This document shows positions 1-64,000 of a stretch of DNA of 64,000 nt, one piece after another. Under the pieces are notes generated by a model that made no database searches, was not told the DNA's origin, and saw only the letters and a program-made list of their open reading frames with translations. The stretch comes from Sulfitobacter noctilucicola (GTDB lineage: Bacteria; Pseudomonadota; Alphaproteobacteria; Rhodobacterales; Rhodobacteraceae). The position numbers and the translations under genes are program-made. The stretch lies in contig NZ_JASD01000008.1 of NCBI RefSeq assembly GCF_000622385.1, forward strand, positions 2,604,001 to 2,668,000. The letters run 5' to 3'. Numbering within the stretch: the stretch's first letter is position 1; every line of letters starts with the position of its first letter.

Positions 1-1
1 G

Positions 2-583
2 ATTGGTAGGGCCATTGGCTTCGATCTTACCGAAGAACGGTTTGCACGTGACAGTGTCGTGATCGCGGGAACCCCTGAAGAAGTTACAAAAGCGTTGCAT
101 CCATATTTCGCGCATTTAACCCACGAAGACCTCGAAGCGGTTTTGAATGAAGAAGCAGAGAACGCACCGCAGCGCGAAGCCGTACCACTTGCACCGCTTT
201 TGGAAACCCTGCGCGGACGGGGGCTCCAGCTTGGCGTAGCCACCAATGATGCCGAACAACCGGCTCGTGCCCATCTTGATCAGGCGGGTATCACGTCCTT
301 TTTCGATTTTATCGCGGGGTACGATTCCGGTCATGGCGGTAAACCTGCACCCGGTCAGCTTCTGGCATTTGCCGCTCAAACAGGTCTGGCTGCGTCGGAG
401 GTCATCATGGTCGGCGACAGCACGCATGACTTGCGGGCGGGCAGGGCCGCGGGCATGGGGTGCGTCGCTGTGCTGACGGGCCTTGCCGATGCGGATGATC
501 TGCGCCCGTTTGCGGATGTCGTGCTGCGTGATATCGGCGAGCTGCCGGAATGGCTTGCTACTGGCACCGGGCGTAAAACCTAG
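2..583 (+). CDS. HAD-superfamily hydrolase, Gph-like phosphatase (5' truncated by window edge)
   Basis: This is the C-terminal part of a HAD phosphatase. The reading frame is open back to the first bases of the window, so the real start and the nucleophile motif (DxDGT) lie outside it. Visible are the cap-domain helices, motif II at VATND, the lysine of motif III in GGKPAPGQLL, and the acidic motif IV in MVGDSTHDLRAGRAAGM. The GKP...GD..HD..A pattern is typical of phosphoglycolate-phosphatase/PGMB-like members, but the substrate cannot be read from this fragment. It ends with TAG, 95 bp before the methyltransferase gene on the same strand. Confidence 0.85.
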   Translation: MGRAIGFDLTEERFARDSVVIAGTPEEVTKALHPYFAHLTHEDLEAVLNEEAENAPQREAVPLAPLLETLRGRGLQLGVATNDAEQPARAHLDQAGITSFFDFIAGYDSGHGGKPAPGQLLAFAAQTGLAASEVIMVGDSTHDLRAGRAAGMGCVAVLTGLADADDLRPFADVVLRDIGELPEWLATGTGRKT

Positions 584-678
584 GGCATTGGACAAAAACG
601 ACAGATGTCGTCGTGAACGGGCAGGCTGTTCGCATCACCTTGAGGCCTTCTGACGCTATCCGGTTACAGGAGACTCCG

Positions 679-2241
679 ATGGCACAAGATATTCCCAAGC
701 GCAGAACTCGCGGCGGCGGTCGTGCCGGAGCCAAAGGACGGCGCGGCACCGCTGTGATCGAGCAAATGCCGTGGCAGCCGCCGGTTAACATTGACCGGCC
801 CGTGGAACCGCTTGGGCCTGAAGGCGTCGAAGCCATTCATGATGGTGCCATGCGGATTCTCGAAGAGATCGGAATCGAATTCCTTAACCCCGAGGCGCTT
901 GAGATTTTGCGCAAAGCAGGCTGCACAATCAATGGCGAGAACGTGCGGATGGGCCGCGATTTCGTGATGGAATGGGTCGGCAAAGCCCCATCCGAGTTCA
1001 CCATCACGCCCCGCAATCCCGATCGCAAGATTACAATCGGTGGTAAGAACCTGTTGTTCGGCAATGTGTCCTCTCCACCGAACTACTGGGATATGGCGAT
1101 TGGCAAAAAGGTCCCGGGCACACGGGAGATGTGTCAGAACCTTTTGAAGCTTACACAGTATTTTAACTGCATCCATTTCGCGGGCGGCTACCCGGTGGAG
1201 CCTGTCGATATCCACGCCTCTGTCCGCCACCTTGATGTGCTCTATGACAAGCTGACGCTGACCGATAAGGCAATGCACGCTTATTCCTTGGGCGCGGAGC
1301 GGGTCGAGGATGTGATGGAGATGGTGCGGATCGCAGGCGGATTGAGCCACGAAGAATTCGACTCCACTCCGCGTATGTACACCAACATCAACTCGACATC
1401 TCCGCTCAAGCATGACTTTCCGATGATGGATGGCTGGATGCGATTGGCGCGGCGCGGGCAGGGCTTGGTGGTCACGCCGTTCACACTGGCGGGTGCAATG
1501 GCTCCGGTGACAATGGCGGGGGCTGTCGCGCAATCACTTGCAGAAGCGCTTTGTGCTGTGGTGTTGGCGCAGATTATCCGTCCAGGCTGTCCAGTAGCGA
1601 TCGGGACCTTTACCTCCAACGTGGACATGAAATCGGGAGCGCCCGCATTCGGAACACCGGAATACATGCGTGCGACACAGATGACCGGTCAGATGGCGCG
1701 GTTTTATGGTTTGCCGCTGCGGTCTTCCGGTGTTTGTGCGGCCAACGTGCCGGACGGGCAAGCGATGTGGGAAACCTCCAACTCGCTTTGGGCGGCGGTA
1801 CAATCGGGAACAAACATGGTGTACCACGCGGCAGGGTGGCTGGAGGGCGGATTGATTGCGTCGCCGGAGAAATTCATCATGGATTGCGAAGTGTTACAGC
1901 AGATCCAGCGCTATATGGAGCCGGAAATCTGCGCTACAGGACCAGATGAAATTGCGCTTGATGCGATCAAATCGGTAGGCAATGCGGGCCACTTCTTTGG
2001 CATCCAGCATACACAGGACCGGTATACGACGGCCTTTTACCAGCCTTTCCTGTCGGACTGGCGCAACTATGAAGGCTGGGAGGTCGCGGGCGGCATTTGG
2101 ACGCCCGAGCGGGCGCATCACATGTTCAAAGAGATCATCACCAGTTTTGAGGCGCCGGCGATGGATGCCGCCATCCGCGAGGAACTGGCAGATTTTGTTG
2201 CACGCCGAAAGTCAGAAGGGGGTGCGCCGACAGACTTCTGA
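679..2241 (+). CDS. trimethylamine methyltransferase (MttB) family protein, non-pyrrolysine
   Basis: A 520-residue member of the MttB superfamily, whose characterised members demethylate quaternary amines and pass the methyl group to a corrinoid protein. The basic, Gly/Arg-rich N-terminus followed by EPLGPEGVEAIHDGAMRILEEIG is typical of the aerobic marine branch. The frame runs without an internal TAG to a TGA stop, so it is not a pyrrolysine enzyme like methanogen MttB. ATG 679 is chosen because a GGAG sits about 6 bp upstream; an in-frame GTG at 613 has no such site. No corrinoid protein is encoded nearby. The substrate is unknown; glycine betaine or another betaine is plausible from family knowledge. 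Confidence 0.85.
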   Translation: MAQDIPKRRTRGGGRAGAKGRRGTAVIEQMPWQPPVNIDRPVEPLGPEGVEAIHDGAMRILEEIGIEFLNPEALEILRKAGCTINGENVRMGRDFVMEWVGKAPSEFTITPRNPDRKITIGGKNLLFGNVSSPPNYWDMAIGKKVPGTREMCQNLLKLTQYFNCIHFAGGYPVEPVDIHASVRHLDVLYDKLTLTDKAMHAYSLGAERVEDVMEMVRIAGGLSHEEFDSTPRMYTNINSTSPLKHDFPMMDGWMRLARRGQGLVVTPFTLAGAMAPVTMAGAVAQSLAEALCAVVLAQIIRPGCPVAIGTFTSNVDMKSGAPAFGTPEYMRATQMTGQMARFYGLPLRSSGVCAANVPDGQAMWETSNSLWAAVQSGTNMVYHAAGWLEGGLIASPEKFIMDCEVLQQIQRYMEPEICATGPDEIALDAIKSVGNAGHFFGIQHTQDRYTTAFYQPFLSDWRNYEGWEVAGGIWTPERAHHMFKEIITSFEAPAMDAAIREELADFVARRKSEGGAPTDF

Positions 2242-2325
2242 CGGTTATGCCTTCAATTTAATCTATTGCAGAAATTTTAACTCCTGAGCGCTAGCTTCCC
2301 TGCGGGGTAATCGGGAGATTTGGCC

Positions 2326-2913
2326 ATGCATGGGCTGATAAATCGCAGCATACAAATGTTCATCAGCCACACCTATGGCGCGTCCAAATGGGAGGCTGTC
2401 GCGCATGCGGCCGAGCTTGATTTTACCGAATTTGAAGCAATGCTTTTGTACAAGGACAGCTATACGCCGCTTGTGCTTGATACTGCCGCGCAAGTGTTGG
2501 GTCAGAAACGCGCGGACATCATGGAGGACATCGGGACCTTTCTTGTGTCGCACCCCGGCTTCGAAGCTGTGCGCAGGCTCTTACGTTTTGGCGGAGAGGA
2601 CTTTGTCGATTTCCTACATTCGTTGGACGATCTGCATGAACGTGTACGGTTGGCCTTGCCTGACCTGCGCCTCCCCAAGCTTGAGCTGCACAGTACCTCC
2701 GCTGACCATTTCGATCTAATCTGTGAGGCGGACATTGCCGGATATGCCCATGTAATGATGGGCGTTTTGCGGGTGATGGCGGATGATTACGGCGCCTTGG
2801 CCGTTCTGCAGTTTTCGGGCAGCCTCAGCGGGCGGGAACGGGTGTCTGTCACACTGGTCCAGAACGATTTTGCCGAAGGACGCAGCTTTGAGTTGGGTGC
2901 GTGCGTCGGATGA
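2326..2913 (+). CDS. H-NOX (heme NO-binding) domain protein with degenerate YxSxR motif
   Basis: A 195-residue stand-alone H-NOX protein. The opening MHGLINRSIQMFI and the SLDDLHERVRLALPDL segment are family hallmarks; His104 in the latter is the expected proximal heme ligand. The heme-propionate-binding YxSxR triad aligns to Cys133-Glu-Ala135-Asp-Ile137, so all three key residues are changed. Start ATG 2326 has a GGGAG about 8 bp upstream. Its stop overlaps the start of the GGDEF gene (ATGA), the usual pairing in which H-NOX controls a diguanylate cyclase in response to NO. Whether this version still holds heme is uncertain. Confidence 0.88.
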   Translation: MHGLINRSIQMFISHTYGASKWEAVAHAAELDFTEFEAMLLYKDSYTPLVLDTAAQVLGQKRADIMEDIGTFLVSHPGFEAVRRLLRFGGEDFVDFLHSLDDLHERVRLALPDLRLPKLELHSTSADHFDLICEADIAGYAHVMMGVLRVMADDYGALAVLQFSGSLSGRERVSVTLVQNDFAEGRSFELGACVG

Positions 2914-3944
2914 GTGCAGTGTTGGACACCAGCGCCTTAGACGTACTTTGCCCCATGCACCTGATCCTAGACAGGGCGGGCAAAATCCTGCACGCGGGGC
3001 CAACACTGCACAAGATGCGCGATGCCGCACAGCTGGTCGGGCGTGACCTGCTGGATGTTTTTGATATTAAATTTCCCCGCAGCCTCTCATCCCAGACAGA
3101 CCTGCAAGGCATTGATCAGACCAAGCTTCGCTTGAAACTGCGCGATGCACCACACACATCGCTCAAAGGCATCATGCTTCCTATGGACCGTACACAGGAC
3201 CGCGTGATTGTGAACCTGAGCTTCGGAATTTCGATCCTTGATGGTGTGCGCGATTTCGCTTTGACGAACGCTGATTTCGCCGCGACTGATCTTGCTATCG
3301 AAATGCTCTATCTGGTGGAGGCGAAGACCGCCGCTATGGATGCTTCTTACCGGCTCAATACCCGTCTGCAGGGGGCCAAGATCGCCGCCGAAGAGCAGGC
3401 ATATACTGACACTCTGACCGGATTAAAGAACCGACGGGCCTTGGATACGGTGCTTACACGGTTGCTAGAAAGACATGCATCTTTTGCGGTGATGCAGATT
3501 GATCTGGACTACTTCAAAGCGGTCAATGACACGCTGGGCCATGCCGCTGGCGATCATGTGTTGCAGAATGTCGCCCGGATTATGGTGGATGAAACCCGTG
3601 GCCTTGACCTTGTCGCGCGTGTGGGTGGCGACGAATTCACCGTGGTTCTGCCGGAAGTTTCCAGCGACGAAGTGCTGCGCCGAGTGGGTAACCGGATCAT
3701 ACAGCGGCTGGAAGAACCCATGCCCTTTCAAGGCACCGATTGCCGCATATCTGCCAGCATCGGCACTGTCTGGATCCAGCCGGGCGAGACCGCGACAATG
3801 GAAGATCTGTTGGCAGATGCGGATGTAGCACTTTACGCCTCCAAGAACGCGGGTCGCGCCAAGCAGACACTCTACCATCCGGAGTTGCGAGAAGCGGCCA
3901 ACGCCGTCAGCGCGCCCGCACAAAATGACAGACGCCATCCCTGA
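2910..3944 (+). CDS. diguanylate cyclase with HNOBA-like N-terminal domain
   Basis: A 344-residue cytoplasmic c-di-GMP synthase. The N-terminal ~130 residues (LCPMHLILDRAGKILHAGP onward) resemble the heme-NO-binding-associated PAS-like domain that contacts H-NOX. A helical linker (residues ~130-165) leads into the GGDEF domain. The active-site GGDEF is intact at residues 239-243, and an RxxD inhibitory site (R230-D233) lies five residues before it, so it should be active and feedback-inhibited. ATG 2910 overlaps the H-NOX stop, indicating translational coupling. It probably links NO (or redox) sensing to attachment or polysaccharide output, fitting the large EPS locus downstream. Confidence 0.9.
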   Translation: MSAVLDTSALDVLCPMHLILDRAGKILHAGPTLHKMRDAAQLVGRDLLDVFDIKFPRSLSSQTDLQGIDQTKLRLKLRDAPHTSLKGIMLPMDRTQDRVIVNLSFGISILDGVRDFALTNADFAATDLAIEMLYLVEAKTAAMDASYRLNTRLQGAKIAAEEQAYTDTLTGLKNRRALDTVLTRLLERHASFAVMQIDLDYFKAVNDTLGHAAGDHVLQNVARIMVDETRGLDLVARVGGDEFTVVLPEVSSDEVLRRVGNRIIQRLEEPMPFQGTDCRISASIGTVWIQPGETATMEDLLADADVALYASKNAGRAKQTLYHPELREAANAVSAPAQNDRRHP

Positions 3945-3960
3945 GAAATCATCAAGACTA

Positions 3961-3981
3961 TATTGTATACATATTGTATAG
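3961..3981. promoter_or_regulatory. candidate GntR operator: TATTGTATA direct repeat
   Basis: Two copies of TATTGTATA lie at 3961-3969 and 3972-3980, offset by 11 bp (one helical turn). The first overlaps the palindrome GTATAC (3965-3970). The site lies 46 bp before the GTG start of the GntR/FCD regulator, and GTATAC-centred sequences are common targets of this subfamily. Autoregulation and control of the downstream catabolic genes are inferred. Confidence 0.5.
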
Positions 3982-4026
3982 AATCAGCTATTCGTTTGAA
4001 AGGTTTCCTTTTCAAATGAGGGTGAT

Positions 4027-4728
4027 GTGGCGACAGCTGGCAAAACGATCAAAGCGGAGCTGCTGAAGCATCTGCGACACGCGATCCTGACACAGGCATT
4101 GGCACCGGGGGCTGATCTGGATGAGGCGTCCCTGTCAGAGCAGTGGGAGCTGTCGCGTACACCATTGCGGGATGTCTTGCGCCAACTTGCGGGCGAGGGC
4201 TACGTCGAGATCCGCGAAAATCGCGGCGCGCGCGTGACCGAGATGACCCATCGCAGCTTGCATGACTTCTTTATGGCCGCACCAATGATCTATGGGGCGA
4301 TCCTCCGACTTGCAGCGCACAACGCCACGCCCACCCAGATCGAGGTGCTGAAATCCGCCCAACTGACGTTCAAGACCGCTTTGCGGGGCGGCGATATCGC
4401 GGCCCGTGCTTTAGCCAATAATCGTTTTCACGAGATCACCGGCGACATGGCGGGCAACACCTATCTGATGCCGAGCTTTCAGCGGCTGCTGATTGACCAC
4501 GCCCGCATTTCGATGACGTTCTTTCATCCGCGGGATCAGCAAAACACGCAAAACCTTGATACAGCCAGCCAACAGCACGATGCGATTATCGCCGCGATTG
4601 AGGCTGGGGATGCCGAGGCCGCTGGCGATCTCGCGGTTCAGCACTGGAACCTGTCACGCAATAACATTGAACTTTTTGTCACGCCGAAGGGGTTGGATCT
4701 TCCTCTTGGGCTGGCGATGCCCGCATGA
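4027..4728 (+). CDS. GntR family transcriptional regulator, FCD domain
   Basis: A 233-residue regulator. Residues ~7-75 form the winged helix (LSEQWELSRTPLRDVLRQLAGEGYV is the recognition region), and residues ~85-215 form an all-helical FCD ligand domain. The expected metal or ligand residues are partly visible (NRFHEITGDMAGN and the late QQHDAIIAAIEAGD). Start is GTG 4027, with GAGGGT just upstream. It heads a same-strand run with a DHDPS-family enzyme (7 bp gap), an aldehyde dehydrogenase and an FAD oxidoreductase, and probably represses that operon until a pathway intermediate binds. Confidence 0.88.
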   Translation: MATAGKTIKAELLKHLRHAILTQALAPGADLDEASLSEQWELSRTPLRDVLRQLAGEGYVEIRENRGARVTEMTHRSLHDFFMAAPMIYGAILRLAAHNATPTQIEVLKSAQLTFKTALRGGDIAARALANNRFHEITGDMAGNTYLMPSFQRLLIDHARISMTFFHPRDQQNTQNLDTASQQHDAIIAAIEAGDAEAAGDLAVQHWNLSRNNIELFVTPKGLDLPLGLAMPA

Positions 4729-4735
4729 GGACCCT

Positions 4736-5650
4736 ATGACCCCGATCTTCAAATTTGAGGGCATTTACACGCCCATCGTCACACCGCTGGCACCTGATGG
4801 CAGTTTTAACCTCGACGCGCTTGCCGATCAGGTCGAACATCTGGTTGATGCGGGCGTGCACGGCATCATCTCAGGCGGGTCGACCGGCGAGAACTATGCC
4901 CAAAGTGTAGAAGAACGTTTGTCACTGGCACGTTTCACACACGAGCGCCTGAATGGGCGGCTGCCGCTGATCGTCGGCACAGGCACCATGCGCACGCCCG
5001 ATTCCATCGCACTGGCATCAGGTGCGAAAGAGATGGGTGCCGATGCAATCCTTCTGGGTACACCGCCCTATGCGGTCCCCACGGAGCAAGAAAACGCGCT
5101 GAACGCGCTCGCGATTGATCGCGCGGCGGATTTGCCAGTGATGCTTTATAATTACCCCGGCCGCATGGGCGTAAACATGGGCGAAGAATTTCTGGACCGT
5201 GTAGGGCGAAGCCGCAATATCTGCGCGATCAAGGAAAGCTCGGGCGACATCAACCGTGTGCATCTGCTGGCGCGGGATTATCCGCATATACAGATGTCTT
5301 GCGGTATGGACGATCAGGCGTTGGAGTTCTTTGCTTGGGGCGCGCGGTCGTGGGTCTGCGCTGGCTCCAACTTTCTGCCGCGTGAGCATGTCGCGCTCTA
5401 TCAGGCCTGCGCGGTGGAGGGGGACTTTGACAAAGGCCGCCGCATCATGTCGGCGATGATGCCCCTGATGCGCGTGCTGGAACAGGGCGGCAAGTTCGTC
5501 CAATGCGTCAAGCATGGCACCACTATGGCGGGCGTCGATGCAGGCGGCATGATGCCACCGCTCAAGCCACTGAACAAAGACGACAAACGCAACCTTGAAC
5601 AGGTTATTCGCGTACTGAAAATCACCATCGACGACATCGTGAAGGGCTAG
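4736..5650 (+). CDS. dihydrodipicolinate synthase / N-acetylneuraminate lyase family protein
   Basis: A 304-residue (beta/alpha)8 class I aldolase-type enzyme acting through a Schiff base. The catalytic Lys166 is in AIKESSGD, and the family tyrosine (Y140) is in LYNYPGRMG. SGGSTGENYAQS matches the GGTTGE carboxylate-binding loop. It is unlikely to be lysine-pathway DapA, because it is co-transcribed with gntR, an aldehyde dehydrogenase and an FAD amine oxidase. That context fits 4-hydroxyproline-type catabolism (pyrroline-4-hydroxy-2-carboxylate deaminase) or a keto-deoxy sugar acid dehydratase. ATG 4736 follows a GAGG; a longer frame upstream overlaps gntR and is not used. Confidence 0.85.
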   Translation: MTPIFKFEGIYTPIVTPLAPDGSFNLDALADQVEHLVDAGVHGIISGGSTGENYAQSVEERLSLARFTHERLNGRLPLIVGTGTMRTPDSIALASGAKEMGADAILLGTPPYAVPTEQENALNALAIDRAADLPVMLYNYPGRMGVNMGEEFLDRVGRSRNICAIKESSGDINRVHLLARDYPHIQMSCGMDDQALEFFAWGARSWVCAGSNFLPREHVALYQACAVEGDFDKGRRIMSAMMPLMRVLEQGGKFVQCVKHGTTMAGVDAGGMMPPLKPLNKDDKRNLEQVIRVLKITIDDIVKG

Positions 5651-5654
5651 GATT

Positions 5655-7154
5655 ATGGATCTGCTGACGAAAGAAGAATACGCCGCCCTTGCTGCTGATA
5701 TGACGTTCGCGACCAACGCGTTTGTTGACGGTGGATACCGCCCGGCAGCGTCCGGCAAAACGTTTGCGACAGTAAACCCCGCCACGGGCGAAACGTTGAC
5801 CAACGTCGCCGCCTGCGGGCCACAGGACGTGGACTTTGCCGTGGCCAAATCGCGTGAAGCATTTGAAGACGGTCGTTGGTCGCGGATGCATCCTTCAGAT
5901 CGCAAGGACGTGTTGATCCGCTTTGCGAAGCTGCTGACCCGCAATTCACGCGAGTTGGCGGTGATGGAAAGCCTCGACAGTGGCAAGACGATATTTGATT
6001 GTGAGACGGTCGATGTGCCAGAGACAATCCATTGCATCAAATGGCACGCCGAAGCGATTGATAAAATGTACGATTCTATGGCGCCGTCTTCCGACGATCA
6101 TATCGCCATGGTGGTACGTGAACCCATCGGTGTCGTTGGTCTGGTACTGCCGTGGAATTTTCCGTTGCTGATGCTGGCGTGGAAAATCGGGCCTGCGCTG
6201 GCGGCGGGCTGTTCTGTGATCGTGAAACCGGCTGAAGAAACCTCGCTGACGGCTTTGCGTGTGGCAGAGCTTGCTTACGAAGCCGGTGTACCGCGCGGCG
6301 TATTGAATGTGCTGCCGGGCAGTGGTGAGGAGGTGGGCGAGCCCATCGGCCGGCATATGGATATCGACATGGTCAGCTTCACGGGATCAACCGTGACTGG
6401 CAAAAGGTTTCTGGGCTATGCCGCCGAAAGCAATGCCAAGGAAGTAGTGCTTGAGATGGGCGGCAAAAACCCCTGCGTGGTGATGGACGACGCGGAAAAT
6501 CTTGACCGTGTCGCCGCGCACATCGTGAACGGCGCGTTCTGGAACATGGGCGAGAATTGCTCCGCGATCAGCCGGCTAATTGTGCATAAGACTGTGAAGG
6601 CAGAGGTGATGCAGCGGATCGAAGCGCATGCGCGCGAATGGCCTTTGGGCGACCCGCTTGATCCGGAAACACGCTTGGGTGCGATGGTGTCGAAAGCGCA
6701 TTTCGACAAGGTCTCCGGATATTTGAAAGACGCGCCTGATGCAGTACTCGGGGGCGGCACAAGGGACGGTGTCTTTGTCGAAGCGACAGTGCTCGAAGTC
6801 GCCGACAACAAGCATACGCTTGCGCGGGACGAGATTTTTGGCCCTGTCCTGACGGTGATTGAGGTTTCTTCGTTTGACGAGGCTATCGCAGTGGCAAACG
6901 ACACGGATTACGGCCTGTGTGCCTCGCTCTTTACCGCCAACGCCAAACGCGCCATTCGCGGCGCACGGATGCTTCGGGCTGGCACGGTCACGGTCAACAG
7001 CTATGGCGAAGGCGACATTGCTACACCGTTTGGCGGATACAAACAGTCCGGTTTTGGCGGCAGGGATAATTCGATCCTTGCACACGATCAGTACACGCAG
7101 ATCAAAACCATATGGATCGACCTTGCTGATGATGCGGAAGAGGCCGTGTCGTGA
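5655..7154 (+). CDS. NAD(P)-dependent aldehyde dehydrogenase
   Basis: A 499-residue ALDH of normal length. The catalytic cysteine is Cys302 (NMGENCSAISR) and the general base is Glu267 (VLEMGGKNP); the cofactor motif FTGSTVTG and the PWNFPLLM loop are present. The closest general resemblance is to the gamma-glutamyl-aminobutyraldehyde (PuuC) and betaine-aldehyde branches, but the substrate is not determinable. It starts 4 bp after the DHDPS-family stop and is followed by an FAD amine oxidase. In a hydroxyproline-like pathway it would oxidise alpha-ketoglutarate semialdehyde; in a polyamine pathway, an aminoaldehyde. Confidence 0.92.
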   Translation: MDLLTKEEYAALAADMTFATNAFVDGGYRPAASGKTFATVNPATGETLTNVAACGPQDVDFAVAKSREAFEDGRWSRMHPSDRKDVLIRFAKLLTRNSRELAVMESLDSGKTIFDCETVDVPETIHCIKWHAEAIDKMYDSMAPSSDDHIAMVVREPIGVVGLVLPWNFPLLMLAWKIGPALAAGCSVIVKPAEETSLTALRVAELAYEAGVPRGVLNVLPGSGEEVGEPIGRHMDIDMVSFTGSTVTGKRFLGYAAESNAKEVVLEMGGKNPCVVMDDAENLDRVAAHIVNGAFWNMGENCSAISRLIVHKTVKAEVMQRIEAHAREWPLGDPLDPETRLGAMVSKAHFDKVSGYLKDAPDAVLGGGTRDGVFVEATVLEVADNKHTLARDEIFGPVLTVIEVSSFDEAIAVANDTDYGLCASLFTANAKRAIRGARMLRAGTVTVNSYGEGDIATPFGGYKQSGFGGRDNSILAHDQYTQIKTIWIDLADDAEEAVS

Positions 7155-7170
7155 TCCGCAAAGGTGTATG

Positions 7171-8505
7171 ATGTACAGCGCCAAACGGATACCGCGCTTT
7201 GACAGTCCTGCAGCATGGGCGGAACTGCTGGGTGACTATCCGGCCGCTCAGCCGCTAACGGAGGGGCACAAAGCCGACGTCACAATTATCGGCGCTGGTT
7301 TTGCCGGTTTGTCTGCGGCACGGCGATTGGTTCAGTTGGACACGAGTTTGCGCGTCACGGTGCTTGATGCCTTGCGCGTGGGCGAGGGGAGCGCGGGCCG
7401 CAACTCAGGCTTTATGATCGATCTGCCACACGATCTGGCATCGGATGATTATGCAGGCGGCGGCGATGACAAGGCGCTGACGACACTAAACCGGCAGGCA
7501 ATTGCCTTTGCCAAAGGCGCTGTGGCCGAATACCGGATCAATCCCGCCTATGCTGATCTTGTGGGCAAAGTGAACGGAGCGGCGACCGAGGCGGGCGACG
7601 CACATAATCAAAGCTATGCGCGGCATCTGGCGTCACTGGGCGAACCATCCGAGATGTTGGACGCTCATGCCATGTGCGAGCTGACAGGCAGTAGTTATTA
7701 CCGGTCAGGGCTCTACACGCCCGGAACTCTGATGCTGCAACCCGCAGGCTACGTGCAGGGGCTCGCCGCCGGTCTGCGTCAAGCTGGCGTGCAGGTCGTC
7801 GAACACTGTGCAGTGCGCGGTTTTGAGAAGTCAGGCAGCGGTTGGCGCGTCCGCACGGCACAAGGCGACGTTCGGTCGGGTCACATCATAGTCGCGGCGA
7901 ACGGGCATCTGGAAAGCTTTGGGATAGCAAAGGCCAGATTGATCCAGCTTTTTCTATTTGCATCGATAACGCCGGAATTGTCATCAGAGGAAATTGCAGC
8001 CCTTGGCGGGGCGCCCCGCTGGGGCATCACGCCTGCCGATCCAATGGGCACCACGATGCGGCGGATTGATACCGCGCAGGGTGGCAACCGGATCATCACG
8101 CGTACCTGCGCTGTGGTACGCCCAGACATGTCGGCGCGTCCAAAGGATCTTAGTCGCGCCAAGGCAGTGCAGATGAAAAAGTTTGCAGACCGCTTCCCTA
8201 ACCTGGCAGGCATGGAGATGGCACAGGCTTGGGCAGGGCATTTGTGCCTAACGCTCAACGGTGTGTCCGTCGCCCGCGAAATCGAGCAGGGCGTGTTTAG
8301 CGCTTGCGTGCAAAACGGCTTGGGCACTGCACGCGGCACTCTGACGGGGATCGCGGCGGCCGAAGCGGTGATGGGGCATCCTTCGGCCATTCGCGATCAT
8401 TTCGAACAAGAAGCGCAACCAAAACCCCTGCCGCCACAGCCCTTTGCCACATGGGGTGCCAATGCATATCTACGCTGGAAAGAGCGCCGCGCAGGCGCTG
8501 AATAG
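7171..8505 (+). CDS. FAD-dependent amine/amino-acid oxidoreductase (DAO family)
   Basis: A 444-residue flavoprotein of the DadA/PuuB/glycine-oxidase fold. The N-terminal dinucleotide motif is VTIIGAGFAGLSAARR, followed by VGEGSAGRNSGFM, the flavin-contacting loop seen in gamma-glutamylputrescine oxidases. The C-terminal flavin motif is replaced by a divergent FSACVQNGLGTARGTLTG. Two adjacent ATGs (7168, 7171) are possible; 7171 has better spacing to AAGG. It closes the gntR-aldolase-ALDH operon and probably makes the imine or aldehyde the other enzymes consume. D-hydroxyproline dehydrogenase and polyamine oxidase are both plausible. Confidence 0.83.
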   Translation: MYSAKRIPRFDSPAAWAELLGDYPAAQPLTEGHKADVTIIGAGFAGLSAARRLVQLDTSLRVTVLDALRVGEGSAGRNSGFMIDLPHDLASDDYAGGGDDKALTTLNRQAIAFAKGAVAEYRINPAYADLVGKVNGAATEAGDAHNQSYARHLASLGEPSEMLDAHAMCELTGSSYYRSGLYTPGTLMLQPAGYVQGLAAGLRQAGVQVVEHCAVRGFEKSGSGWRVRTAQGDVRSGHIIVAANGHLESFGIAKARLIQLFLFASITPELSSEEIAALGGAPRWGITPADPMGTTMRRIDTAQGGNRIITRTCAVVRPDMSARPKDLSRAKAVQMKKFADRFPNLAGMEMAQAWAGHLCLTLNGVSVAREIEQGVFSACVQNGLGTARGTLTGIAAAEAVMGHPSAIRDHFEQEAQPKPLPPQPFATWGANAYLRWKERRAGAE

Positions 8506-8540
8506 TAGACCGCAGGACTAATCTGCCGTATTGCGCCCTC

Positions 8541-9584
8541 ATGAAAAGCCCCGTCCATATTCTGCGCCGTTTGTGGCAGCGCACAGCCGAGCGCGCCCGC
8601 GTTGCACGTTTCGAACGCTCGGTGCGGCATCTGCATGGACCGGTGGCCCCCGATATTCGTGAGCACGAGGTGCTGGCCATCGTACTCGTGCGCAACGGGT
8701 CCTATTATCTGGACGAATTTCTGGCGTATTATCGCGCACTTGGCGTGAAACACTTTGCCTTTATCGACAACGGTTCAACCGATGACACGATAGCACGGAT
8801 CATGGCAGAGCCTGACACAATCCTTGACCAATCTCCGCTTCCCTTGGCTGAATACGAGGATCTGATCCGCGCGCACCCTGCCCAGAGGTACGGCCGAAAC
8901 CGATGGTGTCTCTATATCGACATGGACGAGATGTTTGATTTCGAGGGCCGCAAACAGATCGGGATCAATGGGCTGACCCGTTATCTTGAAGCGCAAGGCG
9001 CGACTGCGATGGTTGCGCAAATGCTTGAAATGTTTCCAAAAGCCCCGCTCAATGCGGTGAGCAATTACAGCTATGCACACGCGCTTGATGCCTTTTCCTA
9101 CTTTGACATCTCGACCCTGCGGCGGTTTGCGTATCACAGCCCCGAGATCGAGTTCAGCGATCTTTTGCGGAACAACACGGTGTCCGATGATCGGATACAG
9201 TTCATGTTCGGAGGGGTCCGCGGGAAGGTCTTTGGCGAAAACTGCTGCCTGACCAAACACCCGTTGATCTTCAACGGTGAAGGCGTCACTCCGGCCCCGC
9301 ATCCGCATCTGTCGATGGGAGTTGTCTGTGGCGATGTGACAGGCGTGATCAAACACTACAAATTCGCAGGCGATGCTATCGCACGGGATGCGGCATCTCT
9401 TTTGTCCGGCGATCTGGCGCATGGCGAAGACGCGGCGCGTGCTGCGGTGCTCTCTGACCAACCCGATGTGTCGCTTTTCTCTCTTGATGCGCGGCGCTGG
9501 AACCGCGTTGACCTGCTGATCCGCGCCGGATTTCTGGTCGGCTCGGCTCGGTTTTCAGCCTTCATCAAAGAGTATGAGGCATGA
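8541..9584 (+). CDS. glycosyltransferase family 2-like protein
   Basis: A 347-residue protein of the Glyco_tranf_2_4 type. AIVLVRNGSYYLDEFLAYY and FAFIDNGSTDDT form the nucleotide-binding start, and YIDMDEMFDFEG carries the metal-binding DxD-like acidic motif. There are no convincing membrane segments. Such proteins act on the cytoplasmic side in polysaccharide or lipopolysaccharide assembly; donor and acceptor are unknown. Its stop overlaps the start of the next GT2 gene (ATGA). It marks the left border of the polysaccharide locus. Confidence 0.82.
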   Translation: MKSPVHILRRLWQRTAERARVARFERSVRHLHGPVAPDIREHEVLAIVLVRNGSYYLDEFLAYYRALGVKHFAFIDNGSTDDTIARIMAEPDTILDQSPLPLAEYEDLIRAHPAQRYGRNRWCLYIDMDEMFDFEGRKQIGINGLTRYLEAQGATAMVAQMLEMFPKAPLNAVSNYSYAHALDAFSYFDISTLRRFAYHSPEIEFSDLLRNNTVSDDRIQFMFGGVRGKVFGENCCLTKHPLIFNGEGVTPAPHPHLSMGVVCGDVTGVIKHYKFAGDAIARDAASLLSGDLAHGEDAARAAVLSDQPDVSLFSLDARRWNRVDLLIRAGFLVGSARFSAFIKEYEA

Positions 9585-10525
9585 GTATCGCTGCTGTTGT
9601 GATCGGGCGCAACGAAGGTGATCGGCTGATGGAATGTTTGGCGGCGTTAAAGGGCAAGGTCGCGCAAATCATATATGTCGATTCAGGGTCAACTGACGGG
9701 TCGGTCGCGGCTGCCCGCAATGCAGGTGCCGAGGTCGTCGAACTAGATATGGCACAACCCTTTACTGCGGCGCGTGCCCGCAACGCAGGGCTGGCAGAGC
9801 TAGACGCAGAAACCGAGTATGTCCAGCTGCTCGATGGTGACTGTGTGCTGCGCGAAGGCTGGATCGAAGCGGCCCATGCTTTTCTACACGACAACGCCAA
9901 GGTTGCAGTTGTCTGTGGCCGGCGGAGAGAGCGGGCACCTTCGGCCTCAATCTACAATGCATTGATTGATGCGGAATGGGATACCCCTATCGGGCAGACC
10001 AAAGCCTGTGGTGGTGATGCGTTGATGCGTGTGACGGCCTTGCGCGAGGTTGGTGGATACCGCGATGACCTGATAGCCGGTGAAGAGCCGGAGATGTGTG
10101 TGCGGTTGCGACAACGCGGATGGCAAGTCTGGCGGCTGGACGCCGAGATGACATGGCACGATGCGGCGATCACGCGCTTTGCGCAGTGGTGGCGGCGGTC
10201 GGTACGGGCGGGTCACGCCTTTGCGGAAGGTGCCGCACTTCACGGCTCCGCGCCAGAGCGGCACTGGGTGGTCGAAACCCGCCGCGCATTGCTCTGGGGC
10301 GCGGTGATGCCACTGGGAATTCTGCTGCTGGCATTTCTTTTCGGACCTTGGGCCTTCGCTCTTTTCTTGGTTTATCCGCTACAGGTCTGGCGCTTGACCC
10401 GCCGCGTGGGGCTGGCTTGGGCGTTCTTCACGACCATCGCAAAGTTCGCGGAAAGTTACGGGGCGCTGAAATTCTACATCACGCGCCTGCGTGGCGGCTC
10501 CACCCGCATTATTGAATACAAATAA
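9581..10525 (+). CDS. GT2 family glycosyltransferase with C-terminal membrane segment
   Basis: A 314-residue GT-A enzyme. The core starts AAVVIGRNEGDRL, with IIYVDSGSTDGS and the metal motif LLDGDC. GGDALMRVTALREVGGY and the acidic IAGEEPEMCVRLRQRGW match the acceptor/catalytic-base region. A hydrophobic stretch (about residues 240-275) anchors it in the inner membrane. It is translationally coupled to the previous glycosyltransferase and convergent with the WecG-like gene. It probably adds one sugar to an undecaprenyl-linked repeat unit. Confidence 0.87.
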   Translation: MSIAAVVIGRNEGDRLMECLAALKGKVAQIIYVDSGSTDGSVAAARNAGAEVVELDMAQPFTAARARNAGLAELDAETEYVQLLDGDCVLREGWIEAAHAFLHDNAKVAVVCGRRRERAPSASIYNALIDAEWDTPIGQTKACGGDALMRVTALREVGGYRDDLIAGEEPEMCVRLRQRGWQVWRLDAEMTWHDAAITRFAQWWRRSVRAGHAFAEGAALHGSAPERHWVVETRRALLWGAVMPLGILLLAFLFGPWAFALFLVYPLQVWRLTRRVGLAWAFFTTIAKFAESYGALKFYITRLRGGSTRIIEYK

Positions 10526-10541
10526 ATATCAACGCGACGCG

Positions 10542-11345
10542 CTACCTCTGTCGCAGCGACTGCGCGATCAATGAGGGCAGAATAGCAAAACATTTGGCAT
10601 AGCGCGGTATCATCCGGGTTGGACTTTGCAACGCACGCCACAGCCATTCCAGCGCAAGCGCGCGCATGATTTTCGGGGCGCGTACCTGATGACCAGAAAG
10701 GAAGTCCAGACCCGCGCCAATAGACGCAAAGCCGACGTCAGGCGCGTGCTTGCGACCCTGCGCGGCAAAAATCTCCTGCTTTGGTGCACCCAAAGCAACA
10801 AAGCATAACCCCGCGCCAGAGGCCGCAAGAGCCTGAAAAATCTCCTTGGCCTCATTGCCCGCAGGGTCGAACCCGTAACGCGGAGAATGGGTGTAGGCGA
10901 CCTGAAGACCGGGTACGGTCCGGGTCAATGCATCGGCTGCGCCCTTCAATGCCGCGTCAGAGCTTCCGACCAGCGCAATCGGTGCGTCCATTTCCGCGCA
11001 GACTTTGCAAAGGGGGATAATCAGATCAGAGCCGGGCATCAGCGCGACCGGTTTGCCTGCAAGACGGGACATCCAGACCACAGGTCGCCCATCCGCCACC
11101 ACCAAATCATGCGCGCGGTAAGCGCTCAGAAAGTCAGGGTCATGCGGCAGTTTGGTCAGATGATCCAGATTGAGCGTGGCAAGGGCAAAGCCCGTACGAT
11201 TTTCAAAGCGCTGGCGGACCGCCTGAAACAATGCCCTACGTGTCGGCACATTAACCTCGACCTCATGCGCAATACTGCCAAATTTCACTTGTCCACATCC
11301 ACCCGACCTGTTGCCGATAGGCGGCAGTCGCGCACTGTGTCGCAT
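10542..11345 (-). CDS. WecG/TagA/CpsF family glycosyltransferase (GT26)
   Basis: A 267-residue cytoplasmic enzyme of the WecG/TagA family, which usually adds the second sugar to a lipid-linked monosaccharide. Diagnostic stretches are VVADGRPVVWMSRLAG, PIALVGSSDAALKGAA, CFVALGAPKQEIF and the Arg-rich end WLWRALQSPTRMIPRY. It is alone on its strand between two plus-strand genes. Together with the ExoY-like initiator at 35365-36111 it could start the left-hand repeat unit. A second WecG domain exists in the fusion at 47395-48774. Confidence 0.9.
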   Translation of the reverse strand: MRHSARLPPIGNRSGGCGQVKFGSIAHEVEVNVPTRRALFQAVRQRFENRTGFALATLNLDHLTKLPHDPDFLSAYRAHDLVVADGRPVVWMSRLAGKPVALMPGSDLIIPLCKVCAEMDAPIALVGSSDAALKGAADALTRTVPGLQVAYTHSPRYGFDPAGNEAKEIFQALAASGAGLCFVALGAPKQEIFAAQGRKHAPDVGFASIGAGLDFLSGHQVRAPKIMRALALEWLWRALQSPTRMIPRYAKCFAILPSLIAQSLRQR

Positions 11346-11493
11346 GAATTACTCATTAAAATCAAATTCTTGATCCAATATTGCCCAGATCGTTTGTGAC
11401 TGAGCGTGCAGTCTAGCGGGATGACAAGCACCGCGCCAAGTGCTAGTTTGTCCGCCAGTTCAAATCAACGGCAGGGCAGGCGACAAGACATAC

Positions 11494-12945
11494 ATGGGAA
11501 ACGGACTTGCATACCTGATGCTGGCCATCTGGCCGTTTGTCTGCCTCGTGCTGTTTCGCACACAGAAGGTGGAGCGGGCTTTGATCTGGTCCATTCTTGG
11601 GGGATATCTGTTTCTGCCGCCGCTGACAGAGTTCAATTTGCCGCTGGTGCCAGGGATGGACAAAGTAACCATCCCGAATCTTTCAGTCCTTTTGATTATG
11701 ATGTTTGCGCTCAAACAAAAGGTGCAGCTGATCCCGCAGTCGCGCCTGGCGCTTTTTCTTGGGGCGGGGCTGATCCTTTCGGCCATTCCGACCGTGCTTA
11801 CCAACAGGGACCCGATCATATTCGAAGTGCTTCGCAATGCCGATCCGATCCTGTTCGTGGTCGACCGGTTGCCCGGCCAGTCGGTGCGCGACATCGGCTC
11901 GGTTCTGATCTCTCAGGTTCTGACAATCGTGCCGTTTGTGCTGGCGCGGCAGTTTCTGTCCAGTGACGAAGGGTTGCGTGAAATCCTGTTGGCCTTGATG
12001 GTTGGCGGACTGGTCTATTCAGTGCCTTCGCTCATCGAAATTCGTCTGAGCCCGCAGATGAACGTCTGGATTTACGGCTTTTTCCAGCATTCCTTCGAGC
12101 AGACCATTCGGGCAGGGGGCTATAGGCCCATTGTCTTTTTGCCTCACGGCCTGTGGCTTGCGCTGCTTGTCTGCGCGGCCCTGATGTCGGCGGCGGCATT
12201 GACCCGTGCGACAGCACCGGTTGACCGCTGGAAGGTGCTGATGTTGGCTGGCTATCTGGCGATGATGCTGGTGCTGTGCAAAAGTTTTGCGTCTTTGGCC
12301 TACGGGCTTGCGCTGACACCGCTTGTCTTGTTCGCCCCGCCCAAATGGCAGATCCGGCTGGCGGCAGCTTTTGCATTCATCGCGGTGGCCTATCCGATGC
12401 TGCGCACCTTCCAGCTTGTGCCACTGGACGCGATCCTCGCCCAAGCAGAAGCGATCAGTGTCGAGCGTGCAGAAAGTCTCGCCTACCGCTTCAACAACGA
12501 AGAGCAACTCCTTGCCCGTGCTGCAGAAAAACCGGCATTTGGCTGGGGCGGTTGGGGTCGCAGCTTGATCCGCAATCCGGAAACCGGTGAGATTATGACG
12601 ATCCCGGATGGCCGCTGGATTATCATTTTCGGCACATTCGGGTGGCTGGGCTATATCTGCGAATTCGGGCTGTTGGCCTTGCCGCTTGTCCTGATGTGGT
12701 GGTCATTGCGGCAGGGGCCTGCGCTGTCGCCCTATGTTGCGCCGCTCTGCCTTATTCTGGGCGTAACGATGATCGACATGTTATTGAACGCTACATTGAC
12801 CCCGTGGACATGGCTGACCGCTGGCGCAATCCTCGGACACGCGGAAAAGCGGATGCCGCGTCCCGCCAAAAGACCGCGTTTTGAGTTGCAGGGTGCCGCG
12901 ATATCCGATGCGGCGCTGCCGCAAGGGAAACGCACCATCTTTTGA
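11494..12945 (+). CDS. O-antigen ligase/polymerase-like membrane protein (Wzy-type)
   Basis: An integral membrane protein of about 483 residues with around ten hydrophobic segments. The large periplasmic loop carries the late FGWGGWGRSLIRNPETGE region typical of the Wzy_C/O-antigen ligase superfamily. ATG 11494 (MGNGLAYLMLAIWPF) starts directly at the first membrane span; an in-frame GTG at 11440 is possible. It is the likely polymerase of the left-hand polysaccharide system and is followed by a 275 bp gap before the PKS gene. Assignment as polymerase rather than ligase rests only on context. Confidence 0.75.
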   Translation: MGNGLAYLMLAIWPFVCLVLFRTQKVERALIWSILGGYLFLPPLTEFNLPLVPGMDKVTIPNLSVLLIMMFALKQKVQLIPQSRLALFLGAGLILSAIPTVLTNRDPIIFEVLRNADPILFVVDRLPGQSVRDIGSVLISQVLTIVPFVLARQFLSSDEGLREILLALMVGGLVYSVPSLIEIRLSPQMNVWIYGFFQHSFEQTIRAGGYRPIVFLPHGLWLALLVCAALMSAAALTRATAPVDRWKVLMLAGYLAMMLVLCKSFASLAYGLALTPLVLFAPPKWQIRLAAAFAFIAVAYPMLRTFQLVPLDAILAQAEAISVERAESLAYRFNNEEQLLARAAEKPAFGWGGWGRSLIRNPETGEIMTIPDGRWIIIFGTFGWLGYICEFGLLALPLVLMWWSLRQGPALSPYVAPLCLILGVTMIDMLLNATLTPWTWLTAGAILGHAEKRMPRPAKRPRFELQGAAISDAALPQGKRTIF

Positions 12946-13220
12946 ACTTGTAGATCGTCTGGCGCTCCATACATCCGTTCAAAGTCAAATCGGTCGTAGT
13001 ATTGTTTCCAATCCCGGGAAACTCCCCGTGAAGCGGCTTGATTGTTGTGATATTCACGGCATCGAACTGGCCTGCTGCAACACATGGCCTCAAACCCAGC
13101 GCAGAAGGTTCTAAATGGCATAAAAATGCCTGAATTAACACGTAAACGGCTTCGGTAGCCCATATGAAGGGCATTGGGCGGCGTTTGATGACCCACTTGA
13201 GACGGGATGAGTTGGTACAG
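12946..13220. other. 275 bp gap upstream of the PKS operon
   Basis: No convincing complete gene lies here. The stretch must hold the promoter of the PKS-NRPS operon, but no clear -35/-10 or operator could be picked by eye. On the minus strand around 12950-13080 a short frame reads sensibly (SRDWKQYYDRFDFERMYGAP) without a start or family match; it may be the remnant of a lost gene or chance. Confidence 0.4.
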
Positions 13221-16200
13221 ATGACGACTTCGGAAAAGCACCCTCAGCGGGGTGAAGACATTGCAATTGTTGGCCTTTCCGTCAACGTCCCCGGTGCTGC
13301 CGGGGTGGATGCGTACTGGGCTAACCTCGCGCAAGGGGTGGAATCGATCCGCCGCTTGTCAGAGCAGGAACTGCTGGATGCAGGCGAGACTGCGCAAACT
13401 TTGGCCCAAAAGAACTACGTACCGGCCGCTGCCCTTCTGGAAGGGTTTGATACCTTTGACGCGGATTTCTTCGGTTTTTCGCCCAAAGATGCGGCGATCC
13501 TTGACCCACAGCACCGCAAGTTTCTTGAGGTGGCGTGGGAAGCGATGGAGCAGGCGGGCCATCCGCCCGAAACCATTCCCGGACCTGTCGGTGTCTACGC
13601 AGGCTGCGGTATGGGCAGCTATTTCTATTTCAATATCTGCTCTAACCCCGATCTGGTTGACGATGTGGGCATGTTCCTGCTGCGCCACACCGGCAACGAC
13701 AAGGATTTCCTGTCGACCCGTGTAAGCCATGTGTTTGACCTCAAAGGTCCGTCCATCAATCTGCAAACCGCGTGTTCCACGTCTTTGGTGGCCATACACT
13801 ATGCGTGTCAGGCGTTGCGCGCAGGCGAGATCGACATGGCGCTTGCAGGCGGTGTCACGATCGAGTTGCCGCAGGGGCGCGGCTATGTGTTCAAGGAAAA
13901 CGAAATTCTGTCGCCCGACGGGCATTGCCACGCCTTCGATCACCGCGCTCAGGGTACGGTGTTCGGTTCCGGTGCAGGTGCCGTGGCGCTGCGGCGTTTG
14001 TCGGATGCGGTGGCAGATGGGGATCATATCTGGGCGGTCATCAAAGGCTCTGCCGTCAACAATGACGGCGCAGCCAAGGCGGGCTACCTCGCTCCTTCCG
14101 TGGATGGGCAGACACAGGCGATTGCAGCGGCGCTTGATGCCGCAGGGGTGAAGGCACAGAGCATCGGCATGGTCGAATGTCACGGAACGGGCACGTATCT
14201 CGGTGATCCCATCGAGGTCGCGGCGCTGACCGAAGCCTATCGCGCGCAAACAGACGCGGTGGATTTCTGTCGCATTGGATCGGTGAAAACAAACATCGGC
14301 CATTTGGACACGGCGGCCGGTGTCGCTGGTCTGGCTAAAGCGACGCTCGCATTGCACCATAAACAGATGCCACCGTCTTTGGGGTACGAAGCCCCGAACC
14401 CCGCGATTCCTTTCAATGGCTCCCCGTTCAGTGTGAACGATACGCTGACCGACTGGCAGGCGGGTGACGGCCCGCGCCGTGCTGCGGTAAACGCGCTTGG
14501 GGTCGGGGGTACAAACGCCCACACGATCCTCGAAGAAGCGCCTTTGCGTGCGCCTTCCGAGGAAAGCGACTGGCCTTTTCATGCGTTGACGGTGTCTGGC
14601 GCGTCGAAAGCCGCGCTTGACGCAAATACCAAAGCGCTGGTGCAGCACCTGCGGCAGCACCCCGATCAGCCGTTGGCAGATGTGGCGTACACGCTCAAGA
14701 ACGGGCGGCGTGCGTTCGAGAAACGGCGTGTTGTTGTGGCTGAAACGCATGAAGAAGCGGCGCAACTGCTGGAGAACGCGGACACCCGCCGCGTGTTTAC
14801 CCATGATACGCTGGGCGACGCACCCGAAGTGGTGTTCATGTTTCCCGGTGGCGGGGCGCAATATGTTGGCATGGCACGGGATCTTTATGAAACCGAGCCG
14901 GAGTTTGCCGAGTGGATGGACAAGGGGCTTGAGCATCTCGCCCCGCAGCTCGACTATGACATACGCGCCATCTGGTTGCCTCAGGACGCTCAGTCCGATG
15001 AGGCGACAGAGCGTTTGAAGACACCGTCGGTGCAGCTTCCGCTGATTGCAATCGTGGAATACGCGCTGGCAAAACTGTGGATGTCATGGGGTGTTCAGCC
15101 TGCCGCGATGGTGGGCCACTCCATGGGCGAAAACGTCGCCGCTTGTCTTGCCGGGGTGATGAGCTTTGAGAACCTGATAGATCTGGTTCTGTTGCGCGGT
15201 CGCCTGTTCGATGAGGTGCCGGCGGGCGGGATGTTGTCCATTTCAGCACCGCTTGGCGCTATTGCGCCGCTGTTGGGTGACGACCTTGATATCGCGTCTG
15301 TAAACGCACCTGAGCTGATCGCTGTTTCAGGCCCGCAGGCGGCACTTGATGCGATGCAGGAACGGCTTGCCGGCGCAGGGCTTGAGTACCAGCGCATTGC
15401 CATCGACATCGCTGCACACAGCCGGATGCTGGAGCCGATCCTGGACCGCTACCGTGATTTTCTGGCAGGCCTTGATCTGCAAGCACCACAGATGCCGTTT
15501 GTCTCGAATCGATCCGGCGCGTTGATCACCGCCGACGAAGCGACAAGCCCCGATTACTGGGTCGGACAGCTGCGCAATACCGTAAATTTCGCTGACTGCA
15601 TCACGACATTGTCGGCCCCGCGCAAGCGTATCTATCTCGAAGTCGGGCCGGGCAAAGCGCTGTCCGCATTGGCACAGATGAGCGAAACAGTGGCACCTGC
15701 GCAGGTGCTGTCATCCCTGCGCCATCCCGAGCAGGATATCGCGGATGACATGTATTTCGTATCGGTGATCGGACGGCTTTGGGCCTGCGGGCTTGATGCG
15801 GACTGGTCACAGATTTGGGGCGAGGCACGGCGCAACCGTGTGGTCTTGCCAACCTATCAATTCCAGCGCGCACAATACTTTATCGAACCCGGCAAAGCTG
15901 CAGTGATCGAAGCGGCACCTTTGCTTGAGCGTCGTGATAACATGGAAGATTGGGGATCTGTGCCCGCGTGGCGCCCGCGTCTGGCTGAAACAGAGATCGA
16001 CGTTGCAACTGAACTGGCGCTTGCGCCGTCGAAGTGGCTGTTCTTTACAGACGAGGAGGGTGTCGCCGCTCCTGTTGTTGCGCGGTTGCGTGATGCGGGT
16101 CACCTCGTCACTTGTGTGCGCGCGGGCGATGCATTTGCTCAAACAGACAAAGAGACCTACACGATTGCACCCGAGCAAGGGCGCGCCGGATATGACCAAC

Positions 16201-19200
16201 TGATTGCCGCAGTGGCAGAACAAGAACGATCACCGGACCGCATTGCGCATTTCTGGCTGACCGACGATCATGTAGCACCACGGCCCGGCTCATCGAAATT
16301 CGACCGTAATCTGGAGCAAGGTTTCTGGAGTCTCACGTGGCTTGCGCAAGCGCTGTCTGAGGCGGGGCTGGACGCGCCTTTGCATCTATCGGTGTTCACC
16401 GCCGGTGCCGCACAGGTAAAGGGAGAGGACGTCCCACATCCCGAAGAAGCGATGGTTTCAGGCCCTGCAGGGGTCTTTGGCCGGGAATTGCCGGGCGTGA
16501 CTTGCGATCAGATCGATCTTGAGCCGCAGGCAAAAATTGACGACACCGCGAAAGGCTGGTTTGCCAAGCGCCCGCCCGAAACGGATGAAAACGATGACGA
16601 CCTTACGGACCGATTGCTAGAGGAATTGACTGCAGTTTCCGGCAACCGTGTTGTCGCCTACCGCGGCGCAAAACGGTTTGAGCAAAGCTACAAGCCGGTG
16701 CCCCTTGGCCCGAACGATAAAGCTGCATTCCGCGATGGCGGCACCTATCTGATTACGGGTGGTTTCGGTGGGATCGGCCAGACACTGGCCGCCGATATTC
16801 TGCGCGAAAACAAGGCGGCGGTTATTCTGCTGTCGCGTGAGGCGCTGCCGGAACGGTCCCTCTGGGATAGCTATCTTTCGACCCATGACACTTCAGATCG
16901 CACCGCCCGGCGGATGCGTGCGGCAATGCGCCTTGAGGAAATTGCCAAAATGGGTGGTGGCACGCTTGAGGTGGCAGCGGCCGACGTTGCCAACCTTGCG
17001 CAGATGCGCCGCGTTGTTTCGGACCTGACAGAGCGCTACGGCAGCGTCACAGGTGTGATCCATGCGGCCGGAACGCTGGATGACGCGCCATTGCTGGCTA
17101 AGTCGGACGCCCGGATTGACGCGGTTCTGGCCCCCAAGGTTCAAGGCTTGCGCGTGATCGATCAGGTGCTGCCTGATGGTGCGCTTGAACTGCTGGTGCT
17201 GTTTTCGTCCACGTCTACGGCCACCCGCGCGGCAGGACAGACAGATTATGTTGCCGCTAACGCATGGTTGAACGCCTTTGCCGCAGCCCGTCGCGGTGGC
17301 AAGACCAAGGTCGTCGCAGTCAACTGGGGGATCTGGTCAGATGTCGGCATGGCCGCCAGCGCCTTGCAAGGTGGCGCAGGCGATGTGCTGCCACCGCGCC
17401 AGATAGACAGTGCACTAATCAAGCAAGCTGGTGCCGATTCTGCCGGCGATCCGGTCTTTACCGCGCCGCTGTCGACAGATCATTGGATATTGGACCAGCA
17501 CCGGACAACCGACGGTCAGGCAATCCTGCCCGGTACCGGATATATCGCCGTGCTTGCAGAAGCAGCGGCGGCGCAAGGGCTGGCGGGCTTCGAGATTTCC
17601 GACCTCTATTTCCTGCGCGCCCTGCCGGTCGAGGCAGGCACGTCACGCGAGTTGCAGCTCACTTTGCATCCCGAGGGAGACGGCTTCGCGGTCGAGATGC
17701 GCAGCGATTGCAGGCTTCAGGGGAAATCCGGCTGGCAACTGCACGCGCAGGCCATGGTATCGCCTCCTCAGGTGGCGCGCCCGAATGCGCTTGATCTCGC
17801 CGCGATCGAAAGTCGATGCCCCGACACGCAAACCGCGCCTGAGGGCGGACGCCTTAAGACGGCGCAGGAGGCGCATCTGGACTTCGGTCCCCGCTGGCAT
17901 GTCTTGCAAAACACGCGAACGGGCGCGGGCGAGGGGCTTGCCGATCTGTCATTGCCTGTCGCATTAGAAAGCGACCTGCGAGACGGTCATGTGTTGCATG
18001 CAGGATTGATGGATCTTGCGACCGGTTGGGCGATGGAGCTTGTCCCGGGCTATGACACATCCCACCTCTGGGTGCCGGTCTCCTATGGCATGATCCGTGT
18101 GCATGCACCGTTGCCGGCCCGGATACGCTCATGGGTACGTTTGTCGGACGGGGCGGCCAGCGACGGCTTTGCACGGTTTGACATCGCGCTGACCGATGTC
18201 TTTGGCAATGTGCTGGTTGAGGTCGGTGATTTTGAGATGAAACGCCTTGAGGGTGGATTTGGCACCACGCCACTGACATCCGCCGAAGTTCGCTTTGAAG
18301 ATGAGGATGACAGCGGGGCAGACCTGACACCGGCGGAAGAGCGCCTCGCTTATCTGGTCTCACAGGGGATCCGTGCAGAAGAAGGGCCGCAAGCGCTGCG
18401 CCGTGCACTGGCATTGGACGTCCCGCAAGTCATGGTGTCTTCGGTGCCTCTGGCCCAGTTAATCGCGCAAGCCAACCAGCCGGTGCAGGACAGCGCGCCT
18501 GTAGGTCAAAGTTTTGAGCGGCCCGATCTTGACGGGTCATTCGTGGCACCGCGCAACCGTATCGAAGAACGGCTGGCGGATCTTTGGCAAAATCTGCTGG
18601 GTGTCAGCCCTGTGGGGGTCGAGGACAGCTTTTTTGATCTTGGTGGGCATTCCCTGATCGCGGTGCGGCTTTTCGCCAGCATCAAACGCGAATTCAAGGT
18701 GGAGTTCCCCATCTCCGTTCTGTTTGAGGCTCCGACAATCGCCAAATGTGCGGCACTAATCGCTGCTGAAACAGGCGACGCGGGCGATCTTGCGGATGGA
18801 GAAGTCACCGCTGCGCCGGTTGAACGTTTCGAGTTCCTTGTGCCGCTCAATCAAAGTGACCGCACAGATGCACCGCCGCTGTTCATTGTGGCGGGTATGT
18901 TTGGCAACGTGCTGAATCTGCGGCATCTGGCACTGCCTTTCAGTAAAGAGCGCCGGGTGTATGGCGTGCAGGCCCGCGGACTTATCGGCGAAACTGACCC
19001 ACACCGTGATGTGAGCGCCGCCGCCGCCGATTATCTGGCAGAGATTAAGCGGGTCCAGCCACAAGGCCCCTATCTGGTGGCAGGATATTCCGGTGGCGGT
19101 ATCACCGCCTACGAAATGGCGCAGCAATTGCGCGATGCCGGAGACGCAGTTGGTGCTGTGATCTTGCTTGATACCCCGCTGCCTGTGCGTCCGTCGCTGA

Positions 19201-19700
19201 ACAGACCGGACAAAGCGTTGATAAAGATTGCGGAGATGCGCAGCAAAGGGCCGCGCTTTTTGCTGGAATGGGCGCAAAAGCGCTGGGCGTGGGAAAAGCA
19301 GAAACGCAGCCAGACGGGTGATGTGCCAACCGTCGGCACGGGGGCGGAGTTCAACAATCTCAAGGTGCAGGACGCATTTCTCGAAGCGGTCGGCAAGTAC
19401 AAGACACCGAAGTGGGATGGACCGCTTGCGCTTTTCCGTCCCGCGCTTGACCGTCATTGGGCGGTCACCGGCGGCAACTGGGTAAGTCAGGAACGCGAGT
19501 ATGTGTTCGAGGACAACCAGTGGCGCCAATTCGCGCCACAGCTTGAGGTGATCGAAGTGCCGGGCAATCACGAAAGCATGGTGCTCGCACCAAATGTCAC
19601 CACGCTGGCGCAAGAAGTTGGCGAAGCTATTGCACGAGGCTTGCAGTCGCAAGGCGCAGAAGCGCCCGATGTCTGGTCACAGGCGACAGCGGCGGAATGA
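13221..19700 (+). CDS. type I polyketide synthase, KS-AT-KR-DH-ACP-TE
   Basis: A single-module PKS of about 2159 residues (numbering from ATG 13221; ATG 13164 is also possible). The ketosynthase (~10-440) has Cys185 in ACSTS, His321 in HGTGT and His361 in NIGHLD. The acyltransferase (~520-850) has Ser634 in GHSMGE. A structural subdomain precedes the ketoreductase (ITGGFGGIG near 1175, catalytic Tyr in TDYVAAN). A dehydratase-like fold follows (His in DQHRTTDG, Asp in HAGLMDLA), then an ACP (Ser1811 in LGGHSL) and a thioesterase (Ser1957 in GYSGGG). No enoylreductase or methyltransferase is seen. The product would be an alpha,beta-unsaturated or hydroxy acid. Its stop overlaps the next gene. 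Confidence 0.93.
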   Translation: MTTSEKHPQRGEDIAIVGLSVNVPGAAGVDAYWANLAQGVESIRRLSEQELLDAGETAQTLAQKNYVPAAALLEGFDTFDADFFGFSPKDAAILDPQHRKFLEVAWEAMEQAGHPPETIPGPVGVYAGCGMGSYFYFNICSNPDLVDDVGMFLLRHTGNDKDFLSTRVSHVFDLKGPSINLQTACSTSLVAIHYACQALRAGEIDMALAGGVTIELPQGRGYVFKENEILSPDGHCHAFDHRAQGTVFGSGAGAVALRRLSDAVADGDHIWAVIKGSAVNNDGAAKAGYLAPSVDGQTQAIAAALDAAGVKAQSIGMVECHGTGTYLGDPIEVAALTEAYRAQTDAVDFCRIGSVKTNIGHLDTAAGVAGLAKATLALHHKQMPPSLGYEAPNPAIPFNGSPFSVNDTLTDWQAGDGPRRAAVNALGVGGTNAHTILEEAPLRAPSEESDWPFHALTVSGASKAALDANTKALVQHLRQHPDQPLADVAYTLKNGRRAFEKRRVVVAETHEEAAQLLENADTRRVFTHDTLGDAPEVVFMFPGGGAQYVGMARDLYETEPEFAEWMDKGLEHLAPQLDYDIRAIWLPQDAQSDEATERLKTPSVQLPLIAIVEYALAKLWMSWGVQPAAMVGHSMGENVAACLAGVMSFENLIDLVLLRGRLFDEVPAGGMLSISAPLGAIAPLLGDDLDIASVNAPELIAVSGPQAALDAMQERLAGAGLEYQRIAIDIAAHSRMLEPILDRYRDFLAGLDLQAPQMPFVSNRSGALITADEATSPDYWVGQLRNTVNFADCITTLSAPRKRIYLEVGPGKALSALAQMSETVAPAQVLSSLRHPEQDIADDMYFVSVIGRLWACGLDADWSQIWGEARRNRVVLPTYQFQRAQYFIEPGKAAVIEAAPLLERRDNMEDWGSVPAWRPRLAETEIDVATELALAPSKWLFFTDEEGVAAPVVARLRDAGHLVTCVRAGDAFAQTDKETYTIAPEQGRAGYDQLIAAVAEQERSPDRIAHFWLTDDHVAPRPGSSKFDRNLEQGFWSLTWLAQALSEAGLDAPLHLSVFTAGAAQVKGEDVPHPEEAMVSGPAGVFGRELPGVTCDQIDLEPQAKIDDTAKGWFAKRPPETDENDDDLTDRLLEELTAVSGNRVVAYRGAKRFEQSYKPVPLGPNDKAAFRDGGTYLITGGFGGIGQTLAADILRENKAAVILLSREALPERSLWDSYLSTHDTSDRTARRMRAAMRLEEIAKMGGGTLEVAAADVANLAQMRRVVSDLTERYGSVTGVIHAAGTLDDAPLLAKSDARIDAVLAPKVQGLRVIDQVLPDGALELLVLFSSTSTATRAAGQTDYVAANAWLNAFAAARRGGKTKVVAVNWGIWSDVGMAASALQGGAGDVLPPRQIDSALIKQAGADSAGDPVFTAPLSTDHWILDQHRTTDGQAILPGTGYIAVLAEAAAAQGLAGFEISDLYFLRALPVEAGTSRELQLTLHPEGDGFAVEMRSDCRLQGKSGWQLHAQAMVSPPQVARPNALDLAAIESRCPDTQTAPEGGRLKTAQEAHLDFGPRWHVLQNTRTGAGEGLADLSLPVALESDLRDGHVLHAGLMDLATGWAMELVPGYDTSHLWVPVSYGMIRVHAPLPARIRSWVRLSDGAASDGFARFDIALTDVFGNVLVEVGDFEMKRLEGGFGTTPLTSAEVRFEDEDDSGADLTPAEERLAYLVSQGIRAEEGPQALRRALALDVPQVMVSSVPLAQLIAQANQPVQDSAPVGQSFERPDLDGSFVAPRNRIEERLADLWQNLLGVSPVGVEDSFFDLGGHSLIAVRLFASIKREFKVEFPISVLFEAPTIAKCAALIAAETGDAGDLADGEVTAAPVERFEFLVPLNQSDRTDAPPLFIVAGMFGNVLNLRHLALPFSKERRVYGVQARGLIGETDPHRDVSAAAADYLAEIKRVQPQGPYLVAGYSGGGITAYEMAQQLRDAGDAVGAVILLDTPLPVRPSLNRPDKALIKIAEMRSKGPRFLLEWAQKRWAWEKQKRSQTGDVPTVGTGAEFNNLKVQDAFLEAVGKYKTPKWDGPLALFRPALDRHWAVTGGNWVSQEREYVFEDNQWRQFAPQLEVIEVPGNHESMVLAPNVTTLAQEVGEAIARGLQSQGAEAPDVWSQATAAE

Positions 19701-20704
19701 CTTCGATGACCTCTCCCCGCGTGCTTGTGGTGCTTTTGAATTATCGCACGGCCCAGATGACCCTCAAGGCGGCACAGGCCGCTTTGGCGGACATGCCGAA
19801 GACCGCAGAGCTTGTGATTGTCGATAACGCTTCGGGCGACGGGTCCGCTGAAGTCTTGGGGCAGGCCATCAAAGATAATAATTGGGACGCAGGCGATCGT
19901 GTCCGGCTGATCCTGTCACCGGTCAATGGCGGCTTTGGCGCGGGCAATAACCTTGGCATGCAGGCTGGCATGTCGGACGGCACAAAGCCCGACTATTTTT
20001 ATATCCTGAATTCCGATGCATTTCCCGATGCCGGATGTCTGGCCGCGCTGATTGAGCATCTACAGGCCAAGCCACAGGCAGGGTTTGCCGGCAGCCACGT
20101 GCGCGGCGAAGACGGCGTGGCCCACACAACCGCATTCCGATTTCCTTCCATTGCGGGTGAATTTGAGGGCGCTGCCCGTTTCGGGCCGATTACACGCATG
20201 CTTAAGTCCTCTGTCGTCGCTCCTGATTTGCCGAGAACAACCACGCAAGTGGATTGGGTCGCGGGTGCATCTGTGCTGGTTCGCGCTTCTATGATTGACG
20301 CCATCGGCGGATTTGATGAGACCTTCTTTCTCTATTTCGAAGAAACCGATCTATGCAAACGCGCGGCAGATGCCGGATGGGAATGTTGGTATTTACCAGA
20401 GGCGGGCGTTGTCCACATCGGCTCTGTCTCTACGGGGATGAAGGAATGGCAGCGGATGCCAACCTACTGGTTCGCTTCGCGCCGTCACTATTATACGAAA
20501 AACCATGGCGCGCTCTATGCGGCCGCGGCGACGGTTGCACGTCTGGCCGGCGGCGCGATCCATGTGGTGCGGTGCAAACTGACGGGACGGCCGACACATG
20601 ATGCGCCACGGTTCCACCGTGATCTGATTGCATTTAGCCTGGGATTAAGCCCACGAGTCCGAACTGTTGAGCCCCGCCGGGCCTTACCGGAGAAAAACAC
20701 ATGA
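19697..20704 (+). CDS. GT2 family glycosyltransferase (rhamnosyltransferase-like)
   Basis: A 335-residue GT-A enzyme. The start LVVLLNYRTAQMT and VIVDNASGDGS give the nucleotide site, YILNSDAFPD the DxD-like metal motif, VDWVAGASVLVR the acceptor region and FLYFEETDLCKRAADAGW the catalytic acidic motif. It resembles WbbL/RfbN-type rhamnosyltransferases in layout. It sits between the PKS and NRPS genes, overlapping both by 4 bp, which implies it acts in the same process. It may glycosylate the assembly-line product or build the sugar that carries it. Donor sugar is unknown. Confidence 0.87.
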   Translation: MTSMTSPRVLVVLLNYRTAQMTLKAAQAALADMPKTAELVIVDNASGDGSAEVLGQAIKDNNWDAGDRVRLILSPVNGGFGAGNNLGMQAGMSDGTKPDYFYILNSDAFPDAGCLAALIEHLQAKPQAGFAGSHVRGEDGVAHTTAFRFPSIAGEFEGAARFGPITRMLKSSVVAPDLPRTTTQVDWVAGASVLVRASMIDAIGGFDETFFLYFEETDLCKRAADAGWECWYLPEAGVVHIGSVSTGMKEWQRMPTYWFASRRHYYTKNHGALYAAAATVARLAGGAIHVVRCKLTGRPTHDAPRFHRDLIAFSLGLSPRVRTVEPRRALPEKNT

Positions 20705-23700
20705 CCGCCACCTTTAGTCCCCAAGGGTTCTCTGCACTGTTGATCGGTGATGAATCCCTGACCATCGCCTGCGGTGACATGATGTTGTCGGGCGGCCACC
20801 GGCTTGAGGCTGTTATTACGGGCGATGCCACGGTTAGGGGCTGGGCCGAGGGGAAGGGTATCACCGTACTGGCGCAACCGCGTGATGCAATCGGGGCAAG
20901 TCTGCATGCGGACTGGTTGCTGAGTATCGCAAATTTAAGGATGATCCCTGACGATGTGCTGGCGCTTGGACGCAAAGGGGCGATCAACTTTCACGACGGC
21001 CCTTTGCCTGCGTATGCCGGACTGAACACGCCTGCTTGGGCCATTATCAATGGCGAGACCACGCACGGTGTAAGTTGGCATATGATGGAGGGCGGCGTGG
21101 ACGAGGGCGATCTGCTGGCCCAACAGATGATCGATATCGCGCCACAGGAGACTGCCTTCAGTCTGAACTCCAAATGCTATGCGGCAGGGATGGAGAGCTT
21201 TGGCACCGTGCTATCGCAACTGGAGGCTGACACGCTGGAGCGCAGGCCCCAAGACCTGAGCGAACGCAGCTATTTCGCCCGCGATGAACGCCCCGAGAAT
21301 ATGGGCGTTCTGGATTTCCACAAACCGGCGTCGAAGCTTGATGCGCTGGTGCGCGGGCTCGATTTCGGCAGCTATTGGAATCCGCTGACCACAGCGAAAC
21401 TTGCGGTGCCGCATGCTTTCTGGCGCATCGGGTCGCTGGAGGTCGTGACCGGAGAGACTGCCGATGCAGGACAGGTTCTGCGCGTTGGCAAAGATAGTTT
21501 GGTTATCGGTACAGAAAGCGATCCGGTGATGTTACGTGGTCTCACCGATCTGGATGGCACTGATATCGACCCGAGCGTCGTTTTCTCTGCTGGTGATGAA
21601 ATTGCGGGTGCCGATCTCCCTGCATTCAATGTCTCATCCGAACCGCGCTGGCGGCGCAGATTGTCAGCGGCTGGTCCGGTCGATCTGGTGTTTTCCCATG
21701 CGGCCATAGGGGACACTGACATGCAGTCGGTCAATGTGCCTGTACCGGCGCAGATGTCCGCTTCCGATCTTGCGGCAGTTGCCGCACTTTCCTTGCTGGG
21801 CAGCGGTGACAGCACGGACGGGTGCATCGCGCTTGCAACGACCCAAATTCATCCGCTTGCTACCGACTGGGGTCCTTTGCGCGTCACCGCTGTGGGTAAA
21901 GACAGTGCCAAAGCAAGTGTTGCGCGGATAACAAAGAACGTATCGGATGCGAAAGACGCGGGCGGCATCGCACGTGATCTGATGCTGCGCGATCCCGATC
22001 TCGGTAAGGGGCATGTGCCGCAGATTGGTCTGTCGTTCACTTCAACCCCGATCATGTCGCTTGCAGCGACCGTCTGTGTCAGTGATGGCGTGGCTGCACT
22101 GCATTTTGACGCATCGCGTCTGGACGCCCCTTCCGCCGGTCTGCTCGCTGCGCGGATTGAGGCGGCGCTGAACCTCTTTAGTGATGCGCGAACTTGCGAT
22201 GATCTTTGGGCCATGCCGCAAAGCGAACTTCAGCTGCTGCGCGACTGGAACGCAACCGACCGCGCCTACGACGCCACCCCGATCCACGCAGCGTTCGAGG
22301 CACAGGTAGCCCGCACGCCAGATGCAGACGCACTCGTGTGCGAAGGGAAGACGCTGAGTTACGCAGCACTGAACGCTGCCGCGAACCGTCTGGCGCATGT
22401 GCTACGGGGCGCGGGTTTGGCACCGGGCACGCCGGTCGGCCTTTATATGGCGCGCGGGGTTGACCTTTTGACGGGTGCGCTTGGCATCCTCAAGGCGGGC
22501 GGTGCCTATGTGCCACTTGATCCCGGTTATCCGGCTGACCGGATTGCGCATTACATCAGCGACAGCGCGGCACCCCTGATTGTCAGTCATTCGACGCTTG
22601 CCGCGAACCTGCCCGATCATTCCGCACAGGTGATCGAAATTGATACGCAGCCCGATCTTGGACAGGCCAGCCCTGACAATCCTGAACCGCGTGCGACTGC
22701 GGATGATCTTGCTTATCTTATCTATACTTCCGGCTCCACCGGCACGCCCAAAGGGGTGATGGTCAGCCATGGAAACGTCGCGAATTTCTTTGCCGGTATG
22801 GATGACCGGATTGACCACGAAGCAGGCGCTGTCTGGCTTGCCGTTACATCACTCAGTTTCGATATCTCTGTGCTTGAACTCTTTTGGACACTGGCTCGCG
22901 GGTTCAAGCTGGTGCTTGCAGGGGACGAAAGCCGTACGTTGGTCTCGAACGGGCCGATTGCGGTCTCTGACGCCAAAATGGATTTCAACCTGATGTACTG
23001 GGGGAATGATGATGGTGTCGGGCCCAAGAAATACGAGCTTTTGCTTGAAGGGGCGAAGTTCGCGGATGCAAACGGCTTTAACGCGGTCTGGACACCGGAA
23101 CGGCACTTCCATGCCTTCGGCGGTCCTTATCCCAATCCATCGGTAACCGGTGCTGCGGTTGCGGCAGTGACGCAGAATTTGGCCGTGCGGGCAGGGTCCT
23201 GCGTGGCACCACTGCACCATCCGGCCCGCATTGCCGAAGAATGGGCTGTTATCGACAATCTGACCAACGGACGGGTTGGGCTGGCCATTGCATCAGGCTG
23301 GCAGCCTGATGACTTTGTGCTGCGGCCAGAAAATACGCCGCCCGCGAACAAACCTGCGATGTATGCCGCAATCGACCAGCTGCGCAGTCTGTGGCAAGGC
23401 GATGCCGTCGAATTCCCAAAGGCGGATGGCAGCATGCATGCGGTCGTCACCCAGCCGCGTCCCGTGTCGAAAAAGCTGCCCATCTGGGTGACCACGGCGG
23501 GCAATCCTCAAACCTGGAAGGAAGCGGGCGAAATCGGCGCAAACGTACTGACCCACCTGCTGGGGCAAAGCATTCAGGAGGTCGGGGACAAGATCAAAAT
23601 CTATCATCAGGCCCTGCGTGAGGCAGGCCATGATCCAGCAGATTTCACCATAACGCTGATGCTGCACAGCTATCTGGCCGACACGCGCGAAGCCGCTGAA

Positions 23701-25254
23701 GAGGTGGCGCGTGGCCCGATGAAAGACTACCTGCGCTCTGCTGCGGCACTGATAAAACAATATGCTTGGGCATTTCCCGCATTCAAGCGCCCCGAAGGCA
23801 CATCAAATGCCTTTGATCTGGATCTTGAGGGAGTGTCCGACGAAGAGCTAGACGCGATCCTTGAGTTCGCTTTCCAACGCTATTTCAACGACAGTGGCAT
23901 GTTCGGCACCGTGGCTGACGGCGTGGCGCGGGTCGAAGCGCTCAAGCAGATCGGCGTGACCGAAGTTGCCTGTCTGATCGACTATGGCATTGATCCGGCC
24001 CTGGTCATGGAAGGGCTGAAGCCGCTGGCCGAGGTTCATAAGCTCAGCAATCAGGGCGCGGCGCTGGCGGACGATGATTTCTCGCTTGCGGCCCAGATCA
24101 TCCGGCACAAAGTCACCCATCTGCAATGTACCCCGTCTATGGCCCAAATGCTTGTGACAAATGATGAGGCGCGTATGGCATTGGGTCAGGTGTCACACCT
24201 TATGGTAGGCGGCGAGGCGCTGCCGGGATCGTTGGTAACCGCGTTGCAGTCAGCCACCCGCGCCAGCCTGCAGAACATGTATGGCCCGACTGAGACAACG
24301 ATCTGGTCGACCACCCATAAGGTTACGGATGGCACGGCGGCAACGGCACCCGTTGGAACGCCGATCGCGAACACAGAAGTCTTCATTTTGGATGACAACA
24401 TGGGCCTGCAACCTGTTGGTCAAGAAGGACATCTTTGGATCGGCGGGGATGGCGTGACACAGGGCTACTGGCAGCGCGACGTGCTTACCGCAGAGCGTTT
24501 TGTCGACAACCCGTTCGGCTCCGGCAAGATCTATGCCACCGGAGATCTGGCCGTCTGGGATGCACAAGGCTGTCTGCACTTTGCGGGTCGGGCCGATGCA
24601 CAGGTCAAAATACGGGGCCACCGGATCGAACTGGGCGAGATCGAGGCCCGCCTTGCCGAGTTGCCCGGCGTCACACAGGCGGTCGTTAGCACGGTCGAAG
24701 CGCAGGGCAGCACGCATCTGGCAGGCTACGTCACAGCGACACATGAGATTGACCCCGACACCGCCCGCGCTGCTTTGGCCAAGGTATTGCCCGATATTAT
24801 GGTGCCCAGCTACTTGATGACGCTAGATGCGATGCCCCTGACCCCGAACAAGAAGATCGACCGCAAAGCGCTGCCGATGCCCGAGCGCCGCCGCGCCTCA
24901 CGTGCACAGGCACCGGCCACGCCACAGAGCGGCACACAAGGTGTAATCGCACAGGTCTGGTCGACGCTGCTGGGTTTGTCCGATATCCGTGGTGAGGATA
25001 ACTTCTTTGCGCTGGGCGGTCATTCGCTGCTCGCTGTGCAGGCCCACCGTGACATCAAGGCAGCGCTTGGCACAGACAGCCTGTCTATCACCGATATCTT
25101 CCGGTTCCCCACGCTGGACGGACTGGCCGGCCACATCGACAAGGCGTCCGGCAATCAAACAGCGACTGCGGCCACAACGCCGGAGCCCGCAAAGTCCGAG
25201 ACAATTTCAAAGCGTCGCGCCATGCGGGCAGGGCGCAGCAAGGCAGGCACCTGA
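20701..25254 (+). CDS. NRPS: formyltransferase - C remnant - adenylation (interrupted by luciferase-like monooxygenase) - PCP
   Basis: A 1517-residue protein. Residues 1-~300 are a Fmt/ArnA-type formyltransferase with conserved Asn-x-His (INFHDGPLPAYAG) and Asp (GGVDEGD). Residues ~300-510 resemble only the end of a condensation domain; no HHxxxDG motif is present. The adenylation domain has A3 at ~672 (YTSGSTGTPKG) and A4 (FDISVLE), then is interrupted at ~753-1110 by an FMN-dependent luciferase-like monooxygenase of the MupA/Atu3671 type. It resumes with A5 (NMYGPTETT), A7 and A10 (KKIDRKAL). The PCP serine is in LGGHSLLA (~1440). Pocket residues read DILQMGMIW, close to the glycine code DILQLGLIW. 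It probably makes a formyl-aminoacyl starter for the PKS. Confidence 0.92.
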   Translation: MTATFSPQGFSALLIGDESLTIACGDMMLSGGHRLEAVITGDATVRGWAEGKGITVLAQPRDAIGASLHADWLLSIANLRMIPDDVLALGRKGAINFHDGPLPAYAGLNTPAWAIINGETTHGVSWHMMEGGVDEGDLLAQQMIDIAPQETAFSLNSKCYAAGMESFGTVLSQLEADTLERRPQDLSERSYFARDERPENMGVLDFHKPASKLDALVRGLDFGSYWNPLTTAKLAVPHAFWRIGSLEVVTGETADAGQVLRVGKDSLVIGTESDPVMLRGLTDLDGTDIDPSVVFSAGDEIAGADLPAFNVSSEPRWRRRLSAAGPVDLVFSHAAIGDTDMQSVNVPVPAQMSASDLAAVAALSLLGSGDSTDGCIALATTQIHPLATDWGPLRVTAVGKDSAKASVARITKNVSDAKDAGGIARDLMLRDPDLGKGHVPQIGLSFTSTPIMSLAATVCVSDGVAALHFDASRLDAPSAGLLAARIEAALNLFSDARTCDDLWAMPQSELQLLRDWNATDRAYDATPIHAAFEAQVARTPDADALVCEGKTLSYAALNAAANRLAHVLRGAGLAPGTPVGLYMARGVDLLTGALGILKAGGAYVPLDPGYPADRIAHYISDSAAPLIVSHSTLAANLPDHSAQVIEIDTQPDLGQASPDNPEPRATADDLAYLIYTSGSTGTPKGVMVSHGNVANFFAGMDDRIDHEAGAVWLAVTSLSFDISVLELFWTLARGFKLVLAGDESRTLVSNGPIAVSDAKMDFNLMYWGNDDGVGPKKYELLLEGAKFADANGFNAVWTPERHFHAFGGPYPNPSVTGAAVAAVTQNLAVRAGSCVAPLHHPARIAEEWAVIDNLTNGRVGLAIASGWQPDDFVLRPENTPPANKPAMYAAIDQLRSLWQGDAVEFPKADGSMHAVVTQPRPVSKKLPIWVTTAGNPQTWKEAGEIGANVLTHLLGQSIQEVGDKIKIYHQALREAGHDPADFTITLMLHSYLADTREAAEEVARGPMKDYLRSAAALIKQYAWAFPAFKRPEGTSNAFDLDLEGVSDEELDAILEFAFQRYFNDSGMFGTVADGVARVEALKQIGVTEVACLIDYGIDPALVMEGLKPLAEVHKLSNQGAALADDDFSLAAQIIRHKVTHLQCTPSMAQMLVTNDEARMALGQVSHLMVGGEALPGSLVTALQSATRASLQNMYGPTETTIWSTTHKVTDGTAATAPVGTPIANTEVFILDDNMGLQPVGQEGHLWIGGDGVTQGYWQRDVLTAERFVDNPFGSGKIYATGDLAVWDAQGCLHFAGRADAQVKIRGHRIELGEIEARLAELPGVTQAVVSTVEAQGSTHLAGYVTATHEIDPDTARAALAKVLPDIMVPSYLMTLDAMPLTPNKKIDRKALPMPERRRASRAQAPATPQSGTQGVIAQVWSTLLGLSDIRGEDNFFALGGHSLLAVQAHRDIKAALGTDSLSITDIFRFPTLDGLAGHIDKASGNQTATAATTPEPAKSETISKRRAMRAGRSKAGT

Positions 25255-25946
25255 TGGGCATGCGCGACCCGAAGATGCACGCAACTATCGCGCCACAGAT
25301 CGCAGCGCTTTATGATCTTCCTGTCGCGGTCGGTGTCACTGACCCCCGCGTGGCGCAACCTGAACCGATGGGCCGTGAGGCGCGCCATTTGAGGCGTGCA
25401 TTTCCGGTCCGTAAACGAGAATTCGCAGCAGGGCGAACGGCGGCCCGTCAGGCCATGACCGCGCTTGGCCGATCCCCCGAACCGATACCAGCACATCCAG
25501 ATCGCGCGCCGCACTGGCCAGAGGGGCTGAGTGGCAGCATCTCGCACACAGGGAAGTTGTGCGCGGCTGTGCTGACCACAGCGCCGTTTCATCTGGGGCT
25601 GGATATGGAAGAGAATGCCGATCTGGAGGTTGGTCTGCTGGCGACCATCTGCTCGGACCGCGAGCTTGCACACATTGATGGACCTTACAGGTTGCGACTG
25701 GCCAAGCTTATTTTCTGCGCAAAAGAAGCCGCCTATAAAGCCCAATATCCGATCACGCGTACGCTTTTCGGGTTCGATCATATTGAGATATCGCTTGATC
25801 TGGCGCAGCAACGCTTTACCGCAGCATTTACAAAACCTGTGGGGTGCTTTGCTGTGGGCGATAAAATGCCGGGCAAGTTCGACGGGATTGAGGATCATCT
25901 TGTCACAGCGGTCTGGACAGATCACGGTGGCTGCAAAGGAGCCTGA
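25254..25946 (+). CDS. 4'-phosphopantetheinyl transferase (EntD/Sfp-like)
   Basis: A 230-residue enzyme that converts apo-ACP/PCP to holo forms with CoA. The family motifs are present: LSGSISHTGKLCAA, GLDMEENADLE (metal-binding Asp) and FCAKEAAYKAQYP (the F/W-x-x-K-E-x-x-x-K motif). Its ATG overlaps the NRPS stop (TGATG), so it is a dedicated activator of the adjacent ACP and PCP domains. The length and the layout with an N-terminal DPRV and RREF-like basic region match the EntD subgroup. Confidence 0.93.
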   Translation: MGMRDPKMHATIAPQIAALYDLPVAVGVTDPRVAQPEPMGREARHLRRAFPVRKREFAAGRTAARQAMTALGRSPEPIPAHPDRAPHWPEGLSGSISHTGKLCAAVLTTAPFHLGLDMEENADLEVGLLATICSDRELAHIDGPYRLRLAKLIFCAKEAAYKAQYPITRTLFGFDHIEISLDLAQQRFTAAFTKPVGCFAVGDKMPGKFDGIEDHLVTAVWTDHGGCKGA

Positions 25947-25950
25947 TCAG

Positions 25951-26895
25951 ATGTCACGATGGACCCGCCGTGCGGCGATGGGGGTGCTGGCGCTCACCGG
26001 AGCCTACGCAGCCTACGCTTATGTCACAGGGCGGCGAGGCAAAGATGTTGCCGATGCGCTTTATTCCAATCCGTTGCCGCGCCCCGAGGGAAGTCTGTCG
26101 GTTTACCATCTGGGTCATTCTTTGGTGGGACGCGACATGCCCGCGATGCTTGCGCAGCTTGCGGGCGACGGCCACGAATATGATAGCCAGCTTGGCTGGG
26201 GGACCTCGCTCAAAGAACATTGGGAGCCTGATTTGCCCGTTAACGGGTTCGAGCAGGAAAACGATCGTCCTCGTTTTCGGGCCGCCAAAGAGGCGCTTCA
26301 GTCAGGTGGATATGATGCGGTTGTGCTGACGGAGATGGTCGAGATTGCCGATGCTGTCCGCTACCACGACAGTGCAGAATATTTGGCAAGATGGGCAGGT
26401 CTGGCGTGGGATGCCAACCCGAAGGCGCGTATCTACCTTTACGAGACATGGCACCACACCAATGACAATGCTGGCTGGCTTGAGCGAATTGATAGTGATC
26501 TTCGCACGTATTGGCAGGGACGCGTGATCTACCCCGCACTTGCGGCGGGGGATGCGCCTATTCATCTGATCCCTGCGGGGCAGGTGAAAGCGGCATTTGT
26601 ACGCAGCATTGAGGAACGCGGTGGCGTGGCCGAAGTCCAAGGTGTGAACGATCTTTTTGCCAAGCGTGACGATGGCACGCCGGATACCATTCACTTTAAC
26701 GATCTGGGTGCCTATCTGGTTGCGCTTACCCACTACGCTGTTCTTTATCACCGGTCGCCAATCGGTTTGCCGAATGTTTTGATGCGTGCGGATGGGACGC
26801 CCGCGACGGCACCGTCACCCCAGGTCGCTGGGTTGATGCAGCAGATCGTCTGGGATGTTGTGCGGGCGCATCCCGAGACGGGAGTAGCGGCATGA
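25951..26895 (+). CDS. membrane-anchored SGNH-type hydrolase/acyltransferase-like protein
   Basis: A 314-residue protein. An N-terminal twin-arginine-like, hydrophobic segment (RRAAMGVLALTGAYAAYAY) should export or anchor it in the periplasm. Block I is LGHSLVG (the serine in GHS replaces the GDS of GDSL enzymes). The C-terminal catalytic pair appears as DTIHFNDLGAYL, a DxxH motif. It starts 4 bp after the phosphopantetheinyl transferase and overlaps the next gene, with which it shares LIPAGQ and the same block order. SGNH proteins in polysaccharide loci often transfer or remove acyl groups, so a role in attaching the assembly-line acyl group is inferred, not shown. Confidence 0.72.
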   Translation: MSRWTRRAAMGVLALTGAYAAYAYVTGRRGKDVADALYSNPLPRPEGSLSVYHLGHSLVGRDMPAMLAQLAGDGHEYDSQLGWGTSLKEHWEPDLPVNGFEQENDRPRFRAAKEALQSGGYDAVVLTEMVEIADAVRYHDSAEYLARWAGLAWDANPKARIYLYETWHHTNDNAGWLERIDSDLRTYWQGRVIYPALAAGDAPIHLIPAGQVKAAFVRSIEERGGVAEVQGVNDLFAKRDDGTPDTIHFNDLGAYLVALTHYAVLYHRSPIGLPNVLMRADGTPATAPSPQVAGLMQQIVWDVVRAHPETGVAA

Positions 26896-29417
26896 GTGGT
26901 CTGAACGCGCTCTATGCGGTGTTGATGGTGGGTCATAGCCTGTTTGGCACGACCGGCCCGACGATGCTTGAACAGGCGTTGCTCGCAGGGACTGGTGATG
27001 CGCAGGTCGCCGCGCAGATCATCAACGGCGCGCCACTGCGCTACAACTGGGAAGAATCCGACGCTGCCGAAGGTGTCGACGCCCGTGCCGTTCTGCCGGA
27101 AGGTGGCACAACGCACCTCATTCTCACCGAAGCGATCCCGCTTGAGAACCATACGAAATGGTCCGAGACTGAAGTATATGCACAAGCCTTTGCAAATCTC
27201 GCGATCTCCGCCAATCCATCTGCCAAAGTCTATGTACAGGAAACGTGGCACAGCCTGAAAAGCGGCACAGGTGAGTCGGTCGAACATGACGAGAAGGCCG
27301 GTACGCCGTGGCGTGAGCGGCTGGAGCAGGACCTGCCTGTCTGGGAAACAATCGTCGCACAGATTGCCGCCGCCAACAGATCGGACAAGGCGACTGTTGC
27401 ATTGATCCCCGCGGGGCAGGCAATGGGCCGCCTTCATGACGAGATCGCGGCAGGCCGGATCACAGGTCTGTCCGGAATTGATGCGCTATTTGCTGACGAC
27501 ATACACCTTAACGACACCGGCCACTATTTCGTGGCCATGGTGCAATACGCCGTAGTCACAGGGCTCGATCCATTGGGTTTGCCTGTGGACTTCAAAGACC
27601 GCTTTGGTAAGTCTTTCGACACACCCGATCAGGATCTCTCCCGCGAGCTGCAACGCGTGGCATGGGAAGCGGTGCAGGCATACGGAGGGGCGACAGTAGC
27701 CCCAGTACCGCCGGCACCTTTGGCCCGTAAAGTGACAGCGCCTGCTGCACCAACCGGGCCGCCTGACCGTCCTGTCGGCGAGTTGGTGAAGGTGCCGGAA
27801 GGGGCTGTCGAGGGAACGAACGCGGTTGCGATTGGTCTGGCTGGCATCGCCGACTGGGGTACCCAGAACCCGTTTCTCGACCTGATGAAGACCGCCCGTC
27901 CTTGGCTGGGTCATAAGCCCGGACAATTCGGCGGGATGGAGTATGACGCACTGTTATCGGGCGGCTTTCTGGACGCAGACGGCTGGCCGGTTAAGATGCC
28001 GCGCAGCCTCAGCAGTATCGGCACGCTCATCCTGACAGATATGCCACCCGAGGCGGTCTCTCTCAAAGGGCGCTACAGGCTCAGCTTTGACGGAACAGGC
28101 GTAATCGAGGTTGGCGGGCTGGCGCAGAACGTGCGCTACGGCAAGGGAGAAGTGACGTTCGATTACACGCCCGGTCCGGGCAGCGTCGACATTCGCATCC
28201 AGCGCATCAACACCACCAACCCGCCGCGCAACATCGCCGTTGTTCACACCGACAACATCCGCCGGTTCGAACGGGGCGCGAAGTTCAATCCGTCGTGGAC
28301 TGCGCGGATCGGCCAGTTTCGAGCGCTGCGTTTCATGGATTGGTCGCAGACAAATGATTCAAAACTGTCAGCTTGGGGTGATCGCCCGCTTGTGGGTGAT
28401 GTTACCTATGCGACGGGTGTTCCCTTGGAAGTGATGATCAGGCTTGCCAATGAATTGGAAATGGATGCTTGGTTCAACATGCCGCATCTGGCAGATGACG
28501 ACTTCGTGCGCGCCTATGCGACCATGGTGCGGGATCAGCTTGATCCGCAATTGACTGCATATGTCGAGTTTTCAAATGAAGTCTGGAACTGGCAGTTCGA
28601 ACAGGCCCGTTGGGCAGATGCCATGGCGCTGGAGCGGTGGGGTCAGAAGGACAAATGGATGCAGTTCTACGGCATGCGCGCAGCCGAAGTGGCCCGCATC
28701 TGGACGGATGTGTTCGCAGACGCGACGGATGGGCGGTTGGTGAATGTTGCGGCAAGCCAGACTGGCTGGCTGGGGCTTGAGACTGAAATTCTAGAGGCAC
28801 CGCTGGCGGTCGAAGATGGCGCGGCTGCACCCAAGACGGCCTTCGATGCCTATGCCGTCACCGGCTATTTCGGTGGTATCCTGGGGCTGGAAGACCGCGG
28901 CCCCATGGTCAACGCTTGGCTGGAGGAAAGCGAGGCCAAAGCGGTTGCAGATGCGCAGGCACAGGGCCTCAAGGGGGATGCTGAAACACGGTATGTCGCG
29001 CAGCACCGCTATGACTATGCCAGCAAACTGGCGGGACGTGAGTTGATGGACGGTGCCGTCAGCGGCAATCCGGCCGACACGTTGTCTGACCTTCTGGGTC
29101 GCGTCTGGCCCTATCATGCTCAGGTTGCCCGCAGCCATAATATGGACCTCGTCATGTATGAGGGGGGCAGTCATGTGGTCGGAATTGGACCGCAGGTCGA
29201 TGACGCAGCGCTGACCGCCTTTTTCCAGCACTTTAATTATTCGGCGGAGATGGGTGCGCTCTACGGTACATTACTTGAGGGTTGGAAAGCGGTGGGCGGA
29301 CAGCTCTTTAATGTATTCAACGATGTCTACGCACCCACAAAATGGGGATCTTGGGGCACGCTGCGGCATCTGGATGACAGCAACTCCCGCTGGGACGCGG
29401 TACTGGCATTTCAATGA
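26892..29417 (+). CDS. SGNH-like domain fused to glycoside-hydrolase-like domain
   Basis: An 841-residue two-domain protein. Residues 1-~255 parallel the upstream SGNH protein: VGHSLFG, QETWHSL, LIPAGQAMG and DDIHLNDTGHYF. After a Pro/Ala-rich linker (~260-295) comes a ~540-residue region resembling clan-A TIM-barrel glycoside hydrolases, with a probable acid/base Glu in YVEFSNEVWNWQF and a candidate nucleophile Glu in VMYEGGSH. No signal peptide is evident, since the catalytic serine lies at about residue 16. This is odd for a carbohydrate-active enzyme in an EPS locus. It overlaps its neighbours by 4 bp on both sides. The exact GH family could not be assigned. Confidence 0.75.
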   Translation: MSGLNALYAVLMVGHSLFGTTGPTMLEQALLAGTGDAQVAAQIINGAPLRYNWEESDAAEGVDARAVLPEGGTTHLILTEAIPLENHTKWSETEVYAQAFANLAISANPSAKVYVQETWHSLKSGTGESVEHDEKAGTPWRERLEQDLPVWETIVAQIAAANRSDKATVALIPAGQAMGRLHDEIAAGRITGLSGIDALFADDIHLNDTGHYFVAMVQYAVVTGLDPLGLPVDFKDRFGKSFDTPDQDLSRELQRVAWEAVQAYGGATVAPVPPAPLARKVTAPAAPTGPPDRPVGELVKVPEGAVEGTNAVAIGLAGIADWGTQNPFLDLMKTARPWLGHKPGQFGGMEYDALLSGGFLDADGWPVKMPRSLSSIGTLILTDMPPEAVSLKGRYRLSFDGTGVIEVGGLAQNVRYGKGEVTFDYTPGPGSVDIRIQRINTTNPPRNIAVVHTDNIRRFERGAKFNPSWTARIGQFRALRFMDWSQTNDSKLSAWGDRPLVGDVTYATGVPLEVMIRLANELEMDAWFNMPHLADDDFVRAYATMVRDQLDPQLTAYVEFSNEVWNWQFEQARWADAMALERWGQKDKWMQFYGMRAAEVARIWTDVFADATDGRLVNVAASQTGWLGLETEILEAPLAVEDGAAAPKTAFDAYAVTGYFGGILGLEDRGPMVNAWLEESEAKAVADAQAQGLKGDAETRYVAQHRYDYASKLAGRELMDGAVSGNPADTLSDLLGRVWPYHAQVARSHNMDLVMYEGGSHVVGIGPQVDDAALTAFFQHFNYSAEMGALYGTLLEGWKAVGGQLFNVFNDVYAPTKWGSWGTLRHLDDSNSRWDAVLAFQ

Positions 29418-30247
29418 AAACAAGCATTCTGATCCCCGCGCATAATGAAGCGGCTTATCTGCCCGCCTGTCTGGAGGCGGTGATCGCATCCGAGCCGGTT
29501 GCAGGTGGGGCGGAAGTGATTGTGATCGCCAATGGCTGCACCGATGACACGGCGCAGATTGCGCGGGATTTCGCGGTCAAGGCCGAAGCCGCAGGGTGGA
29601 CGCTTATCGTGCTGGACCTTGCGCAAGGGGGCAAGCTGAACGCCTGGAACCAAGGCGAAGCAGCCGCAAGTGGCGAGGTGCTGATCTATCTTGATGCGGA
29701 CGTTGTTGTCTCGCCTCCGCTTATGACGCAGCTCAGCGCCACACTTGATGTGGCAGGTCCACGCTATGCAAGCGGCTCACCAAATGTGACCATCACCGGA
29801 AAGGACGCATTGACGCGGAATTATACCCGTTTCTGGCTGACCACGCCTTTTATGGTCCACGGTGTGCCGGGTTTCGGCGTTTTTGCGATGAACCGGGCAG
29901 GGCGCGCGCGCTGGGGCGCTTGGCCGGATATTATATCGGACGACACTTTTGCGCGGCTTAACTTTGCACCAGAAGAACGCCACCGCGTTCCTGCGTCCTA
30001 TGACTGGCCGATGATCGAAGGGTTTGCTGCCTTGGTGCAAGTTCGCCGCAGGCAGGATATTGGCGTTGCAGAGATCGAAAACCGCTATCCTGAACTGATC
30101 GCCAACGACGACCCGCATGATCGCACGGTGCCCTTGTGGAAGCGCGCTGTCAGAGATCCGGTGGCCTTTGTTACCTTCGCACTGGTGCGTTCCGCCATCC
30201 GCCTGCCAGTGCTGAAGTCGGATAACCGATGGGTGAGGGGGCGTTAA
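29414..30247 (+). CDS. GT2 family glycosyltransferase
   Basis: A 277-residue GT-A protein. SILIPAHNEAAYL and VIVIANGCTDDTAQ form the nucleotide-binding region, and IYLDADVVVSP carries the DxD motif. GVPGFGVFAMNRAGRARWG and the acidic IISDDTFARLNF match the acceptor/base region. It is the last gene of the coupled PKS-NRPS operon, overlapping the SGNH-GH stop. Its TAA overlaps by 4 bp the stop of the convergent GT4 gene. It probably contributes a sugar to the molecule made by this operon. Confidence 0.85.
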   Translation: MKTSILIPAHNEAAYLPACLEAVIASEPVAGGAEVIVIANGCTDDTAQIARDFAVKAEAAGWTLIVLDLAQGGKLNAWNQGEAAASGEVLIYLDADVVVSPPLMTQLSATLDVAGPRYASGSPNVTITGKDALTRNYTRFWLTTPFMVHGVPGFGVFAMNRAGRARWGAWPDIISDDTFARLNFAPEERHRVPASYDWPMIEGFAALVQVRRRQDIGVAEIENRYPELIANDDPHDRTVPLWKRAVRDPVAFVTFALVRSAIRLPVLKSDNRWVRGR

Positions 30248-31434
30248 CCGCCCTGCATGTATCTCACGAGCTTGGCGGCCTCTACATCAGTATCATGCCG
30301 CTCCAGCACGCGGGCGCGGGCAACGTCGCCCATTTGTGACAACTTCTTGAGAGGGGTTGAAGCGCAGGCGTCCATGGCACCGGCGAGTGCTTCAACATCT
30401 CCGGCAGGAACCAGCCAACCGTGGGTGCCGTCCTGGACCAACTCGGGCGTTCCCGCGATATAGGTTGCGATGACAGGACGGGCGGCCGCCATGGCCTCCA
30501 TGACCACCATCGGAAGCCCTTCGGCAAAGCTTGGCATCACGAGCGCATGGGCGCGGGAAAGTTCGTCCTTGATCCGCGCTTCGTCCACCCAGCCGGTAAG
30601 CGTGACGCGGTCTGCCACACCAAGAGTGCGCATCAACGTTTCGATCTCGCCGCGCAGCTCACCGTCGCCAATCAGGGTGACATGTATGTTTTCGCGGGTC
30701 TGTGCCAATGCGCGAATAAGGGCAAGCTGGCCTTTCTGCTCCACCAGACGTCCGATCGCGACCAGACGGCGGGGCCCTTGGGGCATGGGAGCGGGCGCAT
30801 CGAATTTCGCAGGTTCAATGCCGCAGTGCACCACCTTTATGCGCCCCCAATCGGCGGGTGCGGCCCAGCGGTAAAGTTGCGAGCGGCCGAACTGGCTGAT
30901 GGCGACGGTAAAGTTGGACTGTGCGACCTTGGTCCCCAAGGACAGTGCCCGGGGCGCATCGAATTCTTCGGGGCCGTGTACGGTAAAGCTGAATTTCGGC
31001 CCGCCTAACATCTCTGACAGCATCGCGACCGCCGCCGCGTTGGTGCCGAAATGCGCGTGCGCATGGGTCACGCCCTCGGCGCGGCACCGCATGGCGACAA
31101 AAGCGGCCTCTGCCAGATAGATCAAATGGCGCGGCACACCGTTCTCTGAAGCGCGGCCCATGGCAATTGCAGCACGCGCTGCTTTGTGTAGTTGACCCGG
31201 ATCGGCTTTGAGTGCCTGCAACAAGGCGCCCGCCAGCACCGACTTGCGCTCGGACAGAACATATTCTGTCTTGTCGCCTTCGGCCCTATCCTGCGCATCC
31301 ACGAGAGGCACCTCTGCGCGGCGCATCGCCATGCGCAGCACGTCGTGGCCTTGTCGTTCAAGGCTACGGATCTCGCGGCGGATAAAGCTCTGGGACGGTT
31401 GGGGATAGGTGTTGAGGATATAGGCAATCTTCAC
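30244..31434 (-). CDS. GT4 family glycosyltransferase
   Basis: A 396-residue GT-B enzyme. The N-terminal domain begins IAYILNTYPQPSQSFIRREI, typical of EPS GT4 proteins. THAHAHFGTNAA and FSFTVHGPEEF form the acceptor side. The donor domain contains VAIGRLVEQKGQ, GDGELRGEIE and the E-x7-E motif in FAEGLPMVVMEAMA. A retaining mechanism with a UDP- or GDP-sugar is expected. It is alone on the minus strand between the PKS-NRPS operon and the flippase gene. Confidence 0.9.
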   Translation of the reverse strand: MKIAYILNTYPQPSQSFIRREIRSLERQGHDVLRMAMRRAEVPLVDAQDRAEGDKTEYVLSERKSVLAGALLQALKADPGQLHKAARAAIAMGRASENGVPRHLIYLAEAAFVAMRCRAEGVTHAHAHFGTNAAAVAMLSEMLGGPKFSFTVHGPEEFDAPRALSLGTKVAQSNFTVAISQFGRSQLYRWAAPADWGRIKVVHCGIEPAKFDAPAPMPQGPRRLVAIGRLVEQKGQLALIRALAQTRENIHVTLIGDGELRGEIETLMRTLGVADRVTLTGWVDEARIKDELSRAHALVMPSFAEGLPMVVMEAMAAARPVIATYIAGTPELVQDGTHGWLVPAGDVEALAGAMDACASTPLKKLSQMGDVARARVLERHDTDVEAAKLVRYMQGG

Positions 31435-31545
31435 GAGGTGCGGCTTTCGGGTCCAGTGGGCATCGGCAATCGTCTTCCAAGGGCATAGACCATCGCGCGG
31501 CGGTGTTCTATCACCCTTAGACGGCAGAAGTGAGGCGGGGATACA

Positions 31546-32895
31546 GTGTTCGCAATTTTGTCCCGTCTTCTGGGCGGCAACCGGTTGATGGCACGGGTGG
31601 CGCGGTCCGCTTCGTGGATCGTGCTGGGGTACGGGGCATCACAGGCCATACGGCTGGCGTCGAACCTGATCCTCACACGGCTCTTATTCCCCGAAGCCTT
31701 TGGCTTGATGGCGCTGATTTCGGTTGTGACAGTTGGGCTGACACTGTTCTCGGATGTCGGCATCGCGCCGTCGATCGCGCAGTCGAAACGGGGTGATGAT
31801 CCTGATTTTCTGAACACCGCGTGGACCATCCAGATCATACGCGGTTCCATTTTGTGGGTGGTCGCCTGTCTCTTGGCCTATCCGGCGGCGTTGTTTTACG
31901 ATCAGCCTGACCTGATGCAATATTTGCCTATCGCGGCGCTGTCGTTGCTGATCGCTGGCTTCAACCCCACACGGATCGAGACCGCGCACCGGCATCTGCT
32001 GATGGGGCGTCTGACGGCGCTTGATGTACTGAGCCAGATCATCGGTATTGTCGTCATGGTGGTACTGGCACTGATCTGGCAATCAGTCGCAGCATTGGTG
32101 GTGGGTGGCGTAGCAACGGCGGTGGCCAAGCTTGCACTGACGTGGTTCTACCTGCCCGGAGACCGCAACCGCTTGACGTGGGAAAACACCGCGGTTACCG
32201 AGCTGGTTACCTTCGGCAAATGGATATTCCTTTCAACAGTATTCTGGTTTTTCGCCAGTCAGGGTGACAAAGCCATTCTGGGCAAGTTCCTGTCGCTTGA
32301 GGCTCTTGGTATCTACAACATCGGGTACTTTCTGGCGAGTTTTCCCTTGTTGCTGGGCCTTGCCGTTACCGGACGGATTATGATCCCTGTCTATCGCGAG
32401 AAAGCTGATCCGGTACGGATCAAGCGCTTGCGCTACGGCCTGAGTATCGGGGTTGTCGGTCTGCTGGTCGTGATGGCGCTTGCCGGTCCATGGCTGGTGG
32501 ATGTGCTTTACGATGCGCGGTACGTAAGTGCGGGGGCGATTGTGGTTTTGCTGGCGGCAGGGTTGATCCCACAGGTGATTGGCATGACCTACGATCAGGC
32601 CGCACTTGCGGCAGGCGACAGCAGACGTTTCTTTATCTATAACGCCATCCGGTCCAGTCTGCAGGTGGGGATGCTGCTGGTCGGTGCGGTCTATGCTGGC
32701 CTGATTGGCGCGATAATCGGCATGGCCTTGGCAATGGCACTGGCCCACTTGGTGTTGATCTGGCTGGCGCGGGCCCACGGCATATGGGACGCCCGTCATG
32801 ATCTCTTGTTCTTCGTAGTAGGCGGGATCGCAGCGGCAGCATCGCTTTGGCTTCATAAGGACGCCATCGCGGCCATGATTGCGGCGACGCAATAG
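31546..32895 (+). CDS. oligosaccharide flippase (Wzx, MOP superfamily)
   Basis: A 449-residue integral membrane protein with about 12-14 hydrophobic segments. It has the Polysacc_synt signature at the start (ASWIVLGYGASQAIRLASNL, LLFPEAFGLMALISV) and STVFWFFASQGDKAILGKF in the middle. It flips undecaprenyl-linked repeat units to the periplasm. The GTG start at 31546 is preceded by GAGGCGGGG; ATG 31588 is a shorter option. It is the flippase of the left-hand system; a second one lies at 40726-41967. Confidence 0.9.
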   Translation: MFAILSRLLGGNRLMARVARSASWIVLGYGASQAIRLASNLILTRLLFPEAFGLMALISVVTVGLTLFSDVGIAPSIAQSKRGDDPDFLNTAWTIQIIRGSILWVVACLLAYPAALFYDQPDLMQYLPIAALSLLIAGFNPTRIETAHRHLLMGRLTALDVLSQIIGIVVMVVLALIWQSVAALVVGGVATAVAKLALTWFYLPGDRNRLTWENTAVTELVTFGKWIFLSTVFWFFASQGDKAILGKFLSLEALGIYNIGYFLASFPLLLGLAVTGRIMIPVYREKADPVRIKRLRYGLSIGVVGLLVVMALAGPWLVDVLYDARYVSAGAIVVLLAAGLIPQVIGMTYDQAALAAGDSRRFFIYNAIRSSLQVGMLLVGAVYAGLIGAIIGMALAMALAHLVLIWLARAHGIWDARHDLLFFVVGGIAAAASLWLHKDAIAAMIAATQ

Positions 32896-32906
32896 CGCGT
32901 TACTGG

Positions 32907-34232
32907 TTAGCTGTGTTCAGGGTCGCCACTAGATGTGTTGCGGGCAAGCCGCGCAGCACGGCCTTGCAAACCAGCCTCACGCCTGTCCTGCCAAAGCTTT
33001 GACAGACCTTTGCGTTTGCGGGGAGGGCGGGTTTCAGGGATGGAAACCACAGGAAGCAGACCTGTCTCACGTTGCATCTGGCGGGCGGTCCGGATGACCG
33101 GGCGGCGCAGTTCCAACAGAAAGGCGAGGGCCAGTCCGATAACTCCGGATGCAAAAACACCCATGATAACGCGCTTCTTCCGGCTCATTGAGGTTGCATA
33201 CTCTGGCACGCGCGCCTCTTCGAGTGTGATAAACCGCTCGCCGCGGGAGGCATCCTCCAACGTGTAGCCGACTTCGGCCTCGTTCCGGCGGGTAGAGACA
33301 ACGTCAAGCTGACCGCGCAACTGTGTCATGCGTCGCTCGAACTCGGCCAGAGTGCGCTCAACCTCGGGACGGGTTTCGATGCTGGCACTGAGGGCCGCAC
33401 GCCGGTCTTGCAAAAGCTGACGCTGAGTGGTCAGCCCGTCCATAAGACGTGTCAGTTCTTCTTCCTCGCGCTTCACCGTAGCTGCACGGGTGCCGCCGCT
33501 GCGGTCGATGTTCTGGATGGCGAGTTGTGCTGTAATGATCTCGCGGTCCAACTCCAGCATCGCATCGTTCAGGCTGCTCAGCTCCGAACGGCGGAATTCC
33601 AGACCACCGTCGATAGAGATGTCGTTTTGGCTGCGAAAGGCTGCGAGGTCTGCTTCCTGCTGTGCTATTTCAGCCAGCAAGGCATCCTCTTTTTCCTGAA
33701 AGAAATCGAGCGTTTCGCGGGTTTGGGCGCGGCGTTGGTCTGCGGCCAGCTTGCGGGTTTCATCCGCAATTGCATGGGCCAGTGCCTGCGCCTTATAGGC
33801 GTCATAGGTGGTCGCAGTGATGGTCAGAACGGATATGGCACCGTCATCGGCAAATCCTTCGCGGACCGCGGCCAGACCGGTGATTGATACCGAACGACGC
33901 AGCAAATCGACTTTTTCATAGGGCCGCAACGCGGGCAGATTGGAATAAAGATCCAGTTCTTCAATGAGGCGTTCAAGATTTGATCGCGCCATGACCTGCT
34001 GCTGGATCAGTTGCAAGCGACGGGCGGCAGAGCCTTCTACGGTGGAGCGGGCCAGTTCATCTGATATGGTCGGCTGTTCGACCTGAATAACTTCGGTCGC
34101 CTGATACTCGTGCGGCACCGACAGCGCCCAGTAAACGGATACAAAGCAACCCATGATGATGGCAGCCGAAATGATGCCCACCCTACGGCGCACCATATCG
34201 AGAAAGTCAGCCAATGTATAAATCGGACCCAT
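32907..34232 (-). CDS. Wzz/GumC-type polysaccharide chain-length determinant
   Basis: A 441-residue inner-membrane co-polymerase. A membrane segment near residues 18-37 is followed by a periplasmic domain with Wzz signature (HEYQATEVIQVEQP). Long coiled coils (~130-330) follow, then a second membrane span near 355-375 and a short basic cytoplasmic tail. There is no fused kinase domain; a separate CpsD-like ATPase lies directly upstream in the same operon, the split arrangement seen in many bacteria. It sets polymer length together with Wzy. Confidence 0.87.
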   Translation of the reverse strand: MGPIYTLADFLDMVRRRVGIISAAIIMGCFVSVYWALSVPHEYQATEVIQVEQPTISDELARSTVEGSAARRLQLIQQQVMARSNLERLIEELDLYSNLPALRPYEKVDLLRRSVSITGLAAVREGFADDGAISVLTITATTYDAYKAQALAHAIADETRKLAADQRRAQTRETLDFFQEKEDALLAEIAQQEADLAAFRSQNDISIDGGLEFRRSELSSLNDAMLELDREIITAQLAIQNIDRSGGTRAATVKREEEELTRLMDGLTTQRQLLQDRRAALSASIETRPEVERTLAEFERRMTQLRGQLDVVSTRRNEAEVGYTLEDASRGERFITLEEARVPEYATSMSRKKRVIMGVFASGVIGLALAFLLELRRPVIRTARQMQRETGLLPVVSIPETRPPRKRKGLSKLWQDRREAGLQGRAARLARNTSSGDPEHS

Positions 34233-34307
34233 CAGTCTTGCTTATCCAAATTTCACGGTTCCCCGTCAGGCGTTAACCTTTTGAGGCTTCATGCTCAAAC
34301 CACCACA

Positions 34308-34325
34308 ATAGGGCCATTATAGGGC
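34308..34325. repeat. ATAGGGC direct repeat between wzz-like and cpsD-like genes
   Basis: Two ATAGGGC copies lie at 34308-34314 and 34319-34325, 11 bp apart, in the 136 bp gap upstream of the Wzz-like gene. They partly resemble the ATAGGG core of the palindromes found in the right-hand EPS promoters, but no inverted partner is present. Function is unknown. Confidence 0.25.
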
Positions 34326-34368
34326 ATATTCCGCGAAAAAGACGAGCGACGCCCTGTCGCAGTACAAA

Positions 34369-35289
34369 TCAGTTGTAATGTGGGATCGAATTGGGGCGCG
34401 CACGGTTCAGGACAACACCAAGCAGCGGAACCTGACCGTCAAGAATGCGCTCGCATTCGACCAGCTCGCGGGCCATGGTTTGTGACCCGTCAGAGACCAA
34501 AAGCACACCGTCAAGTTGCGGCAGGAAGGCCGAGACATCGTCGTGGGCCAGCATTGCGGGCATGTCATATAGAACCAGTTCCGGCTGAAGCGCTGCCCGC
34601 ATCCGCTCAATCGTGTGGGCGGTTTCGGCAGCTTGCAGCGTTTCGGCTGCGTTTTCGTCTACCGTGGTGTTCAGTCCCAAGGCCAGTGTATCGCTGATGC
34701 GTACCATGTGATCGCCAATTGGCATCTGGCCGGCAAGAAAATCGCTCATGGCACCGCGTGCGGTCACGTCTACCGCCTGTGCCACACCGGGGTTGCGCAG
34801 GTCGAAATCCATCAGGACCGTGCGCGACCCGCTGATCCGCGAGAGGCTCAGCGCCAGATTGACCGCGGTGAAAGTGTTGCCACAGCCCGATGTGGGGGCA
34901 GTGATTGCGATGTTTGACCAGCCGTGTTCCTGAGTGGTCTGGCGCAGACGCGTGCGCAGCAGATCAAAGGCACGCACTGTCGCACTGTCGCGAGATGCAT
35001 CGACCACGGGCAATGCTGTTGTTCCGGCCTTTTTGCGGGCACCGGTCTGAACCAGTTCCAATTCATGCCACCGCGGCAGGGAAGTATCGGGCACGTAGGC
35101 AGGCGGAATGGCGTTCAGTTCGGTGGGATCAACGGGCAATTCGCGCCGTGCTACCGCAGGCGTGGTGGAAGGGTGTGTGATCAACGCCCGGCGCGGACGG
35201 ATACTGTGGCGCATGCCCAAGCTTGACCCGACCGCAGTCTGTTCGATCACATCATCACCGAGTGCATCTGACCCATAGGTATCACGCAT
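34369..35289 (-). CDS. CpsD/CapB-like bacterial tyrosine kinase-type ATPase with altered Walker A
   Basis: A 306-residue cytoplasmic P-loop protein partnering the Wzz-like protein. The Walker A region reads APTSGCGNTFTAVN, so the universal P-loop lysine is Asn138 (codon AAC checked on the minus strand). Walker A' (TVLMDFDLRNPG) and a Walker B-like LVLYDMPAML are retained. The C-terminus has a single tyrosine (IPHYN) rather than a tyrosine cluster. Start ATG 35289 has AAGGAG at ideal spacing. It may be a regulatory scaffold rather than an active kinase. Confidence 0.83.
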   Translation of the reverse strand: MRDTYGSDALGDDVIEQTAVGSSLGMRHSIRPRRALITHPSTTPAVARRELPVDPTELNAIPPAYVPDTSLPRWHELELVQTGARKKAGTTALPVVDASRDSATVRAFDLLRTRLRQTTQEHGWSNIAITAPTSGCGNTFTAVNLALSLSRISGSRTVLMDFDLRNPGVAQAVDVTARGAMSDFLAGQMPIGDHMVRISDTLALGLNTTVDENAAETLQAAETAHTIERMRAALQPELVLYDMPAMLAHDDVSAFLPQLDGVLLVSDGSQTMARELVECERILDGQVPLLGVVLNRARPNSIPHYN

Positions 35290-35364
35290 CCCGGTCTCCT
35301 TTGTATGTCTGGCCATAGGACCTGTTTACACCCGTTCGTGCCATCTGGACAACGTTCCCCATGA

Positions 35365-36111
35365 TCAATGACCTGTCGGGCGCAAAACCACGCCGATGGT
35401 CTTGAACAGGATCAGTAGGTCCAGCTTCAATGTCAGTGACCGCTCGTAAGAACCGTCTACCTCGTTGCGGTAAGTGAACCGTGAATTGTTTCGCGCTGAC
35501 ACCTGCCACAGACCAGTGATGCCTGGTTTGACCGCGTTGTAATGCTTGGGGTCACCGTACATTTCAAGCTGTTCTGGCATCATTGGGCGCGGGCCAACCA
35601 GGCTCATGTCGCCAATCAACACGTTAAACAGCTGCGGTAGCTCATCCAGTGAAGTTTTGCGCAGCAGATGTCCGATGCGGGTAACACGCGGGTCATTGCG
35701 CAGCTTTTGCAGCTCATCCCATTCCTGCCGCATGGCTGGATCGGACGCCAGATATGTTTCAAGCACCTCATCGGCATTTCGTACCATTGTGCGCAGCTTG
35801 AGGATCGAAAACCGTTTGCCACCTTCGCCAAGACGGGGCTGCGTGTAGAACGGGTTGCCGCCCTCAAGCCACAGCGCGATGGCGCAAATTGCGATAATAC
35901 CAAGGGAGAAGGGCAGGGTGACAAGAACGAACAGGATATCCATCAGCCGCTTGCCAAGATCGCGATACAGGTAAACCGGACCATGCTTGGCCGCGAGCGC
36001 GGAATCCCAGACATAACTCGGTCGGGCATAAAGCGCCCCCGCCGGATCTGCCCTGTGCGAGCCAAACCGAAGCATGCCGAAACCGGCCGCCTGATCAACA
36101 GTATCTTTCAT
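35365..36111 (-). CDS. ExoY-type undecaprenyl-phosphate sugar phosphotransferase
   Basis: A 248-residue monotopic phosphoglycosyltransferase that starts repeat-unit synthesis on undecaprenyl phosphate. After a soluble N-terminus come RDLGKRLMDILFVLVTLP (membrane re-entrant segment), the FSILKLRTM motif, the catalytic-Asp region KTSLDELPQLFNVL, and DMSLVGPRP and GITGLWQVS. It lacks the multi-span N-terminal part of WcaJ, placing it with ExoY. It is first of a minus-strand operon with the CpsD-like and Wzz-like genes. Confidence 0.93.
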   Translation of the reverse strand: MKDTVDQAAGFGMLRFGSHRADPAGALYARPSYVWDSALAAKHGPVYLYRDLGKRLMDILFVLVTLPFSLGIIAICAIALWLEGGNPFYTQPRLGEGGKRFSILKLRTMVRNADEVLETYLASDPAMRQEWDELQKLRNDPRVTRIGHLLRKTSLDELPQLFNVLIGDMSLVGPRPMMPEQLEMYGDPKHYNAVKPGITGLWQVSARNNSRFTYRNEVDGSYERSLTLKLDLLILFKTIGVVLRPTGH

Positions 36112-36776
36112 TCCAACCCCCCAGGGCCAAAAAACTCAATAACCAAACACGCATTCTGCGAATGCATGAAACACAACCACTGCTGCTGAAAGGAACTGTT
36201 TGTCCGGCAGCACCCGAAACAGCGTCACTTTACAGCATATCCAGACACGCCTGCAACAAATGCCTTGTCACATTGATGTCATATTTCAACACGCCGTTGT
36301 CCAATACAGCGGACGTGCTCCAATCTTGCCCTATCAATATCATTTTTTTGTCGCATTTGCCGAGATTTGGGCGAAACAGTCTGTTTTTTTCTACTTTGGA
36401 AAACAGTTCCCTTGCAGGGGAGCTATTGTTCATGTTTCCCCACCTTTGAACGCCATAATTCCCGCCTAACGAGAAGGATTTTAGGCCTTGTTTTCATGCT
36501 TTTCGGCGAAATTTGGGCTGGCAGTGCCTTTTTTCTGCCGGAATTGAAAGAATCAGTTTCAATCTGAAAATGAGTATTGGCGTTCTGGCCTTTGGGCAGA
36601 TTGGTTTTTTCAGCCGCAAGCAATCTGCGATGGTGAAATTGCCGTTTCATTTCAAAAGCGAGCAAAAAGGCTAATTAAACAGTGATGATATTTTGCCTCT
36701 TGCGGCCGGTTGCAGTAATAGGGCGCGAAACGGATCGGCCCGAAGTGGTACGGATCGCAAGTGAGAAGGCGAAGCT
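36112..36776. other. AT-rich 665 bp intergenic region between divergent genes
   Basis: This gap separates the minus-strand exoY-like operon from the plus-strand fructokinase and is visibly richer in A/T than its surroundings, with several runs of T. No frame in it looks coding. It should hold both divergent promoters. An imperfect repeat is present: CGAGATTTGGGC at 36361 and CGAAATTTGGGC at 36507, each followed about 6-8 bases later by a CAGT-type segment and a T run. No CCCTATCC palindrome is present (only GCCCTATCA near 36329). Confidence 0.5.
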
Positions 36777-37700
36777 ATGATTTTGTGTTGCGGTGAAGCG
36801 CTGATTGATATGATCCCCGTAGCCGGGCCGGACGGGCAGACAGCGTTTGTACCCCATTGCGGCGGTGCTCTTTTCAACACAGCCATTGCTCTTGGCAGGC
36901 TCGACGTTCCGGTTGGCATGCTAAGCGGTGTTTCGCGTGATCGTTTCGGCGTGCAACTTGCTGATGCCCTGTCCGAAAATAATGTTCAAACCGACATGCT
37001 GGTGCGCAGCGATCGCGCAACGACACTGGCGATTGTCCATTTGGTTGACGGACATGCAACATATGCCTTCTACGACGAAGGCTCTGCGGGCCGCATGGTA
37101 CGGCCAGCAGACGTGCCGGATATTCCTGAAGCTGTGGAGGCCCTGTATTTCGGGGGTATCAGTCTGGTCAGTGAACCTGCTGCGGATACCTATGCCCACG
37201 TCTGCGCGACCGCAGGCGGCTCGCGGTTGGTCATGATGGATCCCAACATCCGCACCTCGTTTATCACCGATGAGCAAGCCTACCGCGCACGGCTGGACCG
37301 GATGATGCCCCATTGCGATATCGTAAAAGTGTCGGACGAGGATTTGGCTTGGATGACAGGCGGGTCCGGCAGCATTGCAGATCAGGCAAAGGCCGTGCTG
37401 GCCAAGGGCCCCAAGTTTGTCATTGTGACCAAAGGGGCAGAGGGCGCCATGGTGTTTAGCGATGGGGGCCATGCCAGCGTGCCGGCAGGCAAGGCGGTTG
37501 TGGTGGATACCGTCGGGGCGGGCGATACCTTTAACGCCGGCGTCTTGGCGGGGCTGACGCAGCAAGGGGCGCTGTCCAAAGAAGCCGTCGCCACGCTGTC
37601 GGCAGAAGATCTGGTGCCAGCGCTGAGCTATGGCGCGAAGGTCGCGGCGGTTACAGTATCGCGTGCCGGTGCCAACCCACCGTGGAAAAACGAACTCTGA
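36777..37700 (+). CDS. PfkB family carbohydrate kinase (fructokinase-like)
   Basis: A 307-residue sugar kinase. The N-terminal signature GGALFNTAIALGRLDVPVG and the C-terminal PfkB signature DTVGAGDTFNAGVLAG, with catalytic-base Asp250, are complete. The layout fits fructokinases more than ribokinases. It is transcribed alone, with an AGAAGG-type ribosome site before ATG 36777. It may feed fructose 6-phosphate to nucleotide-sugar synthesis, but no sugar transporter is nearby to support a specific substrate. Confidence 0.87.
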   Translation: MILCCGEALIDMIPVAGPDGQTAFVPHCGGALFNTAIALGRLDVPVGMLSGVSRDRFGVQLADALSENNVQTDMLVRSDRATTLAIVHLVDGHATYAFYDEGSAGRMVRPADVPDIPEAVEALYFGGISLVSEPAADTYAHVCATAGGSRLVMMDPNIRTSFITDEQAYRARLDRMMPHCDIVKVSDEDLAWMTGGSGSIADQAKAVLAKGPKFVIVTKGAEGAMVFSDGGHASVPAGKAVVVDTVGAGDTFNAGVLAGLTQQGALSKEAVATLSAEDLVPALSYGAKVAAVTVSRAGANPPWKNEL

Positions 37701-37788
37701 CAGCCGGATGGGGTGCTGCGGATAGGTGCTTAGAAAGTGCTTGCTCTGGGCCCTCCGGTAGCCGTCTTTAGGTATTGGTTGGTGCAGG

Positions 37789-38808
37789 TTAGTGCGTTGG
37801 AACAGCATCTCGCGCGCCAACGCCGACGTCGCTCAACAAAAAGCGCCAGCAGGCACGGAACTGATTTTCCAAACGGGCAGAGCTGCGAACAAAAGACGGT
37901 GTGCGCATCGCTGCGGTTGATTGCGCTTCCTGCATAATGATTGCGCTCATATTCTCGGTATCAGCCGTGTTAAGCATCACGCCACCACTTTCGGCATGAT
38001 CGCTTAACCCGTCAATGTCGTGGCATAGCAAACGGCGGCCGGCGGCAAGCGCCTCGATGGCGACCAGACCATAGGCCTCCCAACGGGACGGCATCATTAC
38101 GATATCAACGCTACGCAGTGCCTCTATCGGGTTGGCCTGAAATCCTCTGAAAACAATCCGGTCGTCGCCCAGTGCAAGTGACCTCAGAAACGGTTCCTGC
38201 GCCCCTTCGCCGATGATGTGCAGTTCGATATTCGGATCTTGGCACTGACGAAACGCCTCGATCAACGTGTCGAACCCTTTTTGGTCGTCAAGGCGACCAA
38301 TGGCACCGAACACATGTGCGGGCCCAGCAGGGGCAGGGATCGCGCGGAAAGCTGTCAGATCAACACAGGACTGGATTGTTGACAGTTTGTCCGCGTGAAC
38401 CAGACGCTCGGCGACCATCCAGTCGGCCTGTCCATTGCTGACGCAGACGACGCGGTTGAAGCAGCTGTATGCTGTTTTCAGTAGTGTTCTAAAACGCCCA
38501 CGATGGCGCACGTTATGTGTCACGAAGCAACCGGTATAGCTGTGTTCGACATGGATCAGCGGCGTCAATGGATGCATAGCCCGCAAGGCGACCAGCGAGG
38601 GAAGGCTCCGCCAGGAGACGGCAAGATGCGAGACAATCGCATGGGCGGGGCCGAGATTCCCGATAATCCGGCCGCGATTGACCGAGACAACCTCATGATT
38701 TGCGGTCTTCGCCAGCTCGCTATCGGATTGCAGAAAATCCAGCACACGCATCACGCCGCCTGCTGTGGTATCGTCAACAAGGTGGAGTACTCGGGGAAGG
38801 TCGGTCAT
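37789..38808 (-). CDS. GT4 family glycosyltransferase
   Basis: A 339-residue GT-B enzyme. It begins RVLHLVDDTTAGGVMRVLDF, contains HVEHSYTGCFV in the acceptor half and GAIGRLDDQKGFDTLIEAF in the donor half. The E-x7-E motif is WEAYGLVAIEALAAG. ATG 38808 overlaps the stop of the upstream GT2 gene, so a longer in-frame extension is not used. It is the last gene of a four-gene operon: flippase, GT2, GT2, GT4. Confidence 0.87.
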   Translation of the reverse strand: MTDLPRVLHLVDDTTAGGVMRVLDFLQSDSELAKTANHEVVSVNRGRIIGNLGPAHAIVSHLAVSWRSLPSLVALRAMHPLTPLIHVEHSYTGCFVTHNVRHRGRFRTLLKTAYSCFNRVVCVSNGQADWMVAERLVHADKLSTIQSCVDLTAFRAIPAPAGPAHVFGAIGRLDDQKGFDTLIEAFRQCQDPNIELHIIGEGAQEPFLRSLALGDDRIVFRGFQANPIEALRSVDIVMMPSRWEAYGLVAIEALAAGRRLLCHDIDGLSDHAESGGVMLNTADTENMSAIIMQEAQSTAAMRTPSFVRSSARLENQFRACWRFLLSDVGVGARDAVPTH

Positions 38809-39785
38809 GTCGCGGCTCCTCTGCGTGCCATCAATGCGTCCAGTGCGAGAGGGCCAGCATAGCGCAAAACCAAGGCGGCAGCGATGGTTGTCAGTGATTT
38901 CACAGGCTCTTCCCAGAGGGGTGACCAAGACTGGCGGAACGACTGCTTCAGCAGCTCAATGGCCCGGCCTGTATCTTTGTCGCTGATTGCGCGGCGGGAC
39001 AGATAGCGCAGCTGATAGGAACGGGCCGACTTGGCGTTCTTGGAGAAAAATGACGGGGCAACCTGCGACAGTTTCGCAATCATCCGCTCCCATGCAGCAA
39101 GCTGGAGGTCGGTGGCGGCAGACAGTCCGCCCGCATTGATACGGTAGTGTGTCAGATCACCCGCAATGCCTTCGAACTGCCAGTTGGTGGTCAGTGCGAT
39201 GCGCAACCAGCACTCGATGTCTTCTGACTGCCGGAAGGTTTCATCAAAATACCAGTCGCGTGTCTTCTCGGAGGCGGGGCGGTGTGCAATCGCATCAAAG
39301 ACGGCTTTGCGGATCACTGGTGCTGAACCATTACCAATCGGATTACGCTTGAAAATATGTGCTGCGGTAATGTTCGTCAGACGCGGGGACTGCGCCATGC
39401 CGAGCGCGTCACCTTCATCGTTGATAAGGGCGGAGCCTGAGAAGCTGACACCGACGTGAGGTGCCGATTGCAGGTGTGCTACGTGAAGCGCGAGTTTTTC
39501 CGGCACCCAAAGATCATCCGCGTCGCAAAAGCCGATAAATTCACCGCGGGCCAACGAGATTCCGGTGTTGCGCGCACCGGCAAGGCCGCGGTTACGCTGG
39601 GTGATGACGCGGATCGGAGATATGTTGGCGTATTCTTGCAAAAGCGTTGATGTCGTATCGGTTGAGCCATCATCGACCACGATGATCTCGTAATCATCAA
39701 ATGTCTGGGCAAGAAGTGCTTTCAGCGTGGCGGGGAGGGTATCTGCGACATTGAAGGCGGGAACGATGATGGAAGCGATGGGCAT
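38805..39785 (-). CDS. GT2 family glycosyltransferase
   Basis: A 326-residue GT-A enzyme. IASIIVPAFNVADTLPATL and YEIIVVDDGSTD form the nucleotide site, GFCDADDLWVPEKL the DxD metal motif, and FRQSEDIECWLRIA the catalytic-base region. The tail contains QLRYLSRRAIS, a segment nearly repeated in the next GT2, suggesting tandem duplication. Start ATG 39785 follows a GGAT-type site; the frame upstream overlaps the neighbouring gene and is not coding. It is coupled to the GT4 downstream. Confidence 0.9.
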   Translation of the reverse strand: MPIASIIVPAFNVADTLPATLKALLAQTFDDYEIIVVDDGSTDTTSTLLQEYANISPIRVITQRNRGLAGARNTGISLARGEFIGFCDADDLWVPEKLALHVAHLQSAPHVGVSFSGSALINDEGDALGMAQSPRLTNITAAHIFKRNPIGNGSAPVIRKAVFDAIAHRPASEKTRDWYFDETFRQSEDIECWLRIALTTNWQFEGIAGDLTHYRINAGGLSAATDLQLAAWERMIAKLSQVAPSFFSKNAKSARSYQLRYLSRRAISDKDTGRAIELLKQSFRQSWSPLWEEPVKSLTTIAAALVLRYAGPLALDALMARRGAAT

Positions 39786-39805
39786 TGGAGGGATCCTTGA
39801 AAGAG

Positions 39806-40729
39806 TTAGCGAGAGAAGAGAATTTCGGAAATTCGCGAGGGCAGGATGGGAGCGAGGCACGCACCCGCCAGAGTGGCAAACCCGCGACGCGGGACGCTGA
39901 AAAATCCTGACGGGCTGCGGGCAACGCCCTGCAAAGCGAACGACAGTGGCAAAAGCCGCCCCTGACCAAGGCGCAATGCACGGCGGCTGAGGTAGCGCAG
40001 AAAGATTGCATCGGCAGACCGATCGGGGGCATGGCCGTAACGGGCGGCTGTCCGAATAGCTGCTGTTCTGCCTTCCAGCATCGCCTGAAGGTTTGCCGAC
40101 AATCCGTAAGGGCTGGTGCGATACCAGGTCTGGCAGCTGTCGATGCCGATAACTCTGCTGCCGGTGCCGACCAAGCGGATCAGCCAGTCCAGATCTTCGT
40201 TGTGGACCATGGTCTCGTCGAAACCGCCGGTGCGCAGAAACGCGTCGTGGCGCACCGCAATGTTGGACATGGTGCACACCGGGTTTTCGCCAAGCAGCAT
40301 CGGGATGCTGAGCGGCGTTGCCGGAATGCTTGATACGGCCGAGACGATTGATGGGTCGTCGTGGAAGAACGCGATCTTGCAGAAAGCGGCATCAACGGAT
40401 GGGTCTGCAAAACAGGTCTTGAGCTCGCTCAGCTTGTTCGGCCCCCAAATGTCATCGGCATCGCAGAAAGCGATGATTTCGCTGCCAGCAAAGAACAACG
40501 CACCCAGATTACGCGCGCAGCTCGGGCCTTTGCCCATATTCTGGAACACGTGGATACGAGGGTCTTCAGCGCGTAGGTCGTGCAGCAGACCGAGCGTATT
40601 GTCCGTTGATCCATCATCGATGCAGATGACTTCCCAGTTGTCGCAGGTCTGTGCCTGAATGCTGTCAAGCGTCGCGCGGATCGTTTGGGCGGCGTTGTAG
40701 CAGGGGATGATGATAGAGAAGTCGGTCAT
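39806..40729 (-). CDS. GT2 family glycosyltransferase
   Basis: A 307-residue GT-A enzyme. FSIIIPCYNAAQTIRATLD and VICIDDGSTDNT begin the fold, AFCDADDIWGPNKL is the DxD motif, and MVHNEDLDWLIRLV the base region. The C-terminal FLRYLSRRALR parallels the neighbouring GT2. ATG 40729 overlaps the flippase stop (ATGA), and the gene is 20 bp from the next GT2. It acts on the cytoplasmic face in repeat-unit assembly; sugar specificity is unknown. Confidence 0.9.
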   Translation of the reverse strand: MTDFSIIIPCYNAAQTIRATLDSIQAQTCDNWEVICIDDGSTDNTLGLLHDLRAEDPRIHVFQNMGKGPSCARNLGALFFAGSEIIAFCDADDIWGPNKLSELKTCFADPSVDAAFCKIAFFHDDPSIVSAVSSIPATPLSIPMLLGENPVCTMSNIAVRHDAFLRTGGFDETMVHNEDLDWLIRLVGTGSRVIGIDSCQTWYRTSPYGLSANLQAMLEGRTAAIRTAARYGHAPDRSADAIFLRYLSRRALRLGQGRLLPLSFALQGVARSPSGFFSVPRRGFATLAGACLAPILPSRISEILFSR

Positions 40730-41967
40730 GACTGCACCTGTGGGTAGGAAGGAAAGAGATCGGTATGGAGGGTCGCGAAGGCACCGATCACCATCAGTAG
40801 ACTGGTCACGACAAGATAGCCGACAGCCATCGCAAAGAGGCCGAGAGGGGCGAGGACAGCGGTGCTGACAAGAACAGCGGCGGCCAGTGCGCAGGTCATC
40901 CAAAGCTCGACCTGCGGTTTGCCCTGAACGCGCAACCATCCGGCAGCGGTCGCCCAAAGGGTGGTCGGAATTGCGACGAGGCACAAGATCGATACCAACG
41001 GGGCGACCGCGTCCCAGCCATCGCCCAGGAGCAGAGGGACATAGAGCGGCGCAAGAGCAGATTGCAGGATCACCACAGGCGCGATGAGAGAGAGACCCAC
41101 GATGATGCTTTGACGCATGGCTGCGGCAGGATCGGATGATTGGCTTAGATGGGGGAAAAGTACGGTCGAGAATGCAGTGGCAAAGGCTGTCGACAGGCTG
41201 AGGCCCGCGTTGAAAGCCATGAAATAAAGACCAAGCGCCTGCGGGCCCATTGTCAGACCAACCACAATCTTGTCACCCTGCAGGCGCAGCACCTTGACGA
41301 CTTCGATGCCCAGCACGGCCCACCCGTAGGTGATGAACGGGCGCAGAGGGGCAGGCGTAATGCCGGATTTTGGATTCCAGGGATGCAGGGCGCGGACGGC
41401 GAACAGCCAGATCGGCGCGGACAGAACACGTGGCAGGATCAGCGCGATGGCGGATGGGTAGATCAGCACAAGCATGATAGAAAGCAGGTTTGCGCCGACC
41501 ACCTGTGTGCCACCAATGGCCGCTGTCTGGCGCATTTTGCCAGCGCGCATTGCCAGTGCCACTTGGACCAGACCCGCAGGCATGAAAAGATACTCAAGAC
41601 CCATCAAGAGGATCAAACCTGACAGCATCACACTGCCACCTGAAAAGTACATTGCACCGGCGATCAGGGTTTGCAGCACACAAAGGCCAAGGCACCAGAC
41701 CCAGAAAATGCGGCGGGCGGTGGTGCAGGTCTCTTCGAGCGTGTCGTCACTTGCCGCGATGATGCGCTGCCCCACACCGTTTTCTGTCAGTGCCTTCAGC
41801 AGATCACCCGCGGCCATCGCTGATGCGGCGATGCCGATCTGTGTCAGGTCCAGCGTCCGTGCCACGGCAACCACTACCAGCAGGCGTGATGCCTTTGCGG
41901 CCACTTCTGACGCGCCGTATGCGATCAGGTTGGTAGCGAGTGATTTGGTTGCGTCCGAGAAGGGCAT
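40726..41967 (-). CDS. oligosaccharide flippase (Wzx-like)
   Basis: A 413-residue polytopic protein with about 12 hydrophobic segments. The early LIAYGASEVAAKASRLLVVV and the mid-protein FITYGWAVLGIEVVKVLRLQGDKIVVGLTMG match MOP-type polysaccharide exporters. It is first in a minus-strand operon with two GT2s and a GT4, each pair overlapping or nearly so. It is the flippase of the right-hand system and only distantly similar to the one at 31546-32895. Confidence 0.88.
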   Translation of the reverse strand: MPFSDATKSLATNLIAYGASEVAAKASRLLVVVAVARTLDLTQIGIAASAMAAGDLLKALTENGVGQRIIAASDDTLEETCTTARRIFWVWCLGLCVLQTLIAGAMYFSGGSVMLSGLILLMGLEYLFMPAGLVQVALAMRAGKMRQTAAIGGTQVVGANLLSIMLVLIYPSAIALILPRVLSAPIWLFAVRALHPWNPKSGITPAPLRPFITYGWAVLGIEVVKVLRLQGDKIVVGLTMGPQALGLYFMAFNAGLSLSTAFATAFSTVLFPHLSQSSDPAAAMRQSIIVGLSLIAPVVILQSALAPLYVPLLLGDGWDAVAPLVSILCLVAIPTTLWATAAGWLRVQGKPQVELWMTCALAAAVLVSTAVLAPLGLFAMAVGYLVVTSLLMVIGAFATLHTDLFPSYPQVQS

Positions 41968-42062
41968 GTCGTGGGCTTTCGTTGATTTCCACCAACCTTA
42001 CCCCGCACACAACCACCGTGTCCCAGACGCCACGGGACAGGTTACCTGCGCAAATGGAACAC

Positions 42063-42084
42063 ACCCTATCCATCAGTATAGCTT
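42063..42084. promoter_or_regulatory. EPS palindrome site 1 (ACCCTATCC-ATCA-GTATAGCTT)
   Basis: The left half-site ACCCTATCC (42063-42071) is exact. After a 4-base spacer the right half GTATAGCTT (42076-42084) matches GGATAGGGT at 6 of 9 positions. It lies in the 189 bp gap between the divergent flippase operon and the export lipoprotein gene, so it could serve either. It shares half-site and spacing with three other sites in this locus. Confidence 0.5.
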
Positions 42085-42156
42085 CGTCATCGCTTGTACC
42101 GTGGCGCCAACACCAACATGCGGCTAATGTACCCCAAACCTGTTTCTGGAGCTTAC

Positions 42157-43356
42157 ATGTCAACCAGACCCATCCTGACCGGCGCATTGGCGTCATTGGT
42201 GCTGACAACCGCCTGCGCACGCTTTGACACGCCCGACAACCTTGAGCCTGTGGCCGAAGGTGATGGATATCAGGCGCAATACCGCGAACCGGATGTATCC
42301 CGCGAGGATGCAGGATTGCTGAATTCGGAACGTCTAAATGCGCAAAAGTGCCTGCCCCTTGGCGGGTCCGCCGGTAAAGGTTCCAGCATCGCGGCAACTG
42401 TTTTGCGGGGGGAGCGATTGTCACGCAATGACCTGCTGGATGTGCGGATCGCCGAAGATGATACCTTTAACGGCAGCTACGTAGTGTCGCGTGACGGCAT
42501 GCTGAAACTGCCGTTCCTGTCGCCAATCCGCGCGCAAGGGCGCAGCACCGATGAGGTCGAGGCGGATATAGCCCGCGCTTTGCTGGCGGATGATTTCTAT
42601 CAAGATGCGCCGCGCATATCAGTGCGGGCGGCTGATTTTGCCTCTGTTTCCGTAGGGGTGTCGGGGGCGGTCTTTGAACCCCATGCGGTTGAAATCGGCG
42701 GCGTGCGCGGGGACACGGTGGACAGTCTGCGTCAGGTGGCGTCGGGTGCGTCTACAGAAGGGCGCAATCTGTCTGCTGCTTTGCGCGCGGCAGGTGGTGT
42801 GCGCCCGGATGCAGATATCTCTGCGGTCGAGGTGCAGCGCGCAGGCAAGACGTACCGGCTCGATATGCGCGGCGTCTTTGAGGGGCGGAATTCAGTCGAT
42901 ATCATGCTGCTGACAGGTGACGAGGTCCGTGTGCCAAGCCGTCAGTGCTTTCAGGACGATCTGATGCGGCCCAGCCCGATCAGCCCGCCGGGCATCAGCC
43001 TCTACCTGTCCAACCTCACACAACCTGCATTTAATAACGCGGCCTCTGCCATTGGGCAAACTGTGCGGCAGGTGCCTTATGGATCACGCTATATGCAGGC
43101 TGTCATCGACGCAAACTGCGTAGGCGGGCCGCGATCTACCAGCGCTGACCGCTCCGCGGTGCTTTTCTCGCGCAATCCGATGACAGGTGTGTCAGTGGTA
43201 ATCGAACGTGACATCGAAGACCTATTGCGCCGGGCTGACCGGGATGACTACGATCCCTATCTGCTGCCCGGCGATGCGATGGCATGTTATGACAGCACCA
43301 TCACCAACATTGCCGAGATCGGCCGCGTTCTGGGTACCATCGCCTTTATTCCTTAA
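42157..43356 (+). CDS. Wza-like polysaccharide export lipoprotein
   Basis: A 399-residue outer-membrane export protein. The signal peptide ends in a lipobox (SLVLTTAC, lipidated Cys near residue 20). The Poly_export domain follows (LLDVRIAEDDTFNGSYVVSRDGMLKLPFL), then SLBB-type beta domains (VGVSGAVFEPHAVEIGG and AALRAAGGVRPDADISAVEV). ATG 42157 has TGGAG upstream. It is the only Wza-type gene seen for two Wzx/Wzy systems. Its 3' end overlaps by 11 bp the 3' end of the convergent histidine kinase gene. Confidence 0.88.
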   Translation: MSTRPILTGALASLVLTTACARFDTPDNLEPVAEGDGYQAQYREPDVSREDAGLLNSERLNAQKCLPLGGSAGKGSSIAATVLRGERLSRNDLLDVRIAEDDTFNGSYVVSRDGMLKLPFLSPIRAQGRSTDEVEADIARALLADDFYQDAPRISVRAADFASVSVGVSGAVFEPHAVEIGGVRGDTVDSLRQVASGASTEGRNLSAALRAAGGVRPDADISAVEVQRAGKTYRLDMRGVFEGRNSVDIMLLTGDEVRVPSRQCFQDDLMRPSPISPPGISLYLSNLTQPAFNNAASAIGQTVRQVPYGSRYMQAVIDANCVGGPRSTSADRSAVLFSRNPMTGVSVVIERDIEDLLRRADRDDYDPYLLPGDAMACYDSTITNIAEIGRVLGTIAFIP

Positions 43357-45847
43357 GCGTGATTTCGGTCAGCGCCTTTTTACTGTCCTTCCACAAATCG
43401 GGCAGGGTGGTGATGGCAGACATGACAACCGCGTCCTCGCCCGCCTTTGCGGCGTTTTCTAGCTTCAGCAGCACATCGCGGAAACCGGTGGCCCCGAACA
43501 GGGCTGCATTGCCTGCGATCTTGTGAGCCTCAGCAGCGATGTCGTTGCGGTCGAGCCTTTCGTCACCTTGAAGCCATTCGATGAAGTGCTCGACCTCGGC
43601 GTTATAGCGGCCGAGTAGCTTTGGAAAGTTTTCGGCGCCTATCACATCATAAGTCTCAAGCGTGTGGGCCTCATCGATCAAGGCAGATGCTTCGGTCATC
43701 GGTTCATGTCCCTTCTGCCCGAGGGCGATCCTCAGGTCCGATTTCTTGAGCGGCTTTGTCAGGACATCATCCATGCCGTTGGCAAGAAAATCTTCCCTCT
43801 CTGACGGCATTGCATTAGCGGTCAGCGCGACGATGCGCGTTTTCTTCGATGCACCGTGGCCCTGTCTGATAAGTCGTGTGGCACTGCGGCCATCCAGAAC
43901 GGGCATGCTGATGTCCATCAGGATCAGGTCATAGTTATCGGCTTGTGCCATATCGACACCTTGTTGACCGTCATGGGCCTCGTGAACTTCGTGACCATCT
44001 GCCTGCAACATCTCACGCACGACGAACCTGTTGATTTCATTGTCTTCTACAACAAGTACCCGCTGTGGTGTGACAACGGCGCGCCGTTCTATCAGATTGC
44101 CAGCCTTGGCGGGCTCAGAGGTGGCTTTGGCGGGTACGGTGACGCGGAAGGTACTGCCGATGCCAAGTGTGCTGGCCACCATGATGTCACCGCCCAACAT
44201 ATCGATGAAACGCTTGGCGATGCTCAATCCCAGACCTGTGCCACCCACTTCGCGGTCATAGGCTGCGTTGCCCGTGACAAAATCCTCGAAGATACGGTCT
44301 TGCAGTTCGTCCGGTATGCCGACGCCGGTGTCTTCGATTTCAAAGCTGATTTCGTCGTTATGCCAGCTGACAGTGACGGACACGCGGCCGCGTTTGGTGA
44401 ATTTGACTGCGTTACCGATCAGGTTCATCAAGACGTGCTGCAAGCGATCACAGTCGGAACTGATCCAGTGTTGTGCAGGACCGTCCCAACCCCAATCCAG
44501 AGCCGTTTCCTGATTGGCGGCCATTCCGCTTTGATTGTCGATGATATCTTGCAAAAGATCAGAGACATTCATCGGCTGAAGGTTTGCGCTGACCTTGCCG
44601 GAATCGTAGCGGGTGATGTCCAGAACGTCAGAGACGTGGCTGAGCAGCAGGCGGCCGGATGTCTCCATGTTGCGCATATAGGTATCTTGTTTGCCGGTGA
44701 GCGTCGTGTCGCGCAGCAGGCTGAGATTGCCCAACAGGCCGTTCAGGGGCGTGCGGATTTCGTGGCTCATGGTGGCAAGAAACTCCGAGCGGCTTTTCTC
44801 GCCGGCGATGGCCTTGTCCCGTGCATCGACAAGTTCAGCTTCGTCTGCTTTTTGTTGGGTGATGTCACGCAGGAAGGCGATAAAGATGTCTCCGGCTTCT
44901 GTAACTGCCGATTGAATGGCAAGCTCCACCGGAAAAACCGTCCCGTCGGAGCGTTTGGCTTCAAGCTGCACACGTCCCTTGCCTACGACGCGTCTCTCGC
45001 CGCCCTGGCGCATCCGCTCCATCCCGGCGTCATGGCCCGCGCGCAGGTGGTCCGGCACGATGATGGCACCCAATTCATGTCCGATCACGTCCGCTGCCTT
45101 ATGGCCAAAAATCTCTTCGGCGGCTGGACTGAATTCCATGATGTATCCACGGTCGTCGCTGATGATGACCCCATCCAGTGAGGTATTGATGACGGTATTC
45201 ATGCGAGCGCCGGTCTGTCGTTGAGAGCGTTCCTGAGTGCGCATCTGCTTATTAAGGCGGAACAAATATACCACAGCCAGACCAAGCGCACCGATCAATG
45301 CTGCTAGTGCCAGCGCCAGTTCTGTCAGTGTGGAGGCCACATCCGCACGCTGTGCATCCGCGTTACGTGCAAAGATATTGAGGCCTGAATTGGAGAGTTT
45401 GCGCACCGATGGGCGGATATCCTGGACCAGTGACATGAGCCTTGGAATGCTAGCTGTCAGCTCCACATCTGTTGCATCAATGTAGGGGACAGTGGTGTCC
45501 AGCCAGTTCTTTATGTCGCTCAGGGTCGCGGCAAAGTCTTCGTCCTTGCGCAATTCCTCGAATACCTGCGCCGTCGAGACCGTTTCGATCCTGCTATAGA
45601 AAATATCGAACCGACGGCGGATGCCTGCCAGGTCTGCACCCACTCTGATCCGGTTGGAAAATTCCTGAAATTCGACTTCTGTCTGGGACAGGGACCATTG
45701 AACATTGTCCGAACTGGCCGAACTCAGTTCTGCGATTTCACGCCTCACGTTCCACGTCAGGAAAGCAATGGCCAATACAATGACAAGACCGGCCAGAACA
45801 AGAAATGTCCGGCCGGTTTTCGCACGCGTGTTGAGGAAGTCTACCAC
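43346..45847 (-). CDS. hybrid sensor histidine kinase (PAS-HisKA-HATPase-REC-Hpt)
   Basis: An 833-residue phosphorelay kinase. Membrane spans at ~13-33 and ~173-197 enclose a ~140-residue helical periplasmic sensor. A PAS domain (~215-335) follows, then HisKA with His362 (SHEIRTPLNG), the ATPase domain (N box LMNLIGNAVKF, G boxes DTGVGIP and GGTGLGL), a receiver with Asp645 (LMDISMP) and an Hpt with His775 (EAHKIAGNAALF). The GTG start has AGGAG upstream. It lies 36 bp after a periplasmic sulfite-oxidase-fold protein, a probable sensing partner. The Hpt has no DNA-binding output here, so the LuxR-type regulator at 49027-49641 is the likely target. Confidence 0.93.
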   Translation of the reverse strand: MVDFLNTRAKTGRTFLVLAGLVIVLAIAFLTWNVRREIAELSSASSDNVQWSLSQTEVEFQEFSNRIRVGADLAGIRRRFDIFYSRIETVSTAQVFEELRKDEDFAATLSDIKNWLDTTVPYIDATDVELTASIPRLMSLVQDIRPSVRKLSNSGLNIFARNADAQRADVASTLTELALALAALIGALGLAVVYLFRLNKQMRTQERSQRQTGARMNTVINTSLDGVIISDDRGYIMEFSPAAEEIFGHKAADVIGHELGAIIVPDHLRAGHDAGMERMRQGGERRVVGKGRVQLEAKRSDGTVFPVELAIQSAVTEAGDIFIAFLRDITQQKADEAELVDARDKAIAGEKSRSEFLATMSHEIRTPLNGLLGNLSLLRDTTLTGKQDTYMRNMETSGRLLLSHVSDVLDITRYDSGKVSANLQPMNVSDLLQDIIDNQSGMAANQETALDWGWDGPAQHWISSDCDRLQHVLMNLIGNAVKFTKRGRVSVTVSWHNDEISFEIEDTGVGIPDELQDRIFEDFVTGNAAYDREVGGTGLGLSIAKRFIDMLGGDIMVASTLGIGSTFRVTVPAKATSEPAKAGNLIERRAVVTPQRVLVVEDNEINRFVVREMLQADGHEVHEAHDGQQGVDMAQADNYDLILMDISMPVLDGRSATRLIRQGHGASKKTRIVALTANAMPSEREDFLANGMDDVLTKPLKKSDLRIALGQKGHEPMTEASALIDEAHTLETYDVIGAENFPKLLGRYNAEVEHFIEWLQGDERLDRNDIAAEAHKIAGNAALFGATGFRDVLLKLENAAKAGEDAVVMSAITTLPDLWKDSKKALTEITLKE

Positions 45848-45883
45848 ATCAGCTCCTGTACTCTACGGGATCTTCTGAAGGGG

Positions 45884-46360
45884 TTACTCGACCGCTTCTA
45901 TCCTGTCGAGTTGCCATATGCTGCGCGAATAGATGACTTCGGACCGGTAGTCGGCATTCGCATCGTAGGGATAAACCACCCAGAGCGGACCTTTGTCGCG
46001 CAGGGACATCACCTTACCGTTCATCCTGGTGGCAACGATCGGGCCGCCTTCGACCGCGTCCGTGACAGGGATCTCGACCGTATAGTCGTTGATTGCTGTC
46101 GCCAACAAAGTGCCGCCCTCAACGCCTACTTCTTCTGCCAATCGCGCCAGCGAGACACCTTCAAAGGTTTGCGTGCCTTCGGTCCAGATGGTTGTCGTCT
46201 CGATTGTTTCGGTGCCAAGCGCTTCAAGTGCGGCCAGATCGAAGGTTTGCTCGCGGCCTTCATGCGTCAGGGTCAGGACCGTGTCGCTGGCATTTGCCGT
46301 GGCACCAAGTCCGAGGACCAGCCCCAATGCGACAACGAATGTGTGAAACCGATTAAACAT
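45884..46360 (-). CDS. periplasmic molybdopterin-oxidoreductase-fold protein lacking cysteine
   Basis: A 158-residue exported protein with a clear signal peptide (FVVALGLVLGLGATANA). The mature part resembles the sulfite-oxidase/YedY molybdopterin-binding fold: FEGVSLARLAEEVG, AINDYTVEIPV, and the late LRDKGPLWVVYPYD. It contains no cysteine, whereas Moco enzymes of this fold use a Cys ligand to Mo, so it is probably not a redox enzyme. It is directly upstream of the hybrid kinase in the same operon and may act as its periplasmic ligand-binding partner. ATG follows AGGAGT. Confidence 0.8.
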   Translation of the reverse strand: MFNRFHTFVVALGLVLGLGATANASDTVLTLTHEGREQTFDLAALEALGTETIETTTIWTEGTQTFEGVSLARLAEEVGVEGGTLLATAINDYTVEIPVTDAVEGGPIVATRMNGKVMSLRDKGPLWVVYPYDANADYRSEVIYSRSIWQLDRIEAVE

Positions 46361-46432
46361 GACGTACTCCTACAAGTGTTTGAGCTACCATGTCATGAAG
46401 AGCCAGTTGGCGCATTGGGGTATCGGGATAGG

Positions 46433-46454
46433 ACCCTATCCTTTCGGATAGGGT
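46433..46454. promoter_or_regulatory. EPS palindrome site 2 (perfect ACCCTATCC-N4-GGATAGGGT)
   Basis: A perfect inverted repeat with 9-base arms (46433-46441 and 46446-46454) and spacer TTTC. An extra half-site GGGATAGG lies at 46425-46432. It is ~73 bp upstream of the sulfite-oxidase-fold/kinase operon start. A role as galU terminator is unlikely because no T-run follows on the minus strand. Confidence 0.6.
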
Positions 46455-46463
46455 TTGGGTTTA

Positions 46464-47348
46464 TCAGGCTGCTTTCTGCTGTGCTGTCCGCGCTTCGATG
46501 AAGGCAGAGAAGTCGATGCCAAGGTCTTCGCGGGCAAGAGCAAAGGCCGCGGTTGCCTGAACAAAACCTTGCACTGAGCCGCAATCAAAGCGTTCGCCGT
46601 CAAAGCGGTAACCTGTTACGCCAGCCGTGTTCACATCCGCATTGATCGCATCGGTCAGTTGCAATTCGCCGCCAGCACCCGGCCCGAGCGCGTCGAGGCG
46701 GTCAAAAATTGAGGGTTCAAGGATGTAGCGACCGACAATCGCTTGGGTGGAAGGTGCCACATCGGGGCGGGGTTTTTCGACCAGACCACGCGCCTGAGAG
46801 ATGCGGCCCTTTTGCTGGCTCACGTCCAATACACCGTAAGACGAAACATTGGCGCGCGGCACATCCATGGTGGCAACCATGTGGCCACCTTGCGCACGGT
46901 GTGCTTCGACCATCTGTGCCAAAGCACCGGCTGGATGCATGATGACGTCATCGGGCAACAAAACCGCAAAAGCCTCGTCTCCGACCAGACGCTTGGCCTG
47001 TCGCACGGCGTGACCCAAACCAAGAGGCTTTGCCTGACGCAGAATGCTCAGCGCACCTTCCGGCATCCGTGTGGGGGCAAGCGCGTCTAGGGCTTCGGTT
47101 TTGCCTTTTGCCTTCAGTTGCATCTCAAGGGCGGCGGCGGTGTCAAAGTAATCTTCCAGCGCGCCTTTGCCGGCGGCGGATACAAAGATGAATTGCTCGA
47201 TACCGGCCTTGCGTGCCTCGTCTACAGCGTACTGGATGAGGGGGCGGTCAACCAAAGTCAGCATCTCTTTCGGGACGGATTTGGTTGCGGGCAGAAAACG
47301 TGTGCCCATGCCTGCGACGGGGAAAACAGCTGTACGGATATGTGTCAT
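46464..47348 (-). CDS. galU: UTP--glucose-1-phosphate uridylyltransferase
   Basis: A 294-residue nucleotidyltransferase making UDP-glucose, a sugar donor for EPS. Signature stretches are AVFPVAGMGTRFLPATKS (nucleotide loop), PKEMLTLVDRPLIQYAVDEA and FAVLLPDDVI. It has the normal bacterial GalU length. ATG 47348 has GGAA upstream, and an in-frame extension to 47408 lacks support. It lies 46 bp downstream of the WecG-transferase fusion gene on the same strand and is probably co-transcribed with it. Confidence 0.93.
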   Translation of the reverse strand: MTHIRTAVFPVAGMGTRFLPATKSVPKEMLTLVDRPLIQYAVDEARKAGIEQFIFVSAAGKGALEDYFDTAAALEMQLKAKGKTEALDALAPTRMPEGALSILRQAKPLGLGHAVRQAKRLVGDEAFAVLLPDDVIMHPAGALAQMVEAHRAQGGHMVATMDVPRANVSSYGVLDVSQQKGRISQARGLVEKPRPDVAPSTQAIVGRYILEPSIFDRLDALGPGAGGELQLTDAINADVNTAGVTGYRFDGERFDCGSVQGFVQATAAFALAREDLGIDFSAFIEARTAQQKAA

Positions 47349-47394
47349 GTTTTGGGTTCCTTGGGAATTTATGAGTTTGAAGCGAGGAGGTGGG

Positions 47395-48774
47395 TTAGTG
47401 TGCGCCACGGCCGGAGATGACCGCGCGGAATGTCATGCAGATGAGAATGACGTCCAGCAGCACACTGCGCGAGCTTGCATAGGCCAGATCCATCTCGACC
47501 ATCTGGTCGAAGCTGACATCGGCCCGACCTGATACCTGCCAGACACCGGTGATGCCGGGCTTTACAGCCAAACGGCCAAGGGCGCGTTGGGGATAGACTT
47601 CGACTTCGCAAGGCAGGGCGGGACGCGGGCCGACGATGGACATCTGACCGCGCAGCACATTCAGGATCTGAGGAAGCTCGTCGATCGAGGTGCGGCGGAT
47701 AAAGCGGCCGACCCGTGTGATGCGGGGATCGGATTTTGATTTGAAGCAGATACCGTCACGGTCGGATTGCTCCAGCACGGAGCTGCGCAGCGCTTCCGCG
47801 TCGCTGACCATTGAGCGGAACTTGATCATCGTGAAGGGGCGACCGTCTTTACCGACGCGGGTCTGCGTGAAAAGGGCAGGACCCTTGCTTTCTGTTTTGA
47901 TGGCAAGAGCTGTCAGCAACAGGATCGGGGAGAGAAGAACCAGGGCGCAAAGTGCAACAGTGATATCCAGCAGACGTTTCGCAACGGAGGCAGGTGTCCA
48001 AGTGGCCATCGACTGTTTGGCGGCGCGGGCAAGAAAGCTGAAGTTGCCTTCGAGATAGCGTTTGGCCAGACGACGTGGCTCCATCGCCAGACGCCAGACC
48101 CACTCGCTCTTTGCTTTGCGGACCCATGCAGGGGCGCGAACGACGTTGCCTGCAAAGAAATCAAGTGCGGCACCCACACCCATCGTTAGGTCGGCATCAA
48201 GATAAGGTGCGTTGCGGTGCAACCAAAGTTCTTGCATCGGAACGCCCAGAGCAACCAACACGATGTCTGCGCCGCTTGCATTGATGTCGGCAATCACTTC
48301 CGCTTCGTTTTGCGCTTCGGCATAACCGTCACGGGTGCCTGCAATTTGAAGGCCCGGAATTTTGTGAATGAGGTTTTGTGCGGCGGTGTCGGCTGTGCCG
48401 GGCGTGCCACCGAACAGATAGACTGATTTGCCGTTTTTCGCTGCCTGCTCAAGCAGGGCCGGGATGAAGTCGGTGCCGTTCAGGTTTTCCTTCAGCGCCT
48501 GACCCGTCATTTTGGCCGCAAGGGCGACACCAATACCGTCTGGTAAAAGCAAATTAGCGCTTTTTACTGCCGCTGCATACTGCCGGTCGCGGGCCATTAC
48601 GTTGAAGCAATGTGCATTCATAAAGTTAATGCGGCGGCGGCCGGGGGACAAAAGTGTTGCGATCGTATCGGTTGTTGTCGCGTCGACCAGTCGTGCACGC
48701 AAACCGGGAAGGTATGTCTGGTTCAGTGTGTTTACCGCGGTTACGGGGCCGTCGAAGGTTGTGAGATATGTCAT
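47395..48774 (-). CDS. fusion of WecG/TagA glycosyltransferase and WcaJ/ExoY-type sugar phosphotransferase
   Basis: A 459-residue bifunctional protein. Residues ~25-245 are a complete GT26 domain: INFMNAHCFNVMARD, LLPDGIGVALAA, VYLFGGTPGTAD, VALGVPMQELW and the Arg-rich WRLAMEPRRLAKRY. Residues ~265-459 are a phosphoglycosyltransferase: KRLLDITVALCALVLL, FTMIKFRSM, TSIDELPQILNVL, MSIVGPRPALP and GITGVWQVSGR. One polypeptide could therefore put the first sugar phosphate and the second sugar on undecaprenyl phosphate. It is the initiator of the right-hand system and is divergent from the response regulator gene. Confidence 0.92.
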   Translation of the reverse strand: MTYLTTFDGPVTAVNTLNQTYLPGLRARLVDATTTDTIATLLSPGRRRINFMNAHCFNVMARDRQYAAAVKSANLLLPDGIGVALAAKMTGQALKENLNGTDFIPALLEQAAKNGKSVYLFGGTPGTADTAAQNLIHKIPGLQIAGTRDGYAEAQNEAEVIADINASGADIVLVALGVPMQELWLHRNAPYLDADLTMGVGAALDFFAGNVVRAPAWVRKAKSEWVWRLAMEPRRLAKRYLEGNFSFLARAAKQSMATWTPASVAKRLLDITVALCALVLLSPILLLTALAIKTESKGPALFTQTRVGKDGRPFTMIKFRSMVSDAEALRSSVLEQSDRDGICFKSKSDPRITRVGRFIRRTSIDELPQILNVLRGQMSIVGPRPALPCEVEVYPQRALGRLAVKPGITGVWQVSGRADVSFDQMVEMDLAYASSRSVLLDVILICMTFRAVISGRGAH

Positions 48775-48920
48775 GGCAGCAGTCCTGTGTGATCAAATTT
48801 GTTGGACTACTGATCAACGAAAACAACTGCTTGGCGCAACGGAGCGGGCGGACAGGTTCGCGGCTCGGATGGCTTGGGGACTAGCCCATCCGGTTCCCTG
48901 ACCGGGCGCGTTTGCGGCGT

Positions 48921-48942
48921 ACCCTATCCCTTTGGAGGGGAA
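48921..48942. promoter_or_regulatory. EPS palindrome site 3 (ACCCTATCC half-site)
   Basis: An exact ACCCTATCC at 48921-48929 is followed after four bases by GGAGGGGAA (48934-48942), which matches the second arm GGATAGGGT at 5 of 9 positions. It lies in the 252 bp gap between the divergent WecG-transferase fusion and response regulator genes, ~85 bp before the regulator's start. Autoregulation is possible. Confidence 0.45.
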
Positions 48943-49026
48943 CAAATAGCCTATTTTTCCCATCATTTGCGCCTTTGAACCAACACAATCTAGGGGTAGT
49001 GTGTATTTACGTTCAAAGGACACGTT

Positions 49027-49641
49027 ATGAGAGTATTAATAGCTGACGACCACGATCTGTTGCGTGACACACTGGTGATGTTTCTCGAAGGTGAGGGCCG
49101 CATGGAAACAGCAAGCGTCGGCACATTTCAGGATGCGTGCGCGCGTATTGAAGGTGATGCGCCTTATGATCTGATCTTGCTGGACTATAACATGCCGGGC
49201 ATGAACGGTCTTGAAGGGCTGCGCCACGCGCTGTCGCTCAAAGACGGACAGCGGGTCGCGCTGATCTCGGGTGAGGCAACACGCCAGATCGCCGAAGATG
49301 CGCTAGAGGCCGGTGCTGCCGGGTTTGTGCCCAAATCTCTGCCTGCGAAATCGCTGGTCAACGCGGTGAAGTTCATGGCCATGGGAGAGCAATACGCGCC
49401 CATTGATTTCATGACTGCTGTGGAAGAAGAATCGACCAATGCGCTGGCCGAGAAACTGACCCCCCGCGAATTGCAGGTGCTCAAAGGTCTGACCGAAGGC
49501 AAATCCAACAAGGAGATTGCCCGCGATCTGGATATCACTGAGCCTACGATCAAGCTGCACGTGAAAACGCTTTACCGTAAAGTCGGGGCCGCAAACCGGA
49601 CGCAAGCGGCATTGATTGCCCGCGAGGCTGGCCTGTTTTAG
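49027..49641 (+). CDS. LuxR/NarL-family response regulator
   Basis: A 204-residue two-domain regulator. The receiver (1-~120) has the acidic pocket (ADDHD), phospho-acceptor Asp53 (LLDYNMPG) and Lys in FVPKSLP. The C-terminal helix-turn-helix (~140-204) reads LTPRELQVLKGLTEGKSNKEIA, with recognition helix TEPTIKLHVKTLYRK. The ATG is preceded by AAAGGA. It lies among EPS genes with CCCTATCC palindromes on both sides, so it is the best candidate to bind them. The hybrid kinase at 43346-45847 is its likely phosphodonor. Confidence 0.92.
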   Translation: MRVLIADDHDLLRDTLVMFLEGEGRMETASVGTFQDACARIEGDAPYDLILLDYNMPGMNGLEGLRHALSLKDGQRVALISGEATRQIAEDALEAGAAGFVPKSLPAKSLVNAVKFMAMGEQYAPIDFMTAVEEESTNALAEKLTPRELQVLKGLTEGKSNKEIARDLDITEPTIKLHVKTLYRKVGAANRTQAALIAREAGLF

Positions 49642-49668
49642 GAAACATCAACTGTTGTATGACGCGCA

Positions 49669-49690
49669 AGCCTATCCGAAGGGATAGGTA
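49669..49690. promoter_or_regulatory. EPS palindrome site 4 (AGCCTATCC-GAAG-GGATAGGTA)
   Basis: CCTATCC (49671-49677) and GGATAGG (49682-49688) form a perfect inverted repeat with the same 4-base spacer as the other sites. It is centred ~99 bp before the Wzz-like gene at 49778 and 28 bp after the response regulator stop. A further GATAGGT lies near 49750. Confidence 0.55.
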
Positions 49691-49777
49691 CGCTCCCGAA
49701 AGTGCCCTCGTGCTGCCCCTCTGCCCAAATGATTAAATCTGCACAGTAAGATAGGTCATCGGTAAAGGAGCCAACCG

Positions 49778-51217
49778 ATGACCACACTTTCACTGCCTTT
49801 CGCCCCGAAAAAACGGAAAACCACCGGCGGCGTCGCCAAGCGCGTCCTGATGGGCGGCAGGCTGAGCGATATCAAACGTCTGCCACGCTATGTCGCCACC
49901 GGCGTACTGGGCGCAACGTTGATCTGGGCACCGCTGCTTGGCTACCTCAAGACCGCGCCGCTCAGCTACCGTTCAACCACATCGCTGATTATGCCAGGCT
50001 CCGGCGCATCCGCTTCGATGAATGTGAACGGTATCGGTCAGGCCACATCTTATGCAAACTCTGCTTTCGCCAGCAACGCGGTCAGCCCGACAGAAACATA
50101 CAAGCGCCTTTTGGGCGCGGACCGGATTGTGGATGCGGCAGCGGCCTCTCTGAACATAGAACGGGCGGAGCTGGGCCAGCCGCGGGTGCGTCTGGTGGAC
50201 CAGACCAGCCTGATCCATTTTGAGACGACAGGCCGCACACCGCAGGCTGCCCAAGAGCGTGGCGATGCCATTCTCGCGGCGTTCTTTACCGAACTGGATG
50301 CCTTGCGCGCAGACGAAGTTGATACCCGACAGGACAGCGGTCTGCAGGCCATCTCGGATTATCGCGCCTCTGTTGCAGATACGCGTGCCCAGATCGAAGC
50401 CTTGCAGAAATCCACTGGCTTGCTGTCTGTCGATCAATACGATGTGCTGCTGGACCGTCACCTGACGTTGGATGAAAAGATCCTCGACCAACGCGCCGAG
50501 CTGAATGATCGTCTTGCTGCGACATCAGCGCTGGAAGCCCAACTGGGGCTGGACGCCAGCGTTGCCGCAGCGACGCTCAAGCTGTTTGCGGATGGTGCCT
50601 ATATCGCGTTGCTTGAAGAGATCGGTCGCACTGAAGTGGCCCTGACCGAAGCGAGCGCGCGTTATGGTGTCCGCCACCCCAAGGTGCAGGCGGCACAGTC
50701 TGCCCGCGATCAGGCCCATACCGCCGCTCTGACGCTTGCCCAGTCCATCACCGGTCTGGACGCCGAGGCACTGGGTGATTTCGATCTTGCCCCTGACGGC
50801 GCGCGGGCCAACCTGCTGGCGGAACTTGTGCGTATGCAGGTGGAGGTGTCCGGCGCAACTGAGCAGCTGGCCACACTTGAGGCACAACATAAGGACGGAC
50901 AGAAAAGGCTGAGCGGTTTTGCCCCTGCCGCCGCGAAAATGCAGGATCTCGAGCGGGACTTCTCCGTGGCCGAAGCATTGTTTGCCTCTGCCATCGCGCG
51001 GGCGCAATCAAGCAAGTCCGACGTTTATGCATCCTATCCTCTGGTACAGGTTCTGGAAAACCCGTCCCTGCCTGCAAAACCATCGTCTCCTAACCGCAAG
51101 CTGGCGCTGATGGCCGGTATCGCGGCAACCATGATGCTGTTCATTAGCCTGGCAATGGGTTGGATCAGAATTGCACTCATCTCGCGTCTGATGAAAAAGC
51201 CTGGTACGCCGTTGTGA
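49778..51217 (+). CDS. Wzz/GumC-type chain-length determinant protein
   Basis: A 479-residue inner-membrane protein. A basic N-terminus leads to a membrane segment (~45-65), then a periplasmic domain with LSYRSTTSLIMPGSG and LVDQTSLIHFETTG. Long coiled coils (~170-420) include RYGVRHPKVQAAQSARDQA, a GumC/ExoP-type signature. A second span lies at ~445-465. There is no kinase domain. AAAGGAG precedes the ATG. It is coupled to the downstream polymerase gene by a 4 bp overlap and belongs to the right-hand system. Confidence 0.88.
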   Translation: MTTLSLPFAPKKRKTTGGVAKRVLMGGRLSDIKRLPRYVATGVLGATLIWAPLLGYLKTAPLSYRSTTSLIMPGSGASASMNVNGIGQATSYANSAFASNAVSPTETYKRLLGADRIVDAAAASLNIERAELGQPRVRLVDQTSLIHFETTGRTPQAAQERGDAILAAFFTELDALRADEVDTRQDSGLQAISDYRASVADTRAQIEALQKSTGLLSVDQYDVLLDRHLTLDEKILDQRAELNDRLAATSALEAQLGLDASVAAATLKLFADGAYIALLEEIGRTEVALTEASARYGVRHPKVQAAQSARDQAHTAALTLAQSITGLDAEALGDFDLAPDGARANLLAELVRMQVEVSGATEQLATLEAQHKDGQKRLSGFAPAAAKMQDLERDFSVAEALFASAIARAQSSKSDVYASYPLVQVLENPSLPAKPSSPNRKLALMAGIAATMMLFISLAMGWIRIALISRLMKKPGTPL

Positions 51218-52485
51218 TTGTCGAAAACCCAATCGAGCGGCTGGTCTACCGCACCTTCGTTCTGACCTGGCCATTCTACGCCGTGGGCGCACTTTATATC
51301 GTGGGTCCGGTACTGGCGTGGGTTCTTGGCGGGTTGGTCGTGCTGGTGCTGTACCTCGGGCCAGCGGTACGCGAAGACATGCGTGCCACAGGGAGTATTC
51401 CTCCGGTCATCTGGGGGTGGTTTGTCGGGATGTTCGTGATGTTGATCGCACTTTGGGTCGGGCATCTTGATTGGGGACTTGGGACCGGCAAAACAATCAA
51501 GTCCTCTATCGGCTGGGCCAAAGGCTGGGCATTGCTGGCACTTTTCCCGCTGGCAGGGGCCGTGCTGCCGATCCGCCGCGAAACGCTTATCAGAGCGCAG
51601 TGTGTTGTTGGCCTGTGGACCTTGATCCTTACCCCTATCCTGATCGCGGCACCTTATATCGGTCTGCCGGAGCGCATCTTTACCTCACCGCTCAAGGCGG
51701 TTGGTGGGCCGGGGCCTGAGTACTTTTCGGTCTATTTCTTTACGTGGGACCCCTCCAGCTGGACGCCGCGCTGGCAGTTCTACGCACCTTGGTCGCCTTT
51801 TGCCGCATTGCTTGGCACTGTCATGGTGCTCTTTGCGCTGGAAGAGAAAGACATCAAATGGCGCAGCATCGGTATTGCGGCAGGGGCGGTGATGATCTTT
51901 GCCTCCAAGTCGCGCATGGGCCTTGTCGGTCTTGTCGCCTGCACAACTGTGCCGCGCTTGCTGCCGCTGATCCTGCGCGGTTGGGCGTGGCAGGTTCTGG
52001 CGGCATTCACCGCGTCCATGTCGGTCTTGGGGACTGCCATCGCTACCGCTGCAACCGACGCCATATCAGCTTTCAAAGGGGCACGCGCCGACAGCACACG
52101 CGTGCGCGAAACCCTGCAACGGATCGCAACAGAGCGGTGGCAGACGGACGGTTACTGGTTCGGCCACGCAACCGTTCAGCCGGGCAGTCACGCGGTAGAG
52201 TATATGCCCATCGGAAGCCACCATACGTGGTACGGCCTGTTGTTCGTTAAAGGTTTGGTCGGTTTTCTTGCGCTGCTGGTCCCTTTTGTGTGGCAAACTG
52301 TGCTGGCGTTGAAAGACGCAGCCTTGGGTCCGCGTGGACGGCTTCCGCTGGGAATCATGATGACGCTTACGCTTTTGTCTTTTGGTGAGAACATCGAGAT
52401 CGAAGCCTACCTTTTGTGGCCAGCGCTGATCGTTCTGGGCATCCATGCACGCGAGCTTCAGGGGCCTTACGATCTTGAGCAATAG
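51214..52485 (+). CDS. O-antigen polymerase/ligase-like membrane protein (Wzy-type)
   Basis: A 423-residue protein with about ten hydrophobic segments. Wzy_C-like features are the SKSRMGLVGLVA segment and the long periplasmic loop with STRVRETLQRIA, WFGHATVQPGS and the conserved IGSHHTWYGLLFVKG. GTG 51214 overlaps the Wzz-like stop (GTGA) and starts just before the first span; longer starts would run into the previous gene. It is the likely polymerase of the right-hand system. Confidence 0.8.
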   Translation: MIVENPIERLVYRTFVLTWPFYAVGALYIVGPVLAWVLGGLVVLVLYLGPAVREDMRATGSIPPVIWGWFVGMFVMLIALWVGHLDWGLGTGKTIKSSIGWAKGWALLALFPLAGAVLPIRRETLIRAQCVVGLWTLILTPILIAAPYIGLPERIFTSPLKAVGGPGPEYFSVYFFTWDPSSWTPRWQFYAPWSPFAALLGTVMVLFALEEKDIKWRSIGIAAGAVMIFASKSRMGLVGLVACTTVPRLLPLILRGWAWQVLAAFTASMSVLGTAIATAATDAISAFKGARADSTRVRETLQRIATERWQTDGYWFGHATVQPGSHAVEYMPIGSHHTWYGLLFVKGLVGFLALLVPFVWQTVLALKDAALGPRGRLPLGIMMTLTLLSFGENIEIEAYLLWPALIVLGIHARELQGPYDLEQ

Positions 52486-52664
52486 GTTTGGCTCCGTTCC
52501 CGCAGTTTCGCGAAGGTATGTAATTTAGGCGAATTCCCCATGGATTAGGCAGTTTTCGTATCGCGCCTTTCCACCCTTTGCGCGAAAGCTGTTCATCACC
52601 TCGCTAAGCGGAGGGTGGTATGTTAGAACGCACATGTGAAGACAAGGCATGAGAATTGAGACCC

Positions 52665-54413
52665 ATGGAAGTACCGACGCGATCTATCGGCCCCAAATTG
52701 TCGTCCCTTCTCAGGCAGATATACCCTGATCTTGATGTTGATATATTGTCCAGTCTGGTAATCGATGCCTTTTGGCCGGACGGCACCCGCAAGCGCCAGC
52801 GCGGGCGCATTCGCGGCAATTCCCTGTGGTCGCAAAAAGACAGTATGCTGATCACTTACGGCAATTCGATCATTGATGGCGCCCACAAACCGCTGGACCT
52901 GCTGTCGGATTTTCTGAGCACCTATCTGGATGGTGCTCTCAGTTCCGTCCATATCCTTCCGTTCTTTCCATATACCTCCGATGACGGATTTGCGGTTTCA
53001 GATTTTCGCGCCGTCAATCCACAATTGGGCGATTGGGCCGATATTAATAGGATTTCGGAACACTTTAACCTGATGTCCGATCTGGTTCTGAACCACGTTT
53101 CCAGTCAGGGCCAATGGTTCAATGCCTACCTGCAAGGTCAGGCCCCCTATGACAAATTCTTCTTTGAAGCGTCACCTGATGATGACCTTCGCGATGTGGT
53201 GCGGCCCCGGACAACACCCCTGCTGCGTGAGGTCGAGACGTCAAACGGGACGCGCCATGTCTGGTGCACCTTCAGCCATGACCAGATTGATCTCGATTTT
53301 CGCAATCCCGAAGTCCTGCTGGAATTTCTGCGGATCATCCGGCTTCACGTGGACAATGGCGTACAGATCATCCGGCTGGATGCAGTGGCGTTTCTCTGGA
53401 AAGAGGTCGGCTCGCCATCCATCCATCTGCCACAGACCCATGCGATCATTCGCTTGATGCGTCTGCTGTGTGATTACGCCGATGAAAAGATCATTCTGCT
53501 GACCGAGACCAACGTGCCCAAGGCAGAGAACCTGAGCTATTTCGGCACCGGAGACGAAGCGCACGCGATATACAACTTCCCGCTGCCGCCGCTAATCCTG
53601 CACGCGTTGATGTCCGGCGATGGTCAGTATCTGCGCCGCTGGCAAAGGGGTATGCCGCCCGCACCGATGGGCTGTGCTTATCTGAACTTCACCGCCAGCC
53701 ATGACGGCATAGGGATGCGACCTGCCGAGGGGGTGCTGCCCGAAGAAGAGAAGCAAAAGGTCATAGAGACCGTGAAGGATATTGGCGGCCTTGTATCAAT
53801 GCGTGCGCTGCCCGACGGCGGCGAAAGCCCCTATGAGTTGAACACCACATTTTATGACGCGCTTTCGCGAACGTTCGACGGGAAGGATACGCATCACCAT
53901 GAGCGTTTCATCTGTTCGCAGACTATCGTGATGTCCCTGGAGGGAATTCCCGCGTTCTATATCCATGCGATGCTGGCGACAGCAAACGACCACGAAGGTG
54001 TGGTGCATCGTGGCATGAACCGCGCCATCAACCGCCACCGCTGGGACTATCCGAGCCTGCGGGAACTGCTGAGCGATCCGTCGACACCACAGGCCCGCGT
54101 TATGCACGACCTTTCTGCGCGGCTGAAAATTCGCAAGAAACAGGGGGCGTTTCACCCGAATGCAACGCAGTTTACGGTCAATCTGGGCGATGATCGTGTG
54201 TTCGGGGTCTGGCGTCAAAGCCTCGACCGCCACCAGTCGATTTTTGCGCTGCACAACGTCAGCAAAGACCCCGTCACAATTCCCGCCGCTGCGCTAAATC
54301 TGATCGAAGATCAGGCTTGGATCGATCTGCTGACGGGCACGGAGATCGATGCAACAGCAGCTGATATCACCATTGCGCCGTATCAGTGCATGTGGATCAG
54401 CAACCGGCTTTAG
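52665..54413 (+). CDS. GH13_18 sugar phosphorylase, probable glucosylglycerate phosphorylase
   Basis: A 582-residue alpha-amylase-superfamily enzyme of the sucrose-phosphorylase branch. Catalytic residues are visible: nucleophile Asp in IIRLDAVAFLWKE, acid/base Glu in LLTETNVP and the stabilising Asp in FTASHDGIGM. HILPFFPYTSDDGFAVSDF is the subfamily motif. The neighbours, a glucosyl-3-phosphoglycerate synthase and an MpgP-type phosphatase, point to glucosylglycerate as substrate (releasing glucose 1-phosphate and glycerate) rather than sucrose. It is convergent with the synthase gene, the two stops overlapping by 4 bp. Confidence 0.82.
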   Translation: MEVPTRSIGPKLSSLLRQIYPDLDVDILSSLVIDAFWPDGTRKRQRGRIRGNSLWSQKDSMLITYGNSIIDGAHKPLDLLSDFLSTYLDGALSSVHILPFFPYTSDDGFAVSDFRAVNPQLGDWADINRISEHFNLMSDLVLNHVSSQGQWFNAYLQGQAPYDKFFFEASPDDDLRDVVRPRTTPLLREVETSNGTRHVWCTFSHDQIDLDFRNPEVLLEFLRIIRLHVDNGVQIIRLDAVAFLWKEVGSPSIHLPQTHAIIRLMRLLCDYADEKIILLTETNVPKAENLSYFGTGDEAHAIYNFPLPPLILHALMSGDGQYLRRWQRGMPPAPMGCAYLNFTASHDGIGMRPAEGVLPEEEKQKVIETVKDIGGLVSMRALPDGGESPYELNTTFYDALSRTFDGKDTHHHERFICSQTIVMSLEGIPAFYIHAMLATANDHEGVVHRGMNRAINRHRWDYPSLRELLSDPSTPQARVMHDLSARLKIRKKQGAFHPNATQFTVNLGDDRVFGVWRQSLDRHQSIFALHNVSKDPVTIPAAALNLIEDQAWIDLLTGTEIDATAADITIAPYQCMWISNRL

Positions 54414-55630
54414 ACGTATTCAGCCTCATCTGCGGCAGCGGCGGCATGTAGCTCTGACAGGAATTCAGGGTCCGCCGAATGCACCCTGTTCCATGTCGGA
54501 ATGAACGGTGTCTCGTGCGGGTTATCGAGAAAGGAATTTCCTGCCCGCATGAGGTTTTCAGCGAAAAGCTCAATCGCACGTTCTTCCTTGTGGCGGTCGA
54601 TGGTCAGGCCATTCATCTTGGCATCGCTGTAATAGGCCTCAAGCACGTCAAGGGCGCAGCGGTAGTAGGTCGCCTTGAGGGTACGGAATACATTTGGCGT
54701 AAAGATAATACCCTCTGCTGCCAGCTTGCGGAACACAGCCTTGCAGATATCCGTAGACATGCGGCTCAATCCGGCACTGGCGTCTTCTTCGCTAAGGTCC
54801 TGATGCTTGTGGTCGTATTGATCGGCGATTTCCACCTGACAGACGGCCCGAGGCGCCAGATTACGCCATGCCTCCGAAAGGATACCGATCTCCAGCCCCC
54901 AGTCGGACGGGATACGCAGATCGGGAAGGATTGTGGTGCGCATCGCGAATTCCCCTGACAGCGGATAGCGGAAGCTGCGCAGGTAATCGATGTAGTCGCG
55001 ATCACCTACGACCTTTTTCAGCGCGATCAAAAGCGGGCTGACCAGAAGGCGGGAAACACGACCGTTCAACTTGTTCTGGCCGACACGCGCATAATACCCC
55101 TTGGCAATCTGATAGGGGAAATTGACGTTGGCGACAGGGTAAATCAGGCGTGCCAAAAGCTCGTTGGTGTAGGTCACGATATCGCAATCATGGATCGCCA
55201 TGACTGCGCTGTCCTCACAGGCGATCAGATACCCGATGGAGGTCCAGACGTTTTTTCCTTTACCCGGCTCTGACGGCGCAAGTCCAAGCGCTGAAAGTTT
55301 GGCCCCCAGTGCAAGCATTCGGGGGCTATCGTTCCAGATGACGATGTGATTCTGGTTTAGACCTTTGAAGAATTCCTTGGCGTGGCGATATTGTTGCTCA
55401 TCCGCGCGGTCCAGACCGATAATGATCCGGTGCAGATAGGGCACCTTGGCCAACTCGCCCAGAATGCGCGGCATCGCGGCGGTCTCAAGCTCGGAATAAA
55501 GACATGGCAGCACCAGCGACATCTTGCGATTCTGCGAAAACGTCTCAAGCTCGTAGGTCAGTTCATCAAGTGACCGTGTACGCAGGTTATGCAGTGTTGC
55601 GATGTTACCATTTTGATGGAAGTCAGCCAT
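54410..55630 (-). CDS. gpgS: glucosyl-3-phosphoglycerate synthase-like GT81
   Basis: A 406-residue GT-A enzyme that would transfer glucose from an NDP-glucose to 3-phosphoglycerate, the first step to the compatible solute glucosylglycerate. Visible are LVLPCLYSELE at the start, GPG-like KGKNVWTSIGYLIA, the metal motif in MAIHDCDIVTY, and SGEFAMRTTILPDLRIPSDWGLEIG, characteristic of GpgS/MpgS-like proteins. It lies 15 bp after the phosphatase gene. AAAGAGA precedes the ATG. Mannosyl specificity cannot be excluded from sequence alone. Confidence 0.85.
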   Translation of the reverse strand: MADFHQNGNIATLHNLRTRSLDELTYELETFSQNRKMSLVLPCLYSELETAAMPRILGELAKVPYLHRIIIGLDRADEQQYRHAKEFFKGLNQNHIVIWNDSPRMLALGAKLSALGLAPSEPGKGKNVWTSIGYLIACEDSAVMAIHDCDIVTYTNELLARLIYPVANVNFPYQIAKGYYARVGQNKLNGRVSRLLVSPLLIALKKVVGDRDYIDYLRSFRYPLSGEFAMRTTILPDLRIPSDWGLEIGILSEAWRNLAPRAVCQVEIADQYDHKHQDLSEEDASAGLSRMSTDICKAVFRKLAAEGIIFTPNVFRTLKATYYRCALDVLEAYYSDAKMNGLTIDRHKEERAIELFAENLMRAGNSFLDNPHETPFIPTWNRVHSADPEFLSELHAAAAADEAEYV

Positions 55631-55645
55631 AAAGTCTCTTTCATA

Positions 55646-56428
55646 TCACAAATGAAGACGTGCCAGCAGGCTCAGCATCGCCTCGTTCCATCCTTCGGGG
55701 CCTGACCGGTCCGTGCGCAGGACCCGACCGGTATCTTCTCCCTTCAGCAAGGGTAATGGCGTGCGGTGGGGATTTGCAACAATGATCCCGAAATCAGCGG
55801 CTTGCAGCATCTCAATGTCGTTGGGCGCGTCCCCCAGTGCCACTGTATTGTGCGGCGTGTAGCGGGTGATGATCCGTGCCATCTGATCTGCCTTGGTCTT
55901 CCCGAACGACAGGGTCAGGAACCTCCCCCCTTCGCGCGCAAAGATGCCACGTGCCTTGAGATGCGCCTGAAAGGTCTCCAGCTCTTTGGTGGCGCCAGAC
56001 CACGTTCCCGGCTCCGAAAAACGCCGTCGGGCAGCAAGGGTTGCTGACGCTTCGGCCAGACCTGTCACTTCCGCGATCTGCGAAACACTCATATCACCGA
56101 AGCCCCGGAAGAATTTGCGCAAAGCATCAGGTAAGCTGTCCAATTCGGCGCGCAAACGGGCGTAGTCGTCGTGCTGGGCCCTTGCGTTGTCGCGCTTGTC
56201 CAGCAGACCCGCGCCGTTTTCGACGATTGCCGGCCAATCGCTCAATCCGGTCTCTTGTTGCAATACCTCGATCTCGGGAGCTGTCTTGCTGCTGGCCATG
56301 ATGACACCTGCACCGATAGTCTTGAGCCGCGTCAGAGCAGGCAAAGCTGCGCGCCAGTCGTAATCTTCATGGGAAAGCAGTGTCCCGTCCAGATCGGTAA
56401 AGACGAGCAGGGGCATCGGTTTTGTCAT
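55646..56428 (-). CDS. glucosyl/mannosyl-3-phosphoglycerate phosphatase (HAD, MpgP-like)
   Basis: A 260-residue HAD phosphatase of the Cof/MpgP type. The nucleophile motif is FTDLDGTLLSHEDYDW, motif II is MASSKT, the cap domain carries IVENGAG, motif III is SFGKTKADQM and motif IV is ALGDAPNDIEML. It should remove the phosphate from glucosyl-3-phosphoglycerate made by the adjacent synthase. ATG 56428 is preferred; an in-frame upstream start at 56464 adds 12 unlikely residues. It is the first gene of the two-gene operon. Confidence 0.87.
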   Translation of the reverse strand: MTKPMPLLVFTDLDGTLLSHEDYDWRAALPALTRLKTIGAGVIMASSKTAPEIEVLQQETGLSDWPAIVENGAGLLDKRDNARAQHDDYARLRAELDSLPDALRKFFRGFGDMSVSQIAEVTGLAEASATLAARRRFSEPGTWSGATKELETFQAHLKARGIFAREGGRFLTLSFGKTKADQMARIITRYTPHNTVALGDAPNDIEMLQAADFGIIVANPHRTPLPLLKGEDTGRVLRTDRSGPEGWNEAMLSLLARLHL

Positions 56429-56684
56429 GCGAACATTATGGCGCAGTGGGTGTGCTGTGAGCAAGCTAGGTTCGCGGTCTTTAAGCAGGACCTCACGGAT
56501 TGCGGCAGCTATTCAGAAGCGGTCGCCGACCAAGGGCAACAAGCCCGATATCGAGCAATCTAAAAGGCACCGCTCGGAAAGTTTCCGACTCTTCGATGGG
56601 AGAATCGCAAGCCTAAGGACAACACACGCGTCGCATCGGTGCGCCCACCGGACGATGAGTTCCAAATCTTTATGGAGATCCGAG
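56429..56684. other. 256 bp gap before tRNA-Glu
   Basis: The gap lies between the divergently read phosphatase start and the 3' end of tRNA-Glu. It should contain the promoter of the phosphatase-synthase operon and the tRNA terminator. No coding-like frame, clear hairpin with a T run, or known motif was seen. Confidence 0.4.
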
Positions 56685-56759
56685 TGGCAGCCCGTAGGGG
56701 AATCGAACCCCTCTTTCCAGGTTGAAAACCTGGCGTCCTAACCGATAGACGAACGGGCC
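56685..56759 (-). tRNA. tRNA-Glu (anticodon TTC)
   Basis: Read on the minus strand, the sequence folds as a cloverleaf: acceptor GGCCCGT paired with ACGGGCT (G-T end pair), a D arm, anticodon stem CCAGG/CCTGG with loop TTTTCAA (anticodon TTC), and T arm GGGG-TTCGATT-CCCC. A GCCA 3' end is encoded. It lies between the glucosylglycerate genes and recJ. Confidence 0.95.
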
Positions 56760-56839
56760 ACTCTCTCGTGAGCGGTTCTCTAAGGAATGCGCGGGAGACG
56801 CGCAAGAGTAAATTTCACAGTCTTTGAGAAAAAGTTGGA

Positions 56840-58579
56840 CTAGGCCCGCGCGGCGTCCTCCAGACGCAGTTGAACGGACCTCCGCCCACGCCAGTCGTTG
56901 ATGTCCAAGCGCCCCGCTAGATGGAACCTCGAGCCGCCGTGTCCCTCAAGCGCCGGGCCAAGATCGCTGTCATACGCGCCGAAGGCTATTGCATCCAGTT
57001 TGCCGCCCAATCCATCGCCAAAGCTGATCTTGAGGTGGCTCTCTCCGACACGCTTTGCAAAAAGAATCTGCATATCGGCAAAAATATATCGCGGGGCAGG
57101 GGCGGCGGCCCCGAAGGGACCCGCCTGTTCCACCATCTCGGCCAGCTCCACTGTCGCGGCACCGGGCATCAAAAGGCCAGTCACGTTCAGGTCCGCTGGA
57201 CCCCCAAGATGTGCGCCCTGCTTGGCCAACAGCTCTGACAGCCGCGCCATCGCAGCCTCGATCTTGTCGGCCTCGACGGTCAGGCCAGCAGCCATTTTGT
57301 GCCCGCCGCCCTTGATCAGCAGACCCTCTGCGGCAAGACGCTGGATCGGGGCACCCAGATCGATACCACTGACCGATCGGCCTGACCCTTTGCCGATTCC
57401 ATCCTCGACGCCAATGACGATCGACGGACGGTTCGATGTCTCTTTCAGGCGTGATGCCACAATGCCCACCACGCCCGCATGCCATCCGGGGCCACTCGCC
57501 CAGACCAGCGGTGCATCAAAGCCGCGCTCTTCTGCCTGCGCAAGCGCTGCGGCGCGGACAGATGCCTCAACCTCGCGACGCTCTGTGTTGAGCGCATCCA
57601 GTCGTTCTGCCAATGCTGCCGTCTCATGCGGATCGTTTGACGCGAGCAATCGGGCACCAAGATCCGCCTGACCGATGCGGCCGCCCGCATTGATACGAGG
57701 CCCCAGAAGAAACCCGAGGTGGTAGGCCGTAGGAGCGGTTTCCATCCGGGCTACATCAGCAAGCGCTGTCAGACCTACACGTTCGCGCCGCGCCATCACG
57801 CGTAAGCCCTGCCGCACAAATGCGCGGTTGACCCCGTGAAGCGGTGCCACATCCGCAATGGTGGCCAATGCCACCAGATCCAGCATCGACATCAAGTCAG
57901 GCCCCTTGCGGCCTGCTTCTCGTAGTTGTCGCCCTGCTTCCACCAACATCAGGAACACGACAGCAGCGGCGCACAGGTGGGCGGAGGCGCCATCTTCGTC
58001 CTGCCGGTTGGGGTTCACCACGGCAAAAGCAGGGGGCAGTGTCTCGCCCCCCAGATGGTGATCAAGCACGACCACCTCTGCTGCGGCTGCCGCAGCGATC
58101 GGGCCATGCGAAAGAGTTCCGCAATCGACACAAACGATCAGATCATGCTGTGCAGCCAGTGCGGCCATTGCTTCGTCGTTGGGCCCGTACCCTTCATCGA
58201 TACGGTCCGGTACATAAAGACTGGCATGACACCCCATCTCGCGCAGCCAGATCAGCAAAAGCGCGGCAGAGCTGCCACCATCCACATCGTAATCGGCAAA
58301 GACGGCAATCCGTTCGCCATTTGACACGGCTTTGAGGAATCGCGATGCGGCTTTTTCCATGTCTCTGAGACTGCGCGGATCGGGCAACAGATCACGCAAG
58401 GAAGGTGCGAGAAAGCTCTCGGCATCTTCTGGGGCCACCCCGCGTCGGGCCAATACCTGACAGACCGCAGAAGGCAGCGTGGTGCGCTGCACCAATAGCT
58501 CTGCTGCGCGCTCCACCTCGACGCCGGGCCCAACCCAGCGCCGACCCGTCAAAGATGCTTCAACGCCTAGATAGGACAC
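56840..58579 (-). CDS. recJ: single-stranded-DNA-specific exonuclease RecJ
   Basis: A 579-residue DHH-family 5'-3' exonuclease for recombination and mismatch repair. Metal-binding motifs are present: ADYDVDGGSSAALLL (motif I), VDCGTLSHG (motif II), VVLDHHLGGE (the DHH motif), DLVALATIADVAPL (motif IV) and the DHHA1 motif GGGHKMAAGLT. Length is normal. Start is GTG 58579. It lies 62 bp after glpX on the same strand and is probably co-transcribed with it. Confidence 0.95.
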   Translation of the reverse strand: MSYLGVEASLTGRRWVGPGVEVERAAELLVQRTTLPSAVCQVLARRGVAPEDAESFLAPSLRDLLPDPRSLRDMEKAASRFLKAVSNGERIAVFADYDVDGGSSAALLLIWLREMGCHASLYVPDRIDEGYGPNDEAMAALAAQHDLIVCVDCGTLSHGPIAAAAAAEVVVLDHHLGGETLPPAFAVVNPNRQDEDGASAHLCAAAVVFLMLVEAGRQLREAGRKGPDLMSMLDLVALATIADVAPLHGVNRAFVRQGLRVMARRERVGLTALADVARMETAPTAYHLGFLLGPRINAGGRIGQADLGARLLASNDPHETAALAERLDALNTERREVEASVRAAALAQAEERGFDAPLVWASGPGWHAGVVGIVASRLKETSNRPSIVIGVEDGIGKGSGRSVSGIDLGAPIQRLAAEGLLIKGGGHKMAAGLTVEADKIEAAMARLSELLAKQGAHLGGPADLNVTGLLMPGAATVELAEMVEQAGPFGAAAPAPRYIFADMQILFAKRVGESHLKISFGDGLGGKLDAIAFGAYDSDLGPALEGHGGSRFHLAGRLDINDWRGRRSVQLRLEDAARA

Positions 58580-58641
58580 GCGCCATCCCCCGCTTCACTT
58601 CGCCTATAGCTTCGATCCCGCTGATGTAGCGGGTGCGCCGC

Positions 58642-59610
58642 TCAGTCGGAATCGACGGGCGTGCGGTAGTTAATCCGTCGCACAGAACCGGTCTTTGAGC
58701 GCATGATCAGCGTTTCAGTCGTCATCCAGCCCGGCTCGCGTTTGACACCCGGAAGCAAGGCACCATCAGTCACGCCCGTCGCTGCAAAGATCACGTCTTC
58801 GGTCACCATTTCATCACGGGTATAGATGCGGTCAAAATCAGTGATGCCCGCCTTGGTTGCGCGGCCACGCTCGTCATCGTTGCGGAACAGCAGGCGGGTA
58901 TACATCTGGCCACCCATGCATTTCAGTGCCGCAGCGGCCAGCACACCTTCGGGTGCTCCACCCGAACCCATGTACATATCGATGCCGGTCGCAGGATCGG
59001 CGCAGTGCATGACGCCTGCAACATCCCCATCGGTGATAAGCCGGATGGCAGCGCCTTTGGCGCGCACTTCGGCGATCATGTCTTCGTGGCGGGGGCGTTC
59101 CAGAATGCACACCGTGATGTCGGAGGGCGCGCAGCCCTTGGCCGCAGCAAGCGCATCCACACGCTCGCCCGGAGACATTTCAAGCGTCACCACGTCCGTT
59201 CCATACCCCGGCCCAATGGCCAGCTTGTCCATGTAGGTGTCAGGCGCGTGCAGCATTGAGCCGCGTGGGCCAATTGCAATCACCGTCAGCGCGTTCGGCA
59301 TGTCTTTGGCCGTCAGCGTAGTGCCTTCGAGCGGGTCCAGCGCGATGTCCACGCCCGGACCGTTGCCCGTTCCCACTTCCTCACCGATAAACAGCATCGG
59401 GGCTTCGTCCCGCTCGCCTTCACCGATTACAACAACACCCGCGATATCCAGCATATTCAACTGTTCACGCATCGCGTTCACGGCGGCCTGATCAGCGGCT
59501 TTTTCATCGCCTTTGCCAACAAGCTTGGCAGAGGCGAGGGCCGCAGCTTCGGATACACGGGCAAGCCCGAGAGAGAGCATGCGGTCTTGGAAATCGGCTT
59601 TGGCGGTCAT
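58642..59610 (-). CDS. glpX: class II fructose-1,6-bisphosphatase
   Basis: A 322-residue GlpX-type phosphatase producing fructose 6-phosphate in gluconeogenesis. The Mg-binding pattern is present in VVIGEGERDEAPML, VDIALDPLEGTTL and the substrate-binding MYMGSGGAPEGVLAAA. Length matches bacterial GlpX. AAGGA precedes the ATG. It leads a two-gene run with recJ; homoserine dehydrogenase lies upstream, separated here by the hydroxylase/MarR pair. Confidence 0.95.
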   Translation of the reverse strand: MTAKADFQDRMLSLGLARVSEAAALASAKLVGKGDEKAADQAAVNAMREQLNMLDIAGVVVIGEGERDEAPMLFIGEEVGTGNGPGVDIALDPLEGTTLTAKDMPNALTVIAIGPRGSMLHAPDTYMDKLAIGPGYGTDVVTLEMSPGERVDALAAAKGCAPSDITVCILERPRHEDMIAEVRAKGAAIRLITDGDVAGVMHCADPATGIDMYMGSGGAPEGVLAAAALKCMGGQMYTRLLFRNDDERGRATKAGITDFDRIYTRDEMVTEDVIFAATGVTDGALLPGVKREPGWMTTETLIMRSKTGSVRRINYRTPVDSD

Positions 59611-59706
59611 GGGGCTGGGTCCTTGATGGCAGATGTTGCGTCTCGTCTAGCGTCAGGTGCCGATTTGCACAAGCATATGGATGTTTTGATCCCGGCGTTG
59701 ATCCGT

Positions 59707-61587
59707 TCAGATCATGAAGCCGTCAAAGAACGCAGCAATATCCGCGTACGCGGTGAGGGGTAGGACGGCGGCGACAAACTGGTCCGGGCGCACGATCAGA
59801 AGGGCACCTTTATTCCGGTCAATTCCGCGCAGATCATAGATATCCGGGGAAGAGCGGAGATCGGAACAGAACACCTTTTCGTAGTCTGTCAGCCCATAGC
59901 GCCCCTTGGACGGGCGCAAAAGCGGAGGGAGCGCGGAAAAATCCATTTGCCGGTGTGGTTTCTGGAAGACACAGCGCAGGTCGATCGCAGCGTCTAAATC
60001 GGCATCTGTCGGCGTGTAACGGCACACAGGGCTTGCAGGATCGTTTTTCAGAAAATGGCATAGTGCAGCAATCTCACTCTCCGAGGTACCGGTGTCTTGC
60101 TGACCGGCAAAGGCGAACAATCGCCACCTCCCGTCCGCCCGCAGAACTTCGGCAAGCTCCATCGGTCTGGCGTCGCCCAGACGGATCACCTTGGCGGAAT
60201 GGAACCGTTTGCCAACGATCATGCCGGTTGCCAGCCCCTGATGGGCAGCTTCCGAAGTAATTAATGAAGGATCGTACCGCGTTTCTACACCAGCGGTGTA
60301 GCGACCGTGCTGCTTGAAATATTCCTGAAACCGCGCCGCCTCTGCTGCATTGCGGGTTTTTGCGCTAAACAGGCGGGCCATGTCGCGATCAAAGTCGATC
60401 AGCTCTTTGGCTTTTGCCTGACGTTCTTGCGAATAGCTGTGCAGGAGCGCAGGGTTTGCCTGCCCGCGCAGCACCGCCGACAGCTTCCAGCCAAGGTTGA
60501 ACGTATCGGCCATCGACACATTCATGCCTTGACCGGCCTTGGGGCTATGGGTGTGACACGCATCGCCAGCAATAAAGATGCGCGGCGTCCGTTCCGCGCG
60601 TTCGGTCTCGGGCACATCATCGAAGGCATCACAAACCCTTTGCCCGATCTCGTAGGCGGACCACCATGCGACTTCCTTTGCTTCAAAATCAAACGGCGCA
60701 AGGATCGCACTGGCCTTGGCAATCAACATTTCGGGCGATACTGCCCTGTCGGCAGCCCGCTCATCACCATGCAACGCGTCTAGTTCTATATAAAGCCGCA
60801 CCAGGTGCCCACCCTCACGCGGAATGATGAGAATGCTGCCGTGCGCCGCTGACTGGATCGCGCACTTGAGCCGAATGTCGGGAAAGTCGGTGACCGCCAG
60901 CACATCCATAACGCCCCAAAGCTGCCGCGCGGCTTCGCCTTTCAATCTGTGGCCAAGAGATTTCCGCACAGTGCTGCGCGCACCGTCGCAGCCGACAACA
61001 TATTTTGCCCGGATGGTCTCAGTCTGTCCGGTTGCCCCAAGACAACGGAAGGTCGCTGCGACCGGATAATCGGGATCCTCCGTTAAGGTGACGTCCACTA
61101 GCTCCCGATTATAATCCGGCGTCATACGATGCGAGGAGTTTGTCATCACCTCAAGATAGAAGTCGTGAATACGCGCCTGACTGAGGATAACGTGGGGCAT
61201 ATGCGACAGGTCGTCCTCCACATCCTGAATGCGGTCAGCGCGGTGCAGGCCCACGCCATCCTGCTGGGGGCGCCAAAACGCCACCTCGTTCACGTGGTAG
61301 GATTCTTTCAAGACCTTCTCTGCAAAACCGAATGCCTCGAACATCTCGATAGAGCGGCATGCGATGCCGTCCGCCTGTCCGATTTCCAGTGGACCGGATT
61401 TTCGTTCGGTGATGCGCGTTCTGATATCAGGGAAGGCGGCAAGTTGTGCGGCGAGGGTAAGACCGGCAGGACCGCAGCCGACGATCAGCACGTCAACCGC
61501 GTCAGCCGGATGGTCAACAAATGCGGATGCTTGCTGCACAGACGGATCACCGCTTCGAAATCCGTTCAGATGGTACTGCACTGCCAT
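59707..61587 (-). CDS. FAD-binding aromatic hydroxylase, MobA-like (3-hydroxybenzoate 4-monooxygenase type)
   Basis: A 626-residue class A flavoprotein monooxygenase. VDVLIVGCGPAGLTLAAQLA is the FAD dinucleotide motif, VVGCDGARSTVRKSLG the DG motif, and FIAGDACHTHSPKAGQGMN the GD motif. A C-terminal thioredoxin-like domain (~450-626) places it with phenol 2-monooxygenase/MobA. ATG 61587 follows AAGGAG. It is divergent from a MarR regulator, the same arrangement as mobA-mobR of Comamonas, supporting but not proving a hydroxybenzoate substrate. Confidence 0.83.
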   Translation of the reverse strand: MAVQYHLNGFRSGDPSVQQASAFVDHPADAVDVLIVGCGPAGLTLAAQLAAFPDIRTRITERKSGPLEIGQADGIACRSIEMFEAFGFAEKVLKESYHVNEVAFWRPQQDGVGLHRADRIQDVEDDLSHMPHVILSQARIHDFYLEVMTNSSHRMTPDYNRELVDVTLTEDPDYPVAATFRCLGATGQTETIRAKYVVGCDGARSTVRKSLGHRLKGEAARQLWGVMDVLAVTDFPDIRLKCAIQSAAHGSILIIPREGGHLVRLYIELDALHGDERAADRAVSPEMLIAKASAILAPFDFEAKEVAWWSAYEIGQRVCDAFDDVPETERAERTPRIFIAGDACHTHSPKAGQGMNVSMADTFNLGWKLSAVLRGQANPALLHSYSQERQAKAKELIDFDRDMARLFSAKTRNAAEAARFQEYFKQHGRYTAGVETRYDPSLITSEAAHQGLATGMIVGKRFHSAKVIRLGDARPMELAEVLRADGRWRLFAFAGQQDTGTSESEIAALCHFLKNDPASPVCRYTPTDADLDAAIDLRCVFQKPHRQMDFSALPPLLRPSKGRYGLTDYEKVFCSDLRSSPDIYDLRGIDRNKGALLIVRPDQFVAAVLPLTAYADIAAFFDGFMI

Positions 61588-61601
61588 CACTCCTTATTGT
61601 A

Positions 61602-61657
61602 AGTATGCATACTAAATAGGGCGGCGTGTTGCAGGATGTCAATGTAGTATGCATACT
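61602..61657. promoter_or_regulatory. paired MarR operators: AGTATGCATACT twice
   Basis: Two identical 12-bp perfect palindromes AGTATGCATACT lie at 61602-61613 and 61646-61657. Their centres are 44 bp apart (about four helical turns). They occupy the 88 bp gap between the divergent hydroxylase and MarR genes, one near each start. Binding by the adjacent MarR protein and control of both promoters is the obvious reading. Confidence 0.75.
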
Positions 61658-61675
61658 TACTAAAAAGGAAAGCTT

Positions 61676-62107
61676 ATGTCGTCGAAACCGAATCTTGACC
61701 AGATGCCTGGTCACCTGATCCGCCGGTTGCAGCAGCAATCCTCCTCGGTCTTTCAGGACAAAGTAAAAACTGCTGGACTGGATGTCACTTCGGTCCAGTT
61801 TGCGGCGTTGGACACTTTACAGGCGCAACCGGGGCTGGATCAGGCAGGGCTGGCCAAGCGGATTGCCTATGACCGCGCGACCATTGGCGGCGTGATCAAG
61901 CGGCTGGAGGCCAAAGGCCTGATCCGTCGCGTGCCTGACAAGGAAGATCGCCGCGCCTATTGTCTATGGCTGTCAGACGCGGGGCAGGACTATCTTGCGA
62001 GACTGCGACCGCTTGTAGAGACGGCGCAGGACGACATTCTTCCCAACTTGGACCGCGAGGAAAAGATTCAATTTCTCAAGCTCGCAAAGAAAGCGCTGGA
62101 GGGATAG
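61676..62107 (+). CDS. MarR family transcriptional regulator
   Basis: A 143-residue winged-helix repressor. The DNA-binding core reads LDQAGLAKRIAYDRATIGGVIKRLEAKGLIRRV, and the wing contains PDKEDRRAYCLWLS, the conserved D-x-R-S/A-like segment. Helices at both ends form the dimer interface. AAAGGAAAG precedes the ATG. It is divergent from the aromatic hydroxylase and likely senses its phenolic substrate. Its stop is 9 bp from the convergent homoserine dehydrogenase stop. Confidence 0.93.
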   Translation: MSSKPNLDQMPGHLIRRLQQQSSSVFQDKVKTAGLDVTSVQFAALDTLQAQPGLDQAGLAKRIAYDRATIGGVIKRLEAKGLIRRVPDKEDRRAYCLWLSDAGQDYLARLRPLVETAQDDILPNLDREEKIQFLKLAKKALEG

Positions 62108-62116
62108 CGGAGGCTC

Positions 62117-63415
62117 TCAGACCTCTTCTATGCGCAACGCCACAGGCTCGCCCGCCATCACGCCGGTGCTGTCCATCGCTGCAATAGCCGTCTCGATTGA
62201 GGCTTGTGTTGTCTTGTGGGTCACGATCAGGACCGGTGCCGAAGTCGCCTCGTGGGCATACTGGCGCATCCGGTCGATGCTGACGCCTGCTTCGCCCAGA
62301 ACGGTGGCAATCTTTGCCAAAGCACCGGGTTTGTCGACCAAGCTCATTCGCAGATAATAAGCGGCCGGCAGCTTTGTCAGTGCTGCTGTTGCGGATTCCA
62401 GTGTCGACGCGGGCTGGCCAAAAACGGTGCCCCGAACGCCACGCGCAATGTCGCAGATATCGGCCATCACGGCACTTGCGGTTGGACCTTCACCTGCACC
62501 GGCACCGCGCAGCACGATCTGGCCTACGGCATCGCCTTCCAGCACGACCATATTGGTGCCACCTTCAAGCTGACCCAAAGGCGAGGTATCCGGCACGAGG
62601 CAGGGCTGCATACGCTGTTCCAGTCCGCGACCGGTCTTTTGCGTCACGCCCAGAAGCTTGATCTTGTAGCCCATGTCGGCGGCAGCTTTGATGTCTTCGA
62701 TGGTGACCCGCTCGATCCCTTCCAGCTGGATGCCGTCGAAGTCGACTTTCGTGCCGAAAGCGATGGACGACAGGATCGCAAGTTTGTGCGCCGCATCAAT
62801 ACCACCCACATCAAGCTGCGGATCAGCTTCGAGGTATCCAAGGCCGTCGGCTTCGGCAAAGATATCCTGATAGGTTCCGCCAGAGCTTTCCATCCGCGTC
62901 AGGATATAGTTGCACGAGCCGTTCATAACACCCATGACGCGCTTGATCTCGTTGCCTGCAAGCCCTTCAAGCAGCGCTTTGATGACAGGAATGCCGCCTG
63001 CAACGGCCGCCTCGTACCGGATGACCCGGTTTTTCGCCTCTGCCAGTTCGGCCAGCGCCTGACCATGGATTGCCAGCATTGCCTTGTTGGCGGTTACCAC
63101 GTCCTTGCCTGCGTTAAGCGCGGCCTCGGTTGCGTCCTTTGCAGGGCCTTCGTCGCCGCCCATCAGCTCGACAAATACGTCCACGTCATCGCGTGTCGCC
63201 AGCGCGACCGGATCATCTTCCCATGCGTAATCCGACAGGTTCACACCACGGTCTTTGCCTTTCGACCGGGCGGATACTGCGGAGATTGTGACCTTGCGGC
63301 CTGTGCGCGCTTCCAGCAAGGCGGCTTGCTGGCGGATAATACGCACGACCCCGACACCGACTGTGCCCAGACCTGCAATACCAAGGCGGAGGGGAGCAGA
63401 CATCGCGTCAGACAT
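62117..63415 (-). CDS. hom: homoserine dehydrogenase
   Basis: A 432-residue enzyme reducing aspartate semialdehyde to homoserine for threonine and methionine. The nucleotide motif is LGIAGLGTVGVGVV. The substrate domain has TANKAMLA and AAVAGGIPVIKALLEGLAGN, with YLEADPQLDVGGIDAAHKLAIL, the family signature. A C-terminal ACT domain (~350-432) suggests threonine feedback. ATG 63415 follows AAGGA. The frame upstream to 63478 is not supported. Confidence 0.95.
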   Translation of the reverse strand: MSDAMSAPLRLGIAGLGTVGVGVVRIIRQQAALLEARTGRKVTISAVSARSKGKDRGVNLSDYAWEDDPVALATRDDVDVFVELMGGDEGPAKDATEAALNAGKDVVTANKAMLAIHGQALAELAEAKNRVIRYEAAVAGGIPVIKALLEGLAGNEIKRVMGVMNGSCNYILTRMESSGGTYQDIFAEADGLGYLEADPQLDVGGIDAAHKLAILSSIAFGTKVDFDGIQLEGIERVTIEDIKAAADMGYKIKLLGVTQKTGRGLEQRMQPCLVPDTSPLGQLEGGTNMVVLEGDAVGQIVLRGAGAGEGPTASAVMADICDIARGVRGTVFGQPASTLESATAALTKLPAAYYLRMSLVDKPGALAKIATVLGEAGVSIDRMRQYAHEATSAPVLIVTHKTTQASIETAIAAMDSTGVMAGEPVALRIEEV

Positions 63416-63489
63416 GGGGGCAGTCCTTTTCAAAGATTGTGTTGCTGGCGATGTAACGGGTTCGGTCCAAGGGCGCAACGCGGCAAGTG

Positions 63490-63786
63490 CTATCGCAGGC
63501 CTGCGCGCAAACGCTCTTTTTCGGCGTTGGTCAGCACAGTGCCGCGCAGGCCATTGGCGCGTGCCCGGAGGGCTGACAATCTTGCATCAAGCGCACCCTG
63601 CGTCTGAACGGGATCGGGACCCGTCGTCTGCGCTTGCGCCAGCAGTGGCTCCAGCGGGACAAGGGCAGGGTAGGCCGCCGCGTCAATCTCCGCCGTTTGG
63701 GTGCTGTCTAGATCCGGAAACTGCGTGCAGGCCCCCATACCAAGGCCAAAACAAGTGATCAAAATCTGGGCGGTTGCGCGGCTCAT
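63490..63786 (-). CDS. small putative lipoprotein, function unknown
   Basis: A 98-residue protein. The signal ends in a lipobox-like GLGMGAC, giving a lipidated Cys near residue 20. The mature part is a short Pro/Asp-rich linker (TQFPDLDSTQTAEID) followed by helical Ala/Leu/Arg-rich sequence (LDARLSALRARANGLRG). ATG 63786 matches the signal peptide; the upstream in-frame start adds a Cys/Trp-rich stretch unlikely in a signal. It lies 74 bp upstream of hom on the same strand. No known family was recognised. Confidence 0.7.
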   Translation of the reverse strand: MSRATAQILITCFGLGMGACTQFPDLDSTQTAEIDAAAYPALVPLEPLLAQAQTTGPDPVQTQGALDARLSALRARANGLRGTVLTNAEKERLRAGLR

Positions 63787-63836
63787 GAGAATGTTCTTGC
63801 ACCAGCAGGGGGACCCGCGCAAGCAGGCTTTGCTTT

Positions 63837-63850
63837 TGAACGTTTGTTCA
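63837..63850. promoter_or_regulatory. candidate TetR operator TGAAC-GTTT-GTTCA
   Basis: An inverted repeat with 5-base arms (TGAAC 63837-63841, GTTCA 63846-63850) ends 14 bp before the TetR start codon. This shape is common for TetR autoregulatory sites. It also lies within the upstream region of the divergent small lipoprotein gene. Confidence 0.5.
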
Positions 63851-63864
63851 TTTATTTGATCTTC

Positions 63865-64000
63865 ATGGCACGTACGACCGGATCACATGCAGGGATCACC
63901 GGACCCAAGGTAAGGCAAACGGCATTGAAGTTGTTTGCGCAAGACGGCTATGCGGCTGTCTCGATGCGGCGGATCGCAGGGCAGGTTGGGGTGCAGGCAG
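63865..64000 (+). CDS. TetR family transcriptional regulator (3' truncated by window edge)
   Basis: Only the first 45 codons are in the window. They encode the start of a TetR helix-turn-helix: KVRQTALKLFAQDGYAAVSM and RRIAGQVGVQA, the typical first helix and recognition region. The ligand domain is outside the window, so the target and ligand are unknown. It is divergent from the small lipoprotein gene. Confidence 0.85.
   Translation, partial: MARTTGSHAGITGPKVRQTALKLFAQDGYAAVSMRRIAGQVGVQA

Follow-up and report, generated by a model that had tools for sequence, protein, structure and literature searches.

Gene content and surroundings of the locus

The window, comprising the whole 64,000-nucleotide stretch of Sulfitobacter noctilucicola DNA analysed, contains a run of seven open reading frames (ORFs) on the forward strand, which encode, in order, a polyketide synthase (PKS; A), a GT2 glycosyltransferase (B), a non-ribosomal peptide synthetase (NRPS; C), a phosphopantetheinyl transferase (D), an SGNH protein (E), an SGNH-glycoside hydrolase (GH) fusion (F) and a further GT2 glycosyltransferase (G) (Table 1). 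Re-derivation of the coordinates confirmed the seven-gene, same-strand run claimed in the preliminary description, as well as its five overlapping junctions and single gap, with successive overlaps of 4, 4 and 1 bp followed by the gap of 4 bp (25947-25950) and two overlaps of 4 bp each. The PKS start given previously (13221) is an in-frame ATG nineteen codons inside that listed in Table 1, and both are equally plausible. A scan for promoters and terminators upstream of the PKS yielded none of either, where 0.3 and 0.6, respectively, would be expected. Across the genome from which the window derives, D represents the sole 4PPT_N match.

Table 1. Features of the seven-gene run and its flanks
Feature	Position	Strand	Basis
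GT2-type glycosyltransferase, flank	8541..9584	+	PF13704
GT2 glycosyltransferase, flank	9581..10525	+	PF00535
WecG/TagA/CpsF glycosyltransferase, flank	10542..11345	-	PF03808
Polytopic membrane protein, Wzy/O-antigen-ligase-like	11440..12945	+	Position; hydrophobic segments (eight or nine)
A: monomodular type I PKS, KS-AT-DH-KR-ACP-TE	13164..19700	+	Profile matches; alignment of catalytic residues (83 rows)
B: GT2 glycosyltransferase between PKS and NRPS	19697..20704	+	PF00535; position in 80/80 kept loci
C: NRPS loading module, formyltransferase, split A domain with LLM/MOX, PCP	20701..25254	+	Profile matches, alignment
D: Sfp-type phosphopantetheinyl transferase	25254..25946	+	Profile match
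E: SGNH hydrolase-fold protein, N-terminal helix; Ser57, Asp245, His248	25951..26895	+	Fold
F: SGNH domain fused to clan GH-A glycoside hydrolase domain	26892..29417	+	Fold
G: GT2 glycosyltransferase	29414..30247	+	PF00535
GT4 glycosyltransferase, flank	30244..31434	-	PF13692
Wzx-type flippase, flank	31546..32895	+	PF13440
Wzz/Wzc-type chain-length protein, flank	32907..34232	-	Two hydrophobic segments; weak, sub-threshold PF02706 match (E 0.0014)
CpsD/CapB-type kinase, flank	34369..35316	-	PF01656; homologue named CpsD/CapB in syntenic record
Priming sugar-phosphate transferase, flank	35365..36111	-	PF02397
Wza-type polysaccharide export protein, further flank	42094..43356	+	PF02563

Polysaccharide genes occur on both sides of the run, as had been noted in the preliminary description, and the combination of priming transferase (PF02397), flippase (PF13440) and export protein (PF02563) is that expected of a Wzx/Wzy-type exopolysaccharide (EPS) locus. 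The run is surrounded by the priming transferase, glycosyltransferases, flippase, chain-length and export proteins that also characterise Wzx/Wzy-dependent EPS loci with acyl substituents, xanthan and succinoglycan being examples of such polymers. The polytopic membrane protein upstream of the PKS (501 amino acids) has no Pfam family match, and a homologue is present in 60 of the eighty loci kept for comparison (the best 80 of 501). An ORF on the reverse strand (31431-31850), with homology in 65/80 loci, was rejected as a small conserved gene, since it corresponds to wzx (31546-32895) read on the opposite strand, and the flippase therefore sits immediately outside the run.

Domain architecture of the NRPS and PKS

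An NRPS enzyme is encoded by C, as the preliminary description stated, but its domains are those of an initiation module rather than of an ordinary elongating NRPS. Formyltransferase matches (PF00551 and PF02911) were observed at residues 66-165 and about 200-287, and N96, H98 and D134, which we take to be the catalytic residues of the formyltransferase, are kept in 114, 112 and 114, respectively, of 115 rows (complete ORFs which, like the 83 PKS rows below, were not dereplicated, with some loci included twice and one row being that of the window itself). An LLM/MOX flavin monooxygenase (TIGR04020; 464.6 bits versus a cut-off of 244.45) is located at residues 762-1112, between the A4 (719-728) and A5 (1190-1203) motifs of the adenylation (A) domain. 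The ten-letter code of this domain, with positions assigned by eye and presumed to follow GrsA numbering, is DILQMGMIWK, which is of the DILQ.G.IWK (glycine) type, and glycine is the predicted substrate. The D, I, L and Q positions are kept in 115/115 rows, as are K1385 and Ser1442, the latter in the peptidyl carrier protein (PCP) domain at residues 1416-1479. Pfam analysis of the whole NRPS and of residues 175-530 did not identify a condensation (C) domain (PF00668), nor was a thioesterase (TE) found in the NRPS with Pfam. A formyltransferase with Asn-His-Asp, an intact A domain and PCP and no C domain together correspond to an FT-A-PCP initiation module, and since the formyltransferase is present while neither a C domain nor a TE was found, the module would be expected to start the chain.

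The MOX module of myxothiazol features a C domain, and the combination of a C domain with a TE releasing an amide, by which a terminal amidating module is recognised, does not occur in the NRPS of the window. Glycine A domains with a MOX carry the code DILQLGMIWK, according to part of one published account (PMC12283262), and a MOX sited between A4 and A5 alpha-hydroxylates the glycyl residue, according to a portion of another (PMC10204066). The modules of myxothiazol and melithiazol, as described in sections of these two sources, thus share with the NRPS both the location of the MOX between A4 and A5 of a glycine A domain and a near-identical code. They differ in that they lie at the end of the line and release an amide, as outlined in part of PMC10204066, whereas the present module carries a formyltransferase and no C domain or TE was found in it; it may resemble the myxothiazol module chemically, though it is no terminal amidating module. 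Among solved structures, LgrA of linear gramicidin biosynthesis is the best sequence match over the NRPS, and both LgrA and CongA of conglobatin biosynthesis have a formyltransferase fused ahead of an A domain and PCP. Conglobatin is loaded through an FT-A(Gly) module, and the predicted glycine loading by CongA feeds a PKS, as here, in the relevant portion of the conglobatin report (PMC4504003). In contrast to LgrA and CongA, the present NRPS has a monooxygenase within its A domain and belongs to a line with one PKS module, the genes of which are found in EPS loci.

The PKS consists of one module, in which the Cys-His-His of the KS, Ser of the AT, Ser-Tyr-Asn of the KR, His-Asp of the DH and Ser of the ACP are kept in all 83 rows. 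The TE likewise retains its Ser and Asp in 83/83 rows, and its His in 82/83.

Co-occurrence and polysaccharide context

The co-occurrence across genomes that the preliminary description proposed to check was borne out for the PKS (at E = 0) and NRPS, which, on comparison by eye, are present in an identical set of 64 of the 149 genomes of the order; in 63 of the 64 they share a contig at a distance of 1 to 2 kb. E was found in 44/149 genomes, all of which belong to the PKS-NRPS-positive set, and in none of the other 85, while it is missing from 20 of the 64. It occurs on a separate contig from the core in genomes G046 and G134, and 11 to 24 kb from it in G062, G073 and G077. PKS, GT2 and NRPS lie on one strand in all of the best 80 of 501 loci, a kept gene order that is far above chance, with E and F near the core, at the script thresholds, in 63 and 58 of the eighty, respectively. 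The PKS and NRPS are divergent, with no GT2 in between, in Aminobacter, Shinella, G758 and G656. A constant association of PKS, NRPS, SGNH and glycosyltransferase genes thus holds for the first two and for the confinement of E to their genomes (44/44), but the glycosyltransferase and SGNH genes are not obligatory. The position of B between PKS and NRPS in 80/80 of the best loci of the 501 could be taken to indicate that the PKS-NRPS product is glycosylated by B and polymerised into the repeat-unit backbone as a glycosyl-polyketide, with no side-group. This appears highly improbable, given the four loci (Aminobacter, Shinella, G758 and G656) in which B does not separate the two genes, and the general frequency of GT2 enzymes in EPS loci.

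At least one homologue of a core EPS-pathway protein is encoded within about 10 kb of the assembly line in 77 of the best 80 of 501 loci, and at least two core classes in 71 of these eighty, while none of twenty control stretches from the same genomes contains a core EPS class, with a GT2 match in one. Of the three loci without a core EPS gene, two are on contigs about 10 kb long; the third, from Hydrogenophaga flava, was labelled EPS in the tree (row L089) and lacks such a gene across its 24.6 kb. In Paracoccus, Aminobacter, Shinella, Hydrogenophaga, G758 and G656 the assembly line adjoins flippase, export, priming-transferase or chain-length genes, and these lineages form one clade with the Rhodobacterales rows (33 rows; support 100/100) in a tree labelled by hand (11 rows EPS, 3 non-EPS and 26 unlabelled). 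Routine occurrence outside EPS loci, which would speak against a role in polysaccharide synthesis, was thus not observed for this main clade, but a separate, distant NRPS clade (41-45 % identity) does lie outside EPS loci. Its neighbours are denitrification genes, zinc-uptake and ABC-transporter genes, or a TRAP transporter, and one member (G428) has sugar-epimerase and aminotransferase genes close by. Of seven plasmid records inspected, from the 17 with at least 80 % coverage, one represents such a non-EPS case.

The products of PKS-NRPS hybrids are usually free metabolites, and the run might specify a diffusible glycosylated small molecule (a signal, siderophore or antibiotic), with the EPS locus shared for sugar donors or regulation. 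The termination of the PKS in a TE and the distant clade outside EPS loci are in line with this, as is a plasmid-borne hybrid cluster of Paracoccus marcusii CP157 which part of the published account classes under secondary metabolism (PMC8273931). However, neither the run, for which the preliminary description had noted the lack of a transporter or resistance gene, nor the subset of surrounding ORFs scanned with Pfam was found to encode a dedicated exporter, a receptor or a resistance protein; siderophore receptors and drug exporters were among the types not found. In addition, the EPS setting is kept in Rhodobacterales, Aminobacter, Shinella and most Hydrogenophaga loci, and E is found only alongside the PKS-NRPS core. 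A free small molecule is thus considered unlikely; an ordinary antibiotic or siderophore cluster is retained as a rival whose likelihood the EPS setting reduces.

SGNH proteins and the proposed acyl substituent

Neither E nor the N-terminus of F has a Pfam match at E 0.001, and their SGNH assignment is supported by their fold, with Ser and Asp-x-x-His present in both. In F, the SGNH domain spans residues about 6-266 and is followed by a clan GH-A barrel (about 306-841) with two catalytic Glu residues (Glu563 and Glu757). Foldseek analysis of E gave one match under 1e-3, a carbohydrate esterase, while a second structure aligner gave a clear DUF4886 match; PDB sequence searches with E and with the GH half of F returned nothing useful. 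E matches the DUF4886 Pfam family only at E 0.05, which is not significant, and differs from the DUF4886/SGNH hydrolases (4i8i) in being tied to a PKS-NRPS. On the basis of its modelled N-terminal helix and the N-termini of its orthologues, E is probably membrane-anchored; hydropathy scanning by a simple method, however, detected no membrane segment in E from the window, and F has no signal peptide in its fused form.

The preliminary description considered the SGNH proteins as candidate acyltransferases or esterases. The former would apply if the acyl group were exported and then attached outside the membrane by E, with E functioning as a periplasmic acyltransferase like DltD, AlgJ/X, PatB or OafA. 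The SGNH fold is supported, but no MBOAT (PF03062) or AT3 (PF01757) match was found in the genome of the window, where the same search was positive in 3/14 and 10/14 control genomes, respectively, and the known trans-membrane acyl route is thus missing. The membrane protein with which a periplasmic acyltransferase usually works is therefore lacking for the SGNH proteins, attachment by E is quite unlikely, and MBOAT/AT3-dependent acylation of the Dlt, AlgIJX or OafA type was rejected. For the same reason, E and F are more likely to edit the glycan, as esterases or transacylases, than to carry out the primary acyl transfer.

A two-enzyme assembly line of the antibiotic-producing type is thus found within the EPS locus of many marine bacteria, and its conserved parts suggest a small glycine-based side group for the polymer over a free secreted compound. 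We consider it reasonably probable that a dedicated PKS-NRPS line supplies a Wzx/Wzy-dependent EPS with a short acyl substituent derived from glycine. The acyl group on a surface glycan envisaged in the preliminary description agrees with the EPS setting (77/80 loci versus 0/20 controls), while its product and acceptor are predictions. Judging from its domains, the NRPS would place glycine on the PCP and formylate it, and the flavin monooxygenase would oxidise it, with the alpha carbon as the most likely site. This would yield N-formyl-alpha-hydroxyglycyl as starter, or glyoxylyl upon collapse of the carbinolamide as in myxothiazol release. The PKS would add one unit, presumably malonyl, followed by reduction and dehydration, with D arming both carriers. 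In what is the least certain step, the TE of the PKS may transfer the acyl group, still in the cytoplasm and prior to the Wzx flip, to a sugar of a lipid-linked repeat unit that B would help to build; release of a free acid by the TE is equally plausible. Beyond the inner membrane, E and F may trim or rearrange the acylated glycan. More tentatively, and with rather more doubt than expectation, this can be extended to several orders decorating Wzx/Wzy EPS with acyl groups started from N-formyl-alpha-hydroxyglycine or glyoxylate, assembled by a formyltransferase/monooxygenase glycine module with one PKS module, delivered by a thioesterase with no transporter and edited by a core-restricted SGNH esterase.

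Mostly narrow literature searches, which excluded subscription papers and preprints, located no description of this gene set or of a PKS-NRPS in EPS decoration, and to our knowledge the known EPS decorations derive from acetyl-CoA, PEP or succinyl-CoA and none from an assembly line. Genome mining would tend to file such clusters under secondary metabolites of no assigned product. If the proposal is correct, those in 64 of the 149 sampled genomes of the order would be cell-surface glycan genes, the target for chemists would be a polymer substituent instead of a small molecule released into the medium, and a defined handle on unusual groups in marine biofilm polysaccharides would be gained. Likewise, a glycine-loading module with an inserted monooxygenase would acquire a role as chain starter, and secondary metabolism would be joined to cell-surface glycans. 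A likeness exists in the mycobacterial sulfolipid, where Pks2 with PapA supplies a PKS-derived acyl group to a sugar, but that system involves long fatty acyls, trehalose and separate acyltransferases, with no Wzx/Wzy polymer and no glycine loading.

Composition and predicted chain start of the assembly line

The preliminary description had reported a run of seven closely packed genes on one strand, and this is confirmed, with overlaps of 4, 4, 1, 4 and 4 bp between the ORFs and one gap of 4 bp. Five ORFs were identified using Pfam and NCBIfam as a polyketide synthase (PKS), two GT2 glycosyltransferases, a non-ribosomal peptide synthetase (NRPS) and a phosphopantetheinyl transferase (PPTase; gene D), the last being the only 4PPT_N phosphopantetheinyl transferase in the genome. 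The two SGNH candidates (genes E and F) had zero Pfam or NCBIfam matches at E 0.001. Pfam analysis distinguished KS, AT, split DH, KR, ACP and TE domains in the PKS, and a formyltransferase (N and C domains) at the N-terminus of the NRPS. A flavin monooxygenase of the MupA/Atu3671 type (TIGR04020, NCBIfam) is inserted in the adenylation (A) domain of the latter, with the A4 motif ahead of the insert and the A5 motif behind it in the alignment. A PCP is present, and no condensation domain is listed in the Pfam scan of the NRPS.

Residue alignments comprised complete ORFs (115 NRPS and 83 PKS rows, window included, not dereplicated). The aligned catalytic residues are highly conserved: formyltransferase N/H/D in 114/112/114 and the PCP serine in 115 of 115 NRPS rows; KS C-H-H, AT Ser, KR Ser-Tyr-Asn, DH His-Asp and ACP Ser in 83/83 PKS rows; and TE Ser/Asp/His in 83/83/82 of the 83. 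With positions assigned by eye on GrsA numbering, the A-domain specificity letters of the window NRPS are DILQMGMIWK, and the first nine letters read DILQMGMIW in 61/115 and DILQLGMIW in 38/115 rows. In PMC12283262, DILQLGMIWK is reported for all four glycine A domains that contain a monooxygenase of this kind. As in the window NRPS, the monooxygenase of the myxothiazol and melithiazol systems sits between A4 and A5, where it alpha-hydroxylates the glycyl group, with subsequent cleavage giving a glyoxyl thioester (PMC10204066), while conglobatin likewise has a formyltransferase ahead of the A domain, in a formyltransferase-A(Gly) loading module (PMC4504003). Together, the domains, the code match and these three sources suggest that the chain would most likely start with glycine loading, formylation and oxidation.

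Occurrence among Rhodobacterales and beyond

The NRPS occurs in 64/149 genomes of the order (E up to 1e-150). PKS searches matched 73/149 (E up to 1e-200), and the 64 genomes with a PKS match at E = 0 coincide with those carrying the NRPS (lists compared by eye), the other nine matching only in the KS-AT part of different, mostly larger synthases. In 63/64 genomes the two genes share a contig, at a distance of 1 to 2 kb (by eye); in one genome, G082, they are on separate contigs. Gene E was found in 44/149 genomes (E up to 1e-20; weakly in G006 and G092), all within the 64, and in 0/85 genomes lacking the NRPS at the same threshold (hypergeometric 1.5e-22, a statistic that ignores kinship). 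As E lies on a different contig from the PKS and NRPS in G046 and G134, and 11 to 24 kb away in G062, G073 and G077, its tie to them is more than adjacency. The NRPS is seldom found outside the family, with matches in 7/385 genomes of the class sample (two outside the family) and 16/398 of the phylum sample (six outside, two of these matching from the A domain onward only). Genome G070, of the same genus, has no PKS, NRPS or E match at the thresholds used and represents a natural comparison strain.

Polysaccharide setting and relatives

Among the best 80 of 501 NRPS relatives in genome_contigs, the PKS, GT2 and NRPS genes lie together on one strand in all 80 loci, followed by the PPTase in 76; E is near this core in 63 and F in 58. 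All seven genes are found in 53/80, some other contigs being too short to tell. Using the same thresholds, one or more core EPS homologues (Wzx, Wzy, Wzz, CpsD, Wza, WecG or priming transferase) were found in 77/80 of these loci and at least two classes in 71/80, compared to 0/20 evenly spaced 20 kb control stretches of the own chromosome (one genome, mostly somewhat shorter than the loci; one with a GT2 match). No core homologue was seen in L089 (Hydrogenophaga flava, 24.6 kb) or in L061 and L098, each of about 10 kb. By comparison, the link of the assembly line to EPS loci is well supported. Locus L058, on a contig titled Nocardioides marinus, is of Rhodobacteraceae type at the usual identity, which probably reflects mislabelling or contamination of the record.

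The window spans positions 2604001-2668000 of contig C8 in genome G000, and the nearest named relatives of its NRPS are from Sulfitobacter. NRPS coverage of 80% or more was observed in 17 plasmid records, seven of which were opened. Six (Parasedimentitalea, Ruegeria conchae, two Paracoccus, Aminobacter and Shinella) carry the PKS and NRPS inside EPS loci; the set of the seventh, Aliiroseovarius M344, is not in one. A related set in a Deinococcus record, at lower NRPS coverage, is accompanied by sugar-transferase and UDP-glucose dehydrogenase genes. In Aminobacter, Shinella, G758 and G656 the PKS and NRPS genes are arranged divergently, with no GT2 in between. An SGNH-like gene adjoins the PKS in G656 and in G816, whose PKS and NRPS are related to those of the window; in G816 it is itself adjoined by an AT3 acyltransferase gene, an OafA-like pairing but as separate genes. 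In a 40-row tree, Rhodobacterales, Hydrogenophaga, Aminobacter, Shinella, G758 and G656 form one clade of 33 (100/100). A second clade includes Aliiroseovarius M344, G486 and G795, all outside EPS loci, and G428, with some sugar-type genes near its NRPS; the Deinococcus row groups weakly with it on a long branch.

Additional genes were observed in several loci: a further NRPS (two AMP-binding, carrier, condensation and TE domains) that separates the PPTase gene from E in Hydrogenophaga sp. IBVHS1, a second NRPS that adjoins a WecB/TagA/CpsF glycosyltransferase and shares the EPS locus in two Paracoccus records, and VPLPA-CTERM exosortase genes (xrtD) near the PKS-NRPS of R. conchae and the distant NRPS of Aliiroseovarius M344.

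The literature search found no published description of this PKS-NRPS/EPS system (further background sources: PMC4359443, PMC4219810, PMC9396620). A 225,058-base Paracoccus marcusii plasmid, from the host Cancer pagurus, carries the NRPS. According to PMC8273931, plasmid pCP157_02 (225 kb) of P. marcusii CP157 from this host bears a hybrid HSR-NRPS-PKS cluster; the terms polysaccharide and glycosyl are absent from the main text of that paper.

Locations of features in the window and in compared loci
Feature	Record	Location
H-NOX and GGDEF genes	window	2320-3944
NRPS	window	20701..25254
Monooxygenase insert	window NRPS	residues 762-1112
Second polysaccharide gene set	window	37789-52485
Additional NRPS	Hydrogenophaga sp. 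IBVHS1	L075:16004-21928
Second NRPS and glycosyltransferase	Paracoccus	L118:1-1593
Second NRPS and glycosyltransferase	Paracoccus	L123:1-2531
xrtD	Ruegeria conchae	L117:3146-4798
xrtD	Aliiroseovarius M344	L121:36407-38008
AT3 and SGNH-like genes	G816	L139:1990-4163

Proposed glycan acylation and window neighbourhood

The run is surrounded by genes for making and flipping the EPS repeat unit and has no exporter of its own. MBOAT and AT3 acyltransferases gave zero matches in the window's genome, while both families do match in control genomes. It had been proposed that the run makes an acyl group that would be glycosylated or joined to a surface glycan, with the SGNH proteins as candidate acyl transferases or esterases. 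These features, together with the single 4PPT_N PPTase, favour acyl transfer in the cytoplasm before flipping, which the PKS thioesterase, or else an unrecognised partner, would perform, with E and F predicted to edit the glycan outside. This chemistry is a specific prediction.

Further polysaccharide genes in the window form a second set, encoding two GT2 and one GT4 glycosyltransferases, another flippase, Wza, a fusion of WecG with a priming transferase, and another Wzy-like polytopic protein. A few kb ahead of the EPS genes, a haem-NO-binding (H-NOX) gene is followed by a GGDEF diguanylate cyclase, a pair that could possibly act as an NO-to-c-di-GMP switch for them.
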